Positions 1 to 64,000 of a stretch of DNA of 64,000 nt are shown here, one piece after another. The notes under the pieces are model-generated. The model was not told the DNA's origin. It worked only from the letters and a program-made list of their open reading frames with translations, and ran no database searches. Both the position numbers and the translations under genes were made by a program. The first letter of the stretch is position 1; each line of letters begins with the position of its first letter. This stretch comes from Pandoraea pneumonica (GTDB taxonomy: Bacteria > Pseudomonadota > Gammaproteobacteria > Burkholderiales > Burkholderiaceae): assembly GCF_902459645.1 (NCBI RefSeq), contig NZ_CABPSK010000001.1, positions 186,001 through 250,000 of the forward strand, given 5' to 3'.

Positions 1-219
1 GTGATGGCAATCGAGATTTTTGGACCCCAAATTGGTGCGTACGCTGCTATTGCTTGCGTAGTCAGCTATTTGTTCTCGGGACACACGGGTATATACCGTG
101 CTCAGCGCATCGGACACGCGAAGCGAATCTCTATTCCAGAGGGACTCAGGCTCTCCGAGATTCACGCATTCCGGCGTGATAGCGCGTCCCGCCCAGATAC
201 TTCGGCCGAACGACAGTAG
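1..219 (+). CDS. CLC-family anion transporter, C-terminal end (5' truncated by window)
   Basis: The frame is open at base 1, so the gene begins left of the window and only its last 72 residues are visible. They contain GPQIGAYAA and GHTGIYRAQRIG, which match the conserved last membrane helices of CLC (EriC-type) chloride or fluoride channels and antiporters. A hydrophobic segment lies between the two motifs. The residues that separate fluoride-selective CLC-F proteins from chloride CLCs lie outside the window, so fluoride specificity is inferred only from the dense cluster of fluoride riboswitches and the DUF190 gene that follow. The tail after the conserved motif is polar and unremarkable. 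Confidence 0.8.
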   Translation: MMAIEIFGPQIGAYAAIACVVSYLFSGHTGIYRAQRIGHAKRISIPEGLRLSEIHAFRRDSASRPDTSAERQ

Positions 220-259
220 CTCCGCCAAAACTCTCTATCGCATTCAGGATCACATCATC

Positions 260-607
260 ATGAGTAAACATTTCGCGCTTAGACTCTATTTCCATCACTC
301 GGCTCGCGTTCGCCCCTCTCGTTTCTGGCATAAGGTGGCTCGACCGTCACTTGCTTCACACCTTCTCAAAAAGGCGAGCGAAGCGGGCATTCACCAAGTC
401 GTAATGCACCATGTGAAGGCTGGTTACCTGCCAGGAGACAAGCTGAGCCACGACCATTCGGACGCGCGACCCCATAGGCTGCCTCACTGCATCGAGCTGA
501 TCGACCTTGAACATCGGCTTCGCGAGTTTCTGGCCCATCACGGGGAACATCTGGAAAACGTTCGAGCTGTGTTTTTTCCTTGCGAGATTAACGCTAAGGG
601 GACTTGA
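260..607 (+). CDS. DUF190 family protein (copy 1)
   Basis: A protein of 115 residues. The start is an ATG 40 bases after the CLC stop, with a weak AGGAT upstream. DUF190 features are visible: a helix followed by GIHQVVMHHVKAGYL, the segment HRLPHCIELID, and the closing strand VRAVFFPCEIN. DUF190 proteins are small PII-like ferredoxin-fold proteins of uncertain function, often encoded next to CLC or CrcB fluoride transporters. This copy sits directly behind the CLC gene and is probably cotranscribed with it. It is the most divergent of the three DUF190 proteins in the window, lacking the QLTFYT-type N-terminus of the other two. Confidence 0.7.
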   Translation: MSKHFALRLYFHHSARVRPSRFWHKVARPSLASHLLKKASEAGIHQVVMHHVKAGYLPGDKLSHDHSDARPHRLPHCIELIDLEHRLREFLAHHGEHLENVRAVFFPCEINAKGT

Positions 608-615
608 TCGAACCC

Positions 616-659
616 TGACACGTGCGTGTCAATCGTACTCAGGCACGCGCGTGTCAATT
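616..659. terminator. Inverted repeats between convergent genes
   Basis: TGACACG-TG-CGTGTCA forms a perfect 7-bp hairpin at 616-631. A near copy of its right half, CACGCGCGTGTCAAT, follows at about 644-658. The site lies between the converging DUF190 and HIT genes, where a bidirectional terminator would be expected. There is no long T tract, so intrinsic termination is not certain. Confidence 0.35.
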
Positions 660-667
660 TAGTCTAG

Positions 668-1177
668 TCACTCGTAGGATTGGCGCTCTGGGATTACGCC
701 ACGGACTCCGCCTTGAGGCCACGGTGTGTCGCCAACATATCGTGGAATGACATGGATATGGACATGCGGAATCGTCTGCCCGGATGCGCCTCCTATGTTC
801 ACCCCGACGTTGTAACCGTCAGGCTCGAATTGCTTGTCGAGGAATACTTTGACTTCGTCGACCAGGTCCCACATCGCACGCTTCTCATCTTCCGATAGGT
901 CGAAATATGACGACACGTGTCTGGTGCTGAGGATAAGCATGTGCCCGGTTGTCACCGGGTTTATGTCATAGATGACTCGTGCATGAGCTCGGCGGAACAC
1001 GGCCTTGCCATCGTCGAAGCAAAATGGGCATTCGCTATCGTTGGTGCGCATGACGCCAGACCGAAGGCGCGTGGTTCGACTCGCCTCCTCTTTGCGGTAG
1101 CTGTCGCGTACCAGGTTGACGATGTACATCACGCATAGCGCAAGCCCAACCATCGAAATCGTCTGTACCGTGGTCAT
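668..1177 (-). CDS. HIT family protein with N-terminal membrane segment
   Basis: A protein of 169 residues. The start is chosen at the ATG preceded by AGAGGA and 4 bases. Residues 5-22 are hydrophobic (TISMVGLALCVMYIVN), suggesting a membrane anchor that typical HIT proteins lack. The HIT domain follows: CPFC, then RVIYDINPVTTGHMLI, and the catalytic triad HVHIHVIPR. HIT proteins hydrolyse or transfer nucleotidyl groups (for example Ap4A or AMP-linked substrates). It is the last gene of the antiporter-USP-HIT operon under the first fluoride riboswitch, 31 bases after the stress-protein stop. The substrate cannot be told from sequence. Confidence 0.85.
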   Translation of the reverse strand: MTTVQTISMVGLALCVMYIVNLVRDSYRKEEASRTTRLRSGVMRTNDSECPFCFDDGKAVFRRAHARVIYDINPVTTGHMLILSTRHVSSYFDLSEDEKRAMWDLVDEVKVFLDKQFEPDGYNVGVNIGGASGQTIPHVHIHVIPRYVGDTPWPQGGVRGVIPERQSYE

Positions 1178-1208
1178 GGAGTCCTCTTCATGATGAGATG
1201 CTGATCGA

Positions 1209-1625
1209 TTACCGAACGACAAGAACTGGGCAGTGCGCGTACGCAACTGCGAGGCGTGATATCGATCCTAGAAGCCATCGTTCGAATACCCCGCGTCCCC
1301 TATGCCCAGTGACGATGAGATCGGCATCGAGCTCCTCTGCGAGAATGACAATTTGCTCGGCGGGATGACCGACGCGCACAGTGCATTCGATCAGGAGTCC
1401 AGCATTCGCTGCTCGCTGCCTTAGTTGCGCGAACGCTTCGTCGAAATATGTCTCGGCCTGTTCAAGAAGCGCCTCTGTTTCGACGTCCTCAGATATCTCT
1501 GGCGGTCTTGCTACGGCAATTATGTGCAGTACGGCTCGATATTTTGCAGCAATATCCAGCGCGTAATCGAACGCCTTAAGGGCGGCGGGAGATCCGTCGA
1601 ACGCAAGAATGATGGTCTTAAACAT
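1209..1625 (-). CDS. Universal stress protein (UspA family)
   Basis: A protein of 138 residues, the usual single-domain length. It opens with KTIILAFDGSPAALKAFDYA, the standard first strand and Asp of the Usp fold. It ends with a GHRGRG...LLGSIS nucleotide-binding loop and the strand CPVLVVR, so an ATP-binding Usp is likely. The start ATG has GGAGGT 4 bases upstream. The gene begins 14 bases after the antiporter stop and belongs to the same fluoride-riboswitch operon. Usp genes are among the families I know to be linked to fluoride switches, but the molecular role is unclear. Confidence 0.92.
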   Translation of the reverse strand: MFKTIILAFDGSPAALKAFDYALDIAAKYRAVLHIIAVARPPEISEDVETEALLEQAETYFDEAFAQLRQRAANAGLLIECTVRVGHPAEQIVILAEELDADLIVTGHRGRGVFERWLLGSISRLAVAYAHCPVLVVR

Positions 1626-1639
1626 AGCTACCTCCGCAA

Positions 1640-2863
1640 TTACTCGTTCGTTCGCGTCGACTTGGCTGACGAGAGATCCAGCGATGACTCTGCCGTTCCT
1701 TCATCAGCAGCTTGCTTCCTGAGTAGATGCTTGGGGAGAAATGCTGCATTTGCGATAAGCGTCGGAATAATTGCACTTCCAATGACCGTCGCAATCATGA
1801 AGGAGTACTGTGCTTGATTGATGATTCCGTGCGATAAGCCAAATAGCGCCGAAATACTCCCAAACGTCAGTCCCGTGGACATCAGGAGGGTTGTGTACAT
1901 TGACTCTCGTCTGGGAGACCCGTATCCGCGCGCTACCGGATATACACCGACACATTTCGTTAGGATTTTTGCCCCGAGCAGTACGAGAACCGGAATCGGC
2001 GCCGCGATGATGTCCGGCACGGAAACGAAGGACCCCGCACGAATGAAGTAGAACGGTGTCAACAAGCCGAAGGTCAAGGTGCGTAGTCGCCGAATCAGGA
2101 CGTGGTCCTTCCCCACAGTTCCTGCCAACACCATACCGACGATGTAGGCGGGTAGAACCGCCTCACTGCCGGCCCACGTTGCTAATGCAGCCAGACCGAA
2201 CAGCACTAACAGCAGAAACTTCGCCTCCAGTTCGGACGGTCGGTTGCCGTAGTGTTTGAAGAATCTGGGGGTTATCCACGGCAGTACGCAAAATGCCAGT
2301 GCGAGTCCGCCAAAGAAGATGAGTGTGCGCAGCGAGAAGGGCGAAAAAATGAAACCCAAGGCAAGCACGGTTCCGAGGTCGTTGACAAAACATGCAGCAA
2401 GCACGGTTTTTCCGTAGTTCGTAGCGTTTAGGCCGAACTCAAGCATGACTGCGTAGACGACGGCCACGGACGTCGTGGACAGCGCGATGCCGACCAACCA
2501 ACTAGCCCGCCAATCCCAATGTAGTACGAAGAATGCGACCGCAAAGCAGCCTAGAAACGGGGCGAAGAAACCGATCAGCCCGACGGCGGAAGCTTCTTTC
2601 CATTTGAGGCGGAAGACCTGTGGGTCCAATTCGGCGCCGGCGAGGAACGTCAATACGATAGCGCCAGTACCCGAGAGAAACTGAATCCATCCCGAGTCGG
2701 TTTGCAGCACACTGGCACCGACAACGGCTCCGATGACCAATTGCGCAACCGTTCCGACGACAATCTCAGAGAGTGCCGTGGCGATCCGAAACCAAATTGA
2801 AAGCAGCGTCGCGATTAACGCCATCGCCAACCAAATAGACGCGAGGAACCAAACGTCCTTCAT
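1640..2863 (-). CDS. Cation:proton antiporter-type transporter (CPA2/KefB-like)
   Basis: A protein of 407 residues with about 11-13 predicted membrane helices (for example LASIWLAMALIATLLSIWF and VVGTVAQLVIGAVVGASVL). It has the hydrophobic inverted-repeat layout of CPA2 (KefB/NapA-like) sodium or potassium/proton exchangers and lacks the C-terminal RCK domain of Kef proteins. It is the first large gene after fluoride riboswitch 1, so a role in fluoride efflux or in restoring ion and pH balance during fluoride stress is inferred. The start ATG overlaps the stop of a small upstream ORF (ATGA) and also has its own GGGGGT 5 bases upstream. Confidence 0.85.
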   Translation of the reverse strand: MKDVWFLASIWLAMALIATLLSIWFRIATALSEIVVGTVAQLVIGAVVGASVLQTDSGWIQFLSGTGAIVLTFLAGAELDPQVFRLKWKEASAVGLIGFFAPFLGCFAVAFFVLHWDWRASWLVGIALSTTSVAVVYAVMLEFGLNATNYGKTVLAACFVNDLGTVLALGFIFSPFSLRTLIFFGGLALAFCVLPWITPRFFKHYGNRPSELEAKFLLLVLFGLAALATWAGSEAVLPAYIVGMVLAGTVGKDHVLIRRLRTLTFGLLTPFYFIRAGSFVSVPDIIAAPIPVLVLLGAKILTKCVGVYPVARGYGSPRRESMYTTLLMSTGLTFGSISALFGLSHGIINQAQYSFMIATVIGSAIIPTLIANAAFLPKHLLRKQAADEGTAESSLDLSSAKSTRTNE

Positions 2864-2958
2864 TTGGCACCCCCAATGACCGAGCAGATACTCACTCTAC
2901 AGGGAGTGTGAAGAAGAAAAAGCCGGCCGAAATGGGAAGGAAATTTGCGGAAACTCAC
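2860..2958 (-). CDS. Candidate 32-codon leader ORF coupled to the antiporter
   Basis: A GTG at 2958-2956 sits 5 bases behind a perfect GGAGGT and opens a 32-codon frame (VSFRKFPSHFGRLFLLH...) whose TGA overlaps the antiporter ATG as ATGA. It lies between fluoride riboswitch 1 and the antiporter, so it is in the right place to couple translation or to act as a leader peptide. No homologue is recognised. It could also be an accidental frame behind a good ribosome site. Confidence 0.4.
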   Translation of the reverse strand: MSFRKFPSHFGRLFLLHTPCRVSICSVIGGAK

Positions 2959-3035
2959 GTGTACCTCCGACCGAAAATCTCTGGATCTTCGAGCGGGGGC
3001 GCAGTAACGTCTGCGCACCCCGAACCCGAGTGAGC

Positions 3036-3081
3036 GCAGACATCATCAGCCGTTGCGGCGGTTGAGGAGGATGTCATCTCC
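3036..3081 (-). promoter_or_regulatory. Fluoride riboswitch 1 (crcB motif), antiporter operon
   Basis: Read on the minus strand the site has GGAGATGACATCCTCC, then AACCGCC and GGCTGATGATGTCTGCG, the complete fluoride aptamer layout. The usual GGCAT/ATGCC stem is GACAT/ATGTC here, a compensated base-pair change. The 3' strand GTCTGCGC (3041-3034) can pair with GCGCAGAC (3016-3009), which is also the 5' arm of a strong hairpin at 3021-2995 (GGGGTGCGCAG/CTGCGCCCCC). Aptamer and downstream hairpin are thus linked by mutually exclusive pairing, as expected for an ON switch. Confidence 0.95.
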
Positions 3082-3096
3082 TTACTACTATTGCCG

Positions 3097-3125
3097 AGTA
3101 TAGAAGGTGGGAATTCCTTATTCAA
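3097..3125 (-). promoter_or_regulatory. Sigma-70 type promoter for the antiporter operon
   Basis: On the minus strand TTGAAT and TATACT are separated by 17 bases and lie just upstream of riboswitch 1, so transcription would start about 10 bases before the aptamer. The site overlaps the last codons of the preceding 145-aa gene. Confidence 0.65.
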
Positions 3126-3559
3126 GCCATCACGGTGGAACGGGCTCGTCTGTACTCGACGAGCCGATACAGACATTCTGCGAGAGTCCTGCCTGTCGCG
3201 CGCTTGCCGTTCTGGTCAATAACAAGAAACGCTTCGTCCGACGGCCGCTCATTGAAGCCAAACACAGATACATGCCCCAACTCGCGCATCGCCCAGTGAG
3301 TGAACTCAGTCTGTTCTTGTTCGATCGAGCACACCCCGAGATAGTCTGGCCAGCGAGCCTCCCTGATTGCTCGTAATTCACCGGCCGGTCGTCCCGTCTT
3401 CTCGCAAATCGTAGGGATCATCGCTAACGCAGTCGGCTCGTCGGCTACGTCGCCTGCCAAGATTTCGTCGTTGTTGTCCTTAATAACCCAACGCGATTTG
3501 GGATTTGCGCCCATCATCCGCCCGATGCGGGCGTTCACATCGGAAACCTGCACTTCCAT
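3122..3559 (-). CDS. Uncharacterised 145-aa protein in the pyrophosphatase operon
   Basis: Starts at an ATG with GGGAG 7 bases upstream. The sequence has two halves, each with a KxRWVIKDNNDEI- or EAFLVIDQNGKRA-like strand-turn followed by a TALAM or TLAECLY helix, which suggests a small internally duplicated alpha/beta protein; this is my reading, not a recognised family. It is soluble, with no signal peptide or membrane segment. It is third in the DUF190-ppa operon behind fluoride riboswitch 2, 56 bases after ppa. A role in fluoride or phosphate stress is plausible from context only. Confidence 0.75.
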   Translation of the reverse strand: MEVQVSDVNARIGRMMGANPKSRWVIKDNNDEILAGDVADEPTALAMIPTICEKTGRPAGELRAIREARWPDYLGVCSIEQEQTEFTHWAMRELGHVSVFGFNERPSDEAFLVIDQNGKRATGRTLAECLYRLVEYRRARSTVMA

Positions 3560-3615
3560 TCATACTCTCCCGGTTTTGCTCTCGTACGTAAAAGTGCCAG
3601 AGACCACTCATACGT

Positions 3616-4149
3616 CTAAGCGTGTGGCTTGAACGCGGCTTGCGCTTCAAGGAGCTCTTTGCGGGCCGCGTCAATGTCGCCCCATCCCTCGAAGCGAACC
3701 CATTTGCCGGGCTCAAGGGACTTGTAGTGCTTAAAGAAATGTTCGATTCTGCTAAGAAGCGCTTCACCCAGGTCAGGCAGCACCTCGATACCAACACTGG
3801 CCGCACAGATCTTATCTATTGGGACAGCGATGACTTTTGCGTCTTCGCCAGCCTCGTCGGTCATTTTCATTAATCCGATAGGGCGGCATCGGACTAATGC
3901 ACCGGTTTGTATGGGATATGGCGCTACGACAAGAACATCAACCGGATCCCCATCTCTCGACAGCGTGCTTGGGACAAAACCATAGTTCGCCGGATAGCGC
4001 ATGCTGGTCGATAGGAACCGGTCAACACGAAAGAGGTTAAGTCCCTTGTCAGCTTCATACTTGACCGGTGAAGCGTCTGCGGGGATCTCGATAATGGCGT
4101 TGAAATCGTCCGGGATGCTGGTCCCAGCGGGGATGCTATTGAAGTCCAT
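3616..4149 (-). CDS. ppa: Inorganic pyrophosphatase, family I
   Basis: A protein of 177 residues, the normal size of bacterial family I pyrophosphatases (PPi + H2O to 2 Pi, cytoplasmic, Mg-dependent). Visible signatures are KYEADK, the RFLSTSMRYPANYGFVP core, the metal site DGDPVDVLV, and MTDEAGEDAKVIAVP. The start at MDFNSIPAG is set by homology, as the upstream ribosome site is weak. Fluoride is a classic inhibitor of this enzyme family because it replaces the nucleophilic hydroxide, so an extra copy behind a fluoride riboswitch makes sense. Whether this copy is less sensitive cannot be seen. Confidence 0.95.
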   Translation of the reverse strand: MDFNSIPAGTSIPDDFNAIIEIPADASPVKYEADKGLNLFRVDRFLSTSMRYPANYGFVPSTLSRDGDPVDVLVVAPYPIQTGALVRCRPIGLMKMTDEAGEDAKVIAVPIDKICAASVGIEVLPDLGEALLSRIEHFFKHYKSLEPGKWVRFEGWGDIDAARKELLEAQAAFKPHA

Positions 4150-4207
4150 AGAGGAAGAGCCTTTTGGCAGGGGAAAGTCATTTTTCGCGCGGCGGAAGCC
4201 CAGCAGG

Positions 4208-4525
4208 CTAGGTATCACCGAGCATCTCGAAATCGATGGGGAAGCGCGTGTAAAAGACATGAACTCGCTCTGCTCGCACAACGTCGAGCAGACGTTCGGC
4301 CTCCTCGTCTGTTATTGCGAGCACAACCTCAATCGGTTGTTCGGCGAGTTCGAAAAATCGTGCGGCATGAAGCTTGCCGACGTGGTCGATTCCTTCTGTG
4401 CCGGCAATCATCGTCGCGCCACGAATGCCCAACCGGCGCACTTCGAGCATGAGCCATTCGGCTACCGTCTGATGGCCGTGCCGATGATTTTGCTGGGTAT
4501 AGAAAGTGAGCTGACATCCTTGCAT
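4208..4525 (-). CDS. DUF190 family protein (copy 2)
   Basis: A protein of 105 residues. The start is the ATG with GGAGGT 4 bases upstream, giving MQGCQLTFYTQQN. Typical DUF190 segments are present: LGIRGATMIAGTEGID, GKLHAARFFELAEQPIEV and VFYTRFPIDF. The fold is PII-like; the function is unknown, although family members cluster with fluoride transporters. First gene of the operon behind fluoride riboswitch 2, followed 58 bases later by ppa. Closely similar to copy 3 at 20.5 kb. Confidence 0.88.
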   Translation of the reverse strand: MQGCQLTFYTQQNHRHGHQTVAEWLMLEVRRLGIRGATMIAGTEGIDHVGKLHAARFFELAEQPIEVVLAITDEEAERLLDVVRAERVHVFYTRFPIDFEMLGDT

Positions 4526-4680
4526 GATGACCTCCACGGGAGCCACGCGAGCGAAGTCCGGGCGTAGTTCCGCTAGCCCAAAGACAAATTCGTAGGATTT
4601 TTGTCTCGCATAGGTCCCTCCGTCAGCTTATATTTTTCGTGGTCGACGGGGACGAACTCCTACGCCCCGCGTCAGCGGTA

Positions 4681-4730
4681 CGTAGGCATCATCAGCCAAA
4701 AGTGGCGGTTACAGGAGGAATGCCATCTCC
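4681..4730 (-). promoter_or_regulatory. Fluoride riboswitch 2, DUF190-ppa operon
   Basis: Minus strand: GGAGATGGCATTCCTCC, AACCGCC, then GGCTGATGATGCCTACG, a consensus aptamer. The 3' strand CCTACG can pair with CGTAGG about 16 bases downstream, inside a second possible hairpin (GGGG...CCCC), giving the same exclusive-pairing design as riboswitch 1. The leader to the DUF190 start is about 155 bases and holds a further hairpin, GACAAA/TTTGTC. Confidence 0.95.
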
Positions 4731-4769
4731 TATCTATGTCTAATCTAGCATATCACGGTTCATTAGTGG

Positions 4770-5249
4770 CTACGATGTAGCCGTGCCAAGCGTAGCAACG
4801 GCTCGATCAGGGTACAAAAACAACTTCAATGCAGAATGGATAAGGCCAGTCACGATGTCGGCAGCCGCAATCGCTTCTGACGCTGCGCCTTCGTGTCCGA
4901 TGACGGCAATCGACAGACGTGCGGCGTTGAACATGTCGACATCGTTTCGCCCATTTCCAATGGCAGCCACTCGCGGCGCTCCCAAATGGCGAACGTAGTC
5001 GGCCTTCATTACCCCTTGTTCCGCACCGTGTAGCGAAACCAGTTGCACAGGGAGATCCTTGGCTCGTTCGGCAATATCGCCATATACGTCCCCTGCGACC
5101 ACATGTAACAGCACATCGCGTGAGAGGACATGGAGGAGGGGGGTGACTCCGGGAAGCACCACACCGTTGCGGCCTAACGTGCCATTGAAATCGAGAACAA
5201 TATGTTCTAACGAGAGTTCCCCGAACCCTGGGATATCGATATATAGCAT
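4770..5249 (-). CDS. HAD-superfamily hydrolase, compact
   Basis: A protein of 159 residues with GGGGAGGA upstream of the ATG. HAD motif I appears as VLDFNGTLG, where DFNGT replaces the usual DxDGT, so the second Asp is Asn. The last motif is AIGNGRNDVDMF. Length and layout resemble the short soluble P-type-ATPase-like HAD proteins. The missing second Asp suggests altered or lost phosphatase chemistry. It lies 16 bases after enolase in the operon of fluoride riboswitch 3. The substrate is unknown. Confidence 0.8.
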   Translation of the reverse strand: MLYIDIPGFGELSLEHIVLDFNGTLGRNGVVLPGVTPLLHVLSRDVLLHVVAGDVYGDIAERAKDLPVQLVSLHGAEQGVMKADYVRHLGAPRVAAIGNGRNDVDMFNAARLSIAVIGHEGAASEAIAAADIVTGLIHSALKLFLYPDRAVATLGTATS

Positions 5250-5265
5250 TAAGTCCTCCCCGTTT

Positions 5266-6573
5266 TCAGCTAACGTCTACTGAGGAAGTCACGGCAAATG
5301 CGTTTGGACCGGCGTAAGTGGCGGCATCTCCAAGCTCGTCTTCAATCTCGAGTAGGCGGTTGTATTTCGCGACTCGCTCTCCGCGAACCGGCGCTCCAGA
5401 TTTTATTTGCCCGCAATTGAGTGCAACGGCCAAATCGGCTATTGCGGTATCTAACGTCTCTCCAGAACGATGCGAAACCATGCATCGGTACCCAGCGTGC
5501 AGGGCCATGCGCGCCGCATCTAGCGTCTCGGAAACTGTCCCAATCTGGTTCGGCTTGATTAGCGCGCAATTACAGCACTTTTCATCAATGCCGCGGCGTA
5601 GGTACGTTGGATTGGTGACAAACAGGTCGTCTCCGACAATCTGCACTCGGCCACCAAGCCTTTGTGTAATGTTGGCGAACCCATTCCAATCGTCGTCTGC
5701 CAGCGGATCTTCTAGGGAAACGATTGGGTATCTGTCGAGCCAGTCAGCCCAAAAGGAAATCAACTCGTCGGAGGTGAGTCGCATCGTTTCAAGGCGAAGG
5801 AAGTACTCATCCCCCTCGCGGAATGCACTCGCAGCCGGATCCAGGCCAATGACGACGTCAGTGCCCGCGGCATAACCGGCTCGCTCAATGGCTTCCATTA
5901 GGAACGTCAAAACCAGCTCATTGGTTGGTGCGCCGGGGACATAGCCCCCCTCGTCGCCGATGTTGGCCGTGTACCCGCGAGAGACGATGACTTTTCCTAG
6001 CTCGTGATAAATTTCCGAGCCGTATCTGAGCGCTTCTGCGTACGTTGGGGCGCCAACGGGCACGATTTTGTACTCTTGGATGTCTGTCCCGCCTGTGGCG
6101 TGGGCACCGCCGTTTACGACATTGAACATTGGCACTGGGAGTACGTGAGCGTTGGAGCCTCCCAGATAGGCATAAAGTGGTATTCGATGAAATTCAGCCG
6201 CCGCTCTTGCGCACGCCAGAGACGTCGCGAGTGCCGCATTTGCCCCTATGTGAGATTTCGTGGGGGTTCCGTCAAGGAAGATTAACAAGTTGTCGATTTC
6301 CCGCTGCCTGTCTACCCGTTTGCCGTGCAACGACGCAGCCAGGCGACCATTTACGTTCGCCATTGCGTGGCGTACGCCTTTGCCGCGATAGCGTGACGTG
6401 TCTTCGTCACGCAACTCTTTTGCTTCAAATGTTCCTGTGGATGCACCCGATGGACATGACGCGGTAGCTGTCACGCCGCCCGTGACTGTTACTGTGACTT
6501 CAAGTGTTGGGTTGCCGCGCGAGTCGAGAATTTCTCTGGCCTGAAGCGCTTCAACGAGGGGAATTGACTGCAT
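5266..6573 (-). CDS. eno: Enolase, divergent paralogue
   Basis: A protein of 435 residues; the start ATG has GGGAG 6 bases upstream. Converts 2-phosphoglycerate to phosphoenolpyruvate. Core residues are present: SGAST, GDEGG, the metal ligands in GLDPAAS, SLEDP and GDDL, IKPNQIGT, SHRSGET and QIKSGAP. Flanks differ from the usual enolase: AASAF for AASEF, KPNQ for KVNQ, SGETLDT for SGETEDT, and SGAPVRGER for TGAPxRSER. Enolase is the textbook fluoride-inhibited glycolytic enzyme, so a riboswitch-driven variant may be a tolerant replacement copy. It is first in the operon behind riboswitch 3. Confidence 0.95.
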   Translation of the reverse strand: MQSIPLVEALQAREILDSRGNPTLEVTVTVTGGVTATASCPSGASTGTFEAKELRDEDTSRYRGKGVRHAMANVNGRLAASLHGKRVDRQREIDNLLIFLDGTPTKSHIGANAALATSLACARAAAEFHRIPLYAYLGGSNAHVLPVPMFNVVNGGAHATGGTDIQEYKIVPVGAPTYAEALRYGSEIYHELGKVIVSRGYTANIGDEGGYVPGAPTNELVLTFLMEAIERAGYAAGTDVVIGLDPAASAFREGDEYFLRLETMRLTSDELISFWADWLDRYPIVSLEDPLADDDWNGFANITQRLGGRVQIVGDDLFVTNPTYLRRGIDEKCCNCALIKPNQIGTVSETLDAARMALHAGYRCMVSHRSGETLDTAIADLAVALNCGQIKSGAPVRGERVAKYNRLLEIEDELGDAATYAGPNAFAVTSSVDVS

Positions 6574-6646
6574 GACGCTCTCCCGATGGGACATGCCGCA
6601 TAGGGCACGCCGTTGCGAAATTCCGAGGGGCGAAGGCCCGTCGGTT

Positions 6647-6693
6647 CGTAGGCATCATCAGCCGGGAGGCGGTTGAAGGAGAATGCCATCTCC
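6647..6693 (-). promoter_or_regulatory. Fluoride riboswitch 3, enolase operon
   Basis: Minus strand: GGAGATGGCATTCTCC, AACCGCC, GGCTGATGATGCCTACG. Downstream is a GGGC-CTTC-GCCC hairpin, and GGCAT at about 6603-6599, near the ribosome site, is complementary to the aptamer 3' strand ATGCC. Control at translation is therefore possible here, unlike the terminator design of riboswitch 7. A TAGACT -10-like box lies about 12 bases upstream. Confidence 0.95.
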
Positions 6694-6750
6694 TATGTTG
6701 TTGAAGTCTACCCGAAACGCCATGAGGTTTCATCGAGAAGTTTTCGTCTC

Positions 6751-6780
6751 TCGACATTGCGGCGCCGGACTTGATAGACT
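6751..6780 (+). promoter_or_regulatory. Promoter for crcB
   Basis: TCGACA and TAGACT with 18 bases between, ending 10 bases before riboswitch 4. The same TAGACT -10 precedes riboswitches 3 and 7. Confidence 0.5.
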
Positions 6781-6790
6781 AACCCGAAAG

Positions 6791-6842
6791 GGAGATGGCA
6801 TTCCTCCAAAACCGCCGGGTAGCACGGCTGATGATGCCTACG
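6791..6842 (+). promoter_or_regulatory. Fluoride riboswitch 4, crcB
   Basis: GGAGATGGCATTCCTCC, AACCGCC, GGCTGATGATGCCTACG: consensus aptamer, oriented towards crcB and divergent from riboswitch 3, about 100 bases away. An intrinsic terminator follows at once. Confidence 0.97.
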
Positions 6843-6849
6843 AGGTTCG

Positions 6850-6870
6850 GCGTGCTGAACACGCTTTTTT
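6850..6870 (+). terminator. Intrinsic terminator in the crcB leader
   Basis: GCGTG-CTGAA-CACGC followed by six T, 8 bases after the aptamer and 20 bases before the crcB ATG. This is the expected regulated terminator. The overlap between aptamer and terminator strands is less obvious than at riboswitch 7. Confidence 0.85.
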
Positions 6871-6889
6871 CTTACCCCGGGGTTCGTCA

Positions 6890-7267
6890 ATGTACACAGC
6901 CGTCTTAGCCGTCGGAATTGGAGGCGCACTTGGTTCACTGCTGCGTTGGGTACTAGGTGTTCGACTAAACGCACTGTTCATCGACCTTCCACTTGGCACC
7001 TTGGCGGCGAATCTAATCGCCGGCTACATCATTGGTGTCGCGATCGCGTTCTTCTCCAGATATCCGGAGATTCCTTCGGAGTGGCGGCTGTTTGTCATCA
7101 CCGGTCTGATGGGCGGCTTGTCAACGTTCTCCACATTTTCCGCAGAGGTGTTCAACCATCTTCAGGCTGGGCACTACGCCTGGGCGTTGGGTGAAATCGG
7201 CATTCATGTCACTTGCTCGGTCCTTATGACAGCGTTGGGTTACGCAACTGTCGTCGTTTTTCAGTGA
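6890..7267 (+). CDS. crcB: CrcB/Fluc fluoride channel
   Basis: A protein of 125 residues, the normal length for this dimeric dual-topology fluoride channel of the inner membrane. Visible motifs: [13 protein letters not shown] near the N-terminus, the conserved [14 protein letters not shown] helix, and [17 protein letters not shown], which carries the phenylalanines and the TFST track of the pore. Four hydrophobic helices are apparent. The start is fixed by homology, as the ribosome site is weak. Transcription passes through riboswitch 4 and its terminator, so expression should rise with fluoride. Confidence 0.97.
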
Positions 7268-7303
7268 CCGTCCCAGAGGGCGGAGAGTGGGCGTCGCATA
7301 GAC

Positions 7304-8419
7304 TCATGGGAAGAACGCCATAAAAACAAAGGCGCAGCAGATGGTTGTGTGCAGTGACCCACGAAGTACCGAGGCACGTCCGGAAACAACAGTCAGGATT
7401 CCGACTACCGTGGTGAGCACAAGGAAGACCATTTCTTTGGGGCCGAGACCAAGTGTTAGTCGAACTTGCATGAAGTTCGCGGCCACGGCCACTACAGGAA
7501 TGGTCAGTCCCAAACTAGCCATGGCTGAGCCAAGTGCTAAGTTAAAACTCACTTGTACTTCTCCAGCATGCGCTGCACGCATAGCCGTCAGCGTTTCTGG
7601 AAGAGCAACAATGATCGCAATCATGACTCCTACTGAGGAGATGGGAAGGTTGGCGTTCTGAACCATTGACTCGATGCTCGGAGCCAAGATTTGAGCGGCG
7701 AGAGTTATAGCAACCAATGCTGATAGAAGCAGCAGGACTGCGGGTACGGCATTAGGTCGCTTTGCGATTCGGATTGGCACGGCGTTTGATGCCGCTCGGC
7801 GTTCCGCATTGACGTACTCGTGTAACCAGCCAGTAGACTTCACCACATGGAGAACATAGAGGACGACTGACGCGCAGGAGGCGAACGTCAACTGTGCTGT
7901 ATTGAATTGTGGGCCGGATGTGCTGCTGGTGAACGTGGGGAGTACCATCGAAAGCGTCGCGACCGTCGCGACCGTCGCGACGGTCGCGAAGGCCGCGCCA
8001 GTGATGAACGCATCAAACTTTACGATCTGTTCCCTGCGGGTGCTGACGAGAAGCGAAAGGCCAATCATCCCGTTGCAGCACAGCATGAGCGAAGAAAATA
8101 CAGTGTCGCGTGCAAGGGTCTGAGTCGTCTTCGCGTCTGCAGCCATTACTGAAATTATGAATCCCGCCTCGATAACAGTCACTGCTAGCGCGAGGATCAG
8201 CGTTCCTAAGATTGGACCAAATCTAGCGGCAAGACGCTGAGCATAGTGCACGGAACATAATGCTAAGGCCGCAATCGTCAGCAACAGGGTCCACATACAA
8301 AAATGACCGACGGGCATGTGGAATGCCGAGATGACTACCCCCCATCCGGCGGCAGTTACGACGTATGGCCAACCAAGGGCTCCTAATCTCAGCCACCTGG
8401 TTTCGGGGTTGGGAATCAT
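7304..8419 (-). CDS. chaA: ChaA-like calcium/cation:proton antiporter
   Basis: A protein of 371 residues with about 10-11 membrane helices. The two CaCA alpha-repeats are visible: GTLILALAVTVIEAGFIIS near residue 72, and IIVALPETLTAMRAAHAG with NLALGSAMASLGLTIP in the second half; the membrane glutamates of both repeats are kept. ChaA exchanges Ca2+ (or Na+/K+) for protons in the inner membrane. The gene follows cfa by 113 bases on the same strand, so it is probably in the riboswitch 5 transcript. An in-frame 9-base tandem repeat encodes VATVATVAT around residue 148. Confidence 0.85.
   Translation of the reverse strand: MIPNPETRWLRLGALGWPYVVTAAGWGVVISAFHMPVGHFCMWTLLLTIAALALCSVHYAQRLAARFGPILGTLILALAVTVIEAGFIISVMAADAKTTQTLARDTVFSSLMLCCNGMIGLSLLVSTRREQIVKFDAFITGAAFATVATVATVATLSMVLPTFTSSTSGPQFNTAQLTFASCASVVLYVLHVVKSTGWLHEYVNAERRAASNAVPIRIAKRPNAVPAVLLLLSALVAITLAAQILAPSIESMVQNANLPISSVGVMIAIIVALPETLTAMRAAHAGEVQVSFNLALGSAMASLGLTIPVVAVAANFMQVRLTLGLGPKEMVFLVLTTVVGILTVVSGRASVLRGSLHTTICCAFVFMAFFP
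7956..7991. repeat. Four tandem copies of a 9-bp unit inside chaA
   Basis: GTCGCGACC, GTCGCGACC, GTCGCGACG and GTCGCGAAG lie head to tail. The unit is a multiple of three, so copy-number change would only alter the number of VAT tripeptides within a membrane helix region. Confidence 0.9.
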
Positions 8420-8532
8420 GGGCGACGATGGTTAGTCTGGGAGTGCCATCGAGAAGCGGCGTTTGGTGAGCGCTCCGTTGTCATAGATATATGAATGCGA
8501 CGCTGACGCTTCTGCCGTCGGCGTCGCTGGCG

Positions 8533-9699
8533 TCAAGTCCCCGGAGGCCGGTGGTAGCCTCCCGCAACCCCTTTTTTGGAAAACACCCATTGCCAGAGCT
8601 GCGCCTCGCGAGATCTGAATAAGCCCGCACAGGACAGCAAGTAGTACTTCCACATGCGATGGAATTGCTCCCCCAACTGGTCACAAAACTGTGGCCAACC
8701 GCGCTCGAAATTTGCGTACCACGCCATCAGTGTGCGGTCGTAATCCGCACCGAAATTGTGAACATCTTCTGTTACAAAAAGACCGCTTGCGGCACCTGCG
8801 ATTTGGTCCATGGCAGGAAGCTCGCCGTTCGGGAAAATGTATTTGTCTATCCAGGGATCGGGATGAGTGCCAGCTCGGTTCTTGCCGATGGTGTGGAGAA
8901 GAAAAAGTCCATCGTCGCTAAGACACCGCGACGCTACTTGCATATAGGTGCGGTAGTTCCTCGCGCCGACGTGTTCGAACATTCCGACACTTGCGATGCG
9001 GTCAAACGGTTCGTTTAAGCTCCGATAATCCTGCAGTCGGAATTCGAGAGGAAGCCCATCGTACCGGGACTTTGCCCAAGTCGCCTGCTCTTCAGAGATC
9101 GTGACCCCGACACAATGCACCCCATAGTACTCTGCGGCGAAAGCCATCAGGCTTCCCCAACCACAGCCGATATCGAGAAGGCGCATTCCGGGTCTTAGTT
9201 GCAGCTTTCTGCATATCAGATCCAGCTTGTCTTCCTGAGCGCTGTTCAGTGATTGTGCTCCGGCAGACCAATAGCCACAGGTATAGGTCATGCGACGATC
9301 CAACATGACGCTATAAAAGTCGTTGCCCAAATCATAGTGACGTCTGCCCACGTCCCACGCTCGGCGCACCGATTGTCGATTAAAGAGCTTCTCGCGCAGC
9401 GTTATGTAGATCAACTTGCTTGGCTGAATATGTTCGTCGAGACGTGCCCGCAGTGCTTTGGCGAAAAATTCGTCGAGCTCGTCACACTCCCAGCGGCCAT
9501 TCATATATGCCTCACCGAGTGCGAGCGAACCTCCCGTCAGCAAATCGCGAGCTAGGGTATGGTCGAGTATCTTCATATCCCAAGGGCGGGGGCCGTTAAT
9601 CTGTATGTCAGCGCCAAGCAGAATTTGCTCGATAAATTGACTCGCTGTGACACGAGCGTTTGTGGCAGTAGCCTGCTTTGATATCGTAGTTGATGTCAT
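8533..9699 (-). CDS. cfa: Cyclopropane-fatty-acyl-phospholipid synthase
   Basis: A protein of 388 residues starting at the ATG preceded by GGGAG and 7 bases. SAM-dependent methyltransferase that adds a methylene bridge to unsaturated phospholipid acyl chains. Visible: RAWDVGRRHYDLGNDFY, the SAM loop LLDIGCGWGSL, GVTISEEQ, the ASVGMFEHVG segment, and HTIGKN. It resembles E. coli Cfa in layout, with a proline-rich end of its own. It is the first gene behind fluoride riboswitch 5, followed by chaA. A membrane change that lowers HF permeability is a possible reason for fluoride control; this is inference. Confidence 0.93.
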   Translation of the reverse strand: MTSTTISKQATATNARVTASQFIEQILLGADIQINGPRPWDMKILDHTLARDLLTGGSLALGEAYMNGRWECDELDEFFAKALRARLDEHIQPSKLIYITLREKLFNRQSVRRAWDVGRRHYDLGNDFYSVMLDRRMTYTCGYWSAGAQSLNSAQEDKLDLICRKLQLRPGMRLLDIGCGWGSLMAFAAEYYGVHCVGVTISEEQATWAKSRYDGLPLEFRLQDYRSLNEPFDRIASVGMFEHVGARNYRTYMQVASRCLSDDGLFLLHTIGKNRAGTHPDPWIDKYIFPNGELPAMDQIAGAASGLFVTEDVHNFGADYDRTLMAWYANFERGWPQFCDQLGEQFHRMWKYYLLSCAGLFRSREAQLWQWVFSKKGVAGGYHRPPGT

Positions 9700-9976
9700 G
9701 CGCACTCTCCCTGCGGCTCGCGCTGTGCGCGTGACCTAACGATGCTGATGATCTTTAGCGCGGAAGAGTGGCGTAGCGCGAGGCTTGCCACGCCGATTGG
9801 TGGCCCAAACTGAAGGGGGGGCTACAGTAGCGGCGTTACAAGTAGCGGTACGCTTGGTGAGATCCGGGCGGAGCGGACGCCGGAAAATAGAAAGAGGGCG
9901 CATATATTCCACGTTTGCTGGGAACAAACCTGGGATGCTGCCAATAGACGGCCTACGATCTCCCACCCCAGGGATT

Positions 9977-10027
9977 CGTAGGCATCATCAGCCGATAAAG
10001 CGGCGGTTTCGGAGGAATGCCATCTCC
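9977..10027 (-). promoter_or_regulatory. Fluoride riboswitch 5, cfa-chaA
   Basis: Minus strand: GGAGATGGCATTCCTCC, AACCGCC, GGCTGATGATGCCTACG. CCTACG can pair with CGTAGG about 19 bases downstream (near 9952-9957). The leader to cfa is about 275 bases long, the longest in the set; I see no further gene in it. This and the promoter account for the 9700-10194 gap. Confidence 0.95.
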
Positions 10028-10037
10028 ATCGCAAGTT

Positions 10038-10067
10038 ATTTTAGATCAATAGTTTGGAAAAGCGCAA
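10038..10067 (-). promoter_or_regulatory. Promoter for cfa-chaA
   Basis: Minus strand TTGCGC and TAAAAT with 18 bases between, ending 11 bases before riboswitch 5. Confidence 0.5.
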
Positions 10068-10194
10068 CGTGGCTCCGGCGGCCTGTTCTTCATTGTGCAT
10101 CCACCTTCTGGAGGTGGAGCGGTGAACGTACTTTCTGGCGGTTCGCATCAACAAGGATCTCGTTCACAATCCCCTTCGAGTTTTTCCGGTAGCT

Positions 10195-10791
10195 ATGAAT
10201 CTTGATATGCGTCTAAGGACCTTGGCACGTGAGTCGGAGTGGTTTTGGGCCGCGTTGATGGCTGCCCGGCAAATGAACCTAGCATCATGGTGTATCGGAG
10301 CCGGGGCAGTTCGAAACCTCGTTTGGGATGCTCTACATGGTTTTGAAGTGCCTTCTGCGCTCCCGGATATCGACCTCGCTCACTTCGACGCGTCCGATTA
10401 TTCACGGGAAAGCGATGCGGCAATTCAGCTTCGACTGTGCCGCTTACATTCGCGAGTTCGTTGGGATGTGACGAACCAGGCGGCGGTACACACATGGTAC
10501 GAAGAGGTATTTGGCTATCCCGTATTGCCATATTCCTCGCTGGAGGATGCGGTCTCTTCGTGGCCGGAGTTTGCAACTTCAGTCGGCATCGCGTTGCGAT
10601 GGGACGATTCGATTGACGTAGTAGCCCCGCACGGGCTTGATGACCTATTCGATATGGTCGTTCGGCGGAACCCCGCTAGGGTTAGCCTCTCCGCGTATAC
10701 GGACCGGCTTGAACAGAAGAGATACCAAGACAGATGGCCGATGGTAAAGATCATTGCATTGGAGCGACAGACCGACGACGGGGGAGCCTGA
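10195..10791 (+). CDS. Nucleotidyltransferase family protein (COG3575-like)
   Basis: A protein of 198 residues. WCIGAGAVRNLVWDALHG and PDIDLAHFD give the nucleotidyltransferase-like core (GAxxxR plus DxD), and the C-terminal RYQDRWPMVKII is typical of this uncharacterised family (NTP_transf_6). Substrate unknown. It is transcribed away from cfa, with no riboswitch or clear promoter visible, and stands alone between two minus-strand fluoride operons. It may be a passenger in the island. Confidence 0.8.
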   Translation: MNLDMRLRTLARESEWFWAALMAARQMNLASWCIGAGAVRNLVWDALHGFEVPSALPDIDLAHFDASDYSRESDAAIQLRLCRLHSRVRWDVTNQAAVHTWYEEVFGYPVLPYSSLEDAVSSWPEFATSVGIALRWDDSIDVVAPHGLDDLFDMVVRRNPARVSLSAYTDRLEQKRYQDRWPMVKIIALERQTDDGGA

Positions 10792-10923
10792 TTCTTGCAA
10801 AGTTTTGCCTGCGCTCGAGGTGTCGCCAAGAAATGGGCTCTCGTGTGCGTCAGCTTCTTGAGGGAGACCTATGATGCGACGGTCCATCTTTTTTGGAGGG
10901 GGATTTTTTACCGCAAATCCGAG

Positions 10924-10948
10924 TGTCGCGCAGGGTCAGCGCGCGACA
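10924..10948. terminator. GC-rich hairpin at the end of the MFS gene
   Basis: TGTCGCGC and GCGCGACA form a perfect 8-bp stem with a 9-base loop that spans the MFS stop codon. The T tract on the minus strand is short, so termination is plausible but not certain. Confidence 0.45.
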
Positions 10949-12144
10949 GCCCCTTTTGCCCACACCCAAAGAAAGAAGGGCAGCGCGAGCAATTGACTAC
11001 TCACACAAAAAATGACTGCTGACGTTTTTGACGCGTCGTAAAGGATGCCGATAGCCGAACTCCCTGCGAACCATGCCATTCCATAGCCCGCAGTGAATAT
11101 TCCGAACGCAGTGGCTCGAGCAGACGGCGGAGCCATAGGAGACACAGCCGCCGGAATGATCGATTCATGGAAGCCCATGCCGATTCCCCAAACCAAGCCG
11201 CCGATCCACCAAACATGACTACCCCCAAGAAATACCATTGGCGCAAACAACGTGCTGAGCAGCGTCAGGCAGACAATGACCGCAAACCCGAATCTGTCGA
11301 ATAGGCGCCCAAACACGAGGGCGCCTGCGCCGCTCACGGCCATCGCTGAGGCGTATAGAGCCGCAATGACCTCGCTGCCAATATGCGAGCTGGTCGATAG
11401 ATGAAATGCGATCAATGGGTAATCAGCAAATCCTGCTGCGACCAAAGACGCACCTGCCAAATAGACCCAGTATTCCCTCGGCAGGGCTTTCCCACGGTCT
11501 CCATCCACAGATGGTTGCAGTGCGAGTGACACCGGATATAACGACCGGGCGATCAACACGAGGATGACATTGACGAGCGCTGGAGCCAGAAGAACCGTAA
11601 AAGCGAGTTGATAAGTGCCCTTGAGTGCAAGGATCACCGCAACCAGTAGCGGACCTACCATTGCACCGAATTGATCAAGTGCTTCATGGATGCCAAAGGC
11701 CCAGCCGTAGCCACCAATGTCCGAGGCCGCGTACGAAAGCATCACGTCTCTCGGCGGGTTTCGTATCGCCTTGCCTACACGCTCAAGCACGATCAATACC
11801 GCAGCCCAATGCCATGTGTGGACGAGAGCCAATGCGGGGACTGCGGACATTTGCACAACATAACCAATGATTGTGATGGGCCAAGGCTTCCCAGACATAT
11901 CCGCCCAGCGACCGGAAGCGACACGAAGCGCGTATCCGAGCAACTCGCCAAAACCAGTGACGATTCCAACCACGGTCGCGCTAGCGCCAAGCCCCAGCAG
12001 AAATGGCCCTAGAATGCTGCGAGAGCCTTCGTAGGTGAAGTCGGCGAAGAAGCTAAGAATGCCAATCAGAATGACAAATCTAAGAGCTTTTCTGGATCTC
12101 ACGCGTTCTCGCTGATTGGCCTGATGCGCAATTGAAGTTTCCAC
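10936..12144 (-). CDS. MFS transporter
   Basis: A protein of 402 residues with about 12 membrane helices. Starts at GTG with GAGG 4 bases upstream. The MFS loop 2-3 appears as GRWADMSGKPWPI and the repeat as GRLFDRFGF. The early segment SFFADFTYEGSRSILGPFL resembles MFS permeases of the YfkF/arabinose-efflux type; the substrate is not evident. It lies 57 bases after the Cys/His-module gene and should share the riboswitch 6 transcript. An efflux role during fluoride stress is an inference from that linkage. Confidence 0.85.
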   Translation of the reverse strand: METSIAHQANQRERVRSRKALRFVILIGILSFFADFTYEGSRSILGPFLLGLGASATVVGIVTGFGELLGYALRVASGRWADMSGKPWPITIIGYVVQMSAVPALALVHTWHWAAVLIVLERVGKAIRNPPRDVMLSYAASDIGGYGWAFGIHEALDQFGAMVGPLLVAVILALKGTYQLAFTVLLAPALVNVILVLIARSLYPVSLALQPSVDGDRGKALPREYWVYLAGASLVAAGFADYPLIAFHLSTSSHIGSEVIAALYASAMAVSGAGALVFGRLFDRFGFAVIVCLTLLSTLFAPMVFLGGSHVWWIGGLVWGIGMGFHESIIPAAVSPMAPPSARATAFGIFTAGYGMAWFAGSSAIGILYDASKTSAVIFCVSSQLLALPFFLWVWAKGAVAR

Positions 12145-12201
12145 TTTTCCTCGCCGGTAGAAGTGCTTCGCGACAAAAGCATTCCTAAAGCCAATGCGAT
12201 C

Positions 12202-13587
12202 TCACGAGAACGTGCCGAATGCGCCAACCGGGTCACTATCCGCCAGTCGGCGTAGCCTGGAAACTTGGGACATCAAAAGCGCATTGCGCGAAACGTGGTC
12301 GGGCTCAAGAATGAAAATCTCGGCGAAATGTTTCAGGCAAACAGTTCCTGGAGAAATCTTCTGGTGAAGACGATGAGAGGCCTTCAGAAGTGCCTTCATT
12401 TGGGCGATGGCTTCGGCGTCACAGGCGGGACATCCAGCATTTAGAGCCGGCGGGACATCGAACTCGATGTCTTCAACTTCTATAGAGGCGGGAGTCCGAT
12501 CATCGGTTATGTCTTCATTAATAGGTGGAATATTCCAGCTCGCACTTCGGCGCAGGTGCCTCGCTGCCAGAGGCGATTTTCGCAACCGTTGCTTGAGGTT
12601 CTTCGTGAGAAAGGTCTTGTAGCTGCTCCACGCGGCATATTGGCAGGCCTCGCTTGGCGACATTAGCGCCTCAGCAACGTGAATTTCACATGTTGGACTT
12701 ACTAGCCAAAGCGGCTGTTGCTGTGCGACCGCGCGAGCAAATCGTTCACGCCAAGAGGTGCGAGCTGATACCACCGCGTCGCAAATCACACAACCAGTGT
12801 TTGCCATGGAAAGTACTGAGCACTGATAGTCTAGGCGGACCTGGTCGCTGATCGAACGCTCGCGGACGTCGAATCGAAATAGCGCTTCGAAAAGTGTCGG
12901 GCGCTCCAAGTAAAAAAGATCAGGGATAGGAGCCAGTTGCTGACCACTCAGGCTCCATCCTCCATACCGCTCGTCAAGTGAGCGAATTCGGGACCGCGCG
13001 ATACGAAGCGCCTGCGCAACAGACTCGACCGTTGGTGATGCTAGGGAGTCTCGCAAATGCTGGAGGCACAGTTGCGTTGACATCACTTGGTCAGACTCCT
13101 TCCTGCACTTGGGAAGAGCTCTGAAGAACCGTGCTAAGGCGTGTCCGTCGCGTTGATTGCGGTATGAGCAGGCGGGACATCGATGCCTTGCTCCGAAAAC
13201 CATTGCGCGGACTTTGTCTGTGGTTTGCGGCATCGCAGAGAAAATCTCTTCGAACCAATCGACGGCAGTTTTCGCACGAGTCCGAAAGATGGAGTTCCCG
13301 GCAAGCTGCGCGGACAAGGTCGCAGTATGGTCACGGCAAAAGCCGAGAGTGTCGACGAGGGCTTCGCTTGCAGAGTCGCTACGCGTTTTCGCCAACAGTC
13401 TTGTGGATACGTATTTCGAATGGGCAACGCTAACGTCTGCGCAAACCTGGCAGGCACAGAAGTAAGGGGTGAGTGTTCGTGGCTCGCGGTGCTTAGCCGT
13501 GTGCTGCGCACCGTCCTTCTCGGATGCGAGTAACAGGCGTGATGTCAGGGGGGAGGGACTACTGGCGTGCGGTTGTGTCGTGCTCAC
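12202..13587 (-). CDS. Unknown protein with four C-x2-C / C-x2-H modules
   Basis: A protein of 461 residues, starting at GTG with GGGAG 6 bases upstream. The sequence shows four repeats of a CxxC followed 27-34 residues later by CxxH: C46/C49-C84/H87, C137/C140-C174/H177, C266/C269-C300/H303 and C386/C389-C417/H420. Each pair of pairs could bind one metal ion, probably zinc. The spacing recalls DUF6062-like proteins, but I cannot assign the family firmly. There is no signal peptide or membrane helix. First gene behind fluoride riboswitch 6, with the MFS gene next. Possible roles include metal or fluoride sensing, or nucleic-acid binding; none is shown. Confidence 0.85.
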   Translation of the reverse strand: MSTTQPHASSPSPLTSRLLLASEKDGAQHTAKHREPRTLTPYFCACQVCADVSVAHSKYVSTRLLAKTRSDSASEALVDTLGFCRDHTATLSAQLAGNSIFRTRAKTAVDWFEEIFSAMPQTTDKVRAMVFGARHRCPACSYRNQRDGHALARFFRALPKCRKESDQVMSTQLCLQHLRDSLASPTVESVAQALRIARSRIRSLDERYGGWSLSGQQLAPIPDLFYLERPTLFEALFRFDVRERSISDQVRLDYQCSVLSMANTGCVICDAVVSARTSWRERFARAVAQQQPLWLVSPTCEIHVAEALMSPSEACQYAAWSSYKTFLTKNLKQRLRKSPLAARHLRRSASWNIPPINEDITDDRTPASIEVEDIEFDVPPALNAGCPACDAEAIAQMKALLKASHRLHQKISPGTVCLKHFAEIFILEPDHVSRNALLMSQVSRLRRLADSDPVGAFGTFS

Positions 13588-13637
13588 GAATAACTCCCGT
13601 CGGCAACACTACAGACGCGTACCCTTGGGGTACGACC

Positions 13638-13686
13638 TGTAGGCATCATCAGCCTTGACGGGCGGTTACGGGAGAATGCCATCTCC
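13638..13686 (-). promoter_or_regulatory. Fluoride riboswitch 6, Cys/His protein and MFS
   Basis: Minus strand: GGAGATGGCATTCTCC, AACCGCC, GGCTGATGATGCCTACA. The 3' strand CTACAG pairs with CTGTAG some 23 bases on, enclosing an internal hairpin GTACCC-CAA-GGGTAC. The second strand is about 13 bases from the GGGAG ribosome site, so translation control is possible. A perfect TATACT -10 box lies about 11 bases upstream. Confidence 0.95.
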
Positions 13687-13733
13687 ACGGGGGAGTATAG
13701 CGCAAGGGGGAAAAAGCAGGGCACCGTTCCATT

Positions 13734-13762
13734 TTGCTCAAAGCATTTCCACGTGCTAGACT
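13734..13762 (+). promoter_or_regulatory. Promoter for the MutS-like pair
   Basis: TTGCTC and TAGACT with 17 bases between, ending 8 bases before riboswitch 7, so the transcript would begin almost at the aptamer. Confidence 0.65.
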
Positions 13763-13770
13763 GGCCTCGT

Positions 13771-13821
13771 GGAGATGGCATTCTCCCTCAAGCGCCAAAA
13801 TTTTGGCTAATGATGCCTACG
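13771..13821 (+). promoter_or_regulatory. Fluoride riboswitch 7, MutS-like operon
   Basis: GGAGATGGCATTCTCC, then AAGCGCC and GGCTAATGATGCCTACG. Two positions differ from the other copies (AAGCGCC for AACCGCC and CTAATG for CTGATG), so affinity may be altered. The 3' strand GCCTACG is itself the 5' arm of the terminator that follows. Confidence 0.93.
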
Positions 13822-13853
13822 TTTTCCCGGTGATGGGGTACGTAGGCTTTTTT
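13815..13853 (+). terminator. Riboswitch-controlled intrinsic terminator
   Basis: GCCTACG (13815-13821) pairs perfectly with CGTAGGC (13841-13847), followed by six T. The 5' arm is the aptamer's own 3' strand, so a folded fluoride-bound aptamer excludes the terminator: a clear transcriptional ON switch. Confidence 0.92.
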
Positions 13854-13896
13854 ATGCCCTGTTGCCATGAATGCGCTCAGCTAAATGGAAGGCAAC

Positions 13897-15561
13897 ATGG
13901 CACATTCCTCAATCAGTTCCGCCGCAGATCCAATGGCCCTGCAAGCCGCGGGCGCGCGCAAAAGCCTCAGTCATGGGGACTCGCCAGCAGACGAACGGCA
14001 GGTCGCGCCGAGTCTGCCGTCCGGCGGGAGCCGGACACCTGCGCCGAGCCTTCTTTACGAAGGCCCAGAACCAGCAGAGCTAAGATCTAAGGCGCCCCCT
14101 ACGTTCGTTGACCTTCACCTCGGGTCGGTGATGTTGCACGTCAATACGAACGAGGCGGAATTCGACCTCAATCCCATCCTCAATACGCCGCTCCAACGCT
14201 TGGCGGATATCAGGTATCGGCAGGACATCGCAGGCGAACTGGAGTTGCCGGCCGTCATTGCTGCTGTCAATGAATTCGCCGAGTACATGCGTCATCAGCG
14301 AAAAAGCGAGGAGCGATCACTCAAAGCCTATTTCGGATATGAGAAGAAATTCTGGTTCCTTGATGGGGCACGCCAATACTGTGCTGCCGTAGATGGAGTG
14401 GCAGCGGCATTCGATGCGCTAGAGCTGAAGTCCGCAGGTCTTCAGCGAATGCGAGCGTACGTCACCGAATACGCGCACAGTCCAGAGTATGTCGCGCTCA
14501 AGAACGAAGTTCTCGCACTCATAGAAATGCTTGCCGAAGTTCGCTATTGCGTATGGATTGATGGCGGAGAGGTCACGGTGTATCCGTTTGGAGGCGAACG
14601 CGATTACAGTGAAGCGATACATGACACGTTCGCAAAGTTCCAAAAAAACGCCGTTCGCGATTATCGAGTCGCCTACAAGAATTCGGAGAGCATGAATCAT
14701 GTCGAATCGTGGATCGTTGACCTCGTAGCGCGACGATACCCCGATAAGTTCTCCAAGTTGGATGCATTCGCGCAACGGACAGCCTATAAGGACGCCGGTG
14801 TAGTCAAGTTCGACCATGAGGCTACGTTTTATCTTGGCTACTTCAACTATATAGCGAGGTTCCGAGAGGTGGGGTTGCCGTTTTGTTATCCCGATGTCAC
14901 TACGGAGAAGGGGGCAATCTTCGGAGATGGCATATTCGACCTCGCTCTTGCTGAGAAACTCGAGCAGAACGGCTTATCGGTGATTCAGAATGATTTTCGA
15001 CTAGATGGCCAAGAGAGAATCATTGTCGTATCGGGCCCCAACCAAGGCGGAAAGACGACCTTCGCCCGCATGTTCGGCCAATTGCACTATCTGGCTGTGT
15101 TGGGGCTTCCTGTGCCGGCACGTGCAGCCAAGCTCTATCTTTCCGATGAGATTTTCACCCACTTTGAACGATCCGAGGACATCACGACGCTCCGAGGGAA
15201 GCTAGAGGATGACCTGTTCCGGATGCACGAGATATTAGACAAAGCGACGCCGCGAAGCCTCATCATCATGAACGAGATATTCTCGTCAACGTCTTTGCAA
15301 GATGCGATGAAGCTGGGAGCACGCATTATAGAAAAGCTGTCAGCACTTGATGCTTACTGCGTATGTGTCACGTTCATCGACGAACTCTCCACGATTAACG
15401 AAAAGACGGTCAGCATGGTTAGTATGATTGACCCGAAGAATCCTGCAGTGCGAACGTTCAGAGTCGAGCGTCATATTGCTGATGGGCTTGCGTATGCCCA
15501 TGCCATCGCTGAGAAGTACGAGATTACCTACGAATGGTTGATGAGGAGGGTGCCGTCATGA
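13897..15561 (+). CDS. MutS-like ATPase A
   Basis: A protein of 554 residues if started at the ATG behind GGAAGG (four residues after an earlier ATG at 13885 that lacks a ribosome site). A MutS V-type ABC ATPase domain is at the C-terminus: Walker A GPNQGGKTT, a Walker-B-like SLIIMNEIF, and STSLQDAM. The N-terminal mismatch-recognition domain of MutS is absent; a helical core-like region fills the middle. The protein therefore probably binds DNA or another polymer rather than mismatches. Its stop overlaps the next start (ATGA). Controlled by fluoride riboswitch 7. Confidence 0.85.
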   Translation: MAHSSISSAADPMALQAAGARKSLSHGDSPADERQVAPSLPSGGSRTPAPSLLYEGPEPAELRSKAPPTFVDLHLGSVMLHVNTNEAEFDLNPILNTPLQRLADIRYRQDIAGELELPAVIAAVNEFAEYMRHQRKSEERSLKAYFGYEKKFWFLDGARQYCAAVDGVAAAFDALELKSAGLQRMRAYVTEYAHSPEYVALKNEVLALIEMLAEVRYCVWIDGGEVTVYPFGGERDYSEAIHDTFAKFQKNAVRDYRVAYKNSESMNHVESWIVDLVARRYPDKFSKLDAFAQRTAYKDAGVVKFDHEATFYLGYFNYIARFREVGLPFCYPDVTTEKGAIFGDGIFDLALAEKLEQNGLSVIQNDFRLDGQERIIVVSGPNQGGKTTFARMFGQLHYLAVLGLPVPARAAKLYLSDEIFTHFERSEDITTLRGKLEDDLFRMHEILDKATPRSLIIMNEIFSSTSLQDAMKLGARIIEKLSALDAYCVCVTFIDELSTINEKTVSMVSMIDPKNPAVRTFRVERHIADGLAYAHAIAEKYEITYEWLMRRVPS

Positions 15562-17093
15562 ATGCGTTTCTCATGCACCCGGATCGGGACTTCTCACCAC
15601 CGGCCCAAGGGGCCTGGGATAGAGATGAGCTGGCTAAGGATTTGGCGTTGCCAACGCTTTGGCATGCCATGGCGATGGAGGACGAGTTCTTGTATGAGGT
15701 AGCGAAGCGCGCGACTTATGGGGCGCTGACCAACGATGCGGAGACCATTCGCCATAGGCATGCTGTTTTGCGAGACTGTCAGGCCCATGGCGAAGTTATC
15801 GATGCTATCTACCAACTTGCACTGAGTGCTATTGAGGAGAAAGGAAAGTCGTATTTCGGGATACTTTCTACGTACCCAAGCGCTGTGTTGCATGGTGCGC
15901 TCGAAGTGATGGAAATATTCGTCAAGAAGCTCAGAGACTTGCGGAAAATTGCTGAAGAAAGTGAGAGCACCTTCTCGTCCGACGCATTCAAGCGCCTTTT
16001 TTGCATGCTTAGAGAGGAGCTTTCTGATGAATACCTGAGCGAAGTTGAGCATCACCTCGCCATCTTGCATTTTCGGCGTGGCGTATTGCTAAGCGCTTCA
16101 TTGGGCAAAGACGGTCGAGGTATCGACTATATCGTTCGACTCCCGAATGCCGACGAGCGGCCATGGTGGAGAAGACTCATCAAGCGGCGAAGATCGGAGT
16201 TTTCGTTTGAAATTCCGGAGCGCGATGATGCTGGTGCGCAGGCGCTTAGTGACATCCAGGGGCGTGGAATTAATGCCGTCGCAAATGCGCTCGCCCAATC
16301 GATGGAGCATATTCTTGGCTTTTTTGTGCTCCTGCGTACTGAACTCGCATTCTATCGAGCCCAGCTCAACTTGCAGAAACAACTTGGGTTGCTTGGCGCC
16401 AAACTCTGTGTTCCGACCGTTGCGCCATCGGGATCGCGAGGGCTCCGATTTGATGAGATGTATGACGTGTGCCTTGCCTTACAAATGCAGAAGGCTATTG
16501 TGGGTAATCGGGTCAACGCCACAGGGAAGTCACTCGTGATGATTACTGGGGCGAATCAAGGCGGGAAATCCAGCTTCCTGCGTAGCGTAGGCGTCTCCCA
16601 GCTCATGTTCCAAGCGGGTATGTTGGTTGGTGCGGATCAATATGAGAGCGAAATCTACCAAGGGATGTTCACGCACTACAAGCGGGAGGAGGATGCCGGG
16701 CTGGAAAGTGGAAAATTTGATGAGGAGGTCTCGCGAATGAGCCGGATAGCGCAAAAAATTGTTCCAAACTCGATGCTACTGTGTAACGAGTCTTTTGCTG
16801 CGACCAACGAGCGAGAAGGATCCGCAATCGCCCACGATGTAATCCGCGCCATGCTCGACAAAGAAATACGCGTACTCTTCGTCACGCATTTCTATCATCT
16901 GGCTCGGTCTGTTATTTCGTCGGAGGTCGGGAAGACCTTATTTCTCCGTGCTCCGCGTAATGAGGACGGGACGAGGAGCTTCCGACTTATCGAAGGGGCA
17001 CCACTTGAGACGAGCTTTGGCGAGGATCTTTACAGGCGCATTTTTTGCGAGGATTTAGTGCTTAGCAGTCAGACGACCAAGGCCGATGTTTAA
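15558..17093 (+). CDS. MutS-like ATPase B
   Basis: A protein of 511 residues, starting at the ATG behind GGAGGG, with ATGA overlap to ATPase A. It has the same layout: a helical N-terminal half, then Walker A GANQGGKSSF, MLLCNESFAATNEREG (Walker B and signature region) and the switch VLFVTHFYHLA. The two proteins are distant paralogues, and translational coupling suggests a heterodimer, like eukaryotic MSH pairs. Neither has a nuclease (Smr) tail. The function in fluoride stress is unknown. Confidence 0.85.
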   Translation: MNAFLMHPDRDFSPPAQGAWDRDELAKDLALPTLWHAMAMEDEFLYEVAKRATYGALTNDAETIRHRHAVLRDCQAHGEVIDAIYQLALSAIEEKGKSYFGILSTYPSAVLHGALEVMEIFVKKLRDLRKIAEESESTFSSDAFKRLFCMLREELSDEYLSEVEHHLAILHFRRGVLLSASLGKDGRGIDYIVRLPNADERPWWRRLIKRRRSEFSFEIPERDDAGAQALSDIQGRGINAVANALAQSMEHILGFFVLLRTELAFYRAQLNLQKQLGLLGAKLCVPTVAPSGSRGLRFDEMYDVCLALQMQKAIVGNRVNATGKSLVMITGANQGGKSSFLRSVGVSQLMFQAGMLVGADQYESEIYQGMFTHYKREEDAGLESGKFDEEVSRMSRIAQKIVPNSMLLCNESFAATNEREGSAIAHDVIRAMLDKEIRVLFVTHFYHLARSVISSEVGKTLFLRAPRNEDGTRSFRLIEGAPLETSFGEDLYRRIFCEDLVLSSQTTKADV

Positions 17094-17569
17094 ATGAAGC
17101 GAACGAAAATCTGATTGTTCGCCGTTGCTAAAGGGGCTTTGGGGACTCTGGCGATACCATCGAGCGCTGACATAACTCGCCGCGCATAGTACGAACTCAG
17201 GATGCCTGATAATGAGGGTGCTCATCGCCCTCTGGGATAGACGGCTGCGCGTCGACCCCCGGGCCTAGTCATCGCATTTGCGTTGCGCCCCCGGAAGCAC
17301 GGCATTAACGAGAATTACGCGGCCGCTGGGATCAGCAGTCCGGCTCCTATCATTGGAGTGAATCACGCGAGCGTCAGAATTACAGTGACTGTGAGAGTTA
17401 ACGCTAGCACTGTGCCGCGAGCATGGCTCCCGAGAGGAGCAACTTTAAGAGCTTCAGGGCGACATCAGATAGGATGTGCATCCACCCAGAATGAGGTGCT
17501 CTTTCCCGGGATTGCCTCGCTTACCTCTGAGCCCGTCTCGGTCCTGCCACGCATTCAGCCAAAAGAACG
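17094..17569. other. Non-coding gap between convergent operons
   Basis: GCGAAC/GTTCGC (17099-17122) could form a weak hairpin after MutS-like B. The rest shows no convincing gene on either strand. A short hydrophobic frame with internal stops on the minus strand near 17.3-17.45 kb may be a decayed membrane protein, but I cannot identify it. Confidence 0.4.
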
Positions 17570-18298
17570 CTAGAGAATCTTCGATGCCGAGCTGTCGATG
17601 CCCGTATTCAGGTAACGGACGTTCCGGACGCGTAGTTTGGAGTCCAGCTCGTACACCATGGGTGTCGCATTTGGGATATCCATCTCGCAAAATGTGGACG
17701 GATTTGTGCCGTGCATTGCCGCGATGAGCATGCGAAGACTATTCCCGTGGGCACTGATTAGTACACAGCGTCCCAATCGGAGTAACGGGGAAATGGTATC
17801 TATCCAGCTCGGCTTAACTCTATTGAACGTATCCCGCAGCGATTCTGCGCGAGGTATGAATGGTATGGTGACACCGTGAGACCTTGATAGACGGTCTACC
17901 AAGGTATGAGCTTCGGAAATCTCCATTCGCGGGGGGCAATGAGCATAGCCTCTGCGCCACTGATGCACGGTGCTAGCGCCGTAGATTGCTTCGGCTTCTT
18001 GGCGGTCTAGACCAGTTAACGCACCATAGTGTCGTTCGTTCAATCGCCAATCGAGGAGGCAATCCCGATGTCTGACGGTTTGCACCATCTTCAATATGTG
18101 TGTCTGTGAATCAATCGCACGCCGAAGGCTCGAGGTAATAGCAACGTCAACGTGTAAGCCGGCATCCGCAATCGCCATTCCCGCGCAACTGGCTTGTTTT
18201 GCACCGAGCGCTGTTAGTTCAACGTCGGTCCACCCTGTGAAGCGTTGTTCGCGATTCCAGAGTGACTCACCATGCCGTACTAACACGATGGTCCTCAA
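17570..18298 (-). CDS. gpmA: 2,3-BPG-dependent phosphoglycerate mutase (GpmA-like)
   Basis: A protein of 242 residues. I place the start at a TTG with GGGAG 7 bases upstream, giving LRTIVLVRHGESLWN, because longer frames would overlap the preceding gene. The catalytic RHGESLWN, FTGWTDVELT, RRAIDS, LNERHYGALTG and AHGNSLR motifs are all present. Interconverts 3- and 2-phosphoglycerate, one step above enolase. Second gene after the dynamin-like GTPase, 37 bases on, under riboswitch 8. Fluoride block of enolase raises 2-phosphoglycerate, which may explain its place here. Confidence 0.9.
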   Translation of the reverse strand: MRTIVLVRHGESLWNREQRFTGWTDVELTALGAKQASCAGMAIADAGLHVDVAITSSLRRAIDSQTHILKMVQTVRHRDCLLDWRLNERHYGALTGLDRQEAEAIYGASTVHQWRRGYAHCPPRMEISEAHTLVDRLSRSHGVTIPFIPRAESLRDTFNRVKPSWIDTISPLLRLGRCVLISAHGNSLRMLIAAMHGTNPSTFCEMDIPNATPMVYELDSKLRVRNVRYLNTGIDSSASKIL

Positions 18299-18335
18299 GT
18301 CGTCTCTCCCTATATGCGGATTCTGCTGTTTGTGC

Positions 18336-20393
18336 CTATGTATTGTTTCTGATGACTCCGGCGGCGGTACTGGAGGTGCCGTTAGGTTCATTTGTGCAAG
18401 CACCTGTCAGCCGAGCCAGCGCATCTCGCATTGCCGATAGACGCATCGCAACCGAATTTCTCGGATCGGTCAGGCGAATGCTCTCGTTGTTCAGCCAGGT
18501 AAGTCTTGCGCGCGACCATCCCTGTGCTGATTCGTTAAGTATCTTGCTGGTGTCACATGTCCAACTTTCCAGCGTCTCAGGTACTTTAAGATTGGTCAAT
18601 GCGCGCACTACGCGCGACTTGAGTGGTCTCCAGCGAGATTGGTGTGTTAGTTCATCGCAGAATCTTCCCGCGGTCAGACGTCCAAAATCAATCTCGGGTA
18701 GCTTGGGAACGCGAGGATAGGGGCCATCAAAGTCGGTATGAGTGTCTGACATTGCCTGTCTCGCATGTGCAATGAATTCGCGAAAGGCCGCCTCCCGCTG
18801 CCTCAACTGCTGCGTTATGCAATCAGCATCGGAGCTCACGCGACTTCGGATGGACGCTAGGATTAGCGGCGCCGGGTCAATTAATGCTTCGGGATCTCGT
18901 CGTGCGAGCTCTGCGATGTTCTCACTGGCTTCTGAAACGGCTTCGCGTATCGTAGACATGGACGTATTGCCGGTCATGCCAACGCAAGGGGGATTGTCAA
19001 GGCAATGGCTTGCGCGAGACAGCGCTTGATGGCAGCGAGTCGAACAGATTTCTAATTCCGCAGTCGAGCATTTCGATTCGAGGGATCGGATTTTTGCGTT
19101 CAATGTGGCAATTACATCACGCCTCAAGTTATTGATACGCCTGGATCTCACATCGCTCTTAATTCGCGGACGTTCGGTGACTCTTCCTTTGATGAAGCCG
19201 TCAATCCACAACGAGTTCATCTCCTTATGTTCGCCCTTGGCACTCGACAGATAGATTGCAGTATGTTTGCCAAGAGTGCGTCTTATGCTTTTGTCTGCAT
19301 GTTCGAGGACTGACCATTGCTCGCGCAGCGAGAGCTGATCTGCCTTATTGATTAATACGGCGAGCTCACCACCCAGATCAACTGCTCGGCTCGCGATGCG
19401 TAAGTCCAGATTGCAAGGGCCGTGCGCATCGGTAACCAAAATGGCTAAATCGAAGTAAGGGGATGCTCGCCACCACCAGCCACCGGATTCGACCCCGTCG
19501 ATGCCGGGTGAGTCGATAACAACCAGCCCATCACAAAGGTCTGCTCTCGGCAAGTCGACTGTCGCCAGCGCCACATGCTTGGAATTGTGCTTGTTCCATT
19601 GGAAGTTAAGAAATTCGTCAAGCTGGGTTGGCGGCGTCTCAGCGATGCTTCCGTTAGAGAAAAGGATTCGGACACAGGCCTTCTCTTTTGCCGATTCGAC
19701 CAATGTTGTCGCGGCAGTGGTGGGGATGGGGCCAGTCGGTAGGTTTGCCGTGGGCGCCATAAGATTGGTGAGGGACGTTTTCCCAGTACAGGCCCTTCCG
19801 ACCAGTAAGACATGCAGGGCAGACGAAGTACGTTGGTTGACAAGCACTTCCGCGCGCTCTTGCAATGAGCTAAATCCGAAGAGGGCGCAGGTGAGAAGCA
19901 ACTCATCGAGTTGAGTCTCAGCAGGAGTGTCCGATGTGTCTTGAATGTGGTGTTTGTCGGCATGTGCGTAGGCAACCGACAGGGAACAACGAACGATTTC
20001 GACTGCGTCCTCGACTCGATCAATGAACATGGTGACGTGGCGCGAGAACTCTGGAAGGGACGGCGGCGACGCTCGGCGAAGTGATAAATCTAGCTGTGAG
20101 ATTAAGGCTGGAATTTCATCAAGGCACGAGCGCATCGCCTGAAACGTGTCGCTTGAGTCGAGAGGAGGGGCTGCGCCGACGCTACTTATCAGGTCGAATA
20201 TCGCGAGGCGGACGCGGTGAATTGCATCTAGCGTCGTATCCCTAACAAGGGCAGGTTCCTCGTCACAGTATTGGGAGAGGCGAAAATCCGCCGGTGATGT
20301 ATCCAAGATGCTGCGGAGTTCGTCAAATTTCTCCAGAAGCCCTTGGAGTTGAGCTGCGATCTCGGGCGAAACGACATGCTGGGTGGATGCCAT
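18336..20393 (-). CDS. Dynamin-like / GTPase-domain protein
   Basis: A protein of 685 residues, starting at the ATG preceded by GGAG and 9 bases. The GTPase motifs are clear: G1 GRACTGKTS (199-207), a switch-I Thr-rich TTAATT, G3 DSPGIDG (294-300) and G4 NKAD (349-352). The N-terminal 180 residues and the region after the G domain are helical, and no transmembrane helix is evident. This fits the dynamin-like or GBP-like bacterial GTPases that act at membranes. Behind fluoride riboswitch 8 with gpmA. The role in fluoride stress (for example membrane repair) is unknown. Confidence 0.85.
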   Translation of the reverse strand: MASTQHVVSPEIAAQLQGLLEKFDELRSILDTSPADFRLSQYCDEEPALVRDTTLDAIHRVRLAIFDLISSVGAAPPLDSSDTFQAMRSCLDEIPALISQLDLSLRRASPPSLPEFSRHVTMFIDRVEDAVEIVRCSLSVAYAHADKHHIQDTSDTPAETQLDELLLTCALFGFSSLQERAEVLVNQRTSSALHVLLVGRACTGKTSLTNLMAPTANLPTGPIPTTAATTLVESAKEKACVRILFSNGSIAETPPTQLDEFLNFQWNKHNSKHVALATVDLPRADLCDGLVVIDSPGIDGVESGGWWWRASPYFDLAILVTDAHGPCNLDLRIASRAVDLGGELAVLINKADQLSLREQWSVLEHADKSIRRTLGKHTAIYLSSAKGEHKEMNSLWIDGFIKGRVTERPRIKSDVRSRRINNLRRDVIATLNAKIRSLESKCSTAELEICSTRCHQALSRASHCLDNPPCVGMTGNTSMSTIREAVSEASENIAELARRDPEALIDPAPLILASIRSRVSSDADCITQQLRQREAAFREFIAHARQAMSDTHTDFDGPYPRVPKLPEIDFGRLTAGRFCDELTHQSRWRPLKSRVVRALTNLKVPETLESWTCDTSKILNESAQGWSRARLTWLNNESIRLTDPRNSVAMRLSAMRDALARLTGACTNEPNGTSSTAAGVIRNNT

Positions 20394-20450
20394 GTTGTTA
20401 TTCTCCGCATCATGAACCACTCAATACCATGGTCAATAGCCAAGGTGATT

Positions 20451-20500
20451 GGGTAGGCATCATCATCCGATAGCGGAGGTTTTGGGGGAATGCCATCCCC
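20451..20500 (-). promoter_or_regulatory. Fluoride riboswitch 8 (variant), GTPase-gpmA operon
   Basis: Minus strand: GGGGATGGCATTCCCCC, then AACCTCC and GGATGATGATGCCTACC. The stem is re-paired (GGGG/CCCC), but AACCTCC and GGATGATG differ from the AACCGCC and GGCTGATG of most copies, so this is the least canonical aptamer. CAAT-C-ACC can pair with GGT-ATTG downstream. The leader to the ATG is only about 57 bases. Confidence 0.85.
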
Positions 20501-20522
20501 GCAGTCGCAGTATCGTGTCGAA

Positions 20523-20843
20523 TTAGTCTCCTCCGAGGTATCCGTACTCGATGGGAATTCGAGTATAGAAGAGCTTGACGCCACCGGCCGAGAGCGCAGC
20601 AACTAGCGAGTCGATCTTAGCCTCTTCCGCTACGACGGTAATTGCCACGGGCTCGTCCGCCAGTTCGAAGAATCGGGCCGCATGCAATCTGCCGTCGGCG
20701 CCCACTCCGGTGGACGCCTGTACGGTCGTTTGGCCGCGGATGCCCGTTTGTTCAATTAGCGACGCGATCCACGTATCGGCGTCTTGGCCACCCTTCTTCT
20801 GGTTCTTTGTGAAGTAGACCGTCAACTGGCTGCCTTTGGCCAT
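20523..20843 (-). CDS. DUF190 family protein (copy 3)
   Basis: A protein of 106 residues; the ATG lies 5 bases after GAGAGGT. MAKGSQLTVYFTKNQ, TGIRGQTTVQASTGVGADG, GRLHAARFFELADEPVAI and LFYTRIPIEYGYLG mark it as DUF190, close to copy 2. Sole gene behind fluoride riboswitch 9. Riboswitch 8 begins 23 bases after its stop, so read-through into the GTPase operon is possible. Confidence 0.88.
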   Translation of the reverse strand: MAKGSQLTVYFTKNQKKGGQDADTWIASLIEQTGIRGQTTVQASTGVGADGRLHAARFFELADEPVAITVVAEEAKIDSLVAALSAGGVKLFYTRIPIEYGYLGGD

Positions 20844-20965
20844 GTGAACCTCTCCCAATGCGGGTCTCGGCCATAAACACGGAGAACGTGCAATAGCTGA
20901 GCGCTTATCGATCCGAAATGCGGGGAGTTAAGTTCATGCGCCTACATCCCGTGCGTCTCGGGCTC

Positions 20966-21017
20966 CGTAGGCATCATCAGTCGCGAACGCGACGGTTGAA
21001 GGAGGAATGCCATCTCC
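20966..21017 (-). promoter_or_regulatory. Fluoride riboswitch 9, DUF190 copy 3
   Basis: Minus strand: GGAGATGGCATTCCTCC, AACCGTC, GACTGATGATGCCTACG. The GCC/GGC pair of other copies is GTC/GAC here, a compensated change that supports the stem. CCTAC can pair with GTAGG about 21 bases downstream. The leader to the ATG is about 120 bases. Confidence 0.95.
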
Positions 21018-21063
21018 TGTGTGCCTTGATTCTAGCACTAAGCGCAAGGAACGTAATCTCTCC

Positions 21064-21684
21064 TTACGCCTCTTCAAGGTGGGCAGTATCGTTTACACGA
21101 AGGACGTGGACGCCGGCGGGTCCAACTTCAAACTCATTGATTGCGCAAGGTGATTGGGCTACTCGCCAATAAGACGAAAGTGGTTGGTCAAGTAGTTGCA
21201 TCAGAAGAGCCCTATTTACACTGTCATGCCCGACTAGAACGATAGGGCGCTGTTCGGCGGCGTGCTTCTCGAGGATGTAACGCAACGCGTCGGCGGTCCG
21301 CTGCACTAGGTCCTGAAGTGACTCTCCCCCCGGAAAACGCACGAGGTGCGGATGAGTTAGCCACGTCTCGAATTGCTCCGGCCACTTTTGTTTTGCCTCG
21401 TTGTGTGTGAGCCATTGCCAGTTGCCATAGTCGAGGTCGTTCAAATACTCGAGGGTGGCGCTCGCTGCATTGCTTGCATTCGCGATGAACTCGCCCGTAT
21501 CAACGCAGCGAGACATTGGGCTGGTGTAGACAAATGCGGGACGCGAGTGCTTTAGAAGTCTCGCCGCGAGCCTCGACGCCTGCATCTTGCCGGTAGAAGT
21601 GAGAGGTATGTCGACTCGACCTCGAAAACGTACGGGGTCTATACCTTCCACATGCCCATGCCGCACCAATAGAAGTCGTGGCAT
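21064..21684 (-). CDS. Histidine phosphatase family protein
   Basis: A protein of 206 residues; the start ATG has AAGGA 8 bases upstream. PRLLLVRHGHVEG carries the catalytic His, FVYTSPMSRCVDTGEFI and LNDLDYGNWQW the central motifs, and VGHDSVNRALLMQLL the second His. This is the size and layout of the broad-range/alpha-ribazole phosphatase (PhoE/CobC-like) group, not of GpmA. No riboswitch lies upstream. It ends 47 bases before riboswitch 9 and may read through into it. Confidence 0.88.
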   Translation of the reverse strand: MPRLLLVRHGHVEGIDPVRFRGRVDIPLTSTGKMQASRLAARLLKHSRPAFVYTSPMSRCVDTGEFIANASNAASATLEYLNDLDYGNWQWLTHNEAKQKWPEQFETWLTHPHLVRFPGGESLQDLVQRTADALRYILEKHAAEQRPIVLVGHDSVNRALLMQLLDQPLSSYWRVAQSPCAINEFEVGPAGVHVLRVNDTAHLEEA

Positions 21685-22322
21685 ACAGGTATTCCTTGAT
21701 TGGCGAGCTCGCAACAGACGCGCAACTCCGATGGAGTCTGCGGAGCAATCAGTTCTATCTAGGATAGTACTGCATTGGCCAATTGGGGGAGGCGGACCCT
21801 TTCGTCGAGGAAGTCCTGCATCACAAGAAAAAGGGCCTTTTATTGATTTCTTCGATGTTGAGCGTCTGGTCGTGATGCATGGGGGCACACCTTCGAAGCC
21901 AGCGTGTTGCGGACATCGAGCGGGGTCTGTTTCACCTCATGCAGTCTGGCCGGGCGCAGTGTTGCCAATATCGTTGCCGAGGCCTAATTGGCGCTCCTCT
22001 AAGCCTCAGTTACCCGAGACGTTACGAGGGACCATTGGACTGACGGAACGTATTGAACATGGCGTCGCGCCATCCCACCTGGAATTTGCAAATATCTGAG
22101 TTGAACATGAGAGCGCCTTCGATAGATAGAAGGACGTAGATCTGCGTTGGTGTCGGACGAAGCCACTACAGCCTCGGAGATAGGCGCGGCATAGCTGGCA
22201 ACCGAATAGATAATGGAGGAGCGCGTCAGGCCTCACTGAGAGTCGTTGACGCGGAACGACTCCGAATTTAGGATCGGGAAGCTCATCAAAACGATGGTGT
22301 CGCCAAGATGGGGAGGACTACT
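21685..22322. other. Gap at the right edge of the fluoride island
   Basis: No convincing gene or riboswitch on either strand. AAAAGGGCCTTTT near 21.83 kb is a short palindrome. The stretch probably marks the boundary between the fluoride island and the following cargo. Confidence 0.4.
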
Positions 22323-23768
22323 GTGGACCTTTCAATATTTGACGCACGCAAGTTTGGGTCAATATGCAAGAAGCCCAAGCGTTTCACGTTCGCACTCATG
22401 ATCGTCATGTTGTTCGTAGGACGGTCGGCGTGTGCTGGGACGCTTACCGAGCAGGAGGCACGGTCGATAGCGAAGGAGGCGGTGGTCTACGGCTTCCCGA
22501 TGGTTGATAGCTATCGAATTCAATATGCCTATTTTGTCGATAAACATAACCCTGAGTACAAGGGTGCGTGGAACGAGGTGCATGGCAGCGCTCGCGTTTT
22601 CACTCCTGAGGATCGAGCCGTTCAAACGCCAAACTCGGATACGCCGTACTCAATGCTTGGTGCCGATCTGCGCAGCGAACCGTTGGTGTTGACGGTGCCG
22701 GCAGTTGATAAAAAGAGGTACTACTCGCTTCAGTTCATCGACCTGTACACACACAACTTTGCGTACGTGGGTAGTCGCGCCACTGGCAATGGGCCGGGGC
22801 GATATCTTCTTGTCGGTCCGAACTGGAAAGGTTCAAAGCCCACTGGCATCAACGAAGTCATCCGCTCAGAAACTGAGCTGGCATTGGTTGTATATCGGAC
22901 GCAACTGATCAATCCTGCGGACCTGGAGAATGTGAAGCACGTCCAGGCTGGCTACCACGCCCAACCGCTCTCGCAGTTCTTGAACAAGCAATCACCGAAT
23001 GCTCCAAAGGCCATAGAGTTCATTAAGCCACTCACCCCAGAGGAGGAGCGCACTTCATTAAAGTTCTTCGAGCAACTGAACTTTGTCTTACAGTTCGCTC
23101 CTGCTGTCCCGTCCGAAAAGAAGCTGCGCTCGCGTTTTCAGAAGATTGGGCTCGGCGTGAAAGGGGGATTCGATCCGAATGCCCAGTCGCCGGAAATCCA
23201 AGAAGCCATGAAGCAAGGAATGGCTGATGCCTGGGAAGAGTTTGAGGCGTTCAAACGCAACCAGATCGATACGGGAAAGTTCTCTAGCGCCGATTGCTTT
23301 GGAACGCGGGCGGCACTCAATAACAACTATATGGCGCGAATGGCAGGCGCGGTGCTCGGTATCTACGGGAACTCTAAGGCAGAAGCACTGTATCCGTTGT
23401 ACTTTGCCGACGCGTCGCAGCGAAAGCTCAATGGGCAGCATCGCTACACGTTGCATTTTTCCTCGGAGCAGCTCCCGCCCGTCAATGCATTTTGGTCACT
23501 AACGGTCTACGAATTGCCTCAGAGTTTGCTGTATGCGAACGCTTTGAATAGATACTTGATCAACTCGCCGATGCTCCCCGACTTGAAGCGGGACCAAGAT
23601 GGAGGTCTCACGATCTACCTACAGAATGAGTCGCCGGGTCCTGACAAGGAATCAAACTGGCTGCCGGTTCCTAAAGGCCCGTTCTCCGCCGTGCTGCGCC
23701 TTTATTGGCCGAAAGAAGCCGCGATTAGTGGAGCGTGGACTGCACCGCAGATTCAGAGAGTTGACTAG
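22323..23768 (+). CDS. DUF1254/DUF1214 family exported protein
   Basis: A protein of 481 residues. I choose the GTG behind GGGGAGG (6 bases) over an ATG five codons earlier. A signal peptide is visible (KKPKRFTFALMIVMLFVG...ACA). The N-terminal DUF1254 part has EAVVYGFPMVDSYR, VQTPNSDTPYS and RYYSLQFIDLYTHNFAY; the C-terminal DUF1214 part has HRYTLHF, PPVNAFWSLTVYE and GPFSAVLRLYWP. The family is periplasmic and of unknown function. There is no riboswitch upstream. Confidence 0.88.
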   Translation: MDLSIFDARKFGSICKKPKRFTFALMIVMLFVGRSACAGTLTEQEARSIAKEAVVYGFPMVDSYRIQYAYFVDKHNPEYKGAWNEVHGSARVFTPEDRAVQTPNSDTPYSMLGADLRSEPLVLTVPAVDKKRYYSLQFIDLYTHNFAYVGSRATGNGPGRYLLVGPNWKGSKPTGINEVIRSETELALVVYRTQLINPADLENVKHVQAGYHAQPLSQFLNKQSPNAPKAIEFIKPLTPEEERTSLKFFEQLNFVLQFAPAVPSEKKLRSRFQKIGLGVKGGFDPNAQSPEIQEAMKQGMADAWEEFEAFKRNQIDTGKFSSADCFGTRAALNNNYMARMAGAVLGIYGNSKAEALYPLYFADASQRKLNGQHRYTLHFSSEQLPPVNAFWSLTVYELPQSLLYANALNRYLINSPMLPDLKRDQDGGLTIYLQNESPGPDKESNWLPVPKGPFSAVLRLYWPKEAAISGAWTAPQIQRVD

Positions 23769-23802
23769 CATTACGGGCGCCGGGCCGAGAATTTAATCCT
23801 GG

Positions 23803-23912
23803 CCTGCGCTTACGCTCACCCTCAAGAGAGCAGCCCCGAGATTCCGGTCAGATGGGAGTATGGAATACGCGCCTTTTGGCGTCGCCGTCGGATCAGCTCA
23901 CTTCAACGGTGG
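23803..23912 (+). repeat. Phage-relic segment homologous to 57419-57530
   Basis: This non-coding segment and 57419-57530 align over about 110 bases with small gaps, sharing CACCCTCAAGAGAGCAG, GGCGTCGCCG/AACGTCGCCG and GCTCACTT. A second shared block (GCCGCACTCTGGCGG plus GTCACGCC) is at 24434-24458 and 57901-57925. Confidence 0.8.
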
Positions 23913-24017
23913 TGTTCGTTCGCTAAAACGACCGCTTGAAATATCAGCTCGAAAATATTCCCATCAACGTCCTTATGTGCGGACGAGAATCAGCGGCATA
24001 ACTTCGGGGGAACGATC

Positions 24018-24212
24018 ATGTTGGTGACGGTCAGAACGATACTAGGCGCTCTAGTCCCAATCGGTGTCGTAGTCGGTGCGGCTGGCTACTTCATGCCCTC
24101 TCACGGCTCGCGCGACGACGAGGATCACAACGTGCGAACAACGCTCATCGCTGGCGCAACGTCGGTTACGGTGCTGGCGATCCTCATTTTGTTTGGGTCG
24201 CACGTTCGCTGA
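24018..24212 (+). CDS. Small membrane protein, 64 aa
   Basis: The ATG has GGGGGAA upstream. Two hydrophobic segments (GALVPIGVVVGAAGYFM and TLIAGATSVTVLAILILFG) flank a charged loop SRDDEDHN. No family recognised. It lies between two segments shared with the prophage and may be a leftover phage or moron gene. Confidence 0.55.
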   Translation: MLVTVRTILGALVPIGVVVGAAGYFMPSHGSRDDEDHNVRTTLIAGATSVTVLAILILFGSHVR

Positions 24213-24481
24213 GAGAGGCAGGAGGCCGTTTGAACCAATACGAACCACTAGCCTGGATAGCACTATCCGTCCTTGGGTCCTAAGTGGCGAGACGCCAATG
24301 CAGGGGAGGCTACAATCTATACGTCCCAGTCGCTGCCGAGCAGGAACGTCGATGTCCGGACACGCTATTCGCAGTTTTTTATCGCTATATGCGTACTGGT
24401 GACGGTCGGAAGCGTTTTCACAACACATTAGGTGCCGCACTCTGGCGGACGTCACGCCCGTCGGCGGCGAGTGAGGTACTC

Positions 24482-24715
24482 GTGATTTCACTGTTCGACG
24501 TTCATCGGGGGTGCGATATCAGAATCACCATTGGTGCTCATTGTTCGGCGTGGGTCATCACAATAGATGTTTGGCCCCGGGACGGTGTCGAACTCGTTGT
24601 ACCTTTCGGACGTCGGAGAATGAGTGTGCCGAAAGAGGAGGCATTGCAAATTGTCGTCGGAGAGCTTCTTAGAGAGGTCAGGCTAGCGATTGATTACGAC
24701 ATAGTCGGGCGCTGA
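24482..24715 (+). CDS. 77-aa phage-type protein, paralogue of 50848-51081
   Basis: Starts at GTG with GAGGT 4 bases upstream, giving exactly 77 residues, the same length as the prophage gene at 50.85 kb. The two share RGCDIRI/RGCEIDI, WVITIDVWPRDGVEL/WDITITVTPLDGVEL and LLREVRLAIDYDIV/LMHEVRLAIDRDLV. Function unknown. Part of a prophage relic. Confidence 0.7.
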   Translation: MISLFDVHRGCDIRITIGAHCSAWVITIDVWPRDGVELVVPFGRRRMSVPKEEALQIVVGELLREVRLAIDYDIVGR

Positions 24716-25375
24716 TTGCAGTCGCGTTGCCATCGAAGCAGAAGCCTCAGCGTTTATCTCATTCCTATTAAGTCGCGAAAGGTGCTTCGTCTACTAGGTG
24801 ATGCGATTGGCGGGCCGCGTGTCGAGACGGGAGAACGGCTCTCGAAATACTTCAAAGAGTTTTCATTTCGAGCCGGAGATTCAGCGGTTAGTCGACAGTA
24901 CGATGCACGTCTACAGCGCAATCGCACGCTCTGCATGACGACAAGCCGTGCCTCTATAATGGGATTGCTTTCGAGTTCAGCTGTGACTTGGAAAACATAA
25001 ACGCAATCGAAAAAAGGCGACGGATGGTTGGCGTCTCTCCAGGGGCACAGACGTCAATTGCAATTCCAGTTAGACGATCGAGAACTAAGCTTGAGGCCTT
25101 ACGTCTGGAAAAAAAAGGTCCGGCTCAAACGCGCGGACCGGAAGCACTCCGATGAGGCCGTACGGAGCGGAAAATCCGACCTCCTGCTCAGGAGGGGGAG
25201 CGGGCAAGGCCGGAAGCCCGAGAATACATTGACACGATGCTGTAGAAGAACTCCAAACGAGCGACTGAATCGTATCGTCCACAGTTGTCGCCTTGCTAAA
25301 TGAGGGGCATGCGTTCGGCGATTCCTGTCGCGCAGGTCCTGCCACACGCAGGTGGTCGTAACAACGAAGCTGCTC
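24716..25375. other. Gap, decayed phage-like DNA
   Basis: No intact gene is convincing on either strand. The position between two phage-like small genes suggests degraded prophage sequence. Confidence 0.35.
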
Positions 25376-25498
25376 ATGTGCGTAGACAAGGGCTGCCGCT
25401 TTCGCCGTGGAACGGTGTGCAGAAAGCTCGTGGCGGATTTTGATCGTTGGGATGAGCAGGCGCGGTGCGCCGAGAATGGGAAGTTCTACGAACGCTAA
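25376..25498 (+). CDS. Possible 40-aa Cys-containing protein
   Basis: MCVDKGCRFRRG... with four cysteines at residues 2, 7, 18 and 33, typical of tiny phage or plasmid zinc-binding peptides. The ribosome site is weak. Low confidence. Confidence 0.3.
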   Translation: MCVDKGCRFRRGTVCRKLVADFDRWDEQARCAENGKFYER

Positions 25499-25642
25499 AA
25501 GATGCTTCGTTAATGTTTCCAGTCCTCAGTGAACAATGGGGGGGTATTCCCCTGCGTGCGAGCGGAGTCCAACGCGTCGTCCCGCCTGGAGCATCTTGAG
25601 GAATTGGCGTAACGACGAAAGGGAACAATCGGTTTAACTAAC

Positions 25643-25678
25643 AAAAGCGACAGTCCGATGTAAGGGCGGTCGCTTTTT
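25643..25678 (+). terminator. Intrinsic terminator
   Basis: AAAAGCGAC (25643-25651) pairs with GTCGCTTTT (25669-25677), followed by T. It could serve either direction: the arms give T on + and A-rich/T-rich flanks on -, next to the end of the XRE gene. Confidence 0.75.
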
Positions 25679-25751
25679 GCTATGGGGCCCACGATTCAAG
25701 CGGAATTGTACGTGTCTTCGTGGGACAGCCTGCAGAAGGGGGGGTAGATGC

Positions 25752-26087
25752 TCAGCCGCTATGGTCGTCGGCTTGCTCTGCTTCTATCAGCGCTCGTACT
25801 GTCCGTCGCTTGGCCTTGGGTAAGCGACCCCAGAGAAGAACAATCTCAGCGAGGCCGTCGTCCTCACAATAGAAATACGCGGTCGGGATATTTAGTGCGT
25901 CTGCCAGTTTTACTGCTATACCAAATGGCGGTTCGTGAACCCCCGTTTCGTACCGGCTTATCCGGGCACTGGCAGTCCCCTCATCCAACCCGATACGAAC
26001 CCCGAGCAAATCTTGCGGAATATCCATTCGCCGTCGAGCTTCTCTGAGCCGACGTCCGAAGATGGTCGCGGGTTGCTGGGTAGTCAT
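25752..26087 (-). CDS. XRE-family transcriptional regulator
   Basis: A protein of 111 residues. The helix-turn-helix is GRRLREARRRMDIPQDLLGVR with SARISRYETG, followed by FGIAVKLADALNIP and a short C-terminal tail. This size and layout are common for small Cro/CI-type regulators. Two perfect palindromes sit directly at its start codon and 33 bases upstream, so autoregulation is likely. No obvious target operon other than itself and possibly the divergent lipoprotein gene. Confidence 0.88.
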   Translation of the reverse strand: MTTQQPATIFGRRLREARRRMDIPQDLLGVRIGLDEGTASARISRYETGVHEPPFGIAVKLADALNIPTAYFYCEDDGLAEIVLLWGRLPKAKRRTVRALIEAEQADDHSG

Positions 26088-26088
26088 C

Positions 26089-26136
26089 CTACGATACTCG
26101 TAGAATTACCTTGCTCAATCTCTACGTAATTCGTAG
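26089..26136. promoter_or_regulatory. Two palindromic operators for the XRE regulator
   Basis: CTACGATACTCGTAG (26089-26103) and CTACGTAATTCGTAG (26122-26136) are both perfect inverted repeats of CTACG, with centres 33 bp apart (three helical turns). The first abuts the XRE start codon. Confidence 0.7.
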
Positions 26137-26317
26137 AATTCGGCGAAACTCAAATGCTTGTTCTTCCTGAGAGCTTCGATGCCGTCGTGGTCACGTGCCG
26201 TCCCTCTGCATTCGCGCGTTCTGGAGCTGCTGTGTTCTCACATGCCTTTCCCTGGCTGCAAGGTGTGATGAACTTCAGCGGGCGCGCCGCTCAACCCAAC
26301 GCAAGGATCTGGAAACA

Positions 26318-27289
26318 ATGATGATGAGATTGACAGCCGCCTCACTTACCACAGTGCTCCTACTGCAAGCTTGCGCAACGGTATCGAAGGGGCAACCCCA
26401 GAAAGCGACGCAGGAGCTTGCTGATTCGCTGAGTGTGTATCCGGATAACAGAGTGGCCTACATCTATCAGAGTGGAATAATTTCCCCGAGGCATGTGTGG
26501 TTGACTGAAAACCAAGTATTGGCGATCAAGTTCCGGAATCGACTTATCAATACGAAGGACATTTCGTCGATTAACGCGTTTTCGCCGACGAGCGACCGCA
26601 TGTACATGGCAGTGACGGTCCAACTCAGGTCGGGGGAGACGCTGACGGAGACCTACCTGAAGCGGGATGCGTACGAGAATGCGGGCCCGCAATGGGTTGC
26701 CTGCACGTTGAATAAGGTGTGTGCAGACCTTGTTCGCGCCGGCGTTTATGGCGTCCCGGATCGTTTTCCCGGGATGCCGCCATTCCTGGCGAACGTGAGC
26801 GAGAGCGAGGCAGAGCAGGCCGGGACTAACCGGGCGTCGAAGGACGCAGCGACCATCGCGGAAAACATGGTGGTCTCACGAGGCTTGAGTGGGGCGATTC
26901 CCAACTTCGCAATGAAGTACAACATCAAGTTTGGCGAGATTCGGGAAATCTCGAACCTTGAACCGTTGGTCAGACGGGCAACCAGAGCGTATGCTTCATC
27001 GCCAACTTCAGCAGCAAGGTGGCAACAGGAACACGAAGCTCAGGATGCGAATCGGAGGAGGGCGCTTATGCAATACGCAACCACCAAGCTACGCCAGTCT
27101 CCTTCGGTTGGTGCAGGAACTAACTGCGGGCCGATCTTTGAGATTCGACTTCCTAAGGTGGGAGTGATAACGGTCGCCGGGCCGAAATTCATCGCCCTTG
27201 CTGACCTTTACGCACCGGGCGTTGCCTGTTATATCGTTAGCGGGAAGTACGATAGCGTTCGGACAAAAATGGCCGTCGAAAGCCAATAG
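26318..27289 (+). CDS. Putative lipoprotein
   Basis: About 323 residues from the first of three consecutive Met codons, behind AAGGA. A lipoprotein signal is visible: LTAASLTTVLLLQAC with Cys after LLQA. The mature part has no recognised domain; it contains repeated aromatic-rich strands (RVAYIYQSGII, MYMAVTVQLRSGETL) and a C-terminal EIRLPKVGVITVAGPKFI. Function unknown. It is expressed away from the XRE gene. Confidence 0.75.
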   Translation: MMMRLTAASLTTVLLLQACATVSKGQPQKATQELADSLSVYPDNRVAYIYQSGIISPRHVWLTENQVLAIKFRNRLINTKDISSINAFSPTSDRMYMAVTVQLRSGETLTETYLKRDAYENAGPQWVACTLNKVCADLVRAGVYGVPDRFPGMPPFLANVSESEAEQAGTNRASKDAATIAENMVVSRGLSGAIPNFAMKYNIKFGEIREISNLEPLVRRATRAYASSPTSAARWQQEHEAQDANRRRALMQYATTKLRQSPSVGAGTNCGPIFEIRLPKVGVITVAGPKFIALADLYAPGVACYIVSGKYDSVRTKMAVESQ

Positions 27290-27675
27290 GTCGCCGCCAG
27301 GAGCAACGGGCTTCCAACATGAAGCCGTCACTACAGGCTCGTCGTTCCATTTCGGGAGTACGAGCGTAGATTGCCCACCGCGGCGGAATTACGTTTGCAT
27401 GGCAGCGTCGAGGGTGCTTCGCGATTGCGTAAACCACTCCATGTCCGCTGTCTGTTGCTACGATTGTGCAACTCGCTAGCAATCAGCTTGTCGCGGATGA
27501 TGTGGTGTTTTCTGTGTTTGCGAGTCGGGAGACTCCGCGGAATCCTTGGGGTTTAGCGCTCGTCAGTGAAAGACTTGGGCGGACGATCTGTTCAGCCCTT
27601 TTAAGCAATCAGTTCCTAAAGTTCTCGCGGAGTTGGCCAATCTATAAGAATATTTATGGAATCGGATTCTTAGTT

Positions 27676-28278
27676 ATGCTTAGGATACTTCTTGCCGCTA
27701 TCGCTGTGTTTACTGGTCTTGTTTTCGCCGTACGCGTTGTTCCTCACGATGAGTATTTAGGTGCGATTAGCCTTTTCCTAGCGGGCGTACTCGTAGCGTC
27801 AGCGATCATAATCGGTCCAGACTTGGTGCGTGACTATCGTTGGACGCTGGGTACGGCAGTTTTCACAGTCATTGGTATTCAGTCTGTATTGACGGAAACC
27901 CATGGATTCGACTTGGAGAGGCAAACACTCCAAACGGAAATCGCATTTGTTCTCGCGGAACAACTTACGCTACCAGGAAACCCTTGGCAGCTGTCGCAGG
28001 AGGATGCTCAACTTGCGCGAAGTACTATGAATGAATGCATGGTGCAAGGAGCGCGGGACCTGATGCAAAGCACAGTGGCATCAGGTAAGGCCATTCATTT
28101 TGGACCGGGCGCGACGTTGGGCGACGCAATGATCCAGGCTCTCGACGGCAACACTCCGGAGGAGCGTTGCTTGTCTGGTTTCGCGACTCTCCACCGGGTA
28201 CGACCGCTCATGTTCACAAATGTCATCCAAGGCCATCAAGCGTGGCTAGAGAGGAATGGCATTTTTTCAGGTGGATGA
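27676..28278 (+). CDS. Membrane protein, 200 aa, unknown
   Basis: Starts at MLRILLAAIAVFTGL. Three N-terminal membrane helices (LRILLAAIAVFTGLVFAV, GAISLFLAGVLVASAIII, TLGTAVFTVIGIQSVL) are followed by a soluble C-terminal domain of about 120 residues with two Cys. Longer frames extend upstream without a better ribosome site. No family recognised. About 100 bases before the HEPN-type gene on the same strand. Confidence 0.6.
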   Translation: MLRILLAAIAVFTGLVFAVRVVPHDEYLGAISLFLAGVLVASAIIIGPDLVRDYRWTLGTAVFTVIGIQSVLTETHGFDLERQTLQTEIAFVLAEQLTLPGNPWQLSQEDAQLARSTMNECMVQGARDLMQSTVASGKAIHFGPGATLGDAMIQALDGNTPEERCLSGFATLHRVRPLMFTNVIQGHQAWLERNGIFSGG

Positions 28279-28386
28279 GCTGGCTTTGGACTAGCAGCGC
28301 TGTAGGGTGGCTTCGAAAGTTGATCCAGGTACAACCAGTTCACGATTTCAAGCTGCCCGACTTAGGCGGAGAGATCGGCGAGACTC

Positions 28387-29697
28387 GTGAGTAGCCCGAC
28401 GATTCAATATTTTGGATTGAGATGCACTATGTCTTCGCTAGAAATTTACTCAGATACCAAATTCGTCGGCACCCTTGCGGACCAGCGAGGCAGGCAGCTG
28501 AGCATTGAGTTCTTTGTGCGGATTGACAATGCTGGGGAGCTTCACCTGAGGTTTGAATCCATTTCAGAACCGGGTATTGCATTTGAACTAGTCGCGCACA
28601 ATTTTGGCGCGGATGACCTGACGTTGTACCTGCACCTTATGGGGACATCCGACACCGGAGAGTTTTCAAGCCCCGATTTCTACTTGACCGGTAAGCGTTC
28701 GGACGGGGCTCGTTCTAATCCGATGCTTACATTGGCGGGGCGCTGTATGTCCGCGAGAATCACGCGAAAGAGCGAAAGGTCGGAGTTGCGCCCAGCGGCG
28801 GTGGCCTTCTATACGAACGGATTCAAGACGTTCACCGCGCTCAGAACTGAGAATGAGCATGAAAAGTTAAGGATGTTTGGTCACCAGTTCGGGGAAAAGC
28901 ATGATCCGCCGACTGCCGGTCAAGTGGTTCTTGTTAGCAAATTGGAGGTCCCGTCCGAGGGGTGGTTCGATGGGGCTGTAAATTCGCTTCGACATGTCGC
29001 GCGCGTGATGTCGCTTGCCCTAGATGTATACATTGAACCTCGCGTTATTCTTGAGCAGTATCCTGATGTCGACGTGTTCAGTGTCGACGCGTTTGGCCCT
29101 TCGCCCCAGCCGCACGTAGCGCCATTCAGTTTTGTGCAGCTGCCCAGCATATTCGAACATGCATTTGCAATGACACGCGATGAACGCAGCGCGTTTGAGT
29201 CGTATGACTTGCCCATCCGGTGGTTGGTCGCCCCCAGCCACTACGACGAGGCGCGGCACATCGGAGCCATGACCGCTCTGGAGGCTATTCTTTCTCGCGT
29301 TAGCGGGGGAGTCTTGCTTGGTAAGGCAGCGTTTGCGCGACTTAGAAGAAAGCTCGCCGCGGTAATCAACGAGGAGGGGCTTTCAGACAGTTTGGTTGAT
29401 TCGATGTGCCGAAAACTCCCAGAGTTGAATCGCCAAGCGCTGGGTGACAAGCTCAAAATCTACCTGATGGAACATGACGTACGCGTAGACGACTTCCCCA
29501 TGGACGTGTTCGGAAGCATCATCCCCGCGCGAAATGAGGTTGTACACAGCGGTATTGGCAGAGATAGACATGAGGACATCACCCCATACATGTACGTTGC
29601 ACGTGCGCTGGTAACGCGGATGATCCTCCGTGCAGCAAACTACCGCGGCCCGCTTCGGTGGCCCAATGGTGACGGATTTACTCAAGTGAACTTATGA
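28387..29697 (+). CDS. HEPN-domain protein (ApeA-like)
   Basis: About 436 residues from GTG; an ATG 14 codons in is an alternative start. The N-terminal half is beta-rich and unassigned. The C-terminal half is helical and holds ARNEVVHSG, an R-x4-H motif typical of HEPN RNases, after a SRVSGGVLLGKAAFARLRRKL helix. The layout of a beta N-terminal domain plus HEPN resembles ApeA-type abortive-infection proteins; this is inference. It lies in a defence neighbourhood (TIR, Hachiman, retron). Confidence 0.65.
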   Translation: MSSPTIQYFGLRCTMSSLEIYSDTKFVGTLADQRGRQLSIEFFVRIDNAGELHLRFESISEPGIAFELVAHNFGADDLTLYLHLMGTSDTGEFSSPDFYLTGKRSDGARSNPMLTLAGRCMSARITRKSERSELRPAAVAFYTNGFKTFTALRTENEHEKLRMFGHQFGEKHDPPTAGQVVLVSKLEVPSEGWFDGAVNSLRHVARVMSLALDVYIEPRVILEQYPDVDVFSVDAFGPSPQPHVAPFSFVQLPSIFEHAFAMTRDERSAFESYDLPIRWLVAPSHYDEARHIGAMTALEAILSRVSGGVLLGKAAFARLRRKLAAVINEEGLSDSLVDSMCRKLPELNRQALGDKLKIYLMEHDVRVDDFPMDVFGSIIPARNEVVHSGIGRDRHEDITPYMYVARALVTRMILRAANYRGPLRWPNGDGFTQVNL

Positions 29698-30019
29698 CCA
29701 TTACGTCAGGGACTCGAGGAATTGACTCTCACGGTAGTCGTGAGAAGCTCCCCCAGGGACGAAAGGTATCGCGTGGGATTTCGACTTGAAGGGTACGCGC
29801 CGGGGCAGATTGGCTCGCAGGCGCTCAAGTAGGGCGGACTGGCCTAAGTGACCATTTAAAGCGGGTGGGGCGCGTGCAAACTCTAGACCGGCCAACCTTT
29901 GGTAGACATCTTCGCGCGATTTGCCACAATCCCGGCATTAGCTTGCGTTCGCTACTTTGACGCTTGGCGGGTTTGCTGCCGCCTCGCGGCTTACAACGGT
30001 TTGCGTCGAAGGTGCCACG
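29698..30019. other. Gap with a hairpin and a possible gene fragment
   Basis: CTCACG-GTAGT-CGTGAG (29728-29744) forms a hairpin just after the HEPN gene. A 64-codon minus-strand frame at 29701-29895 (MAGLEFARAPPALNG...) looks protein-like but is unidentified and may be a fragment. Confidence 0.35.
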
Positions 30020-30340
30020 TCAACTACGAAGCGCGACATTGAGGAACTCCTGCCAATGTTGCAAGGCATGAGGTAGCGTCGGGGCAACGCTGTCACGATT
30101 CAGATGGTCTCCTCGCCAATGGCCACATTTGCGCTCCCATAGCTCTAGCAGCGAAGCAGCATCCTTCTTCTCATTTTCAGTCGCGCCAGGAACCGAAGGG
30201 ACTGCAAGCAAGATAGCAAGCGCCTGAGGGTCTCCAAACGGGCGAAAATTGGTTGCCACTTGTGTTTGAAAACCACCTCCGCACTGCGGGTGCTCTATGG
30301 CGATTCGCGCGCTTTGCAGTGCGCTTGAGATTTCCGACAT
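30020..30340 (-). CDS. Uncharacterised 106-aa protein
   Basis: The ATG has a perfect AGGAGG 6 bases upstream, so translation is likely. Soluble, helical in the C-terminal half (ENEKKDAASLLELWERK, LPHALQHWQEFLNVAL). No family recognised. It lies 61 bases after the TIR gene on the same strand and may be its partner. Confidence 0.65.
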   Translation of the reverse strand: MSEISSALQSARIAIEHPQCGGGFQTQVATNFRPFGDPQALAILLAVPSVPGATENEKKDAASLLELWERKCGHWRGDHLNRDSVAPTLPHALQHWQEFLNVALRS

Positions 30341-30401
30341 GAGAAGCCTCCTGGGTCAAAGCATTGAAACTGCAATCGACTTTCCGCGACCAAGTGCGTC
30401 A

Positions 30402-31349
30402 CTATTGGATTCGCTCCATTAGTGTGGCCCAAAGATACTCGGCTGCCCCAGACTCGGAGAGCTGACTTTCCGCGGTGCCGGACATGCTCATCATGGGTTT
30501 GAGGAATAGCTTCTGGCTGTCCGCCCCGACCGTGAGTGCCTCATTGAAGCTATTCGAGTAAGCCGAGATGTTGTTGGAGTATCGAATTTCGGCATGCCCT
30601 CGGCCATATCCACCTAGGGAAATGGCGCACTGAGTCACGCACTTTCCCTCCTTGTATATGCTCGCAGTGAAGCTGCGTGAGTCGATTCGCTCAAATCGGC
30701 CTTTGAAATCGGGATGACGCTCCTGCAGTGCTGATAGCGAGCCTTCAAAGAAGGCTGCCATAAAATTGAACGCATCAGCGATGTAGGTATCCCTCTCCAG
30801 TTCTGAAAAGTCTTTCCGTACGCGCAAGTTACTGGAGCGCGGAGTGGTCTCCGCCGGACGGATTCGGACCTCGTTTGCTGCGGAGGGCTTAGAGTGCATT
30901 GACCGTTTGAGCCCAGTGCTTTCAAGGCTTTTTCGGATTGCCTTTGCGATGTCGGTAAATGCCTCATCCCGGTTTGGCCACGACGTCACCGGTCGTGCAT
31001 CTTTAGGTAGCGCTAGCATGTCAGCAAAGGGGGCCGTTTGCCAGTCACACTGGCGCAGAATCACGGCAATTGTGCGGGCTTCCCCGTTACGGCTACGCTC
31101 GAGCGCGCGGCTCATCTCCTTGGAGTAGCAATATGCCGAGTTGATAAAGTCGGCACTCACCAGAAGCAGAATAACGTCGGCTCCTTCCAACTGCTCAGAG
31201 ATGCTGTTGTCGATGTTGTCTCCGGCAACAATCCTCCGGTCATGCCAAGTTTCAATAAGTCCATTGCGCTTCAACATCGACAGATGTACTTCGAGTTGAT
31301 CTCGAAGATCTTCATCAGCGTGACAGTATGAGAAAAACAAAGAAGCCAT
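30402..31349 (-). CDS. TIR-domain protein
   Basis: A protein of 315 residues starting MASLFFSYCHADE (start behind AGGAC). An N-terminal TIR domain (residues 1-140): the SLFFSYCHADEDLRDQL strand-helix, GADVILLLVSADFINS, and the putative catalytic Glu78 in YCYSKEMSRAL. Bacterial TIRs are NADases used in abortive infection. The C-terminal domain (about 190-315) is unassigned and may be a sensor. A companion 106-aa gene follows. It stands near Hachiman and HEPN genes. Confidence 0.85.
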   Translation of the reverse strand: MASLFFSYCHADEDLRDQLEVHLSMLKRNGLIETWHDRRIVAGDNIDNSISEQLEGADVILLLVSADFINSAYCYSKEMSRALERSRNGEARTIAVILRQCDWQTAPFADMLALPKDARPVTSWPNRDEAFTDIAKAIRKSLESTGLKRSMHSKPSAANEVRIRPAETTPRSSNLRVRKDFSELERDTYIADAFNFMAAFFEGSLSALQERHPDFKGRFERIDSRSFTASIYKEGKCVTQCAISLGGYGRGHAEIRYSNNISAYSNSFNEALTVGADSQKLFLKPMMSMSGTAESQLSESGAAEYLWATLMERIQ

Positions 31350-32556
31350 TGTCAGTCCTGGAGTCGGCAAGAGTTTAAGTGGCACTCGCTAAGTTTGAAC
31401 ATTAGCATGAAGCCTGACTCGCACGACGGACAACGCTACTTGCTCCCACATTTCGAAATCGCCGCTCGCATTCGCGAGGATCATCTAACGGCAGAGGAAC
31501 GATGTAATCCCTTACGCGGTTTCCCGATTCTAGTGTGGACCCGGGATTGGTCGAGTTTCGACGTGCGTATCGACGGGAACGTCTAGGTCAAATGTTCAAA
31601 CACATGGCGACGACGGTTGGTGACGCGAACGAAGGACGATCGTCCGCTTCCCCTGAACATCAGGCACACCTGCCTGCACGCGACCGATTGAAAATGGTTT
31701 GGCCGATGGCTCACGCCTGTTTCTCGTGGAGGATTCCGGGGGCTCCGCGCGAAGTTGGCTCGGCTCCTGTCGCTTGGTGGTCTGCGATTGCCGTGCAAGC
31801 CTCGGATCGGCCGATCCAGGAGGTAAAGCAGGTGTTGCTTCCAGGCATTGCGTTGACACTGCTTATGGAATCCTGAATCCATTGCGGCAAACTTGACCGG
31901 TCGAGCACGCGAGGCCGCATAGACCTGCTTGAAGGTCCCAACGTCCGAGTATGCCCCTGGGGTGCTTGGTCGTGTTAGCCGCGATCATGAGCTTGCATTG
32001 GGAATTAATGCCTCGGTCATCGCAATGCTGGTGGGCGCTGCACTGAACTACTTCATTCCCGAGCAGGCAACTTTCCATTGAGCGAGGACGTATGTGGGGC
32101 GGCTCAAGGAGTCGATAATAGGCCGGCTACTGCTGGCCGGGCTACGTCTGATTCGCAATGGGCATGCAACGGCCGCGAACGGCGACGATACACATCAGCG
32201 TTTCGACCAAATGCGCCACTTTGGAAATTTGCGGACATCAATAGCGAAGCATGCCCACTGTGAAATTACCGACGATGAGCACCGGCCGAAGACTTGGTCC
32301 ATTAATCAGGGCGCTCGCAACGGCGCCGGTGGTGCGGTGCCGGAGTCCAGTACTCACTGCGAGATATGAGACAAATTCCCTCGCCATCAAATTGGCGCGT
32401 GCATGCCTCGTTGCGAAGGCGAGAGTTTCCAGAGCGACGGAGTGCAATGCCCTACCTCGTTGTCAAAAAAATCGAGTAACATCCGACAGAAAAATACCCC
32501 CATTGTCGCATTCGATATGCTCTCCATGCCGAAGTCTCGGGAAAACGGGAGTCGAA
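31350..32556. other. Gap of 1.2 kb without a supported gene
   Basis: No intact gene is convincing. A plus-strand frame ending near 32080 (ALGINASVIAMLVGAALN and a stop after FH) looks like the tail of a decayed membrane protein. The region separates the TIR gene from the PAP2 gene. Confidence 0.4.
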
Positions 32557-33543
32557 ATGTCGGAAAAAGCTGGCCGCATCTACGCCTTCACATGGCTCGT
32601 AAACACTGCCTTGGCTCTTGCTGATTGGACTTGGTCAAATCAGATAGGATTGCAGATTGATGGCAGCTACCTTGAGTGGGTAGCTCTGCGTTGTCTTATC
32701 AGTCTGGGCATCGCTGCCGCGCTGCGTGCCGCGGCGAATTCTCCTTGGTGCGCGCGGACGACTCGAGCGGTGCTCTACCGCAGCGCTTCCGCGGGAATCA
32801 TGTGGATTGCTACGCTGGCCGTTTTCGCTAGCCTCGCCCTGATATTCCAATATCTCACTGTCACTCTTTCGTTTCCCGAAATTGCGTCCACCTTAGTGGC
32901 CGCTGATTCGCGTCTGGGGTTCGACTGGCCGGCTGCCTATTACTGGGTGAAGGCGCGACCGTGGTTGGATGCAATATTCTCAATGGCTTACCAGTCGGGG
33001 ATATTCCAGCTCGCGTTGATCCCATTCATACTTATCGTCACCAATAACGTTCGCTATTACGCAGAATTCGTTATTCAGTTCATTGTTGCTTCTGCATTTG
33101 TAATATTCATTGCTACGCCTTTCCCCGCTGAGAGTGCATACGTCCATTTTAATATTCGTGACCTAGGGACTGCTTCAACGGTAGCCGACTTTTGGTTATT
33201 CAGAAGCGGTCGGTTCCACGAGCTTACGCTTCAATCAATGCAGGGGTTGGTCTCGCTCCCATCCTTCCACACGGTATTGGCCGTGTTGTTCGCGTACGCT
33301 GTACGTCACGTGAGAAGGGTTTTCCCTATATTTATTTTGCTAAATATTGTAATGATCGCGTCTACGCCGACTCATGGTGGGCATTACATTTGGGATGTTA
33401 TCGCGGGGCTGGCGATCGCTGTGGCGGCCGTGTGGAGTAGCCACAGATTAATGAAAGCATTCGGCGGCGAAATTCAATTTCGTGATCGGCATGCGGTCAA
33501 GGTGGGCGTGCTGCCAGCTGTGCGGACAACTGACCTAAATTAA
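32557..33543 (+). CDS. PAP2-superfamily membrane phosphatase
   Basis: A protein of 328 residues; the ATG is behind GGGAG (5 bases). About eight hydrophobic helices. The C-terminal part has LVSLPSFHTVLAVLFAYAVR and THGGHYIWDVIAGLAIA, the SxxH and (G)HY..D motifs of lipid-phosphate phosphatase/inositolphosphotransferase-type PAP2 enzymes. Substrate unknown. No operon partner. Confidence 0.82.
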   Translation: MSEKAGRIYAFTWLVNTALALADWTWSNQIGLQIDGSYLEWVALRCLISLGIAAALRAAANSPWCARTTRAVLYRSASAGIMWIATLAVFASLALIFQYLTVTLSFPEIASTLVAADSRLGFDWPAAYYWVKARPWLDAIFSMAYQSGIFQLALIPFILIVTNNVRYYAEFVIQFIVASAFVIFIATPFPAESAYVHFNIRDLGTASTVADFWLFRSGRFHELTLQSMQGLVSLPSFHTVLAVLFAYAVRHVRRVFPIFILLNIVMIASTPTHGGHYIWDVIAGLAIAVAAVWSSHRLMKAFGGEIQFRDRHAVKVGVLPAVRTTDLN

Positions 33544-33654
33544 GTGGTTGGGTCGTAATTGTCGCCGAGCATATAGTATGGTGCCTGAACCACCTTGCTT
33601 AAAAAATTCGACAATCGCATTGTTTTCGTAGCGGCATCTGAATTCCCATCTTCC

Positions 33655-33886
33655 TCGACGAGCGATGCGCGCCCAGCTCTTGGATACGCTGCTGCTCTTG
33701 GGGGGCTTCGCTCTGAAGGGTAACGCCTCGTCACTTAAGCTGAAGCTGCTCAACCCATCGGCGCAGAACCGACTCGGCAACGCCGAGGGAGCGGCATGCA
33801 TCCATGTGGCTATTGCTCTGTTCAAGAACCAGTGTGGCAGCATTGCGTTTGAACTCAGGGGGAAATGAAGGACGTTGTTTGGTCAT
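33655..33886 (-). pseudogene. IS3-family transposase OrfA remnant (IS407-like)
   Basis: The frame MTKQRPSFPPEFKRNAATLV...DACRSLGVAESVLRRWVEQLQ matches OrfA of IS407-type IS3 elements, with the HTH intact. It is cut by an in-frame stop (LQLK*), continues as RGVTLQSEAPQEQQRIQEL and then loses similarity. OrfB and the inverted repeats are not seen, so this is a dead fragment. Confidence 0.8.
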
Positions 33887-34025
33887 CAAACACTATTTTC
33901 ATGGCCAGCATTCTCGCCTAAATGAGTGTCTGGAGGGAACAGAACACTACCCCCCCACCTCTCCCCCTGTGATTTTCGAATCCGGGGCATCCTGTCTGGT
34001 GCCGCGATTCGGTATTGGCAGCCGT

Positions 34026-34385
34026 TTATCGGAATTTCTTCGGCTGCTGAGAGGGGGCGGCGGTATCGCCCCCGTGCTTGGAGGCCAAGGCCTGGACCCG
34101 CTCCTCGAGCGTCAGTCTTTTCGTTGGAAGCGGTTGAGGGAACAAGAGCAGGAGATTTCTCGCTTGTCCAATCGCCTTCAGGGCTCGCACGAAGGTTTCA
34201 AGTGAGCCATCTCCGTGGGACTCAAAGCGCTTGTAGGTCCTCAATGCTATCCCTGCGGATGCGGCGAACGATTTTTGGGACATCCTCGCCGTTCGACGCT
34301 CGCGGCGAATTCGAGAAGCTAGATATGTACGTATATCGCTCTCGCCAGCCTGCCGCAGATATTCAAGCTCTTGTTCGGGCGTCAT
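34026..34385 (-). CDS. XRE-family regulator divergent from Hachiman
   Basis: A protein of 119 residues. The HTH lies at RMSQKSFAASAGIALRTYKRFESHG. The N-terminal helix MTPEQELEYLRQAGESD precedes it, and a basic-to-polar tail follows. GTGGATAA-type repeats (at 34387-34395 and 34421-34429) lie upstream and may be operators. Its divergent position next to hamAB suggests it controls the defence operon. Confidence 0.82.
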   Translation of the reverse strand: MTPEQELEYLRQAGESDIRTYLASRIRRERRTARMSQKSFAASAGIALRTYKRFESHGDGSLETFVRALKAIGQARNLLLLFPQPLPTKRLTLEERVQALASKHGGDTAAPSQQPKKFR

Positions 34386-34646
34386 TGTGGATAAATATAG
34401 GCCATATTTGGCACCAAACGTTGTGGATAACTATATATCCGAATCGAATTTGTGAAAAGTGCCGATATACTTTGCATAACTGATGAAGCGTTCGCCACAC
34501 TTTTCCGACCACAATAAAGAACTTGCGTGGACAGCGGACATCAGCAACGCATAGCATTTCGACCAAGAGCACCGCGCCGCCTCTGAGGTCAACCGAGCGG
34601 AAGTCACAAATCAAGAAAGTGCGCCAATATCTTTGACGGACACGTA

Positions 34647-35486
34647 ATGACGGGGGCTTTTTTTAACGTTGTTGTTGATGACATTGACCGAAAGCCGGCA
34701 CTGACTGGCATCTGTGCAGGATATGAGCAGGGCTCGTGGAGGGTGCAACAGCTTGCCACCGTGTTATTCCGCTCTCTTCCGGACTTTTGTCTTCGTCACT
34801 CAGAATGCAGGGACATTTCGGTCGACAACGCGATGCAACTGATTTCCTCGGCGGCAAAAACGATGTATCAGACTGAGAAATTCAAGAGTCGGGGGGAGTT
34901 TGGAGAGCTGATTCTGCACGTCGTACTCAAGCAACTCTTCAACACACTGCCAGCGATATCGAAAATATTTTTCAAAGATTCCGTAAATAACACCGTGAAG
35001 GGCTTCGATGCCATACACGTGGTTCCCACAGCAACCGGCTTGCAGTTGTGGCTTGGCGAAGTCAAGTTCTATACGGATATTTCCAAGGCAGTCGACGACG
35101 TTTGTAAAGAGCTTGATGTTCACTTCTCTCGAGAGTACTTGCGCAACGAGTTTCTTCTCATCAACCGAAAAATAGACGACACATGGCCGCATGCGGAGCG
35201 CCTTAGAGCGCTGACTGCGGAGACCACGTCGTTAGACACGGTATTCGAGACGGTCTGCGTCCCCGTACTTCTCACATATGAAAGCTCGACGACAGCGAAG
35301 CACGCCGCACTAAGCGAACAATACAAAGCAGAAATGCTCATTGAACTAGAGAAGCATTATTCCCGCTTTGTCAGCAAGAACCGCCTTACGACAGTGACTA
35401 TCCGGCTAATCCTCTTCCCGCTTCGGGCAAAAGCCCTGTTGGTTGATGAGCTCCACCGAAAACTGGGGGCTGCACAATGCCTCTGA
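34647..35486 (+). CDS. hamA: HamA, Hachiman nuclease subunit (DUF1837)
   Basis: A protein of 279 residues. The DUF1837 core is clear: RGEFGELILHVVLKQL, NNTVKGFDAIHVVP and LWLGEVKFYTD. Candidate PD-(D/E)xK active-site residues are Glu87, Asp121, Glu138 and Lys140. In Hachiman, HamA is a nuclease held inactive by the helicase HamB until DNA damage or phage DNA is sensed. The last 10 bases overlap hamB. The catalytic set looks complete, so the system may be active. Confidence 0.93.
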   Translation: MTGAFFNVVVDDIDRKPALTGICAGYEQGSWRVQQLATVLFRSLPDFCLRHSECRDISVDNAMQLISSAAKTMYQTEKFKSRGEFGELILHVVLKQLFNTLPAISKIFFKDSVNNTVKGFDAIHVVPTATGLQLWLGEVKFYTDISKAVDDVCKELDVHFSREYLRNEFLLINRKIDDTWPHAERLRALTAETTSLDTVFETVCVPVLLTYESSTTAKHAALSEQYKAEMLIELEKHYSRFVSKNRLTTVTIRLILFPLRAKALLVDELHRKLGAAQCL

Positions 35487-37594
35487 CCGTCGAGAGCCTT
35501 CGCAAACGCATCCAGTCGCTGGGCGACAATTCCGCCGGCGGAACCTTTGACCTTCTACGCGATATCGCCACTTACATAAATCGTGTCCGAGATACGTCTT
35601 CCGCACCGACGGCTCAAGAACTGGTGGTACGCCTGCTCGATGCCCGTACTCGCCTCGTGGGTTACGAAGACATTTTGATCGAGTTCATTCGTGACGCGGG
35701 CCTCTTTCCTTATCTCGAACCCGCGAAGCTTAGCCTGAGTGACACACTCGCTTATGAAGCTCACCGCCCAGGTGCCAACGCAAGGACAACAGTATTCCAC
35801 CGGATGCAGGCAAAGGTGTTCCATACGCTTATGACCGGCCGAAGCGTTGTGCTTAGCGCTCCAACGAGCTTTGGAAAGAGTCTTATCGTTGATGCCATCG
35901 TCGAGTCGAACAAGCACACAAACATCGTAATCGTGGTGCCCACACTTGCGCTTCTCGACGAAGTCCGCCGAAGGCTCGCTCGGTTCTCACATTTGTACAA
36001 AATCATTACTCACTCGTCACAGACACCGGGTGTTCGCAATATTTTTGTCCATACGCAAGAGCGCGTGCTTGAGAATAAGAACATCCAAAATGTGGACTTC
36101 TTCGTCATTGATGAATTTTACAAACTGAACCCGAAGCAGGACGTTGAGCGTGCTCAAACCCTGAATCTGGCGTTTTACAAGTTGGCACAACAAGCTAAGC
36201 AGTTCTATATGCTCGGACCAAACATCGAGGGCATACCGTTAGCGTTCGAAAATCGCTTCGATTGCGTCTTCGAAAGAACCGATTTCAACACCGTTGCGTC
36301 CGAGGTTCATCGCATAAACGCTGATGACGATGTCGAGCACGCATTGCAGTTGTGCGCTTCCCTCCGAGAACCTACGCTGATTTATGTTCGATCGCCAGCA
36401 CGAGCCAAGCAATTTTCTGCTCGCCTTGCGCAGGTGCTTGGACCACTAAATAACGGATTCGGCGCAATCCACGCAGCTGACTGGGTGAGAGGTAACTATC
36501 ACCCGGAATGGTCGTTCGCCACAGCACTCGACCGGGGCATTGGGATTCACCACGGACGATTGCCACGAGCTCTGGCGCAAATGGTCGTTCGCGAATTCAA
36601 CCAAGGCACGCTGAAATACCTTGTTTGCACATCAACGCTAATCGAAGGAGTCAACACGCGCGCGAAGAACGTGATCATTCTTGACAACAAAATTGCCTCG
36701 AAGAAATTTGACTACTTCACGTTTGCGAACATTCGTGGCAGGTCTGGGAGAATGTTCCAGCACTATATTGGAAACGTCTATTTGTATCACGAGCCACCGC
36801 AGCAAGAGCTGCCGCTCGTCGACATTCCAATCATCACGCAGACGGAAGATGCGAGCGATGCACTCCTCATCCACATTGAGCCCAGCGAGCTCACCGAAGC
36901 GTCACGCGAACGCGTTGCTCGATATTTAGAGAGCCCGCTCCTTGACATCGAATTGTTGAAGCAAAATGCCGGGATATCGCCAGAAGCTCAGTTAGCTGTT
37001 GCGCAAGCGATAGTTCGAGATTTGTCCACTTCCCACACTATGCTTGGCTGGAGAGGGTATCCGGAATGGGAACAGTTCAAATGGACCTGCGAGCTCATTT
37101 GGGAGCACTTTACGGACAGGCGCCGACGGAGTGGCGCGAGTAGTGGAGCTCAGTTGGCGTTCTTGCTTTGGAAAGTACTCGCCGCCAAATCATTTCAAGA
37201 CGTTGTCGCGGTATTCCGCACGGATGGCATCCACATTGAGGATGCAATAGATTTGGCCCTAGACTTCCAGCGCCAATGGTCGGAGTTCAGGGCGCCGAAT
37301 CTGCTTTCTGCGCTAAACCGAATTCAGCAACATATCTTTCGCCGCTTCAACCTGACGCCAGGCAACTATGATGCCTACATCGCGCACATAGAGAACTTGG
37401 GGAGGAGCCCCGTCGTAAACGCTCTCGATGAATATGGGCTACCGGTTCAAATCGGGGAGGTAATCTGGAGAGCGACCGGCGTTCCCGATTCGCTCGATGA
37501 TGCGTTGTCTCGATTGCGACAACTTGACTTATCTACAGTCAAGTTGTCACCGTTCGAGTTTGCCCTTGTTCAAACAGTTCAGGCGACCCTGTAG
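35477..37594 (+). CDS. hamB: HamB, Hachiman SF2 helicase
   Basis: A protein of 705 residues. SF2 motifs in order: Walker A SAPTSFGKS (127-135), PTLALLDEV, DEFY (Walker B, 212-215), TSTLIEGVNTRAKNVII, and motif VI RGRSGRM. The C-terminal 250 residues are helical and unassigned, as in other HamB proteins. Overlaps hamA by 10 bases, so the two are made together and act as a complex. Confidence 0.93.
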   Translation: MPLTVESLRKRIQSLGDNSAGGTFDLLRDIATYINRVRDTSSAPTAQELVVRLLDARTRLVGYEDILIEFIRDAGLFPYLEPAKLSLSDTLAYEAHRPGANARTTVFHRMQAKVFHTLMTGRSVVLSAPTSFGKSLIVDAIVESNKHTNIVIVVPTLALLDEVRRRLARFSHLYKIITHSSQTPGVRNIFVHTQERVLENKNIQNVDFFVIDEFYKLNPKQDVERAQTLNLAFYKLAQQAKQFYMLGPNIEGIPLAFENRFDCVFERTDFNTVASEVHRINADDDVEHALQLCASLREPTLIYVRSPARAKQFSARLAQVLGPLNNGFGAIHAADWVRGNYHPEWSFATALDRGIGIHHGRLPRALAQMVVREFNQGTLKYLVCTSTLIEGVNTRAKNVIILDNKIASKKFDYFTFANIRGRSGRMFQHYIGNVYLYHEPPQQELPLVDIPIITQTEDASDALLIHIEPSELTEASRERVARYLESPLLDIELLKQNAGISPEAQLAVAQAIVRDLSTSHTMLGWRGYPEWEQFKWTCELIWEHFTDRRRRSGASSGAQLAFLLWKVLAAKSFQDVVAVFRTDGIHIEDAIDLALDFQRQWSEFRAPNLLSALNRIQQHIFRRFNLTPGNYDAYIAHIENLGRSPVVNALDEYGLPVQIGEVIWRATGVPDSLDDALSRLRQLDLSTVKLSPFEFALVQTVQATL

Positions 37595-37763
37595 GGCCTT
37601 GATGACTGCCTGAGCTCAACTTACTTGCCCCGGCAAACCAGCCATCGCACAGAATTCCCCGTCGTAATGAGGCCGGTTGCCTCCTCGTTATGAACCTAGC
37701 ACCGATGTTGGGGCATCTGACGTGATGCTCTCGTAGCATCAGATGTTCACTAGGAAAAGTTCA

Positions 37764-37920
37764 ATGATTCCAGGCAGGATAGCCGATAAGTTGGGCAATC
37801 GGTACGAGGCGAAGTGGTTAGTTCTCAAGCTGATAGGCCTAGTACTCGGGCAAGCTCCCATGCTTCGCTTCGAAGGAGCGGACCAGACATCATATTGCTT
37901 ACCGGTGGCGCCGACGTCTA
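37764..37920 (+). pseudogene. N-terminal fragment of a NACHT/Avs-like defence gene
   Basis: Behind AGGAA an ATG opens MIPGRIADKLGNRYEAKW followed by LVLKLIGLVLGQAP and MLRFEGADQTSY. This resembles the first residues of some NACHT-type NTPase defence proteins (GxLGNRYEAKW...RFE). Similarity ends near 37920 and no NTPase follows, so it is a truncated remnant. The rest of 37595-38140 holds nothing else I can identify. Confidence 0.3.
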
Positions 37921-38140
37921 CGCCGATTTTAGTAGCGCGACGATTATTGGATATGAGGAGGCGATTCCGTGGCTGGTATCCGGGAGGTCGCAATGAGTTG
38001 GCGACACCGAAGCCGACTCAATTGGTAGGCGCAGTTGAGCGCGTTTTGTGGCTCGCTGAGGCCGCAGTCAAGGATGCATCGTGGCGTAAGCCTGGTAGAT
38101 AGATAAGCAACGCGGCGATTCTGGCGTGCGCGAAACAGGG

Positions 38141-39133
38141 ATGTCAAAGAATATGACGTACTACGCAATCATTGAGCAGCGCTGCATCCAAAAAGACGGC
38201 AGTCAATCGGAAATCTATGAAAAAAATGTCGCCGAGCATGTTTGTGTTTTCAAGGGAATGTATCGTCTTGGTGAGGAGTTCGATAAGTGTGTTGAGGAAG
38301 CTTGTGCGGCGTTGTCTAAGGTCGCCAAGGATTTGCCGAAAGTCCTGGTGATAAGCGCTCACGGCCACAAGCTTTCTGGCGACCTCGAGATACCCGGGCG
38401 GATAGTCGATGGAGACGAAGTGTCGATCTCCCTTTTGCGCCATGCTAACGCGTTTCAATCTATCCCGGACCAGACCGTAGTTCATTTGAGCTCGTGCTTC
38501 GGGGCATACCCGAATGCGATCACAATTCAACGAGCACGGCATAGCGCTCCGCCAATCATTGGACCGCTTGTCAACATCAACTTCGATGATGCCACGGCTC
38601 TTCACACGGCTCTGCTGAATTACGTCAATGGGCGAGGGATTGGGGACGCTCAATTGCGCGCGTTCGTGGACCATCAACAACAAGCGCTTTCGATCCACGA
38701 TCCTTACTGTGGACGCTATGTCATTGGACTTATTGACAGCACCGGAGCTCAACATCCGCAAGGCGCGGTCGGGGGACAACTGGCGGCGGAAGTTGAAACT
38801 TCTCGTATTATCTTTGTGGTAGATAGCGTCGACTATTCGACCTTGTCGGTGGAAATAGACTCGGGGAGCGGACGCGCCACGAATCGCGCTACGTATAGTC
38901 CTCCAGGCGATGTCGCGAAGGGGTTCTGGTTGGCTGTTCCGTCTGGAGGAAAGCATACGCGGCTACGCGTCCCTCTCAGGGCTTTGGCCGGGTTCATCGA
39001 AGGTGAAGGGTACGAAGCGATGCGAGGCAGGAAATTCTCTGCTCTGTATCAAGTCGCCGGCATCTACAGTGGTGACGTCTGGGCCGAGTTGCTCGAAGTG
39101 AGAGAGATCGGCAACAGTACAAACAACTCGTAG
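38141..39133 (+). CDS. Caspase-like peptidase-domain protein, probably frameshifted at its end
   Basis: 330 residues from ATG. VLVISAHGHKL carries the candidate catalytic His74/His76, and VVHLSSCFGAYPN the candidate Cys119; this H...C pair after strands is the caspase/CHAT-like arrangement, though no family is certain. After LLEVRE the frame quickly stops, while the -1 frame from a GA repeat (near 39103) continues for about 65 residues as DRQQYKQLVDLWIKIEEL... to a stop at 39303. The original protein was therefore probably near 390 residues. Next to a trypsin-like gene. Confidence 0.6.
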   Translation: MSKNMTYYAIIEQRCIQKDGSQSEIYEKNVAEHVCVFKGMYRLGEEFDKCVEEACAALSKVAKDLPKVLVISAHGHKLSGDLEIPGRIVDGDEVSISLLRHANAFQSIPDQTVVHLSSCFGAYPNAITIQRARHSAPPIIGPLVNINFDDATALHTALLNYVNGRGIGDAQLRAFVDHQQQALSIHDPYCGRYVIGLIDSTGAQHPQGAVGGQLAAEVETSRIIFVVDSVDYSTLSVEIDSGSGRATNRATYSPPGDVAKGFWLAVPSGGKHTRLRVPLRALAGFIEGEGYEAMRGRKFSALYQVAGIYSGDVWAELLEVREIGNSTNNS

Positions 39134-39330
39134 ATCTCTGGATCAAAATCGAAGAGCTCCACGAGTTGGCAAACTTCCCCGGCATAGAGAAGAATCCGCG
39201 GCACCTCGAAGTTTGCAGACGGCGAGCCACTGACCTTGGAGAGCTCCAAATATGGCTAGGAAAAAGAGTTCGCGGTGTCGATGTCGGCGCGCAGCTTTGT
39301 TAACGAATCAGCAGGAGAAATGAAGGAATC

Positions 39331-40156
39331 ATGAATCTAAGACTGACCGAGGCCGTAGCGTTCGAAAAGTTCGCGATGCGTTCAACCGTGCCGTTGTTTT
39401 TGAATTGGGATGGACGGGGAGTCGCTTTGGTCGGGACGGGAACCCTCTTTGAAATAGCGGGCCGGTTTTTCATCGTCACCGCGCTCCATATTTTCGCTGG
39501 CTTCGCAGAGGCGCATTTTCAAGAGCTCGCCTTTTCCGACGATCCGATTGACGGAAACCTGCATACGTTTGGCAGCACGACGATCGCGAAAAGCGTGCCG
39601 GATCATCACGACGTAGCCGTCGTCGAACTCTTGGACCAGACCACCATAGGGAAACTCAGGACTGGTTGGCGGTTTCTCACACTCGACAATGTTGGGTTGC
39701 CGACTTCGACCCTTCGTGACGGGGCGCTTCTTCTCGCTGGCTACCCGCGCTCAGACCATTCGCCTGAAGATGGGTGGGTAGCTAATGGGAAGGTCCGTGG
39801 CCGCTTCGTCAGTGCGTACAGCCAGCGAATCCCGACCATCCCCGCTAACGCTGACCAGCCCGCTGATCTCGGTATTGATATTTTCTGCGACTATGGACGG
39901 ACGGCCACCACGTTGGACGTGGCGCGACATTGCCACACCGCCACTGCCGGGAGCCAGCGGGGCATCTGTGTGGGAATTCAACGAGTCGACGGACGGGATT
40001 TGGACGCCTGAATCGTCCGCTCGCGTGGTCGCTGTCCAGTCGACCTACCTCGAAGGCCAATACTTTCGTGCGAAAAGCTGGCGTGTCGTCGCAGAGGTGA
40101 TGCGGCTTATAGACGCCGAACTGGCAGAAGCAATCAACGTTACCCTTAGGGTCTAA
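39331..40156 (+). pseudogene. Trypsin-like serine protease, frameshifted
   Basis: The ATG follows AAGGA. Frame 1 (39331-40011) has FFIVTALHIFAG with catalytic His53 and HHDVAVVEL with Asp94. The serine loop LPGASGASVWE lies in another frame, with the Ser codon at 39956-39958, and continues to a stop at 40156. One indel near 39920 would join them. The read-through product of frame 1 loses the catalytic serine, so the protein is probably dead unless the shift is programmed or a sequencing error. Confidence 0.75.
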
Positions 40157-40173
40157 GTCGCAAGGAAAAGAGC

Positions 40174-40443
40174 ATGAGTAACTATTGGGTTGTCATGTCC
40201 GGTGGCGGCGGTTCCGACACATTCATCTACAACGCTGGGTACGGCAGCTTGGAGATCCGGGAGGTCACGTCCCTTGGTGGGCAGGCTGTTTTGAAGTTTG
40301 GTTTTGGCATCACTCTATCGTCGTTGCGAGACACCTCGAACGGGGACTATCTCACCATCACGGACGGAATTGTCGGCGACAGAATCAGTGATGGCTCATG
40401 CCAAAGCGAAGGTGCGGAAGGGGCGTTCTGTACCGTACAGTGA
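40174..40443 (+). CDS. RTX-like calcium-binding fragment
   Basis: An 89-aa frame behind AAGGAAAA. GGGGSDTFIYNAGYGSLEI and LKFGFGITLSSLRD followed by GDYLTITDGIVGDRI resemble one haemolysin-type calcium-binding-related repeat unit (DTYVFNRGDG...LRFGAGI pattern). A single unit with no secretion signal suggests a fragment of a larger gene. Confidence 0.5.
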   Translation: MSNYWVVMSGGGGSDTFIYNAGYGSLEIREVTSLGGQAVLKFGFGITLSSLRDTSNGDYLTITDGIVGDRISDGSCQSEGAEGAFCTVQ

Positions 40444-40804
40444 CCGACCGCGTACGTTGGTGATTCTGGGTCTCGGTCAATCGAAGCCAACTACACATAG
40501 CAGTTAGCGGGAGATGCGCTCCTGCGAGGGGAGGCACACCTATCCCCTTGAGAGGCAGCTGCGCGCCGGAGTGGTAGGGGGCCGATTATCGAGATCACAA
40601 AGATTAGGGAGGCGTGTCGGGGGCAAAATCTGCGCGACTTTACTGGGGATTTTCGGGAGTGTTTTCGCAGAAATACTGCGTACGGCAAGCTGGGCTACTA
40701 TGAACGGCAAGTAAAACTACTACGGACGGCAAGTGAGTGGTGATGTATGTCACCAAATTTGCCAAAATCCACAGCTGCATCACCCGGGGCCCTTTCCCGT
40801 CGGC
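40444..40804. other. Gap containing 22-bp direct repeats
   Basis: No gene supported. The right part carries the repeat array listed separately. Confidence 0.4.
40682..40747. repeat. Three direct repeats at an exact 22-bp period
   Basis: ACGGCAAG(C/T) recurs at 40682, 40704 and 40726, exactly 22 bp apart (two helical turns), with CTACTA shared in the first two spacers. The pattern recalls iterons or the multiple transposase-binding repeats at ends of IS21-like elements; neither partner is present. Confidence 0.75.
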
Positions 40805-41047
40805 TCACTCTTCGTCTGACGCAGCAGAGTGGTAAGCCTCTATCCCGATTTGCTGGCCGGCTTGATATGCCAGCACCGAGTCGGTTCTCACAAGCCGGTT
40901 GCTCCCAGTTATATGGTGTAGTTTGAGCTTGCCTTGGTCGATGAGCTTGGCGACGTGCGTCTGGGAGACGAACAGCATCTTCGCTGCGTCCGCGATGGAC
41001 ATGAATTCGTCGTCCTCTCGACTCGACTTCTTCTTACCTTTCGACAT
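40805..41047 (-). CDS. Excisionase-type HTH protein, 80 aa
   Basis: Starts behind AAGGA (7 bases) as MSKGKKKSSREDD. The winged helix is FMSIADAAKMLFVSQTHVAKLIDQGKL plus RLVRTDSVLAYQ, the helix_turn_helix_17/excisionase family pattern. Such proteins serve as excisionases or antitoxins. It is 215 bases downstream of the retron RT on the same strand, so it may be part of that unit or independent. Confidence 0.75.
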   Translation of the reverse strand: MSKGKKKSSREDDEFMSIADAAKMLFVSQTHVAKLIDQGKLKLHHITGSNRLVRTDSVLAYQAGQQIGIEAYHSAASDEE

Positions 41048-41262
41048 CGTGGTGTCCTTGGTGGCCAATACACGATTTGAGCCTAGACTAAGCCACCTAC
41101 AAAGACAATCGAGTAAGCGGAACCCGTGAGCTGCGGCTACGTATCGGGCAGGCAATCGTAGTTCATGCGGCATTGAGCCGTAGGGTCAGACGTAGTCGCG
41201 GATTATGCGGCTCCAATTGACGTGGCCTCGTATCTCGGTTGCTGTCGTCAACTGTCGATGAT

Positions 41263-43068
41263 TCAGGCCGCGGCAGCTGCTAGACGCGCGGCATAGTCGT
41301 CCATTGCGCTCACAATGTTCGCTAGGAGAGGGTGGAAGCCAGCCCAATCTAGCTCTTTGGCTTGCTTCGCGACAAATTCGTAAGCGAAATCAGCCTTGCC
41401 CACCGACGTAGTCGAACTAGACTCTGATGAGAAGTCGAAGGGCTTCCCGTTAAGGCCCTTCGCGATGTCCACTTGTGAAAAGAGGTCCTCGATGCTTCGT
41501 TCTTTGGCGTTGCCTAGAGGAACCGGCACGATGTATAGGTTGGCGAACAGGTGGACGAAGGACTCGTCTCCAGTAATTGTTAACTTCAACGTGTCTTTGA
41601 CCACCTTGAAGACTGTTTTGCCACCACTATCGTTGTCAACAATGAAAATGACCGGTTGCTTGCCCCCAGGTGACTTGAACTTCGCCAGTTCGCCATGATA
41701 GGCACGAATCAGGTTTCCTAAATTTGCCCCGCCGCCGCTACCGCCCCCCAAAATGGTGATGGTGGAGTAGTTGGGGAGATGCACCATCTTCTTTTTCTTG
41801 TGTTTTCGTGCGTACTTTAGTAGTTGAAAGGACAGCACGTCTTCCTTTTCGACATTTTTCTTTACCAGGCTAGGGAAGAGATTTTTGCTTTGATGTACCG
41901 CATTGCTGATATACACACCATCCGTCTTTCCCTCACACACTATCAGCGGTACGGTGTTCGCATAAAAGCGGGTGTATATGAGGAAACGCCGATAGATGGC
42001 CAAATTGCCTGTGGGCTTCTTTTCGTTAGCTTGCTGCCCTGGATAGTTGTATGGATGCCTTTTGATATCTGTACGAAAAACGCTGTCAACGGAATGGATA
42101 AAACCCAACATTCCATGAAGCTTCGCCGGCGTTCCTTCTTCCTCGAACGTCTGTAGTTTGCCATGCACGTCAGGGACTTGGCGTTTGACTGTGTATTTGC
42201 CGTTCTTGACAAGGGACGCCACGTAAGCCCGCACGAGATACCTATACTCGGTGCTGACGTTTACCTTCTTGTTCACGACGAGTCCCGTGACCTGTTGTCT
42301 GGAGTCTCGATATTGCATTCGGGTTTTCTTCTCGTTGATTGAGAAGCCGCTTCGCAAAATCAGTCGCTGGAGTTCTGCTCCGACGTGCCAGCTGTGTTCT
42401 TTGGAGTCATCACGATACGCAATCGCCGCGGGAAATACTTCCTTGTTCGTAGAAAACGTGAGGTCGTCGGCGTATCTCGTGTAAGTGCAACCGTGCATCT
42501 GGGCTAGCTTGGAAAGGTGCGCATCCAAGATTCCGGCAATCATGTTGGATATGACCGGTGAGCACGGGCTGCCTTGGGGAAGCACCCCATCTCGGCAGGC
42601 TATATGGGCGATGGTCGTGGCTACTTTCGCATCAAACGCAAAATATCTATCGTTGATGAGGAATCCTCGGATTCTCTGCCCCGAGATGCTCGGAAAGAAA
42701 TCCTTGAGGTCAAGATTGAACACGTATCGCCTGTTGCGGTGTGCAGCAGCATTCGTGAGAATGCTTTTTCCCGGACGGAAGCCATGAGAAGCTTTATTAG
42801 TTCTCTTGGTCAGCGCGGCAATATCCACGAGACATTGTTCCAGCGCAGCAGCAAGTTTGCGTTGTAACGACTTTAACTCGGATGTGGGAGCACAAATATC
42901 CCGGCTGCCTCCGCTACTCTTGGGAATCGAAAATACGTTATACCTTTCAGGATCTTTCTTGACGTAGAGAAGGTACGTCAGGTCTTGGTGCTTGATGTCA
43001 AGAAGCATCGCGAGCTCTGCACGCGATTTGGCGCCTTGGAACCACTCAAGTGTATTTTTCGGAAGCAT
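41263..43068 (-). CDS. Retron reverse transcriptase fused to a TOPRIM domain
   Basis: A protein of 601 residues. RT core: NAAAH (106-110, retron NAxxH), FNLDLKDFFPSIS, GVLPQGSPCSPVISN, the catalytic YADD (199-202) and VTG (260-262), which are diagnostic of retron RTs. The C-terminal part has VCEGKTD (377-383) and IFIVDND (474-480), the conserved Glu and DxD of a TOPRIM domain. This RT-TOPRIM fusion resembles Retron-Eco2 (Ec67), an anti-phage system. A matching msr-msd locus lies directly upstream. All catalytic residues look intact. Confidence 0.93.
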   Translation of the reverse strand: MLPKNTLEWFQGAKSRAELAMLLDIKHQDLTYLLYVKKDPERYNVFSIPKSSGGSRDICAPTSELKSLQRKLAAALEQCLVDIAALTKRTNKASHGFRPGKSILTNAAAHRNRRYVFNLDLKDFFPSISGQRIRGFLINDRYFAFDAKVATTIAHIACRDGVLPQGSPCSPVISNMIAGILDAHLSKLAQMHGCTYTRYADDLTFSTNKEVFPAAIAYRDDSKEHSWHVGAELQRLILRSGFSINEKKTRMQYRDSRQQVTGLVVNKKVNVSTEYRYLVRAYVASLVKNGKYTVKRQVPDVHGKLQTFEEEGTPAKLHGMLGFIHSVDSVFRTDIKRHPYNYPGQQANEKKPTGNLAIYRRFLIYTRFYANTVPLIVCEGKTDGVYISNAVHQSKNLFPSLVKKNVEKEDVLSFQLLKYARKHKKKKMVHLPNYSTITILGGGSGGGANLGNLIRAYHGELAKFKSPGGKQPVIFIVDNDSGGKTVFKVVKDTLKLTITGDESFVHLFANLYIVPVPLGNAKERSIEDLFSQVDIAKGLNGKPFDFSSESSSTTSVGKADFAYEFVAKQAKELDWAGFHPLLANIVSAMDDYAARLAAAAA

Positions 43069-43079
43069 TTAGATAGAGA

Positions 43080-43210
43080 GCCCCGTAGACACTCCAACGC
43101 GTATTGGCTCCTGCTCCACATGGCGCCAATCAGGTTGATATCGATGCAGCATAGGTCCTAACATTGTTGTCAAGTGCCATGATTCATGGCAGAAATTCTG
43201 TCTACGAGGC
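43080..43210 (-). ncRNA. Retron msr-msd non-coding RNA
   Basis: Upstream of the RT on the minus strand, GCCTCGTAGACA (43210-43199) pairs with TGTCTACGGGGC (43091-43080) over 12 bp with one G-T pair: the a1/a2 stem that frames retron RNAs. Inside lie an msr-type hairpin TGCCATG-AAT-CATGGCA (43191-43175) and an msd-type stem (CAAC and ATTGGC at 43137-43125 against GCCAAT and GTTG at 43108-43095). The RT ATG is 11 bases after a2. The branching guanosine cannot be fixed by eye. Confidence 0.8.
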
Positions 43211-43485
43211 GACTCCGATAATATCAAAGTGCTCTCCGACTCGACAGCAGCATCTCATCTCTTGCGTTGTGCTGTAGCTGCGGGAGTTGCGTTGGATTTG
43301 CTCTTGAGTTAGATTCGCTTCTGCGTCGCAGAACGTCGGCGCGCTGCCCACCCCTTGGGGCTTTCCGGCCGCAGTCAAGCTTTCGCATCGTTCCAAATCC
43401 AATCTTCAAAATATCTGAACCCGGTCTCCGGGCGTCAGAGAATTCGGGTGGGCGTCTCTGACGGAACTCTAAGGAGTGACGGAAC

Positions 43486-45138
43486 GTGGACACATCCGAT
43501 TTTCATTTTCTCGACGCCAAGCACAAGGTAGAGCGGCAGGCTCGACGTCTTCAAAAGCATCTAAACGTGCGTCTTCGTGTCGCGCGTGCCGTGCTGGCTG
43601 AGGGGCCGTACCAATGTAAGAGTTGGGAAAGCCTTCTCGCGCGACTCGCTTGTCCAACAACACATATCAGAATGTTGGCATCACTACCTGGTGACAACAG
43701 GGCCGAGCACTATTTGTCTGCAAATTTGGACGGCATTGCCCGGTCCATTGCCCAGCAAATAATGCCTAACACCAATCTTGCCGGCCTTTACGACATTGTG
43801 AGGAAAATGTTCCTCGCGAATTGTGCCCCGACAACGCTTGAGCATGTCGCGCCGTCACTCCCCCCACTTGCGTGGGAGCCTGCGAATCTTGGTCCCGATG
43901 CCTACGCGGTGATGTATGCAAATGCGAACGTGAACGGCAATGCATTCCGAGTAGTCGCTACGCGAACTTACCTGCCAGATTATCTCGACTTCGGCGCCGA
44001 AGTGGACCACCCGGAATTAGCCTATCCGGTTGGGAAGTTCAAAATTGTCTGGACTAACCCCGACGCGTGGCTGGATGCGGCACGAACTTATCTTTTTGCC
44101 CCCAAAGATGAGTGGGATGTCGATCTGGCTCTCCCGGAAGAAATTCTCGACGAACATATGGCCGCTCATGAGCGGTGGTTCACGAAAGCCCTGGCGACAA
44201 TGCCTTACCGGGGCGAGTACAGTGAAGAACTCAACGAGCGTCCCATTCCATACTTTTACAGGGGGGACGCATACTTGCTCTTTGGCCTCCCCACGGTCGG
44301 GGGGGTGAACCGGAAGGCACCTAACCTCGAAGTAGAAATTTCGGCATCGGATGCCAACGGGGGCAAGCTGTTTTCCGTGGAAGGTGTGCCAATGTTGCTC
44401 GAATGGAGTAAAGCGCAAGCCGAATTGGGCGATGACATCGGAGAGCATCGATTGGCAAACACGTTTGTTGATGCAATCGCCTCGGACTCAATCAGTATGT
44501 GCTTTGATGTGGGGCGCACGGACGTTGGTCCCTCAATCCTCATGCGACCGGCATGCGGTACCGATATCCGCCTTGCCTTGAAGCTTGAGCTGATGCCAAC
44601 TGCGGGAGAGGAGGCCTTCGTACTTCGGAGTGATTCCCCGGAACTTGCTGAGATACTCGTCGCGAAGATTGCTGCGCGGCAAATACTGGTCGATAGAACG
44701 GTTGCCGCTTGTCCCCGTTATGCCGTTGCGTTGAGGCTTCCGAGAAATGTAAGGGGACTTCTTCAAGTCGGTCTGGAAGTTCGGATGAATAAGGCTGAAG
44801 GTGTACGTTCGAATCTCATTCCGACAACATACATCGAGGTGATCGATGACGATTGGGCGATGGTCTACTTCCCTCTGGGCATCACTCTTCTGGCGTTACT
44901 CGAGGCACTCGGCAAGTGGGCGCTAATAGATGCTGTCGTTGACGGCAGGGTCATCCGGCGACCAATTGGTTTTGAGGCTAGCCTAGCGAATGAACCAGCT
45001 TGGACGAAAAACCTTCTAGACTCAGGCCTGAATTTCGACGCAATGTTTTGCGGAGGCAGGAAGATCCCTTTGGGTCGTACCGCCTACGAGTTGCTCCGAA
45101 CGGCAAGAGTCACTAAGTACGCACGCGACTTCTACTGA
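43486..45138 (+). CDS. Uncharacterised 550-aa protein
   Basis: Starts at GTG behind AAGGAG (8-9 bases). Residues 8-60 (LDAKHKVERQARRLQKHL...SWESLLARLA) resemble the short helical domain found at the N-terminus of glyoxalase-superfamily-related proteins. The remainder is a mixed alpha/beta protein with no motif I can assign. There is no signal peptide; a hydrophobic stretch (LGITLLALLEALGKWALI) is near the C-terminus. Divergent from the retron, in the defence neighbourhood. Confidence 0.8.
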   Translation: MDTSDFHFLDAKHKVERQARRLQKHLNVRLRVARAVLAEGPYQCKSWESLLARLACPTTHIRMLASLPGDNRAEHYLSANLDGIARSIAQQIMPNTNLAGLYDIVRKMFLANCAPTTLEHVAPSLPPLAWEPANLGPDAYAVMYANANVNGNAFRVVATRTYLPDYLDFGAEVDHPELAYPVGKFKIVWTNPDAWLDAARTYLFAPKDEWDVDLALPEEILDEHMAAHERWFTKALATMPYRGEYSEELNERPIPYFYRGDAYLLFGLPTVGGVNRKAPNLEVEISASDANGGKLFSVEGVPMLLEWSKAQAELGDDIGEHRLANTFVDAIASDSISMCFDVGRTDVGPSILMRPACGTDIRLALKLELMPTAGEEAFVLRSDSPELAEILVAKIAARQILVDRTVAACPRYAVALRLPRNVRGLLQVGLEVRMNKAEGVRSNLIPTTYIEVIDDDWAMVYFPLGITLLALLEALGKWALIDAVVDGRVIRRPIGFEASLANEPAWTKNLLDSGLNFDAMFCGGRKIPLGRTAYELLRTARVTKYARDFY

Positions 45139-45152
45139 ACTGAGGGGAGATC

Positions 45153-45347
45153 ATGCCCGAGCGTAAAGTCGCCAAAAATCAACAACGTTACGATGTCCTT
45201 GAGAGTGCCTACTGCTCGTTTACGGACGACAGGGAGAGGCGTAGAGCATTGATCTCGAGAGACATTCGCCTGGTTCTGATGCGTGCGCTTTCGATTTCGG
45301 CCTTATGTGTCGCATCCTTCTACGGCAAATCCCATTTTCCGTTCTAG
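45153..45347 (+). CDS. Small protein, 64 aa, unknown
   Basis: Behind GGGGAG (3 bases), 14 bases after the 550-aa gene. A basic N-terminus (RKVAKNQQRYDVLE, RERRRALISRD) is followed by a short hydrophobic end. May be coupled to the preceding gene. Confidence 0.45.
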   Translation: MPERKVAKNQQRYDVLESAYCSFTDDRERRRALISRDIRLVLMRALSISALCVASFYGKSHFPF

Positions 45348-45684
45348 GGCGTATCGCAGTGAGATGCCCGCTGGGGTTGGCGCTCCGGCGGCCATCGAGC
45401 TGCCAAAGGACGTGGCAATGCATCTAGCGCCGGTCGAACAAACGAGCCCATATCATTTCATTCAGGAGCGGGCAGCCTGACAACGTGACTGTGCGGTGAG
45501 TAATCGAAATTCATTGGCCGGTAGGGCGTTCGTTGTGCCAAGACGATTCGCCAAGCCGAACATCCAGTACCCGTTTCGTGGGTGCCTCGGTAAGCATCCG
45601 CTCTATACCTAGGGCAGATGCGGCAGAGTTTCCGCTAGCGGATGTTTGTTGGTTTGCCACGCGGTAGAACTCTTGATTGTTATG
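45348..45684. other. Gap, no supported gene
   Basis: A frame ending at 45480 (MPAGVGAPAAIELPKDVAM...) is protein-like but lacks a ribosome site and may be a fragment. Otherwise nothing identified. Confidence 0.35.
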
Positions 45685-46920
45685 TCATCGCCTTTGCCGC
45701 CGATGGCGTTCCAAATACATCGAGTAATGCTTGTCGAGCGCGTCCGCAGCAGGTGCATCTTTGAAGCGCTCCGGCACAACCGCAAGTGACTTTCCATCGT
45801 ACTTCTCATAGTCGGTCCCTCGGAGTTGTGGCGCGACATGGACGATACTTCGTGAGTCGATGGACAACAGATGGAGGTCAAACAGTGTATGAATGTCTGC
45901 TCTGAGCAGAAGTCCATTATGCACGTTGTAGTCCGTCAGACGCGAGTGTGGAACGATATGCGCCGCTTCCAGCAGTTCTTCAATCCGTGAACCGGTGACT
46001 GCACATCGCGTCCGATACGCGGTCAATAGGGCGCGCCGGAATTTAACCTGACCACGGCGTGTCTTGATGGCGCGATTCTGGACTTCGTCGTAGGTGCTAT
46101 CTTCGTCGTCGGCTTGCTCAACGGTATTGTCTTCGAGCGTCTTTTCAATTCCACGTACGAGCACGCACTCTCCGTTGGAGAAGTCGTAAGAGTGCACATA
46201 CCACTCCTGGCCATCCAGATAGCGCTTTTCAACCTTAGCTGCTTGTTCAGCCCGGTCTTCGCCCTCGGGCCGCCTTCCCGCCCCAACGATCACTCGCACC
46301 GGAAGTCGCCGCTCAAAAGACTCTCGGATAGCAACGTCCAGTGCTTTTCCACGTTGAGCTTGTGTCTTCGCTCGGTTGCGCACGTTTTTTTCTATCGCAA
46401 GGTCGGTGGCGATTCTGGTCCGCTGATCGCTCTCGGCGCGAGCGTTCCGGTCAAAATAGATCCAACCGTCTTCGTTGACCTTGAATTCGCTATGCCACAG
46501 ACAAAGAACGAAGCCTTCGGTCACGGACCCGAAGCACCACTCGTAGCAAAAATTTGGATTCGACTTGAAGTCTTCATTCCAGCCGTCAATCGATACCCCC
46601 GCGTCTCGGAGAAGATCGTAAAGTGTGCCTTTCGATAACGGCTTGAGGCTCTCAAGTGACTCTGTAGGAGGAGCATCCGCGCGTCTAAACGTGACGAGTC
46701 GGTTGACTTGGTCAAGCCTCACCTGCCTCCAGCCGTATTCCATCCAAAATTGACCTGGGTGACCATCCTTAGTCCTTGAATTTGCCCAGAATGGCTTGAA
46801 CCGATCAGCCGTTGGTGGCAATTCGTTGCCGATAATTTTCTCTATATCGGAAAACGAGAGTGTTACTTCACTGTTGGATTGTGCAGCCAAGTGAGCTGCA
46901 AGAGGCTGATATTTTCTCAT
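45685..46920 (-). CDS. HNH endonuclease-domain protein
   Basis: A protein of 411 residues. The C-terminal HNH_2-type domain is clear: RRALLTAYRTRCAVTGSR, EAAHIVPHSRL and NGLLLRADIHTLFDLHLL, with the His and Asn residues kept. The N-terminal 100 residues (SFSDIEKIIGNELPPTA...WMEYGWRQVRLD) resemble a small DNA-binding module (DUF7662/Z1-like WRxxxVD type), and the central part is unassigned. Probable restriction-type or homing-type nuclease; a role in defence is inferred from context. Confidence 0.85.
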   Translation of the reverse strand: MRKYQPLAAHLAAQSNSEVTLSFSDIEKIIGNELPPTADRFKPFWANSRTKDGHPGQFWMEYGWRQVRLDQVNRLVTFRRADAPPTESLESLKPLSKGTLYDLLRDAGVSIDGWNEDFKSNPNFCYEWCFGSVTEGFVLCLWHSEFKVNEDGWIYFDRNARAESDQRTRIATDLAIEKNVRNRAKTQAQRGKALDVAIRESFERRLPVRVIVGAGRRPEGEDRAEQAAKVEKRYLDGQEWYVHSYDFSNGECVLVRGIEKTLEDNTVEQADDEDSTYDEVQNRAIKTRRGQVKFRRALLTAYRTRCAVTGSRIEELLEAAHIVPHSRLTDYNVHNGLLLRADIHTLFDLHLLSIDSRSIVHVAPQLRGTDYEKYDGKSLAVVPERFKDAPAADALDKHYSMYLERHRRQRR

Positions 46921-47197
46921 TAGGTGCCTAGGCTTTATCGCGAGCCCGTGAAAATATAAGCGATTAAGTCAATGGTTCTGCCGGAAAGAATGATTTTAGG
47001 CAGTTCGCAGTTAACGTTGCAGCACATGACTAGTCGCTTTGGCTGAAGTTTCCGCTGGGCACTTCAAGCCACATGCAACAATTAGCCGTCTGATGCGAAA
47101 GACATATCGGGTCGCTATAGGTACTACGGGCGGGTTCGTTATGGGCGAGGCCCTGTTGAGGGGCCGGCCAAATCTGTTTCGGATACGTTCAGTTTGG

Positions 47198-47530
47198 CTA
47201 GTGTGCGTCGTCGTGGCGCGTATTCAGCCCGTATATGTCCATCTGTGCGGCAGCACTCCCGTCATTGAACAGAGGAGGCATCTTCGCCTCATGTACTGGC
47301 GTTGAACGTTGAGCGTCGTCGTCCAATCTCGTCACTGACCGACGCGACTCCACACGACCAAGGAGCACGAATACAAACATCGGAGCCAGAAAGACCACGA
47401 TAAGTGCCATCAGCACTCGCCAGAGTACGGGATGGTCGAGCAGTTCGCGGGCGAACACGAGAAAGACAGTGAACAGGGCAGCCCCTACCAGCACGGATGC
47501 CCCCACAAGCATCTTAGCAGTGATTCGCAT
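47198..47530 (-). CDS. Small membrane protein, 110 aa
   Basis: Two hydrophobic helices (MLVGASVLVGAALFTVFLVF and VLWRVLMALIVVFLAPMFVF) and a polar cytoplasmic-type tail. No family recognised and no clear partner. Confidence 0.5.
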   Translation of the reverse strand: MRITAKMLVGASVLVGAALFTVFLVFARELLDHPVLWRVLMALIVVFLAPMFVFVLLGRVESRRSVTRLDDDAQRSTPVHEAKMPPLFNDGSAAAQMDIYGLNTRHDDAH

Positions 47531-47673
47531 AATGACTCTGGATAACTATTTATCTATTTATGGCCGCGATTTGCGGCATTCCTTCAAATCCATTATATGG
47601 GCGATGTCCGAGCAACGGATAAACTATTACTCCGGGGTTTGGGCGCGTTCTATTGCGGAGTCGCCATTGCAGT

Positions 47674-48009
47674 CTACGTTTCGTCCCCAAATGCGGCTCC
47701 AGCTCGATACTCCGCGGAAACGTCACGTATCGACAGAACCGCATTGATATCGCACCATCTGGACCACGTATATGACGCGTCTCCATCCTCACTCGATGGA
47801 CCCTCAAGTCGGTAAACGCGACCAGACCGCGTCCTACCTTCGCCTCGCGCAGCATCGAACTCTTGGATGGCCGAGCTCACGCGCCCGGCCATCCCCTCGA
47901 TTGCCCATCCAACAAAGTGTCGTGTGAGGTCACTGGCCTCAAAGACACGCCAACGAACGAGATGGGTGACTGGCTCCGTGTCGACGGAGCGTGTTTTCCA
48001 CATGGGCAT
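47674..48009 (-). CDS. Uncharacterised 111-aa protein
   Basis: Starts at the ATG behind AGGAGGT (4 bases). Contains THLVRWRVFEASDLTRHFVGW and GRTRSGRVYRLEGPS; soluble. Unknown function. Confidence 0.6.
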   Translation of the reverse strand: MPMWKTRSVDTEPVTHLVRWRVFEASDLTRHFVGWAIEGMAGRVSSAIQEFDAARGEGRTRSGRVYRLEGPSSEDGDASYTWSRWCDINAVLSIRDVSAEYRAGAAFGDET

Positions 48010-48237
48010 GATGACCTCCTGCGAAACGCGTGAAAGCACACTCGTAGGCTAGGTCAGTTTCCCTCAGATGAAAGCGAGATTTTCGTGTTGCGTCGCCGCG
48101 CTGGGCTCTGCGCGCGAGAAAATGCGAGTGGCGTGCCTATACTGCTGCGAGAGCGACAAAATCCGGGGCGAGAAAACAGGGCTTTGCTCCGTCGCGAAAA
48201 TTTGCGTTTGTGAATCAAGGTGTTGCCGAAAATAGTT

Positions 48238-48383
48238 GCGCCACCTCATGGGTGCGATTCACGGATTTGCGCCAACTTGTGGGTGCGCTTCGGGGTGGTG
48301 GGAGATGTGCGAAGTGCGGAAAGTGAGGGCATTAGGGTACGAGTCCGCCAACTCATGGGTCCGAAACGCGCCAACTTATGGGT
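48238..48383 (+). repeat. Four direct repeats of about 16 bp
   Basis: GCGCCACCTCATGGGT (48238), GCGCCAACTTGTGGGT (48269), TCCGCCAACTCATGGGT (48344) and GCGCCAACTTATGGGT (48368). They dominate the 48010-48436 gap, next to the integrase end of the prophage. They could be leftover transposon-end repeats or part of the attachment region. No tRNA is seen here. Confidence 0.7.
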
Positions 48384-48436
48384 AACTCGACATACGTTTT
48401 GATGCTGGCGAAAATCTAGCCGGTTTTTGCCCGTTT

Positions 48437-48847
48437 TTATTCGAAAATGCCATGAACCGTGCCAGCATTTTCTAATACTCGTTTTTCCAAAAATCGCTTT
48501 AGTCTGCGTTCGATCCTGGCGTGTCCGATCGAACCTATCAGATGTCGCAGCATTGCGTCGTCGTCAGGCTGAAGCTCCCCTTTAGTGCGCTCATGATTTA
48601 GTTCGGGTCGGAAGATCCGAATGCACGCTTCCTCATATGCTTGAAGATGTAGCAGGTCGGTTGGCACGAACATCACGTCATCGAACTCTTTGACATTGAT
48701 GTGTTGGCCGAGTCGTTGGTAGATGTCTTCTGTCTTTCCTACGTACCTTATCCGCTCGCGCAACAGTAGGAAGTAAATTCCTCGCCGGTTTCGCAAAATC
48801 GGGATGTGCTTTAGCCCTGCGTCTTCAAGAAACTTTTTTTCTTGCAT
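48437..48847 (-). CDS. GIY-YIG nuclease-domain protein
   Basis: About 136 residues from ATG. The GIY-YIG core is GIYFLLLRERIRYVGKTEDIYQRLGQH, then the catalytic-Glu-containing LQAYEEACIRIFRPELN. Its 5' end overlaps the integrase 3' end, so it is probably the last gene of the integrase operon. Could be a homing-like or defence nuclease carried by the phage. Confidence 0.85.
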   Translation of the reverse strand: MQEKKFLEDAGLKHIPILRNRRGIYFLLLRERIRYVGKTEDIYQRLGQHINVKEFDDVMFVPTDLLHLQAYEEACIRIFRPELNHERTKGELQPDDDAMLRHLIGSIGHARIERRLKRFLEKRVLENAGTVHGIFE

Positions 48848-50039
48848 CTTCAATAGCTTGTTGTGAGTGGTTTCCGAACTTCTTCACGGCCTTATTCCCC
48901 GCTTCCACGTCCGCTGCCGGCATCCACCGTCCGTATACTCGCGCGATCATCGTCCAGTCCGCGTGCCCCATCTGCTTTGCAACCCACATCGGGTGTTCGC
49001 CCGCCGAAAGCATCATCGAAGCATAGGTGTGCCGGGTCTGATACGGATTGCGGTAGCGTACGCCAGCCCTTTTGAGAGCGGATTGCCAAATGCGCCAGAT
49101 CTGATTGGCGCCGGTAAAGCGCGCTCCCGACCGATCCTTAAAAATTGCGCCGTCTTCTTCGGACAGGAAGGTCAGTGCCTTTTGCGCATGAAGGGCGGCG
49201 CTCGCTGGCTCAAGCAACCGGATGTCGCGCCGACCCGCCGCAGTCTTCGGGAATTCGGCGACGCCTTTCGCCTCGCGCGTCATCGCGCGACGTACGCGGA
49301 CGTATCCTCCAACGAAATCGATGTCCGACCAGTTGAGAGCGATGAACTCCGAGGTGCGCATCCCGGTCCAGAGCGCAAACTGGATCAGATTTCGATTCCC
49401 TCCCGTCAGTTTATCGAGAATAGCGGCTTGCTCTTGAGGGGAAAGCGGATCGATCTCGTCTTCTTCGATTTCCTTCGGCCGTTCAGCGCGTGCGTAGGTA
49501 TAACCTGCGAGTGGATTCGCCTCGATTAATTCGTCTCCTGACGCGTCGCCGAGCGCCGATCGCATGCAGCTTTGGATATTCGCCAGTCGCTTGTTGGAAG
49601 CCTTGCGCTCGCGGTCGTGGTCGATTCCGGCGAGCCAGTCTCTGATAGTCGCGCGCCGGAGATCCGAAAGGGGCAGCTTACCGAATTTCGGGATAACCCA
49701 ATTGCTCACGATGTTTCGGTATCCCGTGAATGTTGATGCCTTGATCTCCATCTTCTTCCGGTCTAGCCACTTCTCGAAATACGATTCAACGGTTAGGACG
49801 TCACCAGGGCGTTCTGCAAATTTTGCTGCATGCTTTGAGTCCGGGAACGACTTCACATAGTCAAACTCGCCTTTCTCTATTGCGTGCAGAATCGCGGCCC
49901 GGAACTGCGTTATCTTGCGAGTGTTGGCAGGACAGGGCTTCGCTTTGATCCGCTCGCGGCACCGCCGCCCTTGGTAATGGAAGGTGATTTCATAGCTGGA
50001 GTCTGAAACGATGTCGACTCCTGTCCTCTTTCTAGCCAT
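48825..50039 (-). CDS. int: Phage tyrosine integrase
   Basis: A protein of 404 residues. An arm-binding N-terminus (YEITFHYQGRRCRERI), a core-binding region (YFEKWLDRKK...STFTGYRNIV), and the catalytic set: Arg in LWTGMRTSE, H-x-x-R in YQTRHTYASM, His in MGHADW and the Tyr in IARVYGRW. Complete. Marks the left end of the prophage; attP should be near 48.4 kb. Confidence 0.95.
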   Translation of the reverse strand: MARKRTGVDIVSDSSYEITFHYQGRRCRERIKAKPCPANTRKITQFRAAILHAIEKGEFDYVKSFPDSKHAAKFAERPGDVLTVESYFEKWLDRKKMEIKASTFTGYRNIVSNWVIPKFGKLPLSDLRRATIRDWLAGIDHDRERKASNKRLANIQSCMRSALGDASGDELIEANPLAGYTYARAERPKEIEEDEIDPLSPQEQAAILDKLTGGNRNLIQFALWTGMRTSEFIALNWSDIDFVGGYVRVRRAMTREAKGVAEFPKTAAGRRDIRLLEPASAALHAQKALTFLSEEDGAIFKDRSGARFTGANQIWRIWQSALKRAGVRYRNPYQTRHTYASMMLSAGEHPMWVAKQMGHADWTMIARVYGRWMPAADVEAGNKAVKKFGNHSQQAIEDARKKVS

Positions 50040-50200
50040 CGTTCATACCCCTCCATGTCCATTATGATTTTCTTAGTGCCGGGCTCGTACTTCCAGACCG
50101 AACCTTCCGGCCAGATGCCCTTGCACTTGCGGGTATAGACGGCTGCCGGGGTAAATCCGGTCAGCTCGCAGAATTTTGCGATAGTCACAAAACGTACCAT
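49910..50200 (-). CDS. Excisionase-type DNA-binding protein
   Basis: A protein of 96 residues; FVTIAKFCELTGFTPAAVYTRKCKGIW is the winged-helix of phage excisionases. Overlaps the integrase start by about 130 bases, a common int-xis arrangement. Confidence 0.8.
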   Translation of the reverse strand: MVRFVTIAKFCELTGFTPAAVYTRKCKGIWPEGSVWKYEPGTKKIIMDMEGYERWLERGQESTSFQTPAMKSPSITKGGGAASGSKRSPVLPTLAR

Positions 50201-50438
50201 CGGGACCTCGCTCTATTGATCGCCCGCGCGTGGCGCTCGGCGGTGAGTATTGCGGAGTTTGGCTTCCATTTTTCAGATCTCATTCTGTCGCGGTGTGCTT
50301 CTACCGTTCCTCCGTTCGCACGAAGGTGGTCGTGCTACGATTCCCGGAACCGATTCTTGATGTTCTCGAAGAGAGCGGATGCAGGTTGACGAGTGATGAC
50401 GTAGCCCTTGATACGTTTATCCAGTGGAGGAGGTCGCT

Positions 50439-50828
50439 ATGCCGGACACGCTTCTCGCAGTGGAACTGTTTGAAGACGGTGACCAGACCGGGGTGCGCTA
50501 CCGGAATGGGGACCCGGACAAACCCGTCGCGATCGAGACGTTCGATCGGTTGATCGCCGTTCTAGGGGACTGCCGTGCAGCAATCGAGCCTCCAATAACA
50601 GCGGACCCTCCGCCGCCACATCTGAAAATGACGGCTGCATACGATCCCAGATGGCAGGTTGGGCCTGATCCTATGGGTGGTGGTGCTGTTCTCAAAATTC
50701 GTCATCCCGGCTTTGGTTGGCTCGCATTTGCGATTCCACTGCCAGAGGTCGAGAACTTCTGTACGGGCCTAGCGAAGATCGCTCAGGCAATGGCAATGGA
50801 AGCCCAAGACCACGGGCCAGCCAACTGA
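50439..50828 (+). CDS. Phage hypothetical protein, 129 aa
   Basis: The ATG is behind GGAGGAGGT (4 bases). Soluble, with MPDTLLAVELFEDGDQTG and IRHPGFGWLAFAIPLPEVE. No family. Followed 19 bases later by the 77-aa gene, so the two form a short plus-strand unit inside the leftward region. Confidence 0.7.
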   Translation: MPDTLLAVELFEDGDQTGVRYRNGDPDKPVAIETFDRLIAVLGDCRAAIEPPITADPPPPHLKMTAAYDPRWQVGPDPMGGGAVLKIRHPGFGWLAFAIPLPEVENFCTGLAKIAQAMAMEAQDHGPAN

Positions 50829-50847
50829 CAGAGGGCAGGGGGAAGCC

Positions 50848-51081
50848 ATGGTCCAATTGCACGAGACGTACAGAGGCTGTGAGATCGACATCGAGATCGG
50901 CGAGCGCACCATGCTTTGGGACATCACCATCACTGTGACGCCGCTTGATGGTGTCGAGCTCATTGAGCCGATCGGAAGTCGAAAGCTGAAACTTCCCAAG
51001 ACTGAAGAGCTCGACTTAATCGAGCGAGAGCTGATGCACGAAGTTCGGCTCGCGATCGACCGGGACCTCGTTGACCCTTGA
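50848..51081 (+). CDS. 77-aa phage protein (paralogue of 24482-24715)
   Basis: Starts MVQLHETYRGCEIDIEIG behind AGGGGGAAG. Beta-rich, ending LMHEVRLAIDRDLVDP. The relic copy at 24.5 kb has the same length and clear identity. Function unknown. Confidence 0.72.
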   Translation: MVQLHETYRGCEIDIEIGERTMLWDITITVTPLDGVELIEPIGSRKLKLPKTEELDLIERELMHEVRLAIDRDLVDP

Positions 51082-51185
51082 ACCCGAGGGCTTTTCCCAA
51101 ATCGTGGCGACAAACACTTCTTTCTCACATGCCCATTGGTAGAGTTTCTTTCCGTGGCGTTGCCCACTGATCTAACTGTCATAAA

Positions 51186-51392
51186 ATGGGCATCCTCATG
51201 GATATCACCGATCAATACGAAGATCTGCTTTCGCGGGTTGAGCGCGCGTGCGCGGACGTCGAAGCTGCAATCAGGCAGTTCGGCGCAGGCCCCGACCGAT
51301 TGCGCAACGCAACCGCTCACCGTAATGCTGTTCAGATTGAACTGGTGGAATTCATCCGGCGACTCGGGGCGGCGCAATCCGATCAAGGCTAA
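51186..51392 (+). CDS. Phage small protein, 68 aa
   Basis: MGILMDITDQYEDLLSRV then a helical body; an ATG 4 codons in is an alternative start. Codon use is host-like. A minus-strand frame here (MTTHPTTAEALKEILRM, behind AGGAGGT) is an alternative reading at its 3' end. Confidence 0.55.
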   Translation: MGILMDITDQYEDLLSRVERACADVEAAIRQFGAGPDRLRNATAHRNAVQIELVEFIRRLGAAQSDQG

Positions 51393-51556
51393 TACTCGAC
51401 TCATACGCAGGATCTCTTTCAGTGCTTCGGCCGTGGTCGGGTGGGTGGTCATGCTGGTTTCCACCTCCTGCGTCCGGGAGGGGGGGCACATAGGCGCGGC
51501 TTTGTCGACTACGATTTCCATAACGCTCATCACGCGCGCTCATGGAGAAACTTGAA

Positions 51557-51763
51557 ATGAACCAAAAAACAAACAGTGGTACTGCCCACGTTTTGAAACT
51601 TACGCACGGCAGATACCAGGGTTACGTTCGGATCAGCCGTCCCGACTTTGGGGGGCAATCGACTATGCGTGGGTGCGGAGGCCCCCACTGTTCACATGTG
51701 GCCGCATTGGCTTGCGCGGTGGCGGCGCTTGTCAGACTGGGCATTCGTGCATCTCCAATGTGA
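51557..51763 (+). CDS. Phage small protein with CGGPHCSH motif
   Basis: Starts MNQKTNSGTAHV behind GGAGAAA. RGCGGPHCSHVAALACAVAAL could bind a metal. Unknown. Confidence 0.5.
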   Translation: MNQKTNSGTAHVLKLTHGRYQGYVRISRPDFGGQSTMRGCGGPHCSHVAALACAVAALVRLGIRASPM

Positions 51764-51766
51764 GCT

Positions 51767-51865
51767 TCAGTACCGCGGGCTCGTGCATTGCACATTGACG
51801 CCTTCGGCTATCAGCATGGGCATGGTGTCGCGGCAGTCGCCCAGAATGATCTCGTTCTGTCTCAT
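51767..51865 (-). pseudogene. N-terminal fragment of a DNA methyltransferase
   Basis: Behind GAGGAA, MRQNEIILGDCRDTMPML...VNVQCTSPRY matches the start of N4/N6 DNA methylases (LGDCxxxMxxL...TSPPY, motif IV) and ends at a stop right after TSPRY. The rest of the enzyme is missing. Confidence 0.6.
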
Positions 51866-51897
51866 GCTAGGATTCCTCGAAACTTCGTGGAGAGGCC

Positions 51898-52320
51898 ATG
51901 GAACGTGACAATCTTGGAGGAATGTCCGACGTCGCAAAGGAAGTTGCCGAGCACAAGCGAATGATGTGGAGGCAGGCGGATGCGCTGCTTATCGAAGCGT
52001 CGAAAGCCTGCATGCTGCTCAATGCTGGTGGAGTAGTCGCCATGCTGGGCTTCGAGCAAGCGCTACTAGGAAAGGATGCGCATTTGTTCGCCGCCTTTAA
52101 GTGGTTTGGTCTAGGTGCCGGAGCGCTTTTTCTGATTGGCGCGATGTTGACGGTATTCGCACACCAGGCGCGAGCCAGAAGTCGGATTGGAGTATTCGCG
52201 GGGGATGGTCCCCGTTCTATTGCGAATGGAAAGTACGCCGATCGTCTGATGCTTTCCTCTGCGATAGCGTTCGTGCTTGCTTCGGTAATCGCCGGAATCG
52301 GAATCGGTCGACTGGGTTGA
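51898..52320 (+). CDS. Phage membrane protein, 140 aa
   Basis: Behind GGAGAGG (2-3 bases). A helical N-terminus (SDVAKEVAEHKRMMWRQADALLIEASKA) and three membrane helices (MLLNAGGVVAMLGFEQAL, WFGLGAGALFLIGAMLTVFA, MLSSAIAFVLASVIAGIGI). Resembles small phage moron-type inner-membrane proteins. Function unknown. Confidence 0.7.
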   Translation: MERDNLGGMSDVAKEVAEHKRMMWRQADALLIEASKACMLLNAGGVVAMLGFEQALLGKDAHLFAAFKWFGLGAGALFLIGAMLTVFAHQARARSRIGVFAGDGPRSIANGKYADRLMLSSAIAFVLASVIAGIGIGRLG

Positions 52321-52324
52321 TACA

Positions 52325-52576
52325 TCATCGTTTCCGCTCCTCCGCTGCCTGAGAGGCGGCGATGCCTTCCTTCGTCAGGAACCAACACAGCGCGGCCCAG
52401 CGGCTGTTATCTGAGCGCGTGCTACCAGCCAGCCCCCGACGTTCCAGCGAGTGCATAGCTGACACGACGGCGACGTTGTTGCTGCCGATCAGGTAGGCGA
52501 GAGACGCCGTAGAAATGGCGCCGAAACTATTCTTCGTGTTGAGCTTGCGGGCGCACCGAAGTTGGAATTCAGTCAC
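52325..52576 (-). CDS. Winged-helix-like phage protein, copy A
   Basis: 83 residues from GTG, whose GTGA overlaps the stop of copy B. STASLAYLIGSNNVAVVSAMHSLERRGLAGS looks like a MarR/phage winged helix, ending WAALCWFLTKEGIAA. Tandem paralogue of the next gene. Confidence 0.7.
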   Translation of the reverse strand: MTEFQLRCARKLNTKNSFGAISTASLAYLIGSNNVAVVSAMHSLERRGLAGSTRSDNSRWAALCWFLTKEGIAASQAAEERKR

Positions 52577-52830
52577 GCATCCCCCTTCGCCTGATTGGCG
52601 GCAATGGCGGCTCGGCCTTCGGCGGTCAGGTGCCAGTACAAGGCTGCCCATCGGCTGTTCTCCGGCCAATACACGCCGCGCACCAATCCCTTTCGCTCGA
52701 GCGAACGCATCGCTGATGTGATCGCCACATTAGACGTCGCCAGTCGGCCTGCAAGGCGCGCCGTTGATGTCGTACCGGGCCCGTCATTTTGCACAAGAGA
52801 TTTCATGCAGCGGTTTTGAAAATCAGTCAC
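52573..52830 (-). CDS. Winged-helix-like phage protein, copy B
   Basis: 85 residues. STARLAGRLATSNVAITSAMRSLERKGLVRG and WAALYWHLTAEGRAA parallel copy A throughout, so the pair arose by tandem duplication. Overlaps the stop of the 223-aa gene upstream. Confidence 0.72.
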   Translation of the reverse strand: MTDFQNRCMKSLVQNDGPGTTSTARLAGRLATSNVAITSAMRSLERKGLVRGVYWPENSRWAALYWHLTAEGRAAIAANQAKGDA

Positions 52831-53494
52831 GCTTCACCCCCTGTGAGGCAATAATGGCGGCGTCGACGGCGGTGTCTAGATTGTCGTCATCGGATTCATC
52901 TTCGATGCGTGCCGACGTATAGAACGTAAGCTTCCAGATCGTTCCGTCTTCTTCATCAAGGCGTGGTTCTGCATACCAATCGTTCTGGTCCCGTAGCCAC
53001 CGGTACCGCTGCGCATCCCGCTTGTCCTCCCTGCCATCCGCAGACAGCGCGGCGCGGGCTTGCCAGCCGTTCCATGCGCGTTCTTCATACGGCGCTTGAT
53101 ACTGCCCCCGTGTCTCGCCCCAGCCGGGGAATTCAATGCGCTTAAAGAGCCACACTGTAGACGGATACGTTTTGCGCATTTCTTGCTCAAACGCCTCCCG
53201 CTCATCCCCGCCTGCCTTTGCAGGAGACGTGAGGACGGGACTGGCGTACACGTCGAAATGACGGCCCATGCGCCAAGCGTCGTCGAGGGGCTCGAACTCG
53301 ATATGCCCCTCGTCGATATGCACGCGGCCAACGGGCTGGCGTTCCATCGTGGCGATCGGCGACGAGGGATCGAGGACAGATTCCGCAGCGGCCCGGAACT
53401 GCTCGACGTTCGCAAAGAAGATGCTGCCGTCGGAAAGGACGTGTGCGCCTGCTGCCTTGATCGCGGCAAGCATCGCGGTTGTGAGTTCAGACAT
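52823..53494 (-). CDS. Phage hypothetical protein, 223 aa
   Basis: MSELTTAMLAAIKAAGAHV, a central WNGWQARAAL block and DAQRYRWLRDQNDWY are typical of a modular Burkholderia/pseudomonad phage early protein of unknown function. Overlaps both neighbours by a few bases. Confidence 0.75.
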   Translation of the reverse strand: MSELTTAMLAAIKAAGAHVLSDGSIFFANVEQFRAAAESVLDPSSPIATMERQPVGRVHIDEGHIEFEPLDDAWRMGRHFDVYASPVLTSPAKAGGDEREAFEQEMRKTYPSTVWLFKRIEFPGWGETRGQYQAPYEERAWNGWQARAALSADGREDKRDAQRYRWLRDQNDWYAEPRLDEEDGTIWKLTFYTSARIEDESDDDNLDTAVDAAIIASQGVKRD

Positions 53495-53693
53495 CTGTGT
53501 CTCCTGTGTCGAGAGGGCAATGACGGCCAGTCGCTCGCGGCTCGTTGTCGCGGATCTGCGGGCACTGGTCGTGGAAGCACTCGCCGTCGCGGGAAGCTGC
53601 GCAGTGCCGCAGAGATTTGAGCGTCTCCACCACTGAAGGCGGAGCCGGATCGGTATTCAGCCCTTCAGGGCGGGGGTTTTGGTAGTGGCTCAT
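53487..53693 (-). CDS. Phage small protein, 68 aa
   Basis: MSHYQNPRPEGLNTDPAPP with C-x-x-x-x-x-x-x-C and H-x3-C residues; the 3' end overlaps the next gene by 8 bases. Unknown. Confidence 0.55.
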   Translation of the reverse strand: MSHYQNPRPEGLNTDPAPPSVVETLKSLRHCAASRDGECFHDQCPQIRDNEPRATGRHCPLDTGDTDV

Positions 53694-53725
53694 GTTAGGA
53701 TTTCGCGAAACAACAGGAGACGGTA

Positions 53726-54088
53726 ATGGCGATCACCATGCGCAACACCAAGTTCATCGATTGCGGGACGGGTATAAGCGCACCTGCCGATGCAGACCTG
53801 GATCTGGATCAAGTTGAGTTCAGTCGAGTGCAGACGGCACTGATGATTCGCCCCGGCGAGAAGTCAGAGGCCTTAATGGAATTGTTGGGGAAGCTTCCAC
53901 CGGGACTTCAAGTCGATGACGTAATTGCCTTATTGACGCAGTTGCGTGACGACGGAGTGGACGGAAAGACGGCTGACGCAGGCGAGGTTATCGGGAAGAA
54001 GGTGTCTTTGTGGGCAGCGGCCAAGGATATTGCCCCTGAGGTAACGGCTTACCTAATCAAAACGGCGATCGAATATTTCAAGCTCTGA
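53726..54088 (+). CDS. Phage hypothetical protein, 120 aa
   Basis: Behind AGGAGA (6 bases). MRNTKFIDCGTGISAP..., then a helical part ending VTAYLIKTAIEYFKL. Plus-strand single gene within the leftward operon. Unknown. Confidence 0.65.
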   Translation: MAITMRNTKFIDCGTGISAPADADLDLDQVEFSRVQTALMIRPGEKSEALMELLGKLPPGLQVDDVIALLTQLRDDGVDGKTADAGEVIGKKVSLWAAAKDIAPEVTAYLIKTAIEYFKL

Positions 54089-54671
54089 TCGGTATTGCGT
54101 CTGATGCCGAGCGCGGTTCGATGTACCGCCGCGGGGCCTCGACGTACTCGCGCCAAGCCACCCATCCGTGGGGCGTATGAAAGCCCCAGTTGCGCTGCCA
54201 CGGCCCCATGACGAATAGGGACCATGCCTCACCGCCGTCTGGGATTTCTAGGCGGTGGCGATCGGTTGCCCGTCGGAAGACAATCGATCCTGGACCGCGC
54301 CAGACGCGGCGATAGCCCTGCACCGTCGCTGCGTAGGAGCCTGAGCGGAAAGTCCTCTCGGGGCGGCTATCGAATCTTGGCAACTGATCCTGATCGGTCG
54401 GGATGACTTCCCAGTATCCACCGCGCAGGACAATCGAGACGTTCCACCATGGGTGATCGTGAAGATCGCGGCCCGCATCGCTTCGAATGGTCCGGTGAAC
54501 GCGGGCGCCCCAACTGGTATCGCGTCGACCGTCCTCGGCGGCGCTGGCGTCGTGGCCTCGCGGCTTCTTGACCCACCAGCGCTGCATGTAGCCTTTCAGG
54601 TCAAAGTAGGGCGTTCGCTGGGCACGGGCGATGATTGCACTCGCGACGAACTTTGGTATCCAGATACGCAT
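54078..54671 (-). CDS. Phage cupin-like protein, 197 aa
   Basis: IRSDAGRDLHDHPWWNVSIVLRGGYWEV has the G(X)5HXH-type cupin motif, followed by RATDRHRLEIPDG. Common in phages of this group; function unknown. It starts 2 bases after the ParB-like gene ends. Confidence 0.75.
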   Translation of the reverse strand: MRIWIPKFVASAIIARAQRTPYFDLKGYMQRWWVKKPRGHDASAAEDGRRDTSWGARVHRTIRSDAGRDLHDHPWWNVSIVLRGGYWEVIPTDQDQLPRFDSRPERTFRSGSYAATVQGYRRVWRGPGSIVFRRATDRHRLEIPDGGEAWSLFVMGPWQRNWGFHTPHGWVAWREYVEAPRRYIEPRSASDAIPIRA

Positions 54672-54673
54672 GA

Positions 54674-55567
54674 TCAGGCTCCCGGGGCGGCGCTGATGTC
54701 GGAGTGCGCGGTGAGCAGTTCGCGCAACGCCTTCGCGCTCACGGAAACCTGAAAGTCAGTTTCGCTCTTCGTGATCGCGATGCGTTCAGCCTCGGGCAGC
54801 GTCGAGACGAAGGAGCCAACGCGCTCGACATATGTGTTGACGACCTTGCGCGGGTAAGACTTCCCCTTGATCGACCCGGCCGTGACCTTCTTTTTACCGC
54901 TTGCCGAAGCCTTCTCCAGTTCACCGGACAGGAACGTCCCGGCCGCCTCGCCGTGTTGTCGCACGGCGTCGGCGGCGACCGATGCCGAAGTTTTGCCTGC
55001 GAACACGAGGCGGTGAACGTCCGTGTTCGCGCCAGCCAACACGAGCATCTTTCCGACCCATTGGGGTGATACCTGGTCGCTCTCGGCGATTCTGGTGTTG
55101 TCCCAGCCAAACCGGCTCAGGCGCTGATAACCGAATGCCTTTTCGAGCGGGTGAAGCGGGCGGTTCTTGTTGCTCGACAAGATTCGAAGGGTTCGGTCGG
55201 CGTCGTTCCCGTCGAACGCGTCGATCCGAATCATCAACTCGCCGTCCCGATCCCGGAGGGGCGCGCCCGCAGCGTCGGCGCGACCGATGGTTACATGACG
55301 ACGATGACCGTCGACGAGCCAGACGCCGCCCTCGGCGCGGGGCCGGACCTCAAGTGCGGGATATTGGCCGCCCGCCATGATGTGCTGAAACAGGCTTTCG
55401 TCGTCCGCCTTGGCCTGTTCGAGTGCCTCGCCTTCGAGAAGGTCGAGCGAGGCGCGCAGATTGAAGCCGGGTTCGATGTGGATATCGGCGTAGCGGATCT
55501 TCATTGCGTCCGCGCGGCGAATTTCCTTGTCGTTGATCTTCTGTTTGAAGGACGGTACGGTGGTCAT
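54674..55567 (-). CDS. ParB/Srx-domain protein
   Basis: A protein of 297 residues. Near the N-terminus NLRA...L and WLVDGHRRHVTI carry the ParB nuclease-like DGHRR motif, followed by RILSSNKNRPLHPLEKAFGYQRLS and an HTH (TRIAESDQVSPQWVGKML). Likely DNA-binding in phage replication or partition. Overlaps the preceding stop by 4 bases. Confidence 0.85.
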   Translation of the reverse strand: MTTVPSFKQKINDKEIRRADAMKIRYADIHIEPGFNLRASLDLLEGEALEQAKADDESLFQHIMAGGQYPALEVRPRAEGGVWLVDGHRRHVTIGRADAAGAPLRDRDGELMIRIDAFDGNDADRTLRILSSNKNRPLHPLEKAFGYQRLSRFGWDNTRIAESDQVSPQWVGKMLVLAGANTDVHRLVFAGKTSASVAADAVRQHGEAAGTFLSGELEKASASGKKKVTAGSIKGKSYPRKVVNTYVERVGSFVSTLPEAERIAITKSETDFQVSVSAKALRELLTAHSDISAAPGA

Positions 55568-55917
55568 TTCAATCCTCGTTCGCGGTCGACGGCGGTACGG
55601 ATGTGTTCTCGGAATCCCTTGGAAGGGTGTCCGCCGTATGGGTAGAGAGCTTCGATGTGACGCCAGCGCGCGGCGTCCTCTTCGATGTCGTCACGGCGCT
55701 GGGCATCGGTCTTGATGTAGAAGGCGAGGGCAGCGAGCAGGACGTGAGAGTGAGTTTCCAGCGCCTCGGCTAGTGCATGCCGCGCTTCAATCTCTTCGTG
55801 ATACCTGGCGGACCCGACGAGTGCGGGCCGGGGTGATCGGCCACGCTGCTTATTCACGAGCGGCCGGAGTGCTTCCCAAGCCCGCAGTGCTGCTGCCCTG
55901 TTCGGGGTATTGCTCAT
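55564..55917 (-). CDS. Phage hypothetical protein, 117 aa
   Basis: Starts MSNTPNRAAALRAWEALRP; helical; ends WRHIEALYPYGGHPSKGF. The ATG overlaps the stop of the small membrane gene upstream (ATGA). Unknown. Confidence 0.72.
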   Translation of the reverse strand: MSNTPNRAAALRAWEALRPLVNKQRGRSPRPALVGSARYHEEIEARHALAEALETHSHVLLAALAFYIKTDAQRRDDIEEDAARWRHIEALYPYGGHPSKGFREHIRTAVDRERGLK

Positions 55918-56048
55918 ACGCCGTGCTTCCATCTCACATAGAGGCAGGCGACGAGAAGAACGCCCCAGATGGTCCATGCCGCCGCAGGATGGCGACGGAT
56001 CCACCGATCGGTGCCGTTCACAGACCAGATGAGAAAGCGATCAACCAT
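55914..56048 (-). CDS. Phage small membrane protein, 44 aa
   Basis: MVDRFLIWSVNGTDRW followed by one membrane helix (AAAWTIWGVLLVACLYV). Start and stop both overlap neighbouring genes (ATGGTTGA and ATGA), which supports real translation. Confidence 0.65.
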   Translation of the reverse strand: MVDRFLIWSVNGTDRWIRRHPAAAWTIWGVLLVACLYVRWKHGV

Positions 56049-56190
56049 TTGCAGGCCTCACGACGATTCGCAGTGCGGAGGTGCCAAAGTGCTCGGCGGC
56101 AGCTTGTCCGAGTTCGCTCCAGGTGCGAGCGATACCATCGCCGCGATAGCGGCCACCGGCCGTATAGACCGTCACGATGAAGTGTTTCAC
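56041..56190 (-). CDS. Phage small protein, 49 aa
   Basis: GTG start behind GGGGG. MKHFIVTVYTAGGRYRGDG then ARTWSELGQAAAEHF; its stop overlaps the next start. Unknown. Confidence 0.6.
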   Translation of the reverse strand: MKHFIVTVYTAGGRYRGDGIARTWSELGQAAAEHFGTSALRIVVRPANG

Positions 56191-56271
56191 TTGCGCCCCC
56201 TAGTGTTGGGAGATGAGAATGCTTGGCAGGAGCGCCACCGACTCTGACGGACGGCGCCTTAGGAGACGAAA

Positions 56272-56670
56272 ATGAATCGTTCAATGCATGTGCAGATTGA
56301 GTCCACGCGCCATCGCGTCACATGGCGCTGGGCCGGCGAGCTTTGGATGAGCGGCCCTGAATGGGGCTGGATCTCAATCAACGGCGGTCCAGAGCAAAGC
56401 GCGGGATCACCCGAGGTTGTGTGGGCAGCCGACGAATCGTTTATGGCGTTCGTAAGCCTCAAGGTCGATGACGTGCCTAACCGAAAAGGGACAGAAGGAA
56501 TGGGATTTCGAATCGGCCTCGTGCGCATGTCCGATGGCGTGATCCGATACTGTCTTGGCAATGTAGGCTTGGCGGATATCAGGCTCTCGACGATGTCAGC
56601 AGATTCGATTCAGGCGGTGGTCGAGGGGAAGGTCCGCACCATCCCCGTGGACAACATTTCTTGGGATTAG
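56272..56670 (+). CDS. Phage hypothetical protein, 132 aa
   Basis: Behind AGGAG (6 bases). Beta-rich soluble protein (MHVQIESTRHRVTWRWAG, MGFRIGLVRMSDGVIRY). Unknown. Confidence 0.65.
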   Translation: MNRSMHVQIESTRHRVTWRWAGELWMSGPEWGWISINGGPEQSAGSPEVVWAADESFMAFVSLKVDDVPNRKGTEGMGFRIGLVRMSDGVIRYCLGNVGLADIRLSTMSADSIQAVVEGKVRTIPVDNISWD

Positions 56671-57070
56671 CGCGGACGAAGGGCTGCGGCTTTGACCATG
56701 TCCGCCATGGGCCTGTTAGCGCTCAGGCTCGCTCTACTACCTGTGAACTTTGGGCGCCGTCATCTGGCATAAAGAGGGCGGGCACTCCTCCAGCCATCGG
56801 GCAACTGAGATCCCGTGCCGCGTTACGTCCGGCTTCCACGCCGCTGGCGCGCAATTTTCTATGCAGGCTGGCGGATCAAATGGGCGCGTAGATTAACTAG
56901 CCGTAGTCCATAGGCACCGCCGGATTAGGTGTTGGTCGAATGCGCCTCAAGACCTGCCGGCCAAGGCGCGGGTACGCTGCCGCCCGCGCCCAGAGGAGCG
57001 GTAGCAAGATCAGGATGATCGGCATAGGGGCGTGTAAAGTCATCGACCAAAAGAAACCGAGGGGATCGAA
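56671..57070. other. Gap between plus-strand phage genes
   Basis: A 42-codon minus-strand frame at 56897-57025 (MPIILILLPLLWARAA...) could be a tiny membrane protein but has no ribosome site. Otherwise nothing identified. Confidence 0.35.
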
Positions 57071-57418
57071 ATGGCCGGACGGAAAAGGAAGTATTCGCTA
57101 GTAATGCTGGCTCTGCTAACGAGCTCGCCCATCGTAGGCGCATCGGATTGGGGGAGTTTGTCGTGTCAACATTGGATGAACACGCACGAGACGCCTCCAA
57201 AGGCGGCCGGGGGGCTCACTAGCTACAGTGAGTCAGCAATACTTCACTGGGCGACCGGTTATGTCGCTGGGTTGACCGACGCGAACGGCTCATATGTTGA
57301 TGTCGACCCGGTCAAGCTCACAAAGTGGCTGGAAGGCTATTGCTCGAATCGTCCGACCGACTCGGTGAGTGATGCAGCCCGAGCATTCGTGTCGTCTGTT
57401 GCGCGGCGGACGAAGTGA
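57071..57418 (+). CDS. Exported phage protein, 115 aa
   Basis: Behind GAGGGGA. Signal peptide (KRKYSLVMLALLTSSPIVGA), then SCQHW...YVAGLTDANG...GYCSN with two Cys likely disulphide-bonded, like Rap1a/HdeA-type small periplasmic proteins. Possibly a lysogenic-conversion gene. Confidence 0.7.
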   Translation: MAGRKRKYSLVMLALLTSSPIVGASDWGSLSCQHWMNTHETPPKAAGGLTSYSESAILHWATGYVAGLTDANGSYVDVDPVKLTKWLEGYCSNRPTDSVSDAARAFVSSVARRTK

Positions 57419-57530
57419 CCCTGCGCTTCACCCTCAAGAGAGCAGACCCGAGATCCTGAACAGATCGGGGAAGTGGGATACGGGCTATTTAACGTCGCCG
57501 CGCCGACGCGGATCCGCTCACTTGAAGGTA
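57419..57530 (+). repeat. Segment homologous to 23803-23912
   Basis: Intergenic sequence after the exported protein. Aligns with the relic copy at 23.8 kb with small gaps. Confidence 0.8.
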
Positions 57531-57620
57531 CGCCGTCGTAGAAATTTAGGACTACAGTCGGTAGAATTGGCGCGTCGAAACGCGTGATGCGCGTCTCTCA
57601 GAGGTGGCCTCCTGAGACTG

Positions 57621-57890
57621 ATGATGACAGCCGGTATGTCGTACACGTTTGGCCCCCTTGGGTTCGGGGGGGATTTCGCTGTGAATGAAGTAATCGGTGT
57701 GTTGTCTACATTCAAAATGGAGGATATGCGTATGGTCAAAGAGGCTTGCTTTGCTAAAGTGAGAGAGTCAAAGACGTTGTCAGCCGCAGAAAGTGCTGTG
57801 AGGCGTGTCATCGCGTCTCTGGAGGCCCACCTTCCTTATAGGCTCAAGCCTACTGACGAGCTCGTGCAATTCGAGCGAAAAGGTATCTGA
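57621..57890 (+). CDS. Phage hypothetical protein, 89 aa
   Basis: MMTAGMSYTFGPLGFGG, then a helical body (MRMVKEACFAKVRESK). Weak ribosome site. Unknown. Confidence 0.45.
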   Translation: MMTAGMSYTFGPLGFGGDFAVNEVIGVLSTFKMEDMRMVKEACFAKVRESKTLSAAESAVRRVIASLEAHLPYRLKPTDELVQFERKGI

Positions 57891-57966
57891 GATCCTATCG
57901 GCCGCACTCTGGCGGCCGTCACGCCTACGTCATCGGGGGCGTTCCCTCGCCGGGGAGGTGTCAGGT

Positions 57967-58314
57967 TTAGGTTTCGCCGACGAGAATCTCAACTGCTGAA
58001 TCCGGCCAATAGGTATTGGCATTCCAGTCGGGTTTCTCCGACTCCATGACGAAGCAATCGATCACCTCTCCGTCCATATCGAGCTGCGGAGTTGCCCAGG
58101 TCGAGGCGAGATACGTACAGGTGTGGTCTTGCGGTACCGGTGCACCATTACGAAAGGTGTCTCCGCCCGTGTATTCCCAGTCGCCCGCGAGCCCAGCAGA
58201 CGCACAGACAGGCTGATGTTCCTTGATAAGTTGCGCGGCCTTGTCCCAGTCGAACACCTTCATCTGATTGTTCCGGTTTGCAGACCCCATTGCGAATGCA
58301 CTCAACGTGTCCAT
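57967..58314 (-). CDS. Phage hypothetical protein, 115 aa
   Basis: Behind GAGGAGA. FDWDKAAQLIKEHQPVCASAGLAGDW and PDSAVEILVGE; a typical phage early-left protein of unknown function. Confidence 0.72.
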   Translation of the reverse strand: MDTLSAFAMGSANRNNQMKVFDWDKAAQLIKEHQPVCASAGLAGDWEYTGGDTFRNGAPVPQDHTCTYLASTWATPQLDMDGEVIDCFVMESEKPDWNANTYWPDSAVEILVGET

Positions 58315-58416
58315 TGCATCTCCTCTGACGTATATGGCGCGACTCTCGAGAAGAAAGCCGCCTCAGATACATCACACGCAGTGCCCCGGCTACACCCGGC
58401 CAAACCGGCTCCGGGG

Positions 58417-58560
58417 TCAGCTGCGTTTTGTGTCGATTACCTCGCCATCGACACGATGAGTGGGCGCCGCGATGTACTGCGGGAGCCAGCCAAACCAGTT
58501 GGCCAACCATTTCCGCGTTTCCAACCGACTCATCCACGCGTGAGGGAGATGTGTGCGCAT
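58417..58560 (-). CDS. Phage small protein, 47 aa
   Basis: MRTHLPHAWMSRLETRKWLANWFGW... ends DTKRS. First candidate gene behind the leftward promoter. A second ATG at MSRLE is possible. Confidence 0.5.
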   Translation of the reverse strand: MRTHLPHAWMSRLETRKWLANWFGWLPQYIAAPTHRVDGEVIDTKRS

Positions 58561-58656
58561 GGCGGCGCTATTGCCGCGTGACACCTTTTATCCGCCGAAT
58601 TTTTAGAGAGCACCCGAGAGGTCGGGCGGGCAGCGATGTGTGCTGCGTTGGACTTA

Positions 58657-58696
58657 ATAATCACATATGTGATTTGTTGATGTCAACACATTTGTG
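58657..58696 (-). promoter_or_regulatory. Leftward early promoter with two repressor operators
   Basis: AATCACATATGTGATT (58659-58674) is a perfect palindrome, and CACATTTGTG (58687-58696) a second site of the form CACA-N2-TGTG. On the minus strand TTGACA (58686-58681) and GATTAT (18-base spacing) form a promoter overlapping the first operator, the counterpart of lambda pL/OL. Confidence 0.7.
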
Positions 58697-58898
58697 ATTT
58701 TATGGTCCTGCCGAACCACATCTACTTCGCCTCGGCTTTCGAACAGCGCGAGTCATCGAGCCTCGGTGATCGGCTGCTATGCGATCGAGGGCGTATGACG
58801 AGTGATGGAGAAATTAGGTTGAAATTTTCACGTGTGCGAGGCTAAACTACTGTTCAAATATACAGTAGTCTTAACAAAAACTCTAAGAGGGCCTAGCT

Positions 58899-59225
58899 GT
58901 GACGGAAAGTGGGTCGTCCCAACTGCGATGCAAGCCAGGGGACTTGGCGCGGATTAATAAGGCTTGGAACGAGCTGTTGGAGGGACGGCTGGTGTTTATC
59001 CGCCGCGCCCACTCGTCGACGGAATGGCTCGTGTACCTGTTGGACGGCCCAGCGTTCTCTATAAGTGAGGACCGATGCCACATGGTGGTCGCTCGAGCAA
59101 TGATCGCTGACGACTGGGCGCTGGATCCCATCGGCGGTGCTCGTGATGCGGCGTCGGACGAGGTTACGGGTTCAGACGACCAACCGGCTCATCGTCCGCG
59201 GGGAGCATCCGAAGCATCAGATTGA
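58899..59225 (+). CDS. Phage hypothetical protein, 108 aa
   Basis: GTG start behind AGAGGG. CKPGDLARINKAWNELLEGRLVFIRRA resembles small SH3-like phage proteins. Converges on and overlaps the repressor 3' end by 62 bases. Unknown. Confidence 0.65.
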   Translation: MTESGSSQLRCKPGDLARINKAWNELLEGRLVFIRRAHSSTEWLVYLLDGPAFSISEDRCHMVVARAMIADDWALDPIGGARDAASDEVTGSDDQPAHRPRGASEASD

Positions 59226-59550
59226 AAGTATGTGCGGGTTCCCCGGCCTGATCGGCGCGAAGAATCGCTTCGACAAGTTCGCGCGCGGCGTCGCTCGCGC
59301 CACTCAAAGCTGCGTCTAGATTGCCTGCGCTTTTCCCGCTTGATGTCTGCGGCCCCTTACCTTCAGCAAGCCACAGTGCATTCACCCCAAGGACTTCCGC
59401 AATCTGCGGCAAGCGCCTTGCGGTGCCCCGCGTCCCCGATTCGAGATTCCCGATTGTCGATTGAGTAACGCCAGCCTTTGTCCCGAGTTGTTCTTGGGAG
59501 AGGCCAGCTTTCGTTCGTGCCCATCGGAGGCGTTCGGCTAGGGTGTACAT
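59164..59550 (-). CDS. Phage repressor, XRE/CI-like
   Basis: A protein of 128 residues; HTH in LAERLRWARTKAGLSQEQLGTKAGVTQSTIGNLESG. It lacks an S24 peptidase domain, so it is a short CI-like repressor. Divergent from a Cro-like gene, with shared operators between. Confidence 0.88.
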   Translation of the reverse strand: MYTLAERLRWARTKAGLSQEQLGTKAGVTQSTIGNLESGTRGTARRLPQIAEVLGVNALWLAEGKGPQTSSGKSAGNLDAALSGASDAARELVEAILRADQAGEPAHTFNLMLRMLPADDEPVGRLNP

Positions 59551-59578
59551 ATCACAATCGTAATGGAGTGCGCCATTT

Positions 59579-59615
59579 CATTTGTGTTGACTTGAATAAA
59601 CACAAATGTGATACT
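59579..59615 (+). promoter_or_regulatory. Rightward early promoter and operator
   Basis: TTGACT (59587-59592) and GATACT (59610-59615) with a 17-base spacer. A 10-bp inverted repeat CATTTGTGTT/AACACAAATG (59579-59608) and CACAAATGTG (59601-59610) lie inside, matching the operators at 58.66 kb. The predicted start of transcription coincides with the ATG at 59622. Confidence 0.78.
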
Positions 59616-59621
59616 CGGCGC

Positions 59622-59837
59622 ATGGACATTCGACAAGCAGTCTCCGATCTACTGGAAACCGGCCTCACGCAGTCTCAACTGGCGTTGGCGGCCAATTGCT
59701 CGCAATCGCTCATCTCGGCGCTGTTCTCCGGAAAGCGCGGTGTTCGAACGTCCTACGGAATCGCAAAGCGGATCGAGCAATTACACGCCGCGACGATCGG
59801 GACAAGCTCCGGCGGCGCTACTGGGGAGAGCGAATGA
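59622..59837 (+). CDS. Cro-like regulator, 71 aa
   Basis: MDIRQAVSDLLETGLTQSQLALAANCSQSLISALFSGKRG is a Cro/YdaS-type HTH. The ATG is about 7 bases after the -10 box, so the mRNA may be leaderless. Stop overlaps the next start (ATGA). Confidence 0.82.
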   Translation: MDIRQAVSDLLETGLTQSQLALAANCSQSLISALFSGKRGVRTSYGIAKRIEQLHAATIGTSSGGATGESE

Positions 59838-60013
59838 AACGACTGTACGCACGGCTTGTGCTGTGGCTGATCCGACCCGCGCTCGAAAAGGCACTCGAAC
59901 CCGAAGGCTTGATCTGGGTGGAGTTTGAGCGCGGCGGAACCGGTGGCGAGGCACTCAGTGGACGGACGGTGATTGCTTCGATAGCAGTTCCAGTCCCTCC
60001 TGGAGCGCATTGA
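59834..60013 (+). CDS. Phage small protein, 59 aa
   Basis: MKRLYARLVLWLIRPALEK then GLIWVEFERGG. Translationally coupled to the Cro-like gene. Unknown. Confidence 0.6.
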   Translation: MKRLYARLVLWLIRPALEKALEPEGLIWVEFERGGTGGEALSGRTVIASIAVPVPPGAH

Positions 60014-60176
60014 TAAGCATCTGAGCAGCGTCCGGCGTCAGCGAGAAGTTTCGGCCGTCGTGCTCTTTGCCGTTGAAGAGAAATTTCGGTTCGAGAGTCA
60101 ACTGGCCGCTCTCGGCGTCGCGCCCGATAGCAATGTTGGTCAACGGATAGAAAGTTTTCGTCGGCTGATCCGCCAT
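59955..60176 (-). CDS. Phage hypothetical protein, 73 aa
   Basis: MADQPTKTFYPLTNIAIGRD and FSLTPDAAQMLINALQEGLEL. Antisense to the end of the previous gene. The start is taken at an ATG after GGGGTA. Plausible but not certain. Confidence 0.5.
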   Translation of the reverse strand: MADQPTKTFYPLTNIAIGRDAESGQLTLEPKFLFNGKEHDGRNFSLTPDAAQMLINALQEGLELLSKQSPSVH

Positions 60177-60317
60177 GAGTACCCCGATGGATGTTGAGTT
60201 GTACGAAGTGAAGAGCGCACAGCTTAGCACCGTCGGGGGACTCGCCAAATTTAGAAGTTTTCATGAGGCCATCGTAGTGGCCCGAGAAGCAAATAAAAAC
60301 GTTCGAGGAACACACAG

Positions 60318-60758
60318 ATGAACATCACCGACGCAGCTCATGCCCTTGTGCACGACTATCCCGGCGGCAGCGAATCGCTCGCTCCGCGCCTGGGGATGTC
60401 CGCAGCCGTATTGCGCAACAAGGTCAATCCGAACAACGAGACGCATCACCTGAGCCTGAAGGAAGCGGTGAAGGCGGCGGACGTGACGAACGACGACCGC
60501 GTGCTTGAGGCTTGGGCTGCGTCGCGTGGTTATGCGCTGGTGAAGATTCCGAACATCGCCGAGTGCTGCGATTCGGCCATTGTCGAAATGATGGCGCGTG
60601 CATGGGAAACGCACGGTGCTGTTGGCAAGGAAATCGTGAAGACGCTCGAAGACGGGCGAGTCGAGTTCCAGGAAGTCGTGCGTGTGAAGGGCAGCATCTT
60701 CAATCACGCACAGGTCCTGTTCAACATCGCAGCACGTTTGGAGGGCATGGCCGAATGA
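60318..60758 (+). CDS. Phage CII-family regulator
   Basis: A protein of 146 residues: MNITDAAHALVHDYPGGSESLAPRLGMSAAVLRNKVNPNNETHHLSL, trimmed here to the diagnostic SLAPRLGMS and LRNKVNP, is the phage_CII family HTH. The remainder is helical. Activates lysogenic or early transcription in related phages. Confidence 0.85.
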   Translation: MNITDAAHALVHDYPGGSESLAPRLGMSAAVLRNKVNPNNETHHLSLKEAVKAADVTNDDRVLEAWAASRGYALVKIPNIAECCDSAIVEMMARAWETHGAVGKEIVKTLEDGRVEFQEVVRVKGSIFNHAQVLFNIAARLEGMAE

Positions 60759-60931
60759 ATAACCTTCTCCAAGTTGCCGAAGGTGTGTGGCTCCGAATGG
60801 ACGGTGTCTTGGTCGTTGACGAGGACGTATCGCCGGACTGTTTCAAGTCCGCAAGCACTGGGGCGCCCAAGACCTGTATTTCCTGTGGAGCACAAATGAA
60901 CCAAAGCGGCACTCTGCCGTGCGACCACTGA
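60755..60931 (+). CDS. Phage zinc-ribbon small protein, 58 aa
   Basis: ATGA overlap with the CII gene. Ends CISCGAQMNQSGTLPCDH, a probable Cys3-His zinc site. Confidence 0.6.
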   Translation: MNNLLQVAEGVWLRMDGVLVVDEDVSPDCFKSASTGAPKTCISCGAQMNQSGTLPCDH

Positions 60932-60940
60932 GGCGACGCC

Positions 60941-61204
60941 ATGAGCTCACATCGAGTCAATCAAGCGTGGGGCATCGAACTTCGCCACACCGAAAAGATC
61001 GTGTTGTTGGCGCTGAGCCACCACGCCGTTATGTCGACTGGCGAGTCATCTCCAAAGGTAAGCCGTCTTGCGCGTGACTGCGGCATGTCGGAATCGGCTG
61101 TGCGCGAGTCCATCAAGGCACTGGAAGCCGCGGGGCACATCACGACGACGCCGATTCGCCGTGGGGTAACGCAGTACCGTGTGGCTGTAGGGGGACGGCA
61201 GTGA
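60941..61204 (+). CDS. Phage HTH protein, 87 aa
   Basis: HTEKIVLLALSHHAVMSTG, then the HTH SPKVSRLARDCGMSESAVRESI and KALEAAGHI. HTH_36-type, usually part of phage replication initiators. GTGA overlap with the next gene. Confidence 0.78.
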   Translation: MSSHRVNQAWGIELRHTEKIVLLALSHHAVMSTGESSPKVSRLARDCGMSESAVRESIKALEAAGHITTTPIRRGVTQYRVAVGGRQ

Positions 61205-62178
61205 GCGCAACCAAAATGCCATGGTTCCGTATGTACACGGACTTCCTCAATGATCCGAAGATGATCACGCTGGCCTTCGAGGATCAGCGCCATTTCATCG
61301 GACTCCTCGCCCTTAAGGGTGACGGCACTCTCGACAATCAATGCGACCCGGACCTCATGAACCGGATCATCGCACAACGACTCTGGATTGATTCCGCGGT
61401 TATCAAGGAGGTCAAGAAGCGCCTCGTCTTGGCGGGCCTGATCGACGATGACTGGCAGCCTCTCGCCTGGGAGAAGCGTCAGATGCGCTCAGATTCAAGC
61501 ACTGAGCGTGTTCGCAACTACCGCGCCAAGTCGAAACAGGCAGGAAACGAAGCTGGTAACGATGGTGAAACGTTACAGAAACGTTCCAGTAACGGCCTAG
61601 AGACAGAAGAAGATACAGATAAAGAAGAGAAGAAGAAAACCAAAGGCGCGCGCGCTTCGCGACGCGTTGAATCGACGATCGAGCTTCCTGACTGGCTATC
61701 CGGAGAGGCCTGGGGCAACTGGGTGGCCTATCGCCGAAAGGGCAAAGCACCGTTCACCGATCACGCTGCCTCACTGTCGATCGAAGCACTCGACAAGCTT
61801 CGTGCAGACGGTCACGACCCTGTTGCAGTGATCAACCAGAGCGTGCTGCGTGGTTGGACCGGACTGTTCCCGGTCAAGGACGCTGCCAATCCACAAGAGC
61901 AGGGCGGTGCGACATCGGGCGCTGGCGCGATCTGGTGGGAAACGATGTCTGGCATCGAAGCCAAGGGGGCGGAATTGGGCGTTGAGAAGCGGCCTGATTG
62001 GAACGGACGCGCATTCATGATGCACGTCTTCCGCGCTGCTGGCCCCGGCCCTTGGATCGAGGCCGAACTCGCAAAGGCACAGAAGGCGAATCCGAACGAG
62101 TACGAGCGCGCATTTGCGTTCTTCCACGGTGTCTCGGCCACGAAGCTTGAGGAACTGCGCAAACGCGGCGCTGCATGA
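61201..62178 (+). CDS. Phage replication-type protein, 325 aa
   Basis: The N-terminal part MPWFRMYTDFLNDPKMITL...FEDQRHFIGLLAL is typical of phage replication O-like/DnaT-like proteins. A charged linker (TEEDTDKEEKKKTKGAR) leads to IELPDWLSGEAWGNWVAYRR, a DnaT-type primosomal domain. Couples the HTH and RusA genes. Confidence 0.8.
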   Translation: MSATKMPWFRMYTDFLNDPKMITLAFEDQRHFIGLLALKGDGTLDNQCDPDLMNRIIAQRLWIDSAVIKEVKKRLVLAGLIDDDWQPLAWEKRQMRSDSSTERVRNYRAKSKQAGNEAGNDGETLQKRSSNGLETEEDTDKEEKKKTKGARASRRVESTIELPDWLSGEAWGNWVAYRRKGKAPFTDHAASLSIEALDKLRADGHDPVAVINQSVLRGWTGLFPVKDAANPQEQGGATSGAGAIWWETMSGIEAKGAELGVEKRPDWNGRAFMMHVFRAAGPGPWIEAELAKAQKANPNEYERAFAFFHGVSATKLEELRKRGAA

Positions 62179-62357
62179 CACAGGCCAAATGCTGGCGGCG
62201 CTTCGATGAAGCGGCAAGGGCGGCGCTAGCAGGGCGTGGCAACGACGCGAGAGCCTATTTCGCAGGTGTGAGGCGGCGCTGTGGTGACGAAGTGGCCGCT
62301 AGGCAAGAAAAGGAACTGAGGGCGTACATCGCCCACCTACGTGGAGAGCGGAAGTGA
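62175..62357 (+). CDS. Phage small protein, 60 aa
   Basis: Helical basic protein (MTQAKCWRRFDEAARAAL). ATGA overlap on the left and GTGA on the right support translation. Unknown. Confidence 0.65.
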   Translation: MTQAKCWRRFDEAARAALAGRGNDARAYFAGVRRRCGDEVAARQEKELRAYIAHLRGERK

Positions 62358-62788
62358 GGCAGGTCGAGTTTGTCGTCAACGGTAAGCCTGAGCCGAAAGG
62401 GCGCGCGCGCTTCGCGCGAATCCAGGGCCATGTGCGCACTTACACGCCAGCGAAGACTGCGGCATACGAGCGAGCGGTTGCAGCCGCTGCGTCTGACGCC
62501 ATGGCGCAACAGCCAATCTTCGTCGGTCCAGTGATGTTGCAAATCGGCATTCATCTGCCGATCCCGGAGAGTTGGTCGAAGAAGCGACGAGGGCGCGCGG
62601 CGACCGGCGAAATCGCGGCCACGAAAAAGCCCGACGCGGACAACGTGTTGAAGGCGATCAAGGACGGATTGAACGGCGTCGTTTATGTCGACGACAACCA
62701 GGTTATCGATTTACGGGTGCACAAGCGCTACAGCGACAAGCCGTGCGTGACAGTCCTTGCCATCGAGACGGAACTGGAGCGGGCATGA
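62354..62788 (+). CDS. rusA: RusA-family Holliday junction resolvase
   Basis: A protein of 144 residues, GTG start. FVVNGKPEPKGRARF and KKPDADNVLKAIKDGLNG with VVYVDDNQV give the conserved aspartates of RusA. Resolves branched phage DNA. Confidence 0.93.
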   Translation: MRQVEFVVNGKPEPKGRARFARIQGHVRTYTPAKTAAYERAVAAAASDAMAQQPIFVGPVMLQIGIHLPIPESWSKKRRGRAATGEIAATKKPDADNVLKAIKDGLNGVVYVDDNQVIDLRVHKRYSDKPCVTVLAIETELERA

Positions 62789-63102
62789 AGCACGACATCC
62801 TTGAAAGCATGGATCTGGGTGTTTGGTATGCCTATGAGACTTTGGTGGCGCTCAGCGGTTTCTCGTTCTCGGGCGTCACGCGTGCCTGCTTGGAGCTCAT
62901 CGAAGACGGCGTGCTTGAGGGCGAGATTTTCAACCACAAGAAGCGAGTACGTCTGGCAATGAGCCGACCGAAGTCGCTGCCCCGTAGATATGGATGTGTT
63001 CCAACCGTAGCCACGTCGCGGTTTGTGCCGCAGTGGTCGCCATTGAAGTCATACGACTCATACACGCACGGACTCAAAGCGCTCTGCGAGGTGACGCGTT
63101 GA
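62785..63102 (+). CDS. Phage hypothetical protein, 105 aa
   Basis: MKHDILESMDLGVWYAYETLVALSGFSFSG..., an HTH-like N-terminus (VTRACLELIEDGVLEG). ATGA overlap with rusA. Unknown. Confidence 0.72.
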   Translation: MKHDILESMDLGVWYAYETLVALSGFSFSGVTRACLELIEDGVLEGEIFNHKKRVRLAMSRPKSLPRRYGCVPTVATSRFVPQWSPLKSYDSYTHGLKALCEVTR

Positions 63103-63497
63103 GCCTGACGAGAAAGAAGCAGCTGCGTTCTACAACCCCGCTCAAGCGCTCGTCTTTCAAGTCGAAGGCCCGCAAGCGGGCAAAGAAAACCGAGCGTGAG
63201 TACATGGGGTTCGTCGCGGGCCTGTGTTGCATTGTCTGCCGCAACCTCGGGTTTGGAGACAGTCCGGCCGAAGTCCACCATGTGCGATTCCTGGCCGGAG
63301 GCGGGCAGCGATCAGCTCATACGGACACGATTCCACTGTGCCCCATGCACCATCGCGAAGGAGGATACGGCGTAGCGTTTCACGCTGGTCCCGCCGAGTT
63401 TCAGCGGCGATACGGCACAGAGGCTGAGTTGCTTGCGCAGACGCGGATCGAAACAGCACACCGAATCTTCGCAAGTGTCGCACCGGAGGTGGCCTGA
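63099..63497 (+). CDS. Ref-like/HNH phage nuclease
   Basis: Starts at TTG overlapping the previous stop (TTGA), behind GAGGTGA. A basic N-terminus (KKQLRSTTPLKRSSFKSKA), CCIVCRN, AEVHHVRF and TIPLCPMHHREG: the HNH layout of the phage P1 Ref family. Likely recombination nuclease. Confidence 0.85.
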   Translation: MSLTRKKQLRSTTPLKRSSFKSKARKRAKKTEREYMGFVAGLCCIVCRNLGFGDSPAEVHHVRFLAGGGQRSAHTDTIPLCPMHHREGGYGVAFHAGPAEFQRRYGTEAELLAQTRIETAHRIFASVAPEVA

Positions 63498-63679
63498 TGG
63501 CAGTTCTACCCGCGCACTTCTATCAGGATCCGGCAAAAGTCATTGAAATTGAGGAGAGCACAACATGCAAGGGCTGCTTACACAAGCTGACGCTATGGGG
63601 ATTGGAGTATTGCGCCAAGGAGCAGACCAAGCCGGGTGCCAGGAACATGCGCCGCTGCAAACTGTACGAGGAAAAGTGA
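63497..63679 (+). CDS. Phage zinc-binding small protein, 60 aa
   Basis: MAVLPAHFYQDPAKVIEI, with CKGCLHK...YCAKEQ...RRCKLYEEK, four Cys. Overlaps both neighbours. Common small phage protein. Confidence 0.72.
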   Translation: MAVLPAHFYQDPAKVIEIEESTTCKGCLHKLTLWGLEYCAKEQTKPGARNMRRCKLYEEK

Positions 63680-64000
63680 TGACCACGAAACGCGACCTCA
63701 ACGCACTTTGCGAGGACTGGGCGGCCTGGCACCGCACGCGGCGAATCTTCGTGCCACCGATGCCGAGTGGGGTGCTCGCTGGCATGCAGCCCCGTAAGGT
63801 TGGCCCTGAGCCGGACGCTATCTGCTCGTCGATGCTCAGCTTCTTCAACCTCGCAGTGCTATCACTACCCGAGAGCCCGGAGAAGGAAGCACTGTACCTG
63901 TTCTACATCCACCGCGTTTCTCATATCAAGCGCGTAGCCTCCGCGTTGGGGATCTCGCGCGATGCGTTTTATAAGCGCGTCGAAAGCGGTCGCTCGCAAG
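63679..64000 (+). CDS. Phage protein, 3' truncated by window
   Basis: ATG overlaps the previous stop (TGATG). MTTKRDLNALCEDWAAWHRTRR, then SSMLSFFNLAVLSL and an HTH-like HIKRVASALGISRDAFYKRV. Resembles phage late-regulator/antiterminator-type proteins. The end lies beyond the window. Confidence 0.75.
   Translation, partial: MTTKRDLNALCEDWAAWHRTRRIFVPPMPSGVLAGMQPRKVGPEPDAICSSMLSFFNLAVLSLPESPEKEALYLFYIHRVSHIKRVASALGISRDAFYKRVESGRSQ

Follow-up and report, generated by a model that had tools for sequence, protein, structure and literature searches.

A stretch of 64 kb from Pandoraea pneumonica (the window) was analyzed, and together with its left border it very probably holds an acquired fluoride-resistance island, in which genes would be wired by RNA with no need of a regulator protein (rough probability 0.87, judged from sequence). 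The island contains ten fluoride aptamers in about 22–23 kb, heading ten units. Exporters, second copies of enolase and pyrophosphatase, antiporters, a cyclopropane fatty acyl phospholipid (CFA) synthase and other proteins share fluoride-aptamer leaders and lie in one low-GC unit. A preliminary description of the window had proposed such shared RNA control for exporters, replacement glycolytic and PPi enzymes, membrane modification and unknown proteins.

Aptamers were searched with cmscan at the Rfam gathering threshold (34 bits for RF01734). All nine matches within the window scored over the cut-off (48.6–57.3 bits, E 3e-13 to 2e-10) and covered model positions 1–64 of 64 (Table 1), so chance or mis-called aptamers were ruled out. 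The preliminary description had placed nine aptamers at 3036..21017 and had proposed the covariance model as the check; span and layout were right and no copy fell below the threshold. Each of the nine lies upstream of a different gene or operon, on the same strand as that unit and on either strand of the window, as had also been described, whose first start codon (ORF-list starts) follows the aptamer by 26–266 nt. The count of nine holds for the window only: a whole-genome Rfam search gave 11 aptamers, all over the cut-off. The tenth (C1:184756-184820(+)) is located 1.2 kb left of the window and precedes a CLC-type exporter gene, and the eleventh is elsewhere in the genome, upstream of another CLC gene. 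Two genes, for a nucleotidyltransferase (10195) and a histidine phosphatase (21064), are not headed by an aptamer.

Table 1. Positions of fluoride aptamers, hairpins and genes within the window.
Feature	Position	Strand	Match	Remarks
Fluoride aptamer	3030..3090	-	51.6 bits	Unit: cation/proton antiporter, Usp, HIT
Fluoride aptamer	4676..4739	-	56.9 bits	Unit: DUF190, pyrophosphatase, 145 aa protein
Fluoride aptamer	6642..6702	-	57.2 bits	Unit: enolase, HAD
Fluoride aptamer	6782..6847	+	56.9 bits	Unit: crcB; divergent from 6642
Fluoride aptamer	9972..10036	-	57.3 bits	Unit: CFA synthase, Ca2+/H+ antiporter cassette
Fluoride aptamer	13633..13695	-	49.1 bits	Unit: 461 aa protein, MFS
Fluoride aptamer	13762..13826	+	48.6 bits	Unit: MutS-like pair; divergent from 13633
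Fluoride aptamer	20447..20509	-	49.8 bits	Unit: dynamin-like GTPase, phosphoglycerate-mutase-like
Fluoride aptamer	20961..21026	-	52.9 bits	Gene: second DUF190
Intrinsic-terminator-like hairpin and U tract	6849..6875	+		3' of crcB aptamer
Terminator-like hairpin	13815..13853	+		Pairing of aptamer tail GCCTACGT with ACGTAGGC; TTTTTT follows
DUF190 gene (third)	98..607	+	PF02641 just at cut-off	After CLC exporter led by tenth aptamer
HIT-domain protein	668..1246	-	PF01230 E 4e-21	PDB relatives HIT/Fhit
Universal stress protein	1209..1625	-	PF00582 E 5e-32	
CPA2-like cation/proton antiporter	1640..2863	-	PF00999 E 1.7e-39	CPA2 subfamily model below its cut-off
145 aa protein	3122..3559	-		Without known family
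Family I inorganic pyrophosphatase	3616..4281	-	PF00719 E 2e-51	Start probably near 4146
DUF190 protein	4208..4546	-	PF02641 E 7e-14	phmmer to 1o51 TM0021 E 1e-6
HAD-like hydrolase	4770..5249	-	PF08282 E 3e-5	
Enolase	5266..6594	-	PF00113 E 5e-111	
CrcB (Fluc) fluoride channel	6890..7267	+	PF02537 E 4e-26, 91.9 bits	Cut-off 32.9 bits
ChaA-like calcium/proton antiporter	7304..8419	-	PF01699; TIGR00846 E 7e-46	TIGR00846 below cut-off
CFA synthase	8533..9705	-	PF02353 E 1e-89	
MFS transporter	10936..12144	-	PF07690	
461 aa protein	12202..13587	-	PF19538 E 6e-4	Weak DUF6062, below cut-off
MutSa, MutS-like ATPase	13885..15561	+	PF00488	Lever and domain V; Walker B Asn-Glu
MutSb, partner ATPase	15534..17093	+	PF00488	Walker B Asn-Glu
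Phosphoglycerate-mutase-like protein	17570..18403	-	PF00300 E 2e-31	
Dynamin-like GTPase	18336..20420	-	PF00350	PDB 5owv E 2.5e-7
DUF190 protein (second)	20523..20858	-	PF02641 E 2e-13	
Histidine phosphatase	21064..21888	-	PF00300 E 1e-49	Right edge of shared stretch; no aptamer directly upstream

The window enolase and pyrophosphatase are second genome copies (core enolase at C1:1714004, other pyrophosphatase at C6:67971). Of ten typed active-site patterns, nine were present in the island enolase and the E-loop pattern was unmatched; in the core enolase the D246 and K345 patterns were unmatched, which was counted as a limit of the patterns. Island enolases differ from core copies in many columns, e.g. 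EDPL for EDG and GAP.RGE after the Lys. Similar motifs occur in ordinary Gram-positive enolases, and a fluoride-resistant enolase signature is therefore not claimed. The crcB start was set by sequence to the ATG at 6890, the ORF caller having begun the gene within the aptamer. For the 145 aa protein, Pfam, NCBIfam and PDB gave no match, and a PDB search with the 461 aa protein was also negative. The CLC protein outside the window matched PF00654 (E 5e-68, 368 of 440 residues), and its translation contains GREGT and EGGNN; it may be of the CLC-F type, in which the halide-filter Ser is replaced within the CLC fold. HIT proteins may act against adenylyl-fluoride; a literature search on that link returned FHIT cancer work.

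The aptamers of this genome share the core GGNGATG[GA]CAT, and all 11, inspected by eye, carry a first-loop GATG and a 3'-strand ATG. The Mg/F-coordinating nucleotides, which we take to be A6, U7, G8, U41, and G42 (numbering from the T. petrophila structure), are kept in every copy. The 13762 aptamer has AAGC in place of AACC, a variant that recurs, among the 90 aptamers compared, only in its counterpart in the congener G031; apart from it, the island aptamers are ordinary for RF01734. Covariation of the pseudoknot and P3 was assessed in 21 of the 90 aptamers, chosen by the analyst (11 from this genome and 10 others). P1 was left out of the count, because it is misplaced in the MAFFT alignment A1 by a one-base insert. 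All 168 cells were paired and four of the eight pairs had changed on both sides, including a pseudoknot G-C replaced by A-U in the 3030 aptamer; the remaining four pseudoknot pairs were invariant across the set. By four of five measures, none of 500 shuffles was as high as the real alignment, and the fifth, covering further pair types, was not above shuffles in the same 21 aptamers (171 of 500).

Leader signals were compared with mononucleotide shuffles. A -10-like hexamer scored on average 5.41 in the 11 leaders of this genome versus 2.75 when shuffled (z 5.6; z 17.7 in 79 other leaders), and as a group the leaders begin just downstream of it. A tail-complement hairpin competing with the aptamer 3' strand was likewise enriched (z 6.2 and z 20.0, respectively; 0 of 500 shuffles as high). 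This signal holds for the leaders as a group: taken one by one, only 6 of the 11 reached p 0.05. A clear U-tract terminator was found at only two units of the window, and the crcB hairpin does not involve the aptamer tail. Region-wide scans gave no excess of sigma-70-like sites (10 vs 12.8 expected) or terminator-like sites (13 vs 19.9 expected).

Ten-aptamer density is rare, not unique. Within the family, 14 of 398 genomes had at least three aptamers and five, including the present one, at least ten. Among the 299 genomes of the phylum sample, the present one alone exceeds two matches, and the 57 others with a match all have one or two. The genus contributed two genomes with at least ten aptamers, all other members in the sample having 0 or 1. 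Four genomes reached via the MutS-like protein had 14, 14, 14, and 21 matches (E ≤ 0.001; not all over the cut-off), and at least ten fluoride riboswitches are reported for Methylobacterium extorquens DM4 (PMC6785547). Clusters of comparable or larger size thus exist, and a unique density record was rejected. The preliminary statement that such switches occur once or twice per genome describes the phylum sample well, but clusters of ten or more recur within the family; the concentration that it called exceptional is indeed rare, with its uniqueness overstated. Outside the family, many aptamers escape an in-house aptamer descriptor, which matched nothing in L085, L103, L108, L117, L150, and L156 although Rfam found aptamers there. 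Recurrent gene families were present in all 14 multi-switch genomes of the family. Plasmids of Klebsiella, Burkholderia, Rhodococcus, and Rubrobacter carry them too, close to aptamers.

The most constant component of these islands, missed by the preliminary description, is the MutS-like pair. It was found in all 14 multi-switch islands of the family genomes, and MutSa and MutSb occur together in all 80 relatives, drawn from different phyla; 68 of these have fluoride switches in their genomes. The proteins are short (558 and 519 aa); domain V sits close to the C terminus, and no further Pfam match follows it. The Walker B motif reads Asn-Glu, not Asp-Glu, in 96 of 96 MutSa and 87 of 88 MutSb sequences. 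The predicted MutSa structure has a lever and a domain V ATPase fold (mean pLDDT 73.8, residues 1–54 below 50), and the domain arrangement is uncertain because rmsd values are about 6–11 Å. A DNA mismatch repair MutS was rejected: mismatch-recognition domain I and an Asp-Glu Walker B were absent, and Pfam (E 0.001) gave only MutS_V. MutS2 was rejected as well, since the Smr and KOW domains that follow its ATPase core were absent in both proteins at the same E value. KamC membership of MutSb was rejected too: the KamC model (NCBIfam NF052383, where it is named lysine 5,6-aminomutase reactivase) gave 52.5 and 72 bits over the domain V region only, versus the required 300 bits; long MutS2-like proteins reached up to 248 bits, against 72 for MutSb. 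The pair has in common with MutS, MutS2, and KamC the fold (lever and domain V), and its short length is like that of the 508-position KamC model, whereas the Asn-Glu Walker B, the paired genes and the fluoride context set it apart.

We propose that the pair may be a fluoride-tolerant reactivase. The specific version, a heterodimeric ATPase that would pull Mg-fluoride complexes from locked metalloenzymes such as enolase and pyrophosphatase, stay active in fluoride because the Walker B Asp-to-Asn change in both subunits makes it handle Mg-F differently, and form a third pillar of resistance beside export and enzyme replacement, is put forward as a long shot. It is possible, if doubtful, that the pair is instead a MutS2-like factor rescuing ribosomes or nucleic acids, induced as fluoride-aluminium complexes freeze GTPases on ribosomes. 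Against such a factor stand the lack of Smr, KOW, and mismatch-recognition domains in the Pfam search at E 0.001, a Walker B unlike that of both MutS and MutS2, and the neighbouring genes, which are metabolic enzymes and transporters. Literature searches joining the fluoride riboswitch with MutS, alone or together with enolase, tying KamC or the aminomutase reactivase to MutS, and on genomes with multiple fluoride riboswitches gave nothing, and one linking DUF190 with fluoride gave nothing relevant; most subscription journals were outside their coverage. The founding fluoride riboswitch papers reportedly already had mutS among the associated genes.

The number of aptamers could reflect recent amplification of local duplicates spread inside the island rather than ten independently kept switches. 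The common core of all copies fits this, as do the nearest relatives of two leaders: among the island's leaders, the CFA leader lies closest to those of DUF190 and CLC, and no leader is nearer to the 4676 DUF190 leader than the CFA leader of the same island. However, of 68 testable aptamers, only three had their nearest relative in the same island, and 43 had it before the same first gene (null mean 14%, top of 300 shuffles 28%). The nearest leader shared the first gene for CLC (14/14), the six-subunit module (10/10), the antiporter (3/3), and mutSa (10/15), and for fewer of the DUF190 (5/12), 461 aa protein (1/4), enolase (0/5), and crcB (0/5) leaders; in the window's own island, it did so for three of eight testable leaders. 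Local duplication is not supported overall and is considered improbable. Still harder to credit is a degraded storehouse of transferred genes and leaders, several no longer regulated or used, which would fit the mosaic identity to G031 and the weak platforms at some units in the competing-hairpin test, but not the open listed ORFs, the promoter-like signals and compensated pairs kept by the leaders as a group, or the AAGC aptamer variant kept upstream of a G031 MutSa that has diverged to 77%.

The left end, the composition and the distribution of aptamers in the genus are consistent with an acquired island, and acquisition would have been by horizontal transfer. Compared with G031, the left end is sharp (C1:184,739). 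The island is common to the two genomes except the CFA synthase and Ca2+/H+ antiporter cassette, absent in G031, and identity along it is 93%, then absent, then 71–72%. The match ends at 21684, and with only 538 bases left on the G031 contig it does not fix the right end. GC content is 0.545, versus 0.62–0.65 in four core loci; a sharp GC change at both borders is lacking, with 0.59 directly to the left and 0.537 to the right, in what is itself a region of defence and phage genes. All listed ORFs of the island are open. Megablast of the island against plasmids gave one 68-base match only.

The aptamers match RF01734 (crcB motif) in sequence, helices, pseudoknot, and 5' leader position; what differs is the number, ten copies in about 22 kb before ten units. 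A close described arrangement is the fluoride-induced island of E. cloacae FRM, with crcB, eno, ppaC, uspA, and gpmA, where deletions lower resistance. As in that GI3-type island, an exporter and second copies of fluoride-sensitive enzymes stand under fluoride aptamers here. The E. cloacae island has one riboswitch and one six-gene operon, in contrast to ten switches in Pandoraea, and its pyrophosphatase is Mn-type, not family I. The CLC exporter, CFA synthase, antiporters, MutS-like pair, and dynamin are additional here, and the E. cloacae FRM paper never mentions MutS, cyclopropane or dynamin. The MutS-like pair is also present in plasmid clusters with a gene order unlike that of the present island: Klebsiella NZ_CP058867.1 (3 aptamers in the stretch read; eno, crcB, a DHHA2 protein, gpm, Usp), B. 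multivorans NZ_CP143553.1 (6 aptamers in the stretch read; two eno, two pyrophosphatases, two DUF190, dynamin), and B. cenocepacia NZ_CP073707.1 (4 aptamers in the stretch read; crcB, CLC, no annotated enolase or pyrophosphatase). NADH/hydrogenase-type subunits occur in the B. multivorans cluster and were not found in the present island.

Taken as a fluoride-resistance island, the region would consist of ten short transcription units, each opened by a fluoride aptamer a few bases past its promoter. When fluoride is absent, the aptamer 3' strand would join the downstream competing hairpin and expression would be stopped, presumably by an intrinsic terminator at mutSab, with a terminator nearby at crcB, and at most other units by a hairpin lacking a U tract (translation block or Rho). 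Mg-bound fluoride would let the pseudoknotted aptamer keep its 3' strand, and the whole set of exporters, spare enzymes and ATPase pair would probably be switched on. The CLC-type protein and CrcB would then export fluoride, the CPA2-like and Ca/H antiporters may restore pH and cations, and enolase, pyrophosphatase and phosphoglycerate mutase may replace inhibited enzymes, while the CFA synthase could tighten the membrane against HF and the MutS-like pair could repair or release fluoride-locked targets.

The island suggests that ten separate operons can be placed under one ion through RNA alone. It supplies a set of genes for fluoride survival that could be drawn on for organofluorine degradation and biosynthesis hosts, and makes testable which proteins beyond exporters a cell needs under fluoride. 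Among such non-exporter proteins, the clearest lead is the constant MutS-like pair, which carries a DNA repair annotation; if the reactivase reading is true, a reactivase pair would span many bacterial phyla and some archaea under the annotation of DNA mismatch repair MutS.

Infernal searches of the window against Rfam recovered all nine fluoride aptamers (RF01734) of the preliminary description at full length, from 3030 to 21026 and with 48.6–57.3 bits (cut-off 34), and each precedes a different gene set, as had been proposed. The suggested whole-genome count (5.85 Mb, 12 contigs) gave eleven, with additional aptamers at C1:184756, 1.2 kb left of the window, and on a second contig at C2:707898. 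Both of these stand before CLC-type exporters; that of the island matches PF00654, and its C2 counterpart shares 69% identity with it across 441 residues. Two pairs within the window are divergent, with spacings of 79 nt (6642/6782) and 66 nt (13633/13762). One further copy each of enolase and PPase is encoded elsewhere in the host genome, and the island copies are therefore spares.

Gene sets under the island aptamers and features of the right-hand neighbourhood (window positions unless prefixed with C1, the host contig, of which the window covers 186001-250000)
Feature	Position	Content
Tenth unit	C1:184756 (aptamer)	CLC-DUF190
Unit		antiporter-Usp-HIT
Unit		DUF190-PPase-unknown 145 aa
Unit		enolase-HAD
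Unit		crcB
Unit		CFA synthase-Ca/H antiporter
Unit		unknown 461 aa-MFS
Unit	13762-13826 (aptamer); 13885..15561 (+); 15534..17093 (+)	MutS-like pair (MutSa, MutSb)
Unit		dynamin-phosphoglycerate mutase
Unit		DUF190
Defence genes beside the island	30402-46920	ThsB-like TIR protein, HamA/HamB (Hachiman), RT-Toprim reverse transcriptase, HNH endonuclease
Integrase region	48825-64000	tyrosine integrase, then genes phage-like by eye
GC content	50 kb onward	0.585
Type II hammerhead ribozyme	57573-57636 (+)	42.8 bits (Rfam cut-off 37); surroundings prophage-like by eye

The concentration had been called exceptional, which stood at the level of the phylum: fluoride matches were obtained in 58 of 299 genomes (51 over the cut-off; 16 candidates scored per genome), and the host genome alone had more than two. 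The claim was weakened within the family, where 181 of 398 genomes had a match and 171 were over the cut-off (up to 12 candidates scored per genome); including the host, 22 carried at least two aptamers, 14 at least three, and five at least ten. The host genome was also exceeded, at E ≤0.001, by a Sulfotelmatobacter MAG (L158, 21 matches) and by Paraburkholderia ferrariae (L154), Acidicapsa dinghuensis (L085), and an Acidobacteria MAG (L093), with 14 each.

For comparison, the main aptamer regions of the 13 other family genomes with at least three aptamers were collected, leaving out a few copies on other contigs; they carry 79 aptamers by Rfam. The island of G364 is divided between two contigs, and an in-house descriptor gave no further aptamer on the rest of the G324 contig. 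By BLAST with the window proteins, the MutS-like pair and DUF190 are present in all 14 multi-switch genomes (host included), followed by CLC (13), enolase (9), PPase (8), crcB (5), CFA (4), and antiporter (3). The closest leader belonged to the same first gene elsewhere in 43 of 68 cases (label shuffles: mean 14%, maximum 28%) and to an island neighbour in 3 of 68, with island groups assigned by hand. Since leaders resemble those of the same first gene far more often than their neighbours, a switch tends to move along with its gene in some of the units; enolase and crcB leaders are exceptions, and DUF190 follows the rule in 5 of 12. Separately, a block of about six genes, judged by ORF lengths, follows one aptamer in 10 of these 13 comparison genomes (e.g. 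L028:2839-10250; similar in L026, L027, L029, L030, and L032). Five genes of the L028 block match B. multivorans plasmid genes (66–95% identity) annotated as NADH-quinone oxidoreductase/hydrogenase-type subunits or adjoining these; no such block was found in the host's island.

Within the 11 host leaders, a −10-like hexamer ends 4–16 nt upstream of the first helix (mean score 5.41 vs 2.75 shuffled, z 5.6; z 17.7 for the other 79), as scored with a weight matrix against mononucleotide shuffles. Downstream stretches complementary to the aptamer 3' strand were commoner than chance (z 6.2, n = 11; z 20.0, n = 79), singly reaching p 0.05 in 6/11 and 49/79 leaders. Out of 90 leaders, three have a U tract after a significant hairpin of this kind, namely the mutSab leaders of the window and of the congener G031 and one leader in G324. 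The crcB leader has a separate hairpin and U tract, in which the aptamer tail is not involved. From this distribution of U tracts, crcB and mutSab would be expected to use terminators, and the other units translational or Rho-linked control.

Of the 90 aptamers, the 21 that were counted keep all pseudoknot and P3 pairs, and four of the eight pairs show compensating changes; the 3030 aptamer has a compensated pseudoknot change, and those at 20447 and 20961 compensated P3 changes. Both aptamers before mutSa, in the window and in G031 (L016:17512-17576), have AAGC in place of AACC (2/90), accompanied by CTAATGA, which is common (23/90). This AAGC variant may differ in ligand affinity.

The MutSa profile matched at least 592 stretches of a genome collection, and a relative is encoded in at least 575. 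Going by their record titles, the best 80 relatives came from Chloroflexi, Acidobacteria, Bacillota, Pseudomonadota, Desulfo- and Spirochaete lineages, Planctomycetota, Actinomycetota, Thermotogae, Atribacteria, Elusimicrobia, Nitrospirae, Verrucomicrobiota, Bacteroidetes, and Poribacteria, as well as Woesearchaeota and Bathyarchaeota. MutSb was the same-strand neighbour in 80/80 of these loci (median gap 0 nt; 79/80 within −100 to 400). Fluoride matches (E ≤0.001) were found in 76/80 of the genomes (36/40 + 40/40), and aptamers over the cut-off in 68/80 (34/40 + 34/40), against 51/299 in the phylum, 171/398 in the family, and 4/14 control genomes, the 80 being non-random best-scoring baits scored more deeply than the comparison samples. 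A strict in-house descriptor recovers 83/90 known aptamers, with no other hit in 430 kb (its threshold of 11 was chosen after the scores were seen; one shuffled hit reached 9). It placed an aptamer in 36/80 loci, immediately ahead of mutSa in 17. Rfam gave at least one in 14/14 hand-picked loci, directly before mutSa in eight. With window proteins as queries, 45/80 loci also carry a fluoride-linked gene, among them enolase (25), crcB (14), and PPase (10).

DNA shared with G031 begins abruptly at window position −1261, and G031 runs 26 kb further left with no match. Identity is 93% up to 7447, then 72% and 71% to 21684; the stretch from 7447 to 11930, without a G031 match, is mostly the CFA-antiporter cassette and its aptamer, which G031 lacks. 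The right end of the island is not fixed, because the match stops 538 bases before the G031 contig end. GC content is 0.545 over 1-22000 vs 0.62–0.65 in four core loci, with flanks of 0.59 (left) and 0.537 (right, defence and phage region). A transposase gene about 9 kb further left encodes an integrase core domain and a Mu-type C-terminal domain. The island looks like a mosaic, mobile unit that may have been acquired by transfer.

A 2024 review (PMC11139923) lists exporters, Na/H antiporters, pyrophosphatase, HAD proteins, and enolase as riboswitch-linked, and its text contains none of the terms MutS, mismatch, DNA repair, cyclopropane, or dynamin. One genome with at least ten fluoride switches has been reported (PMC6785547), and the E. 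cloacae FRM island (PMC5533749) is an experimentally tested relative. The host's island belongs to an already known kind of fluoride island.
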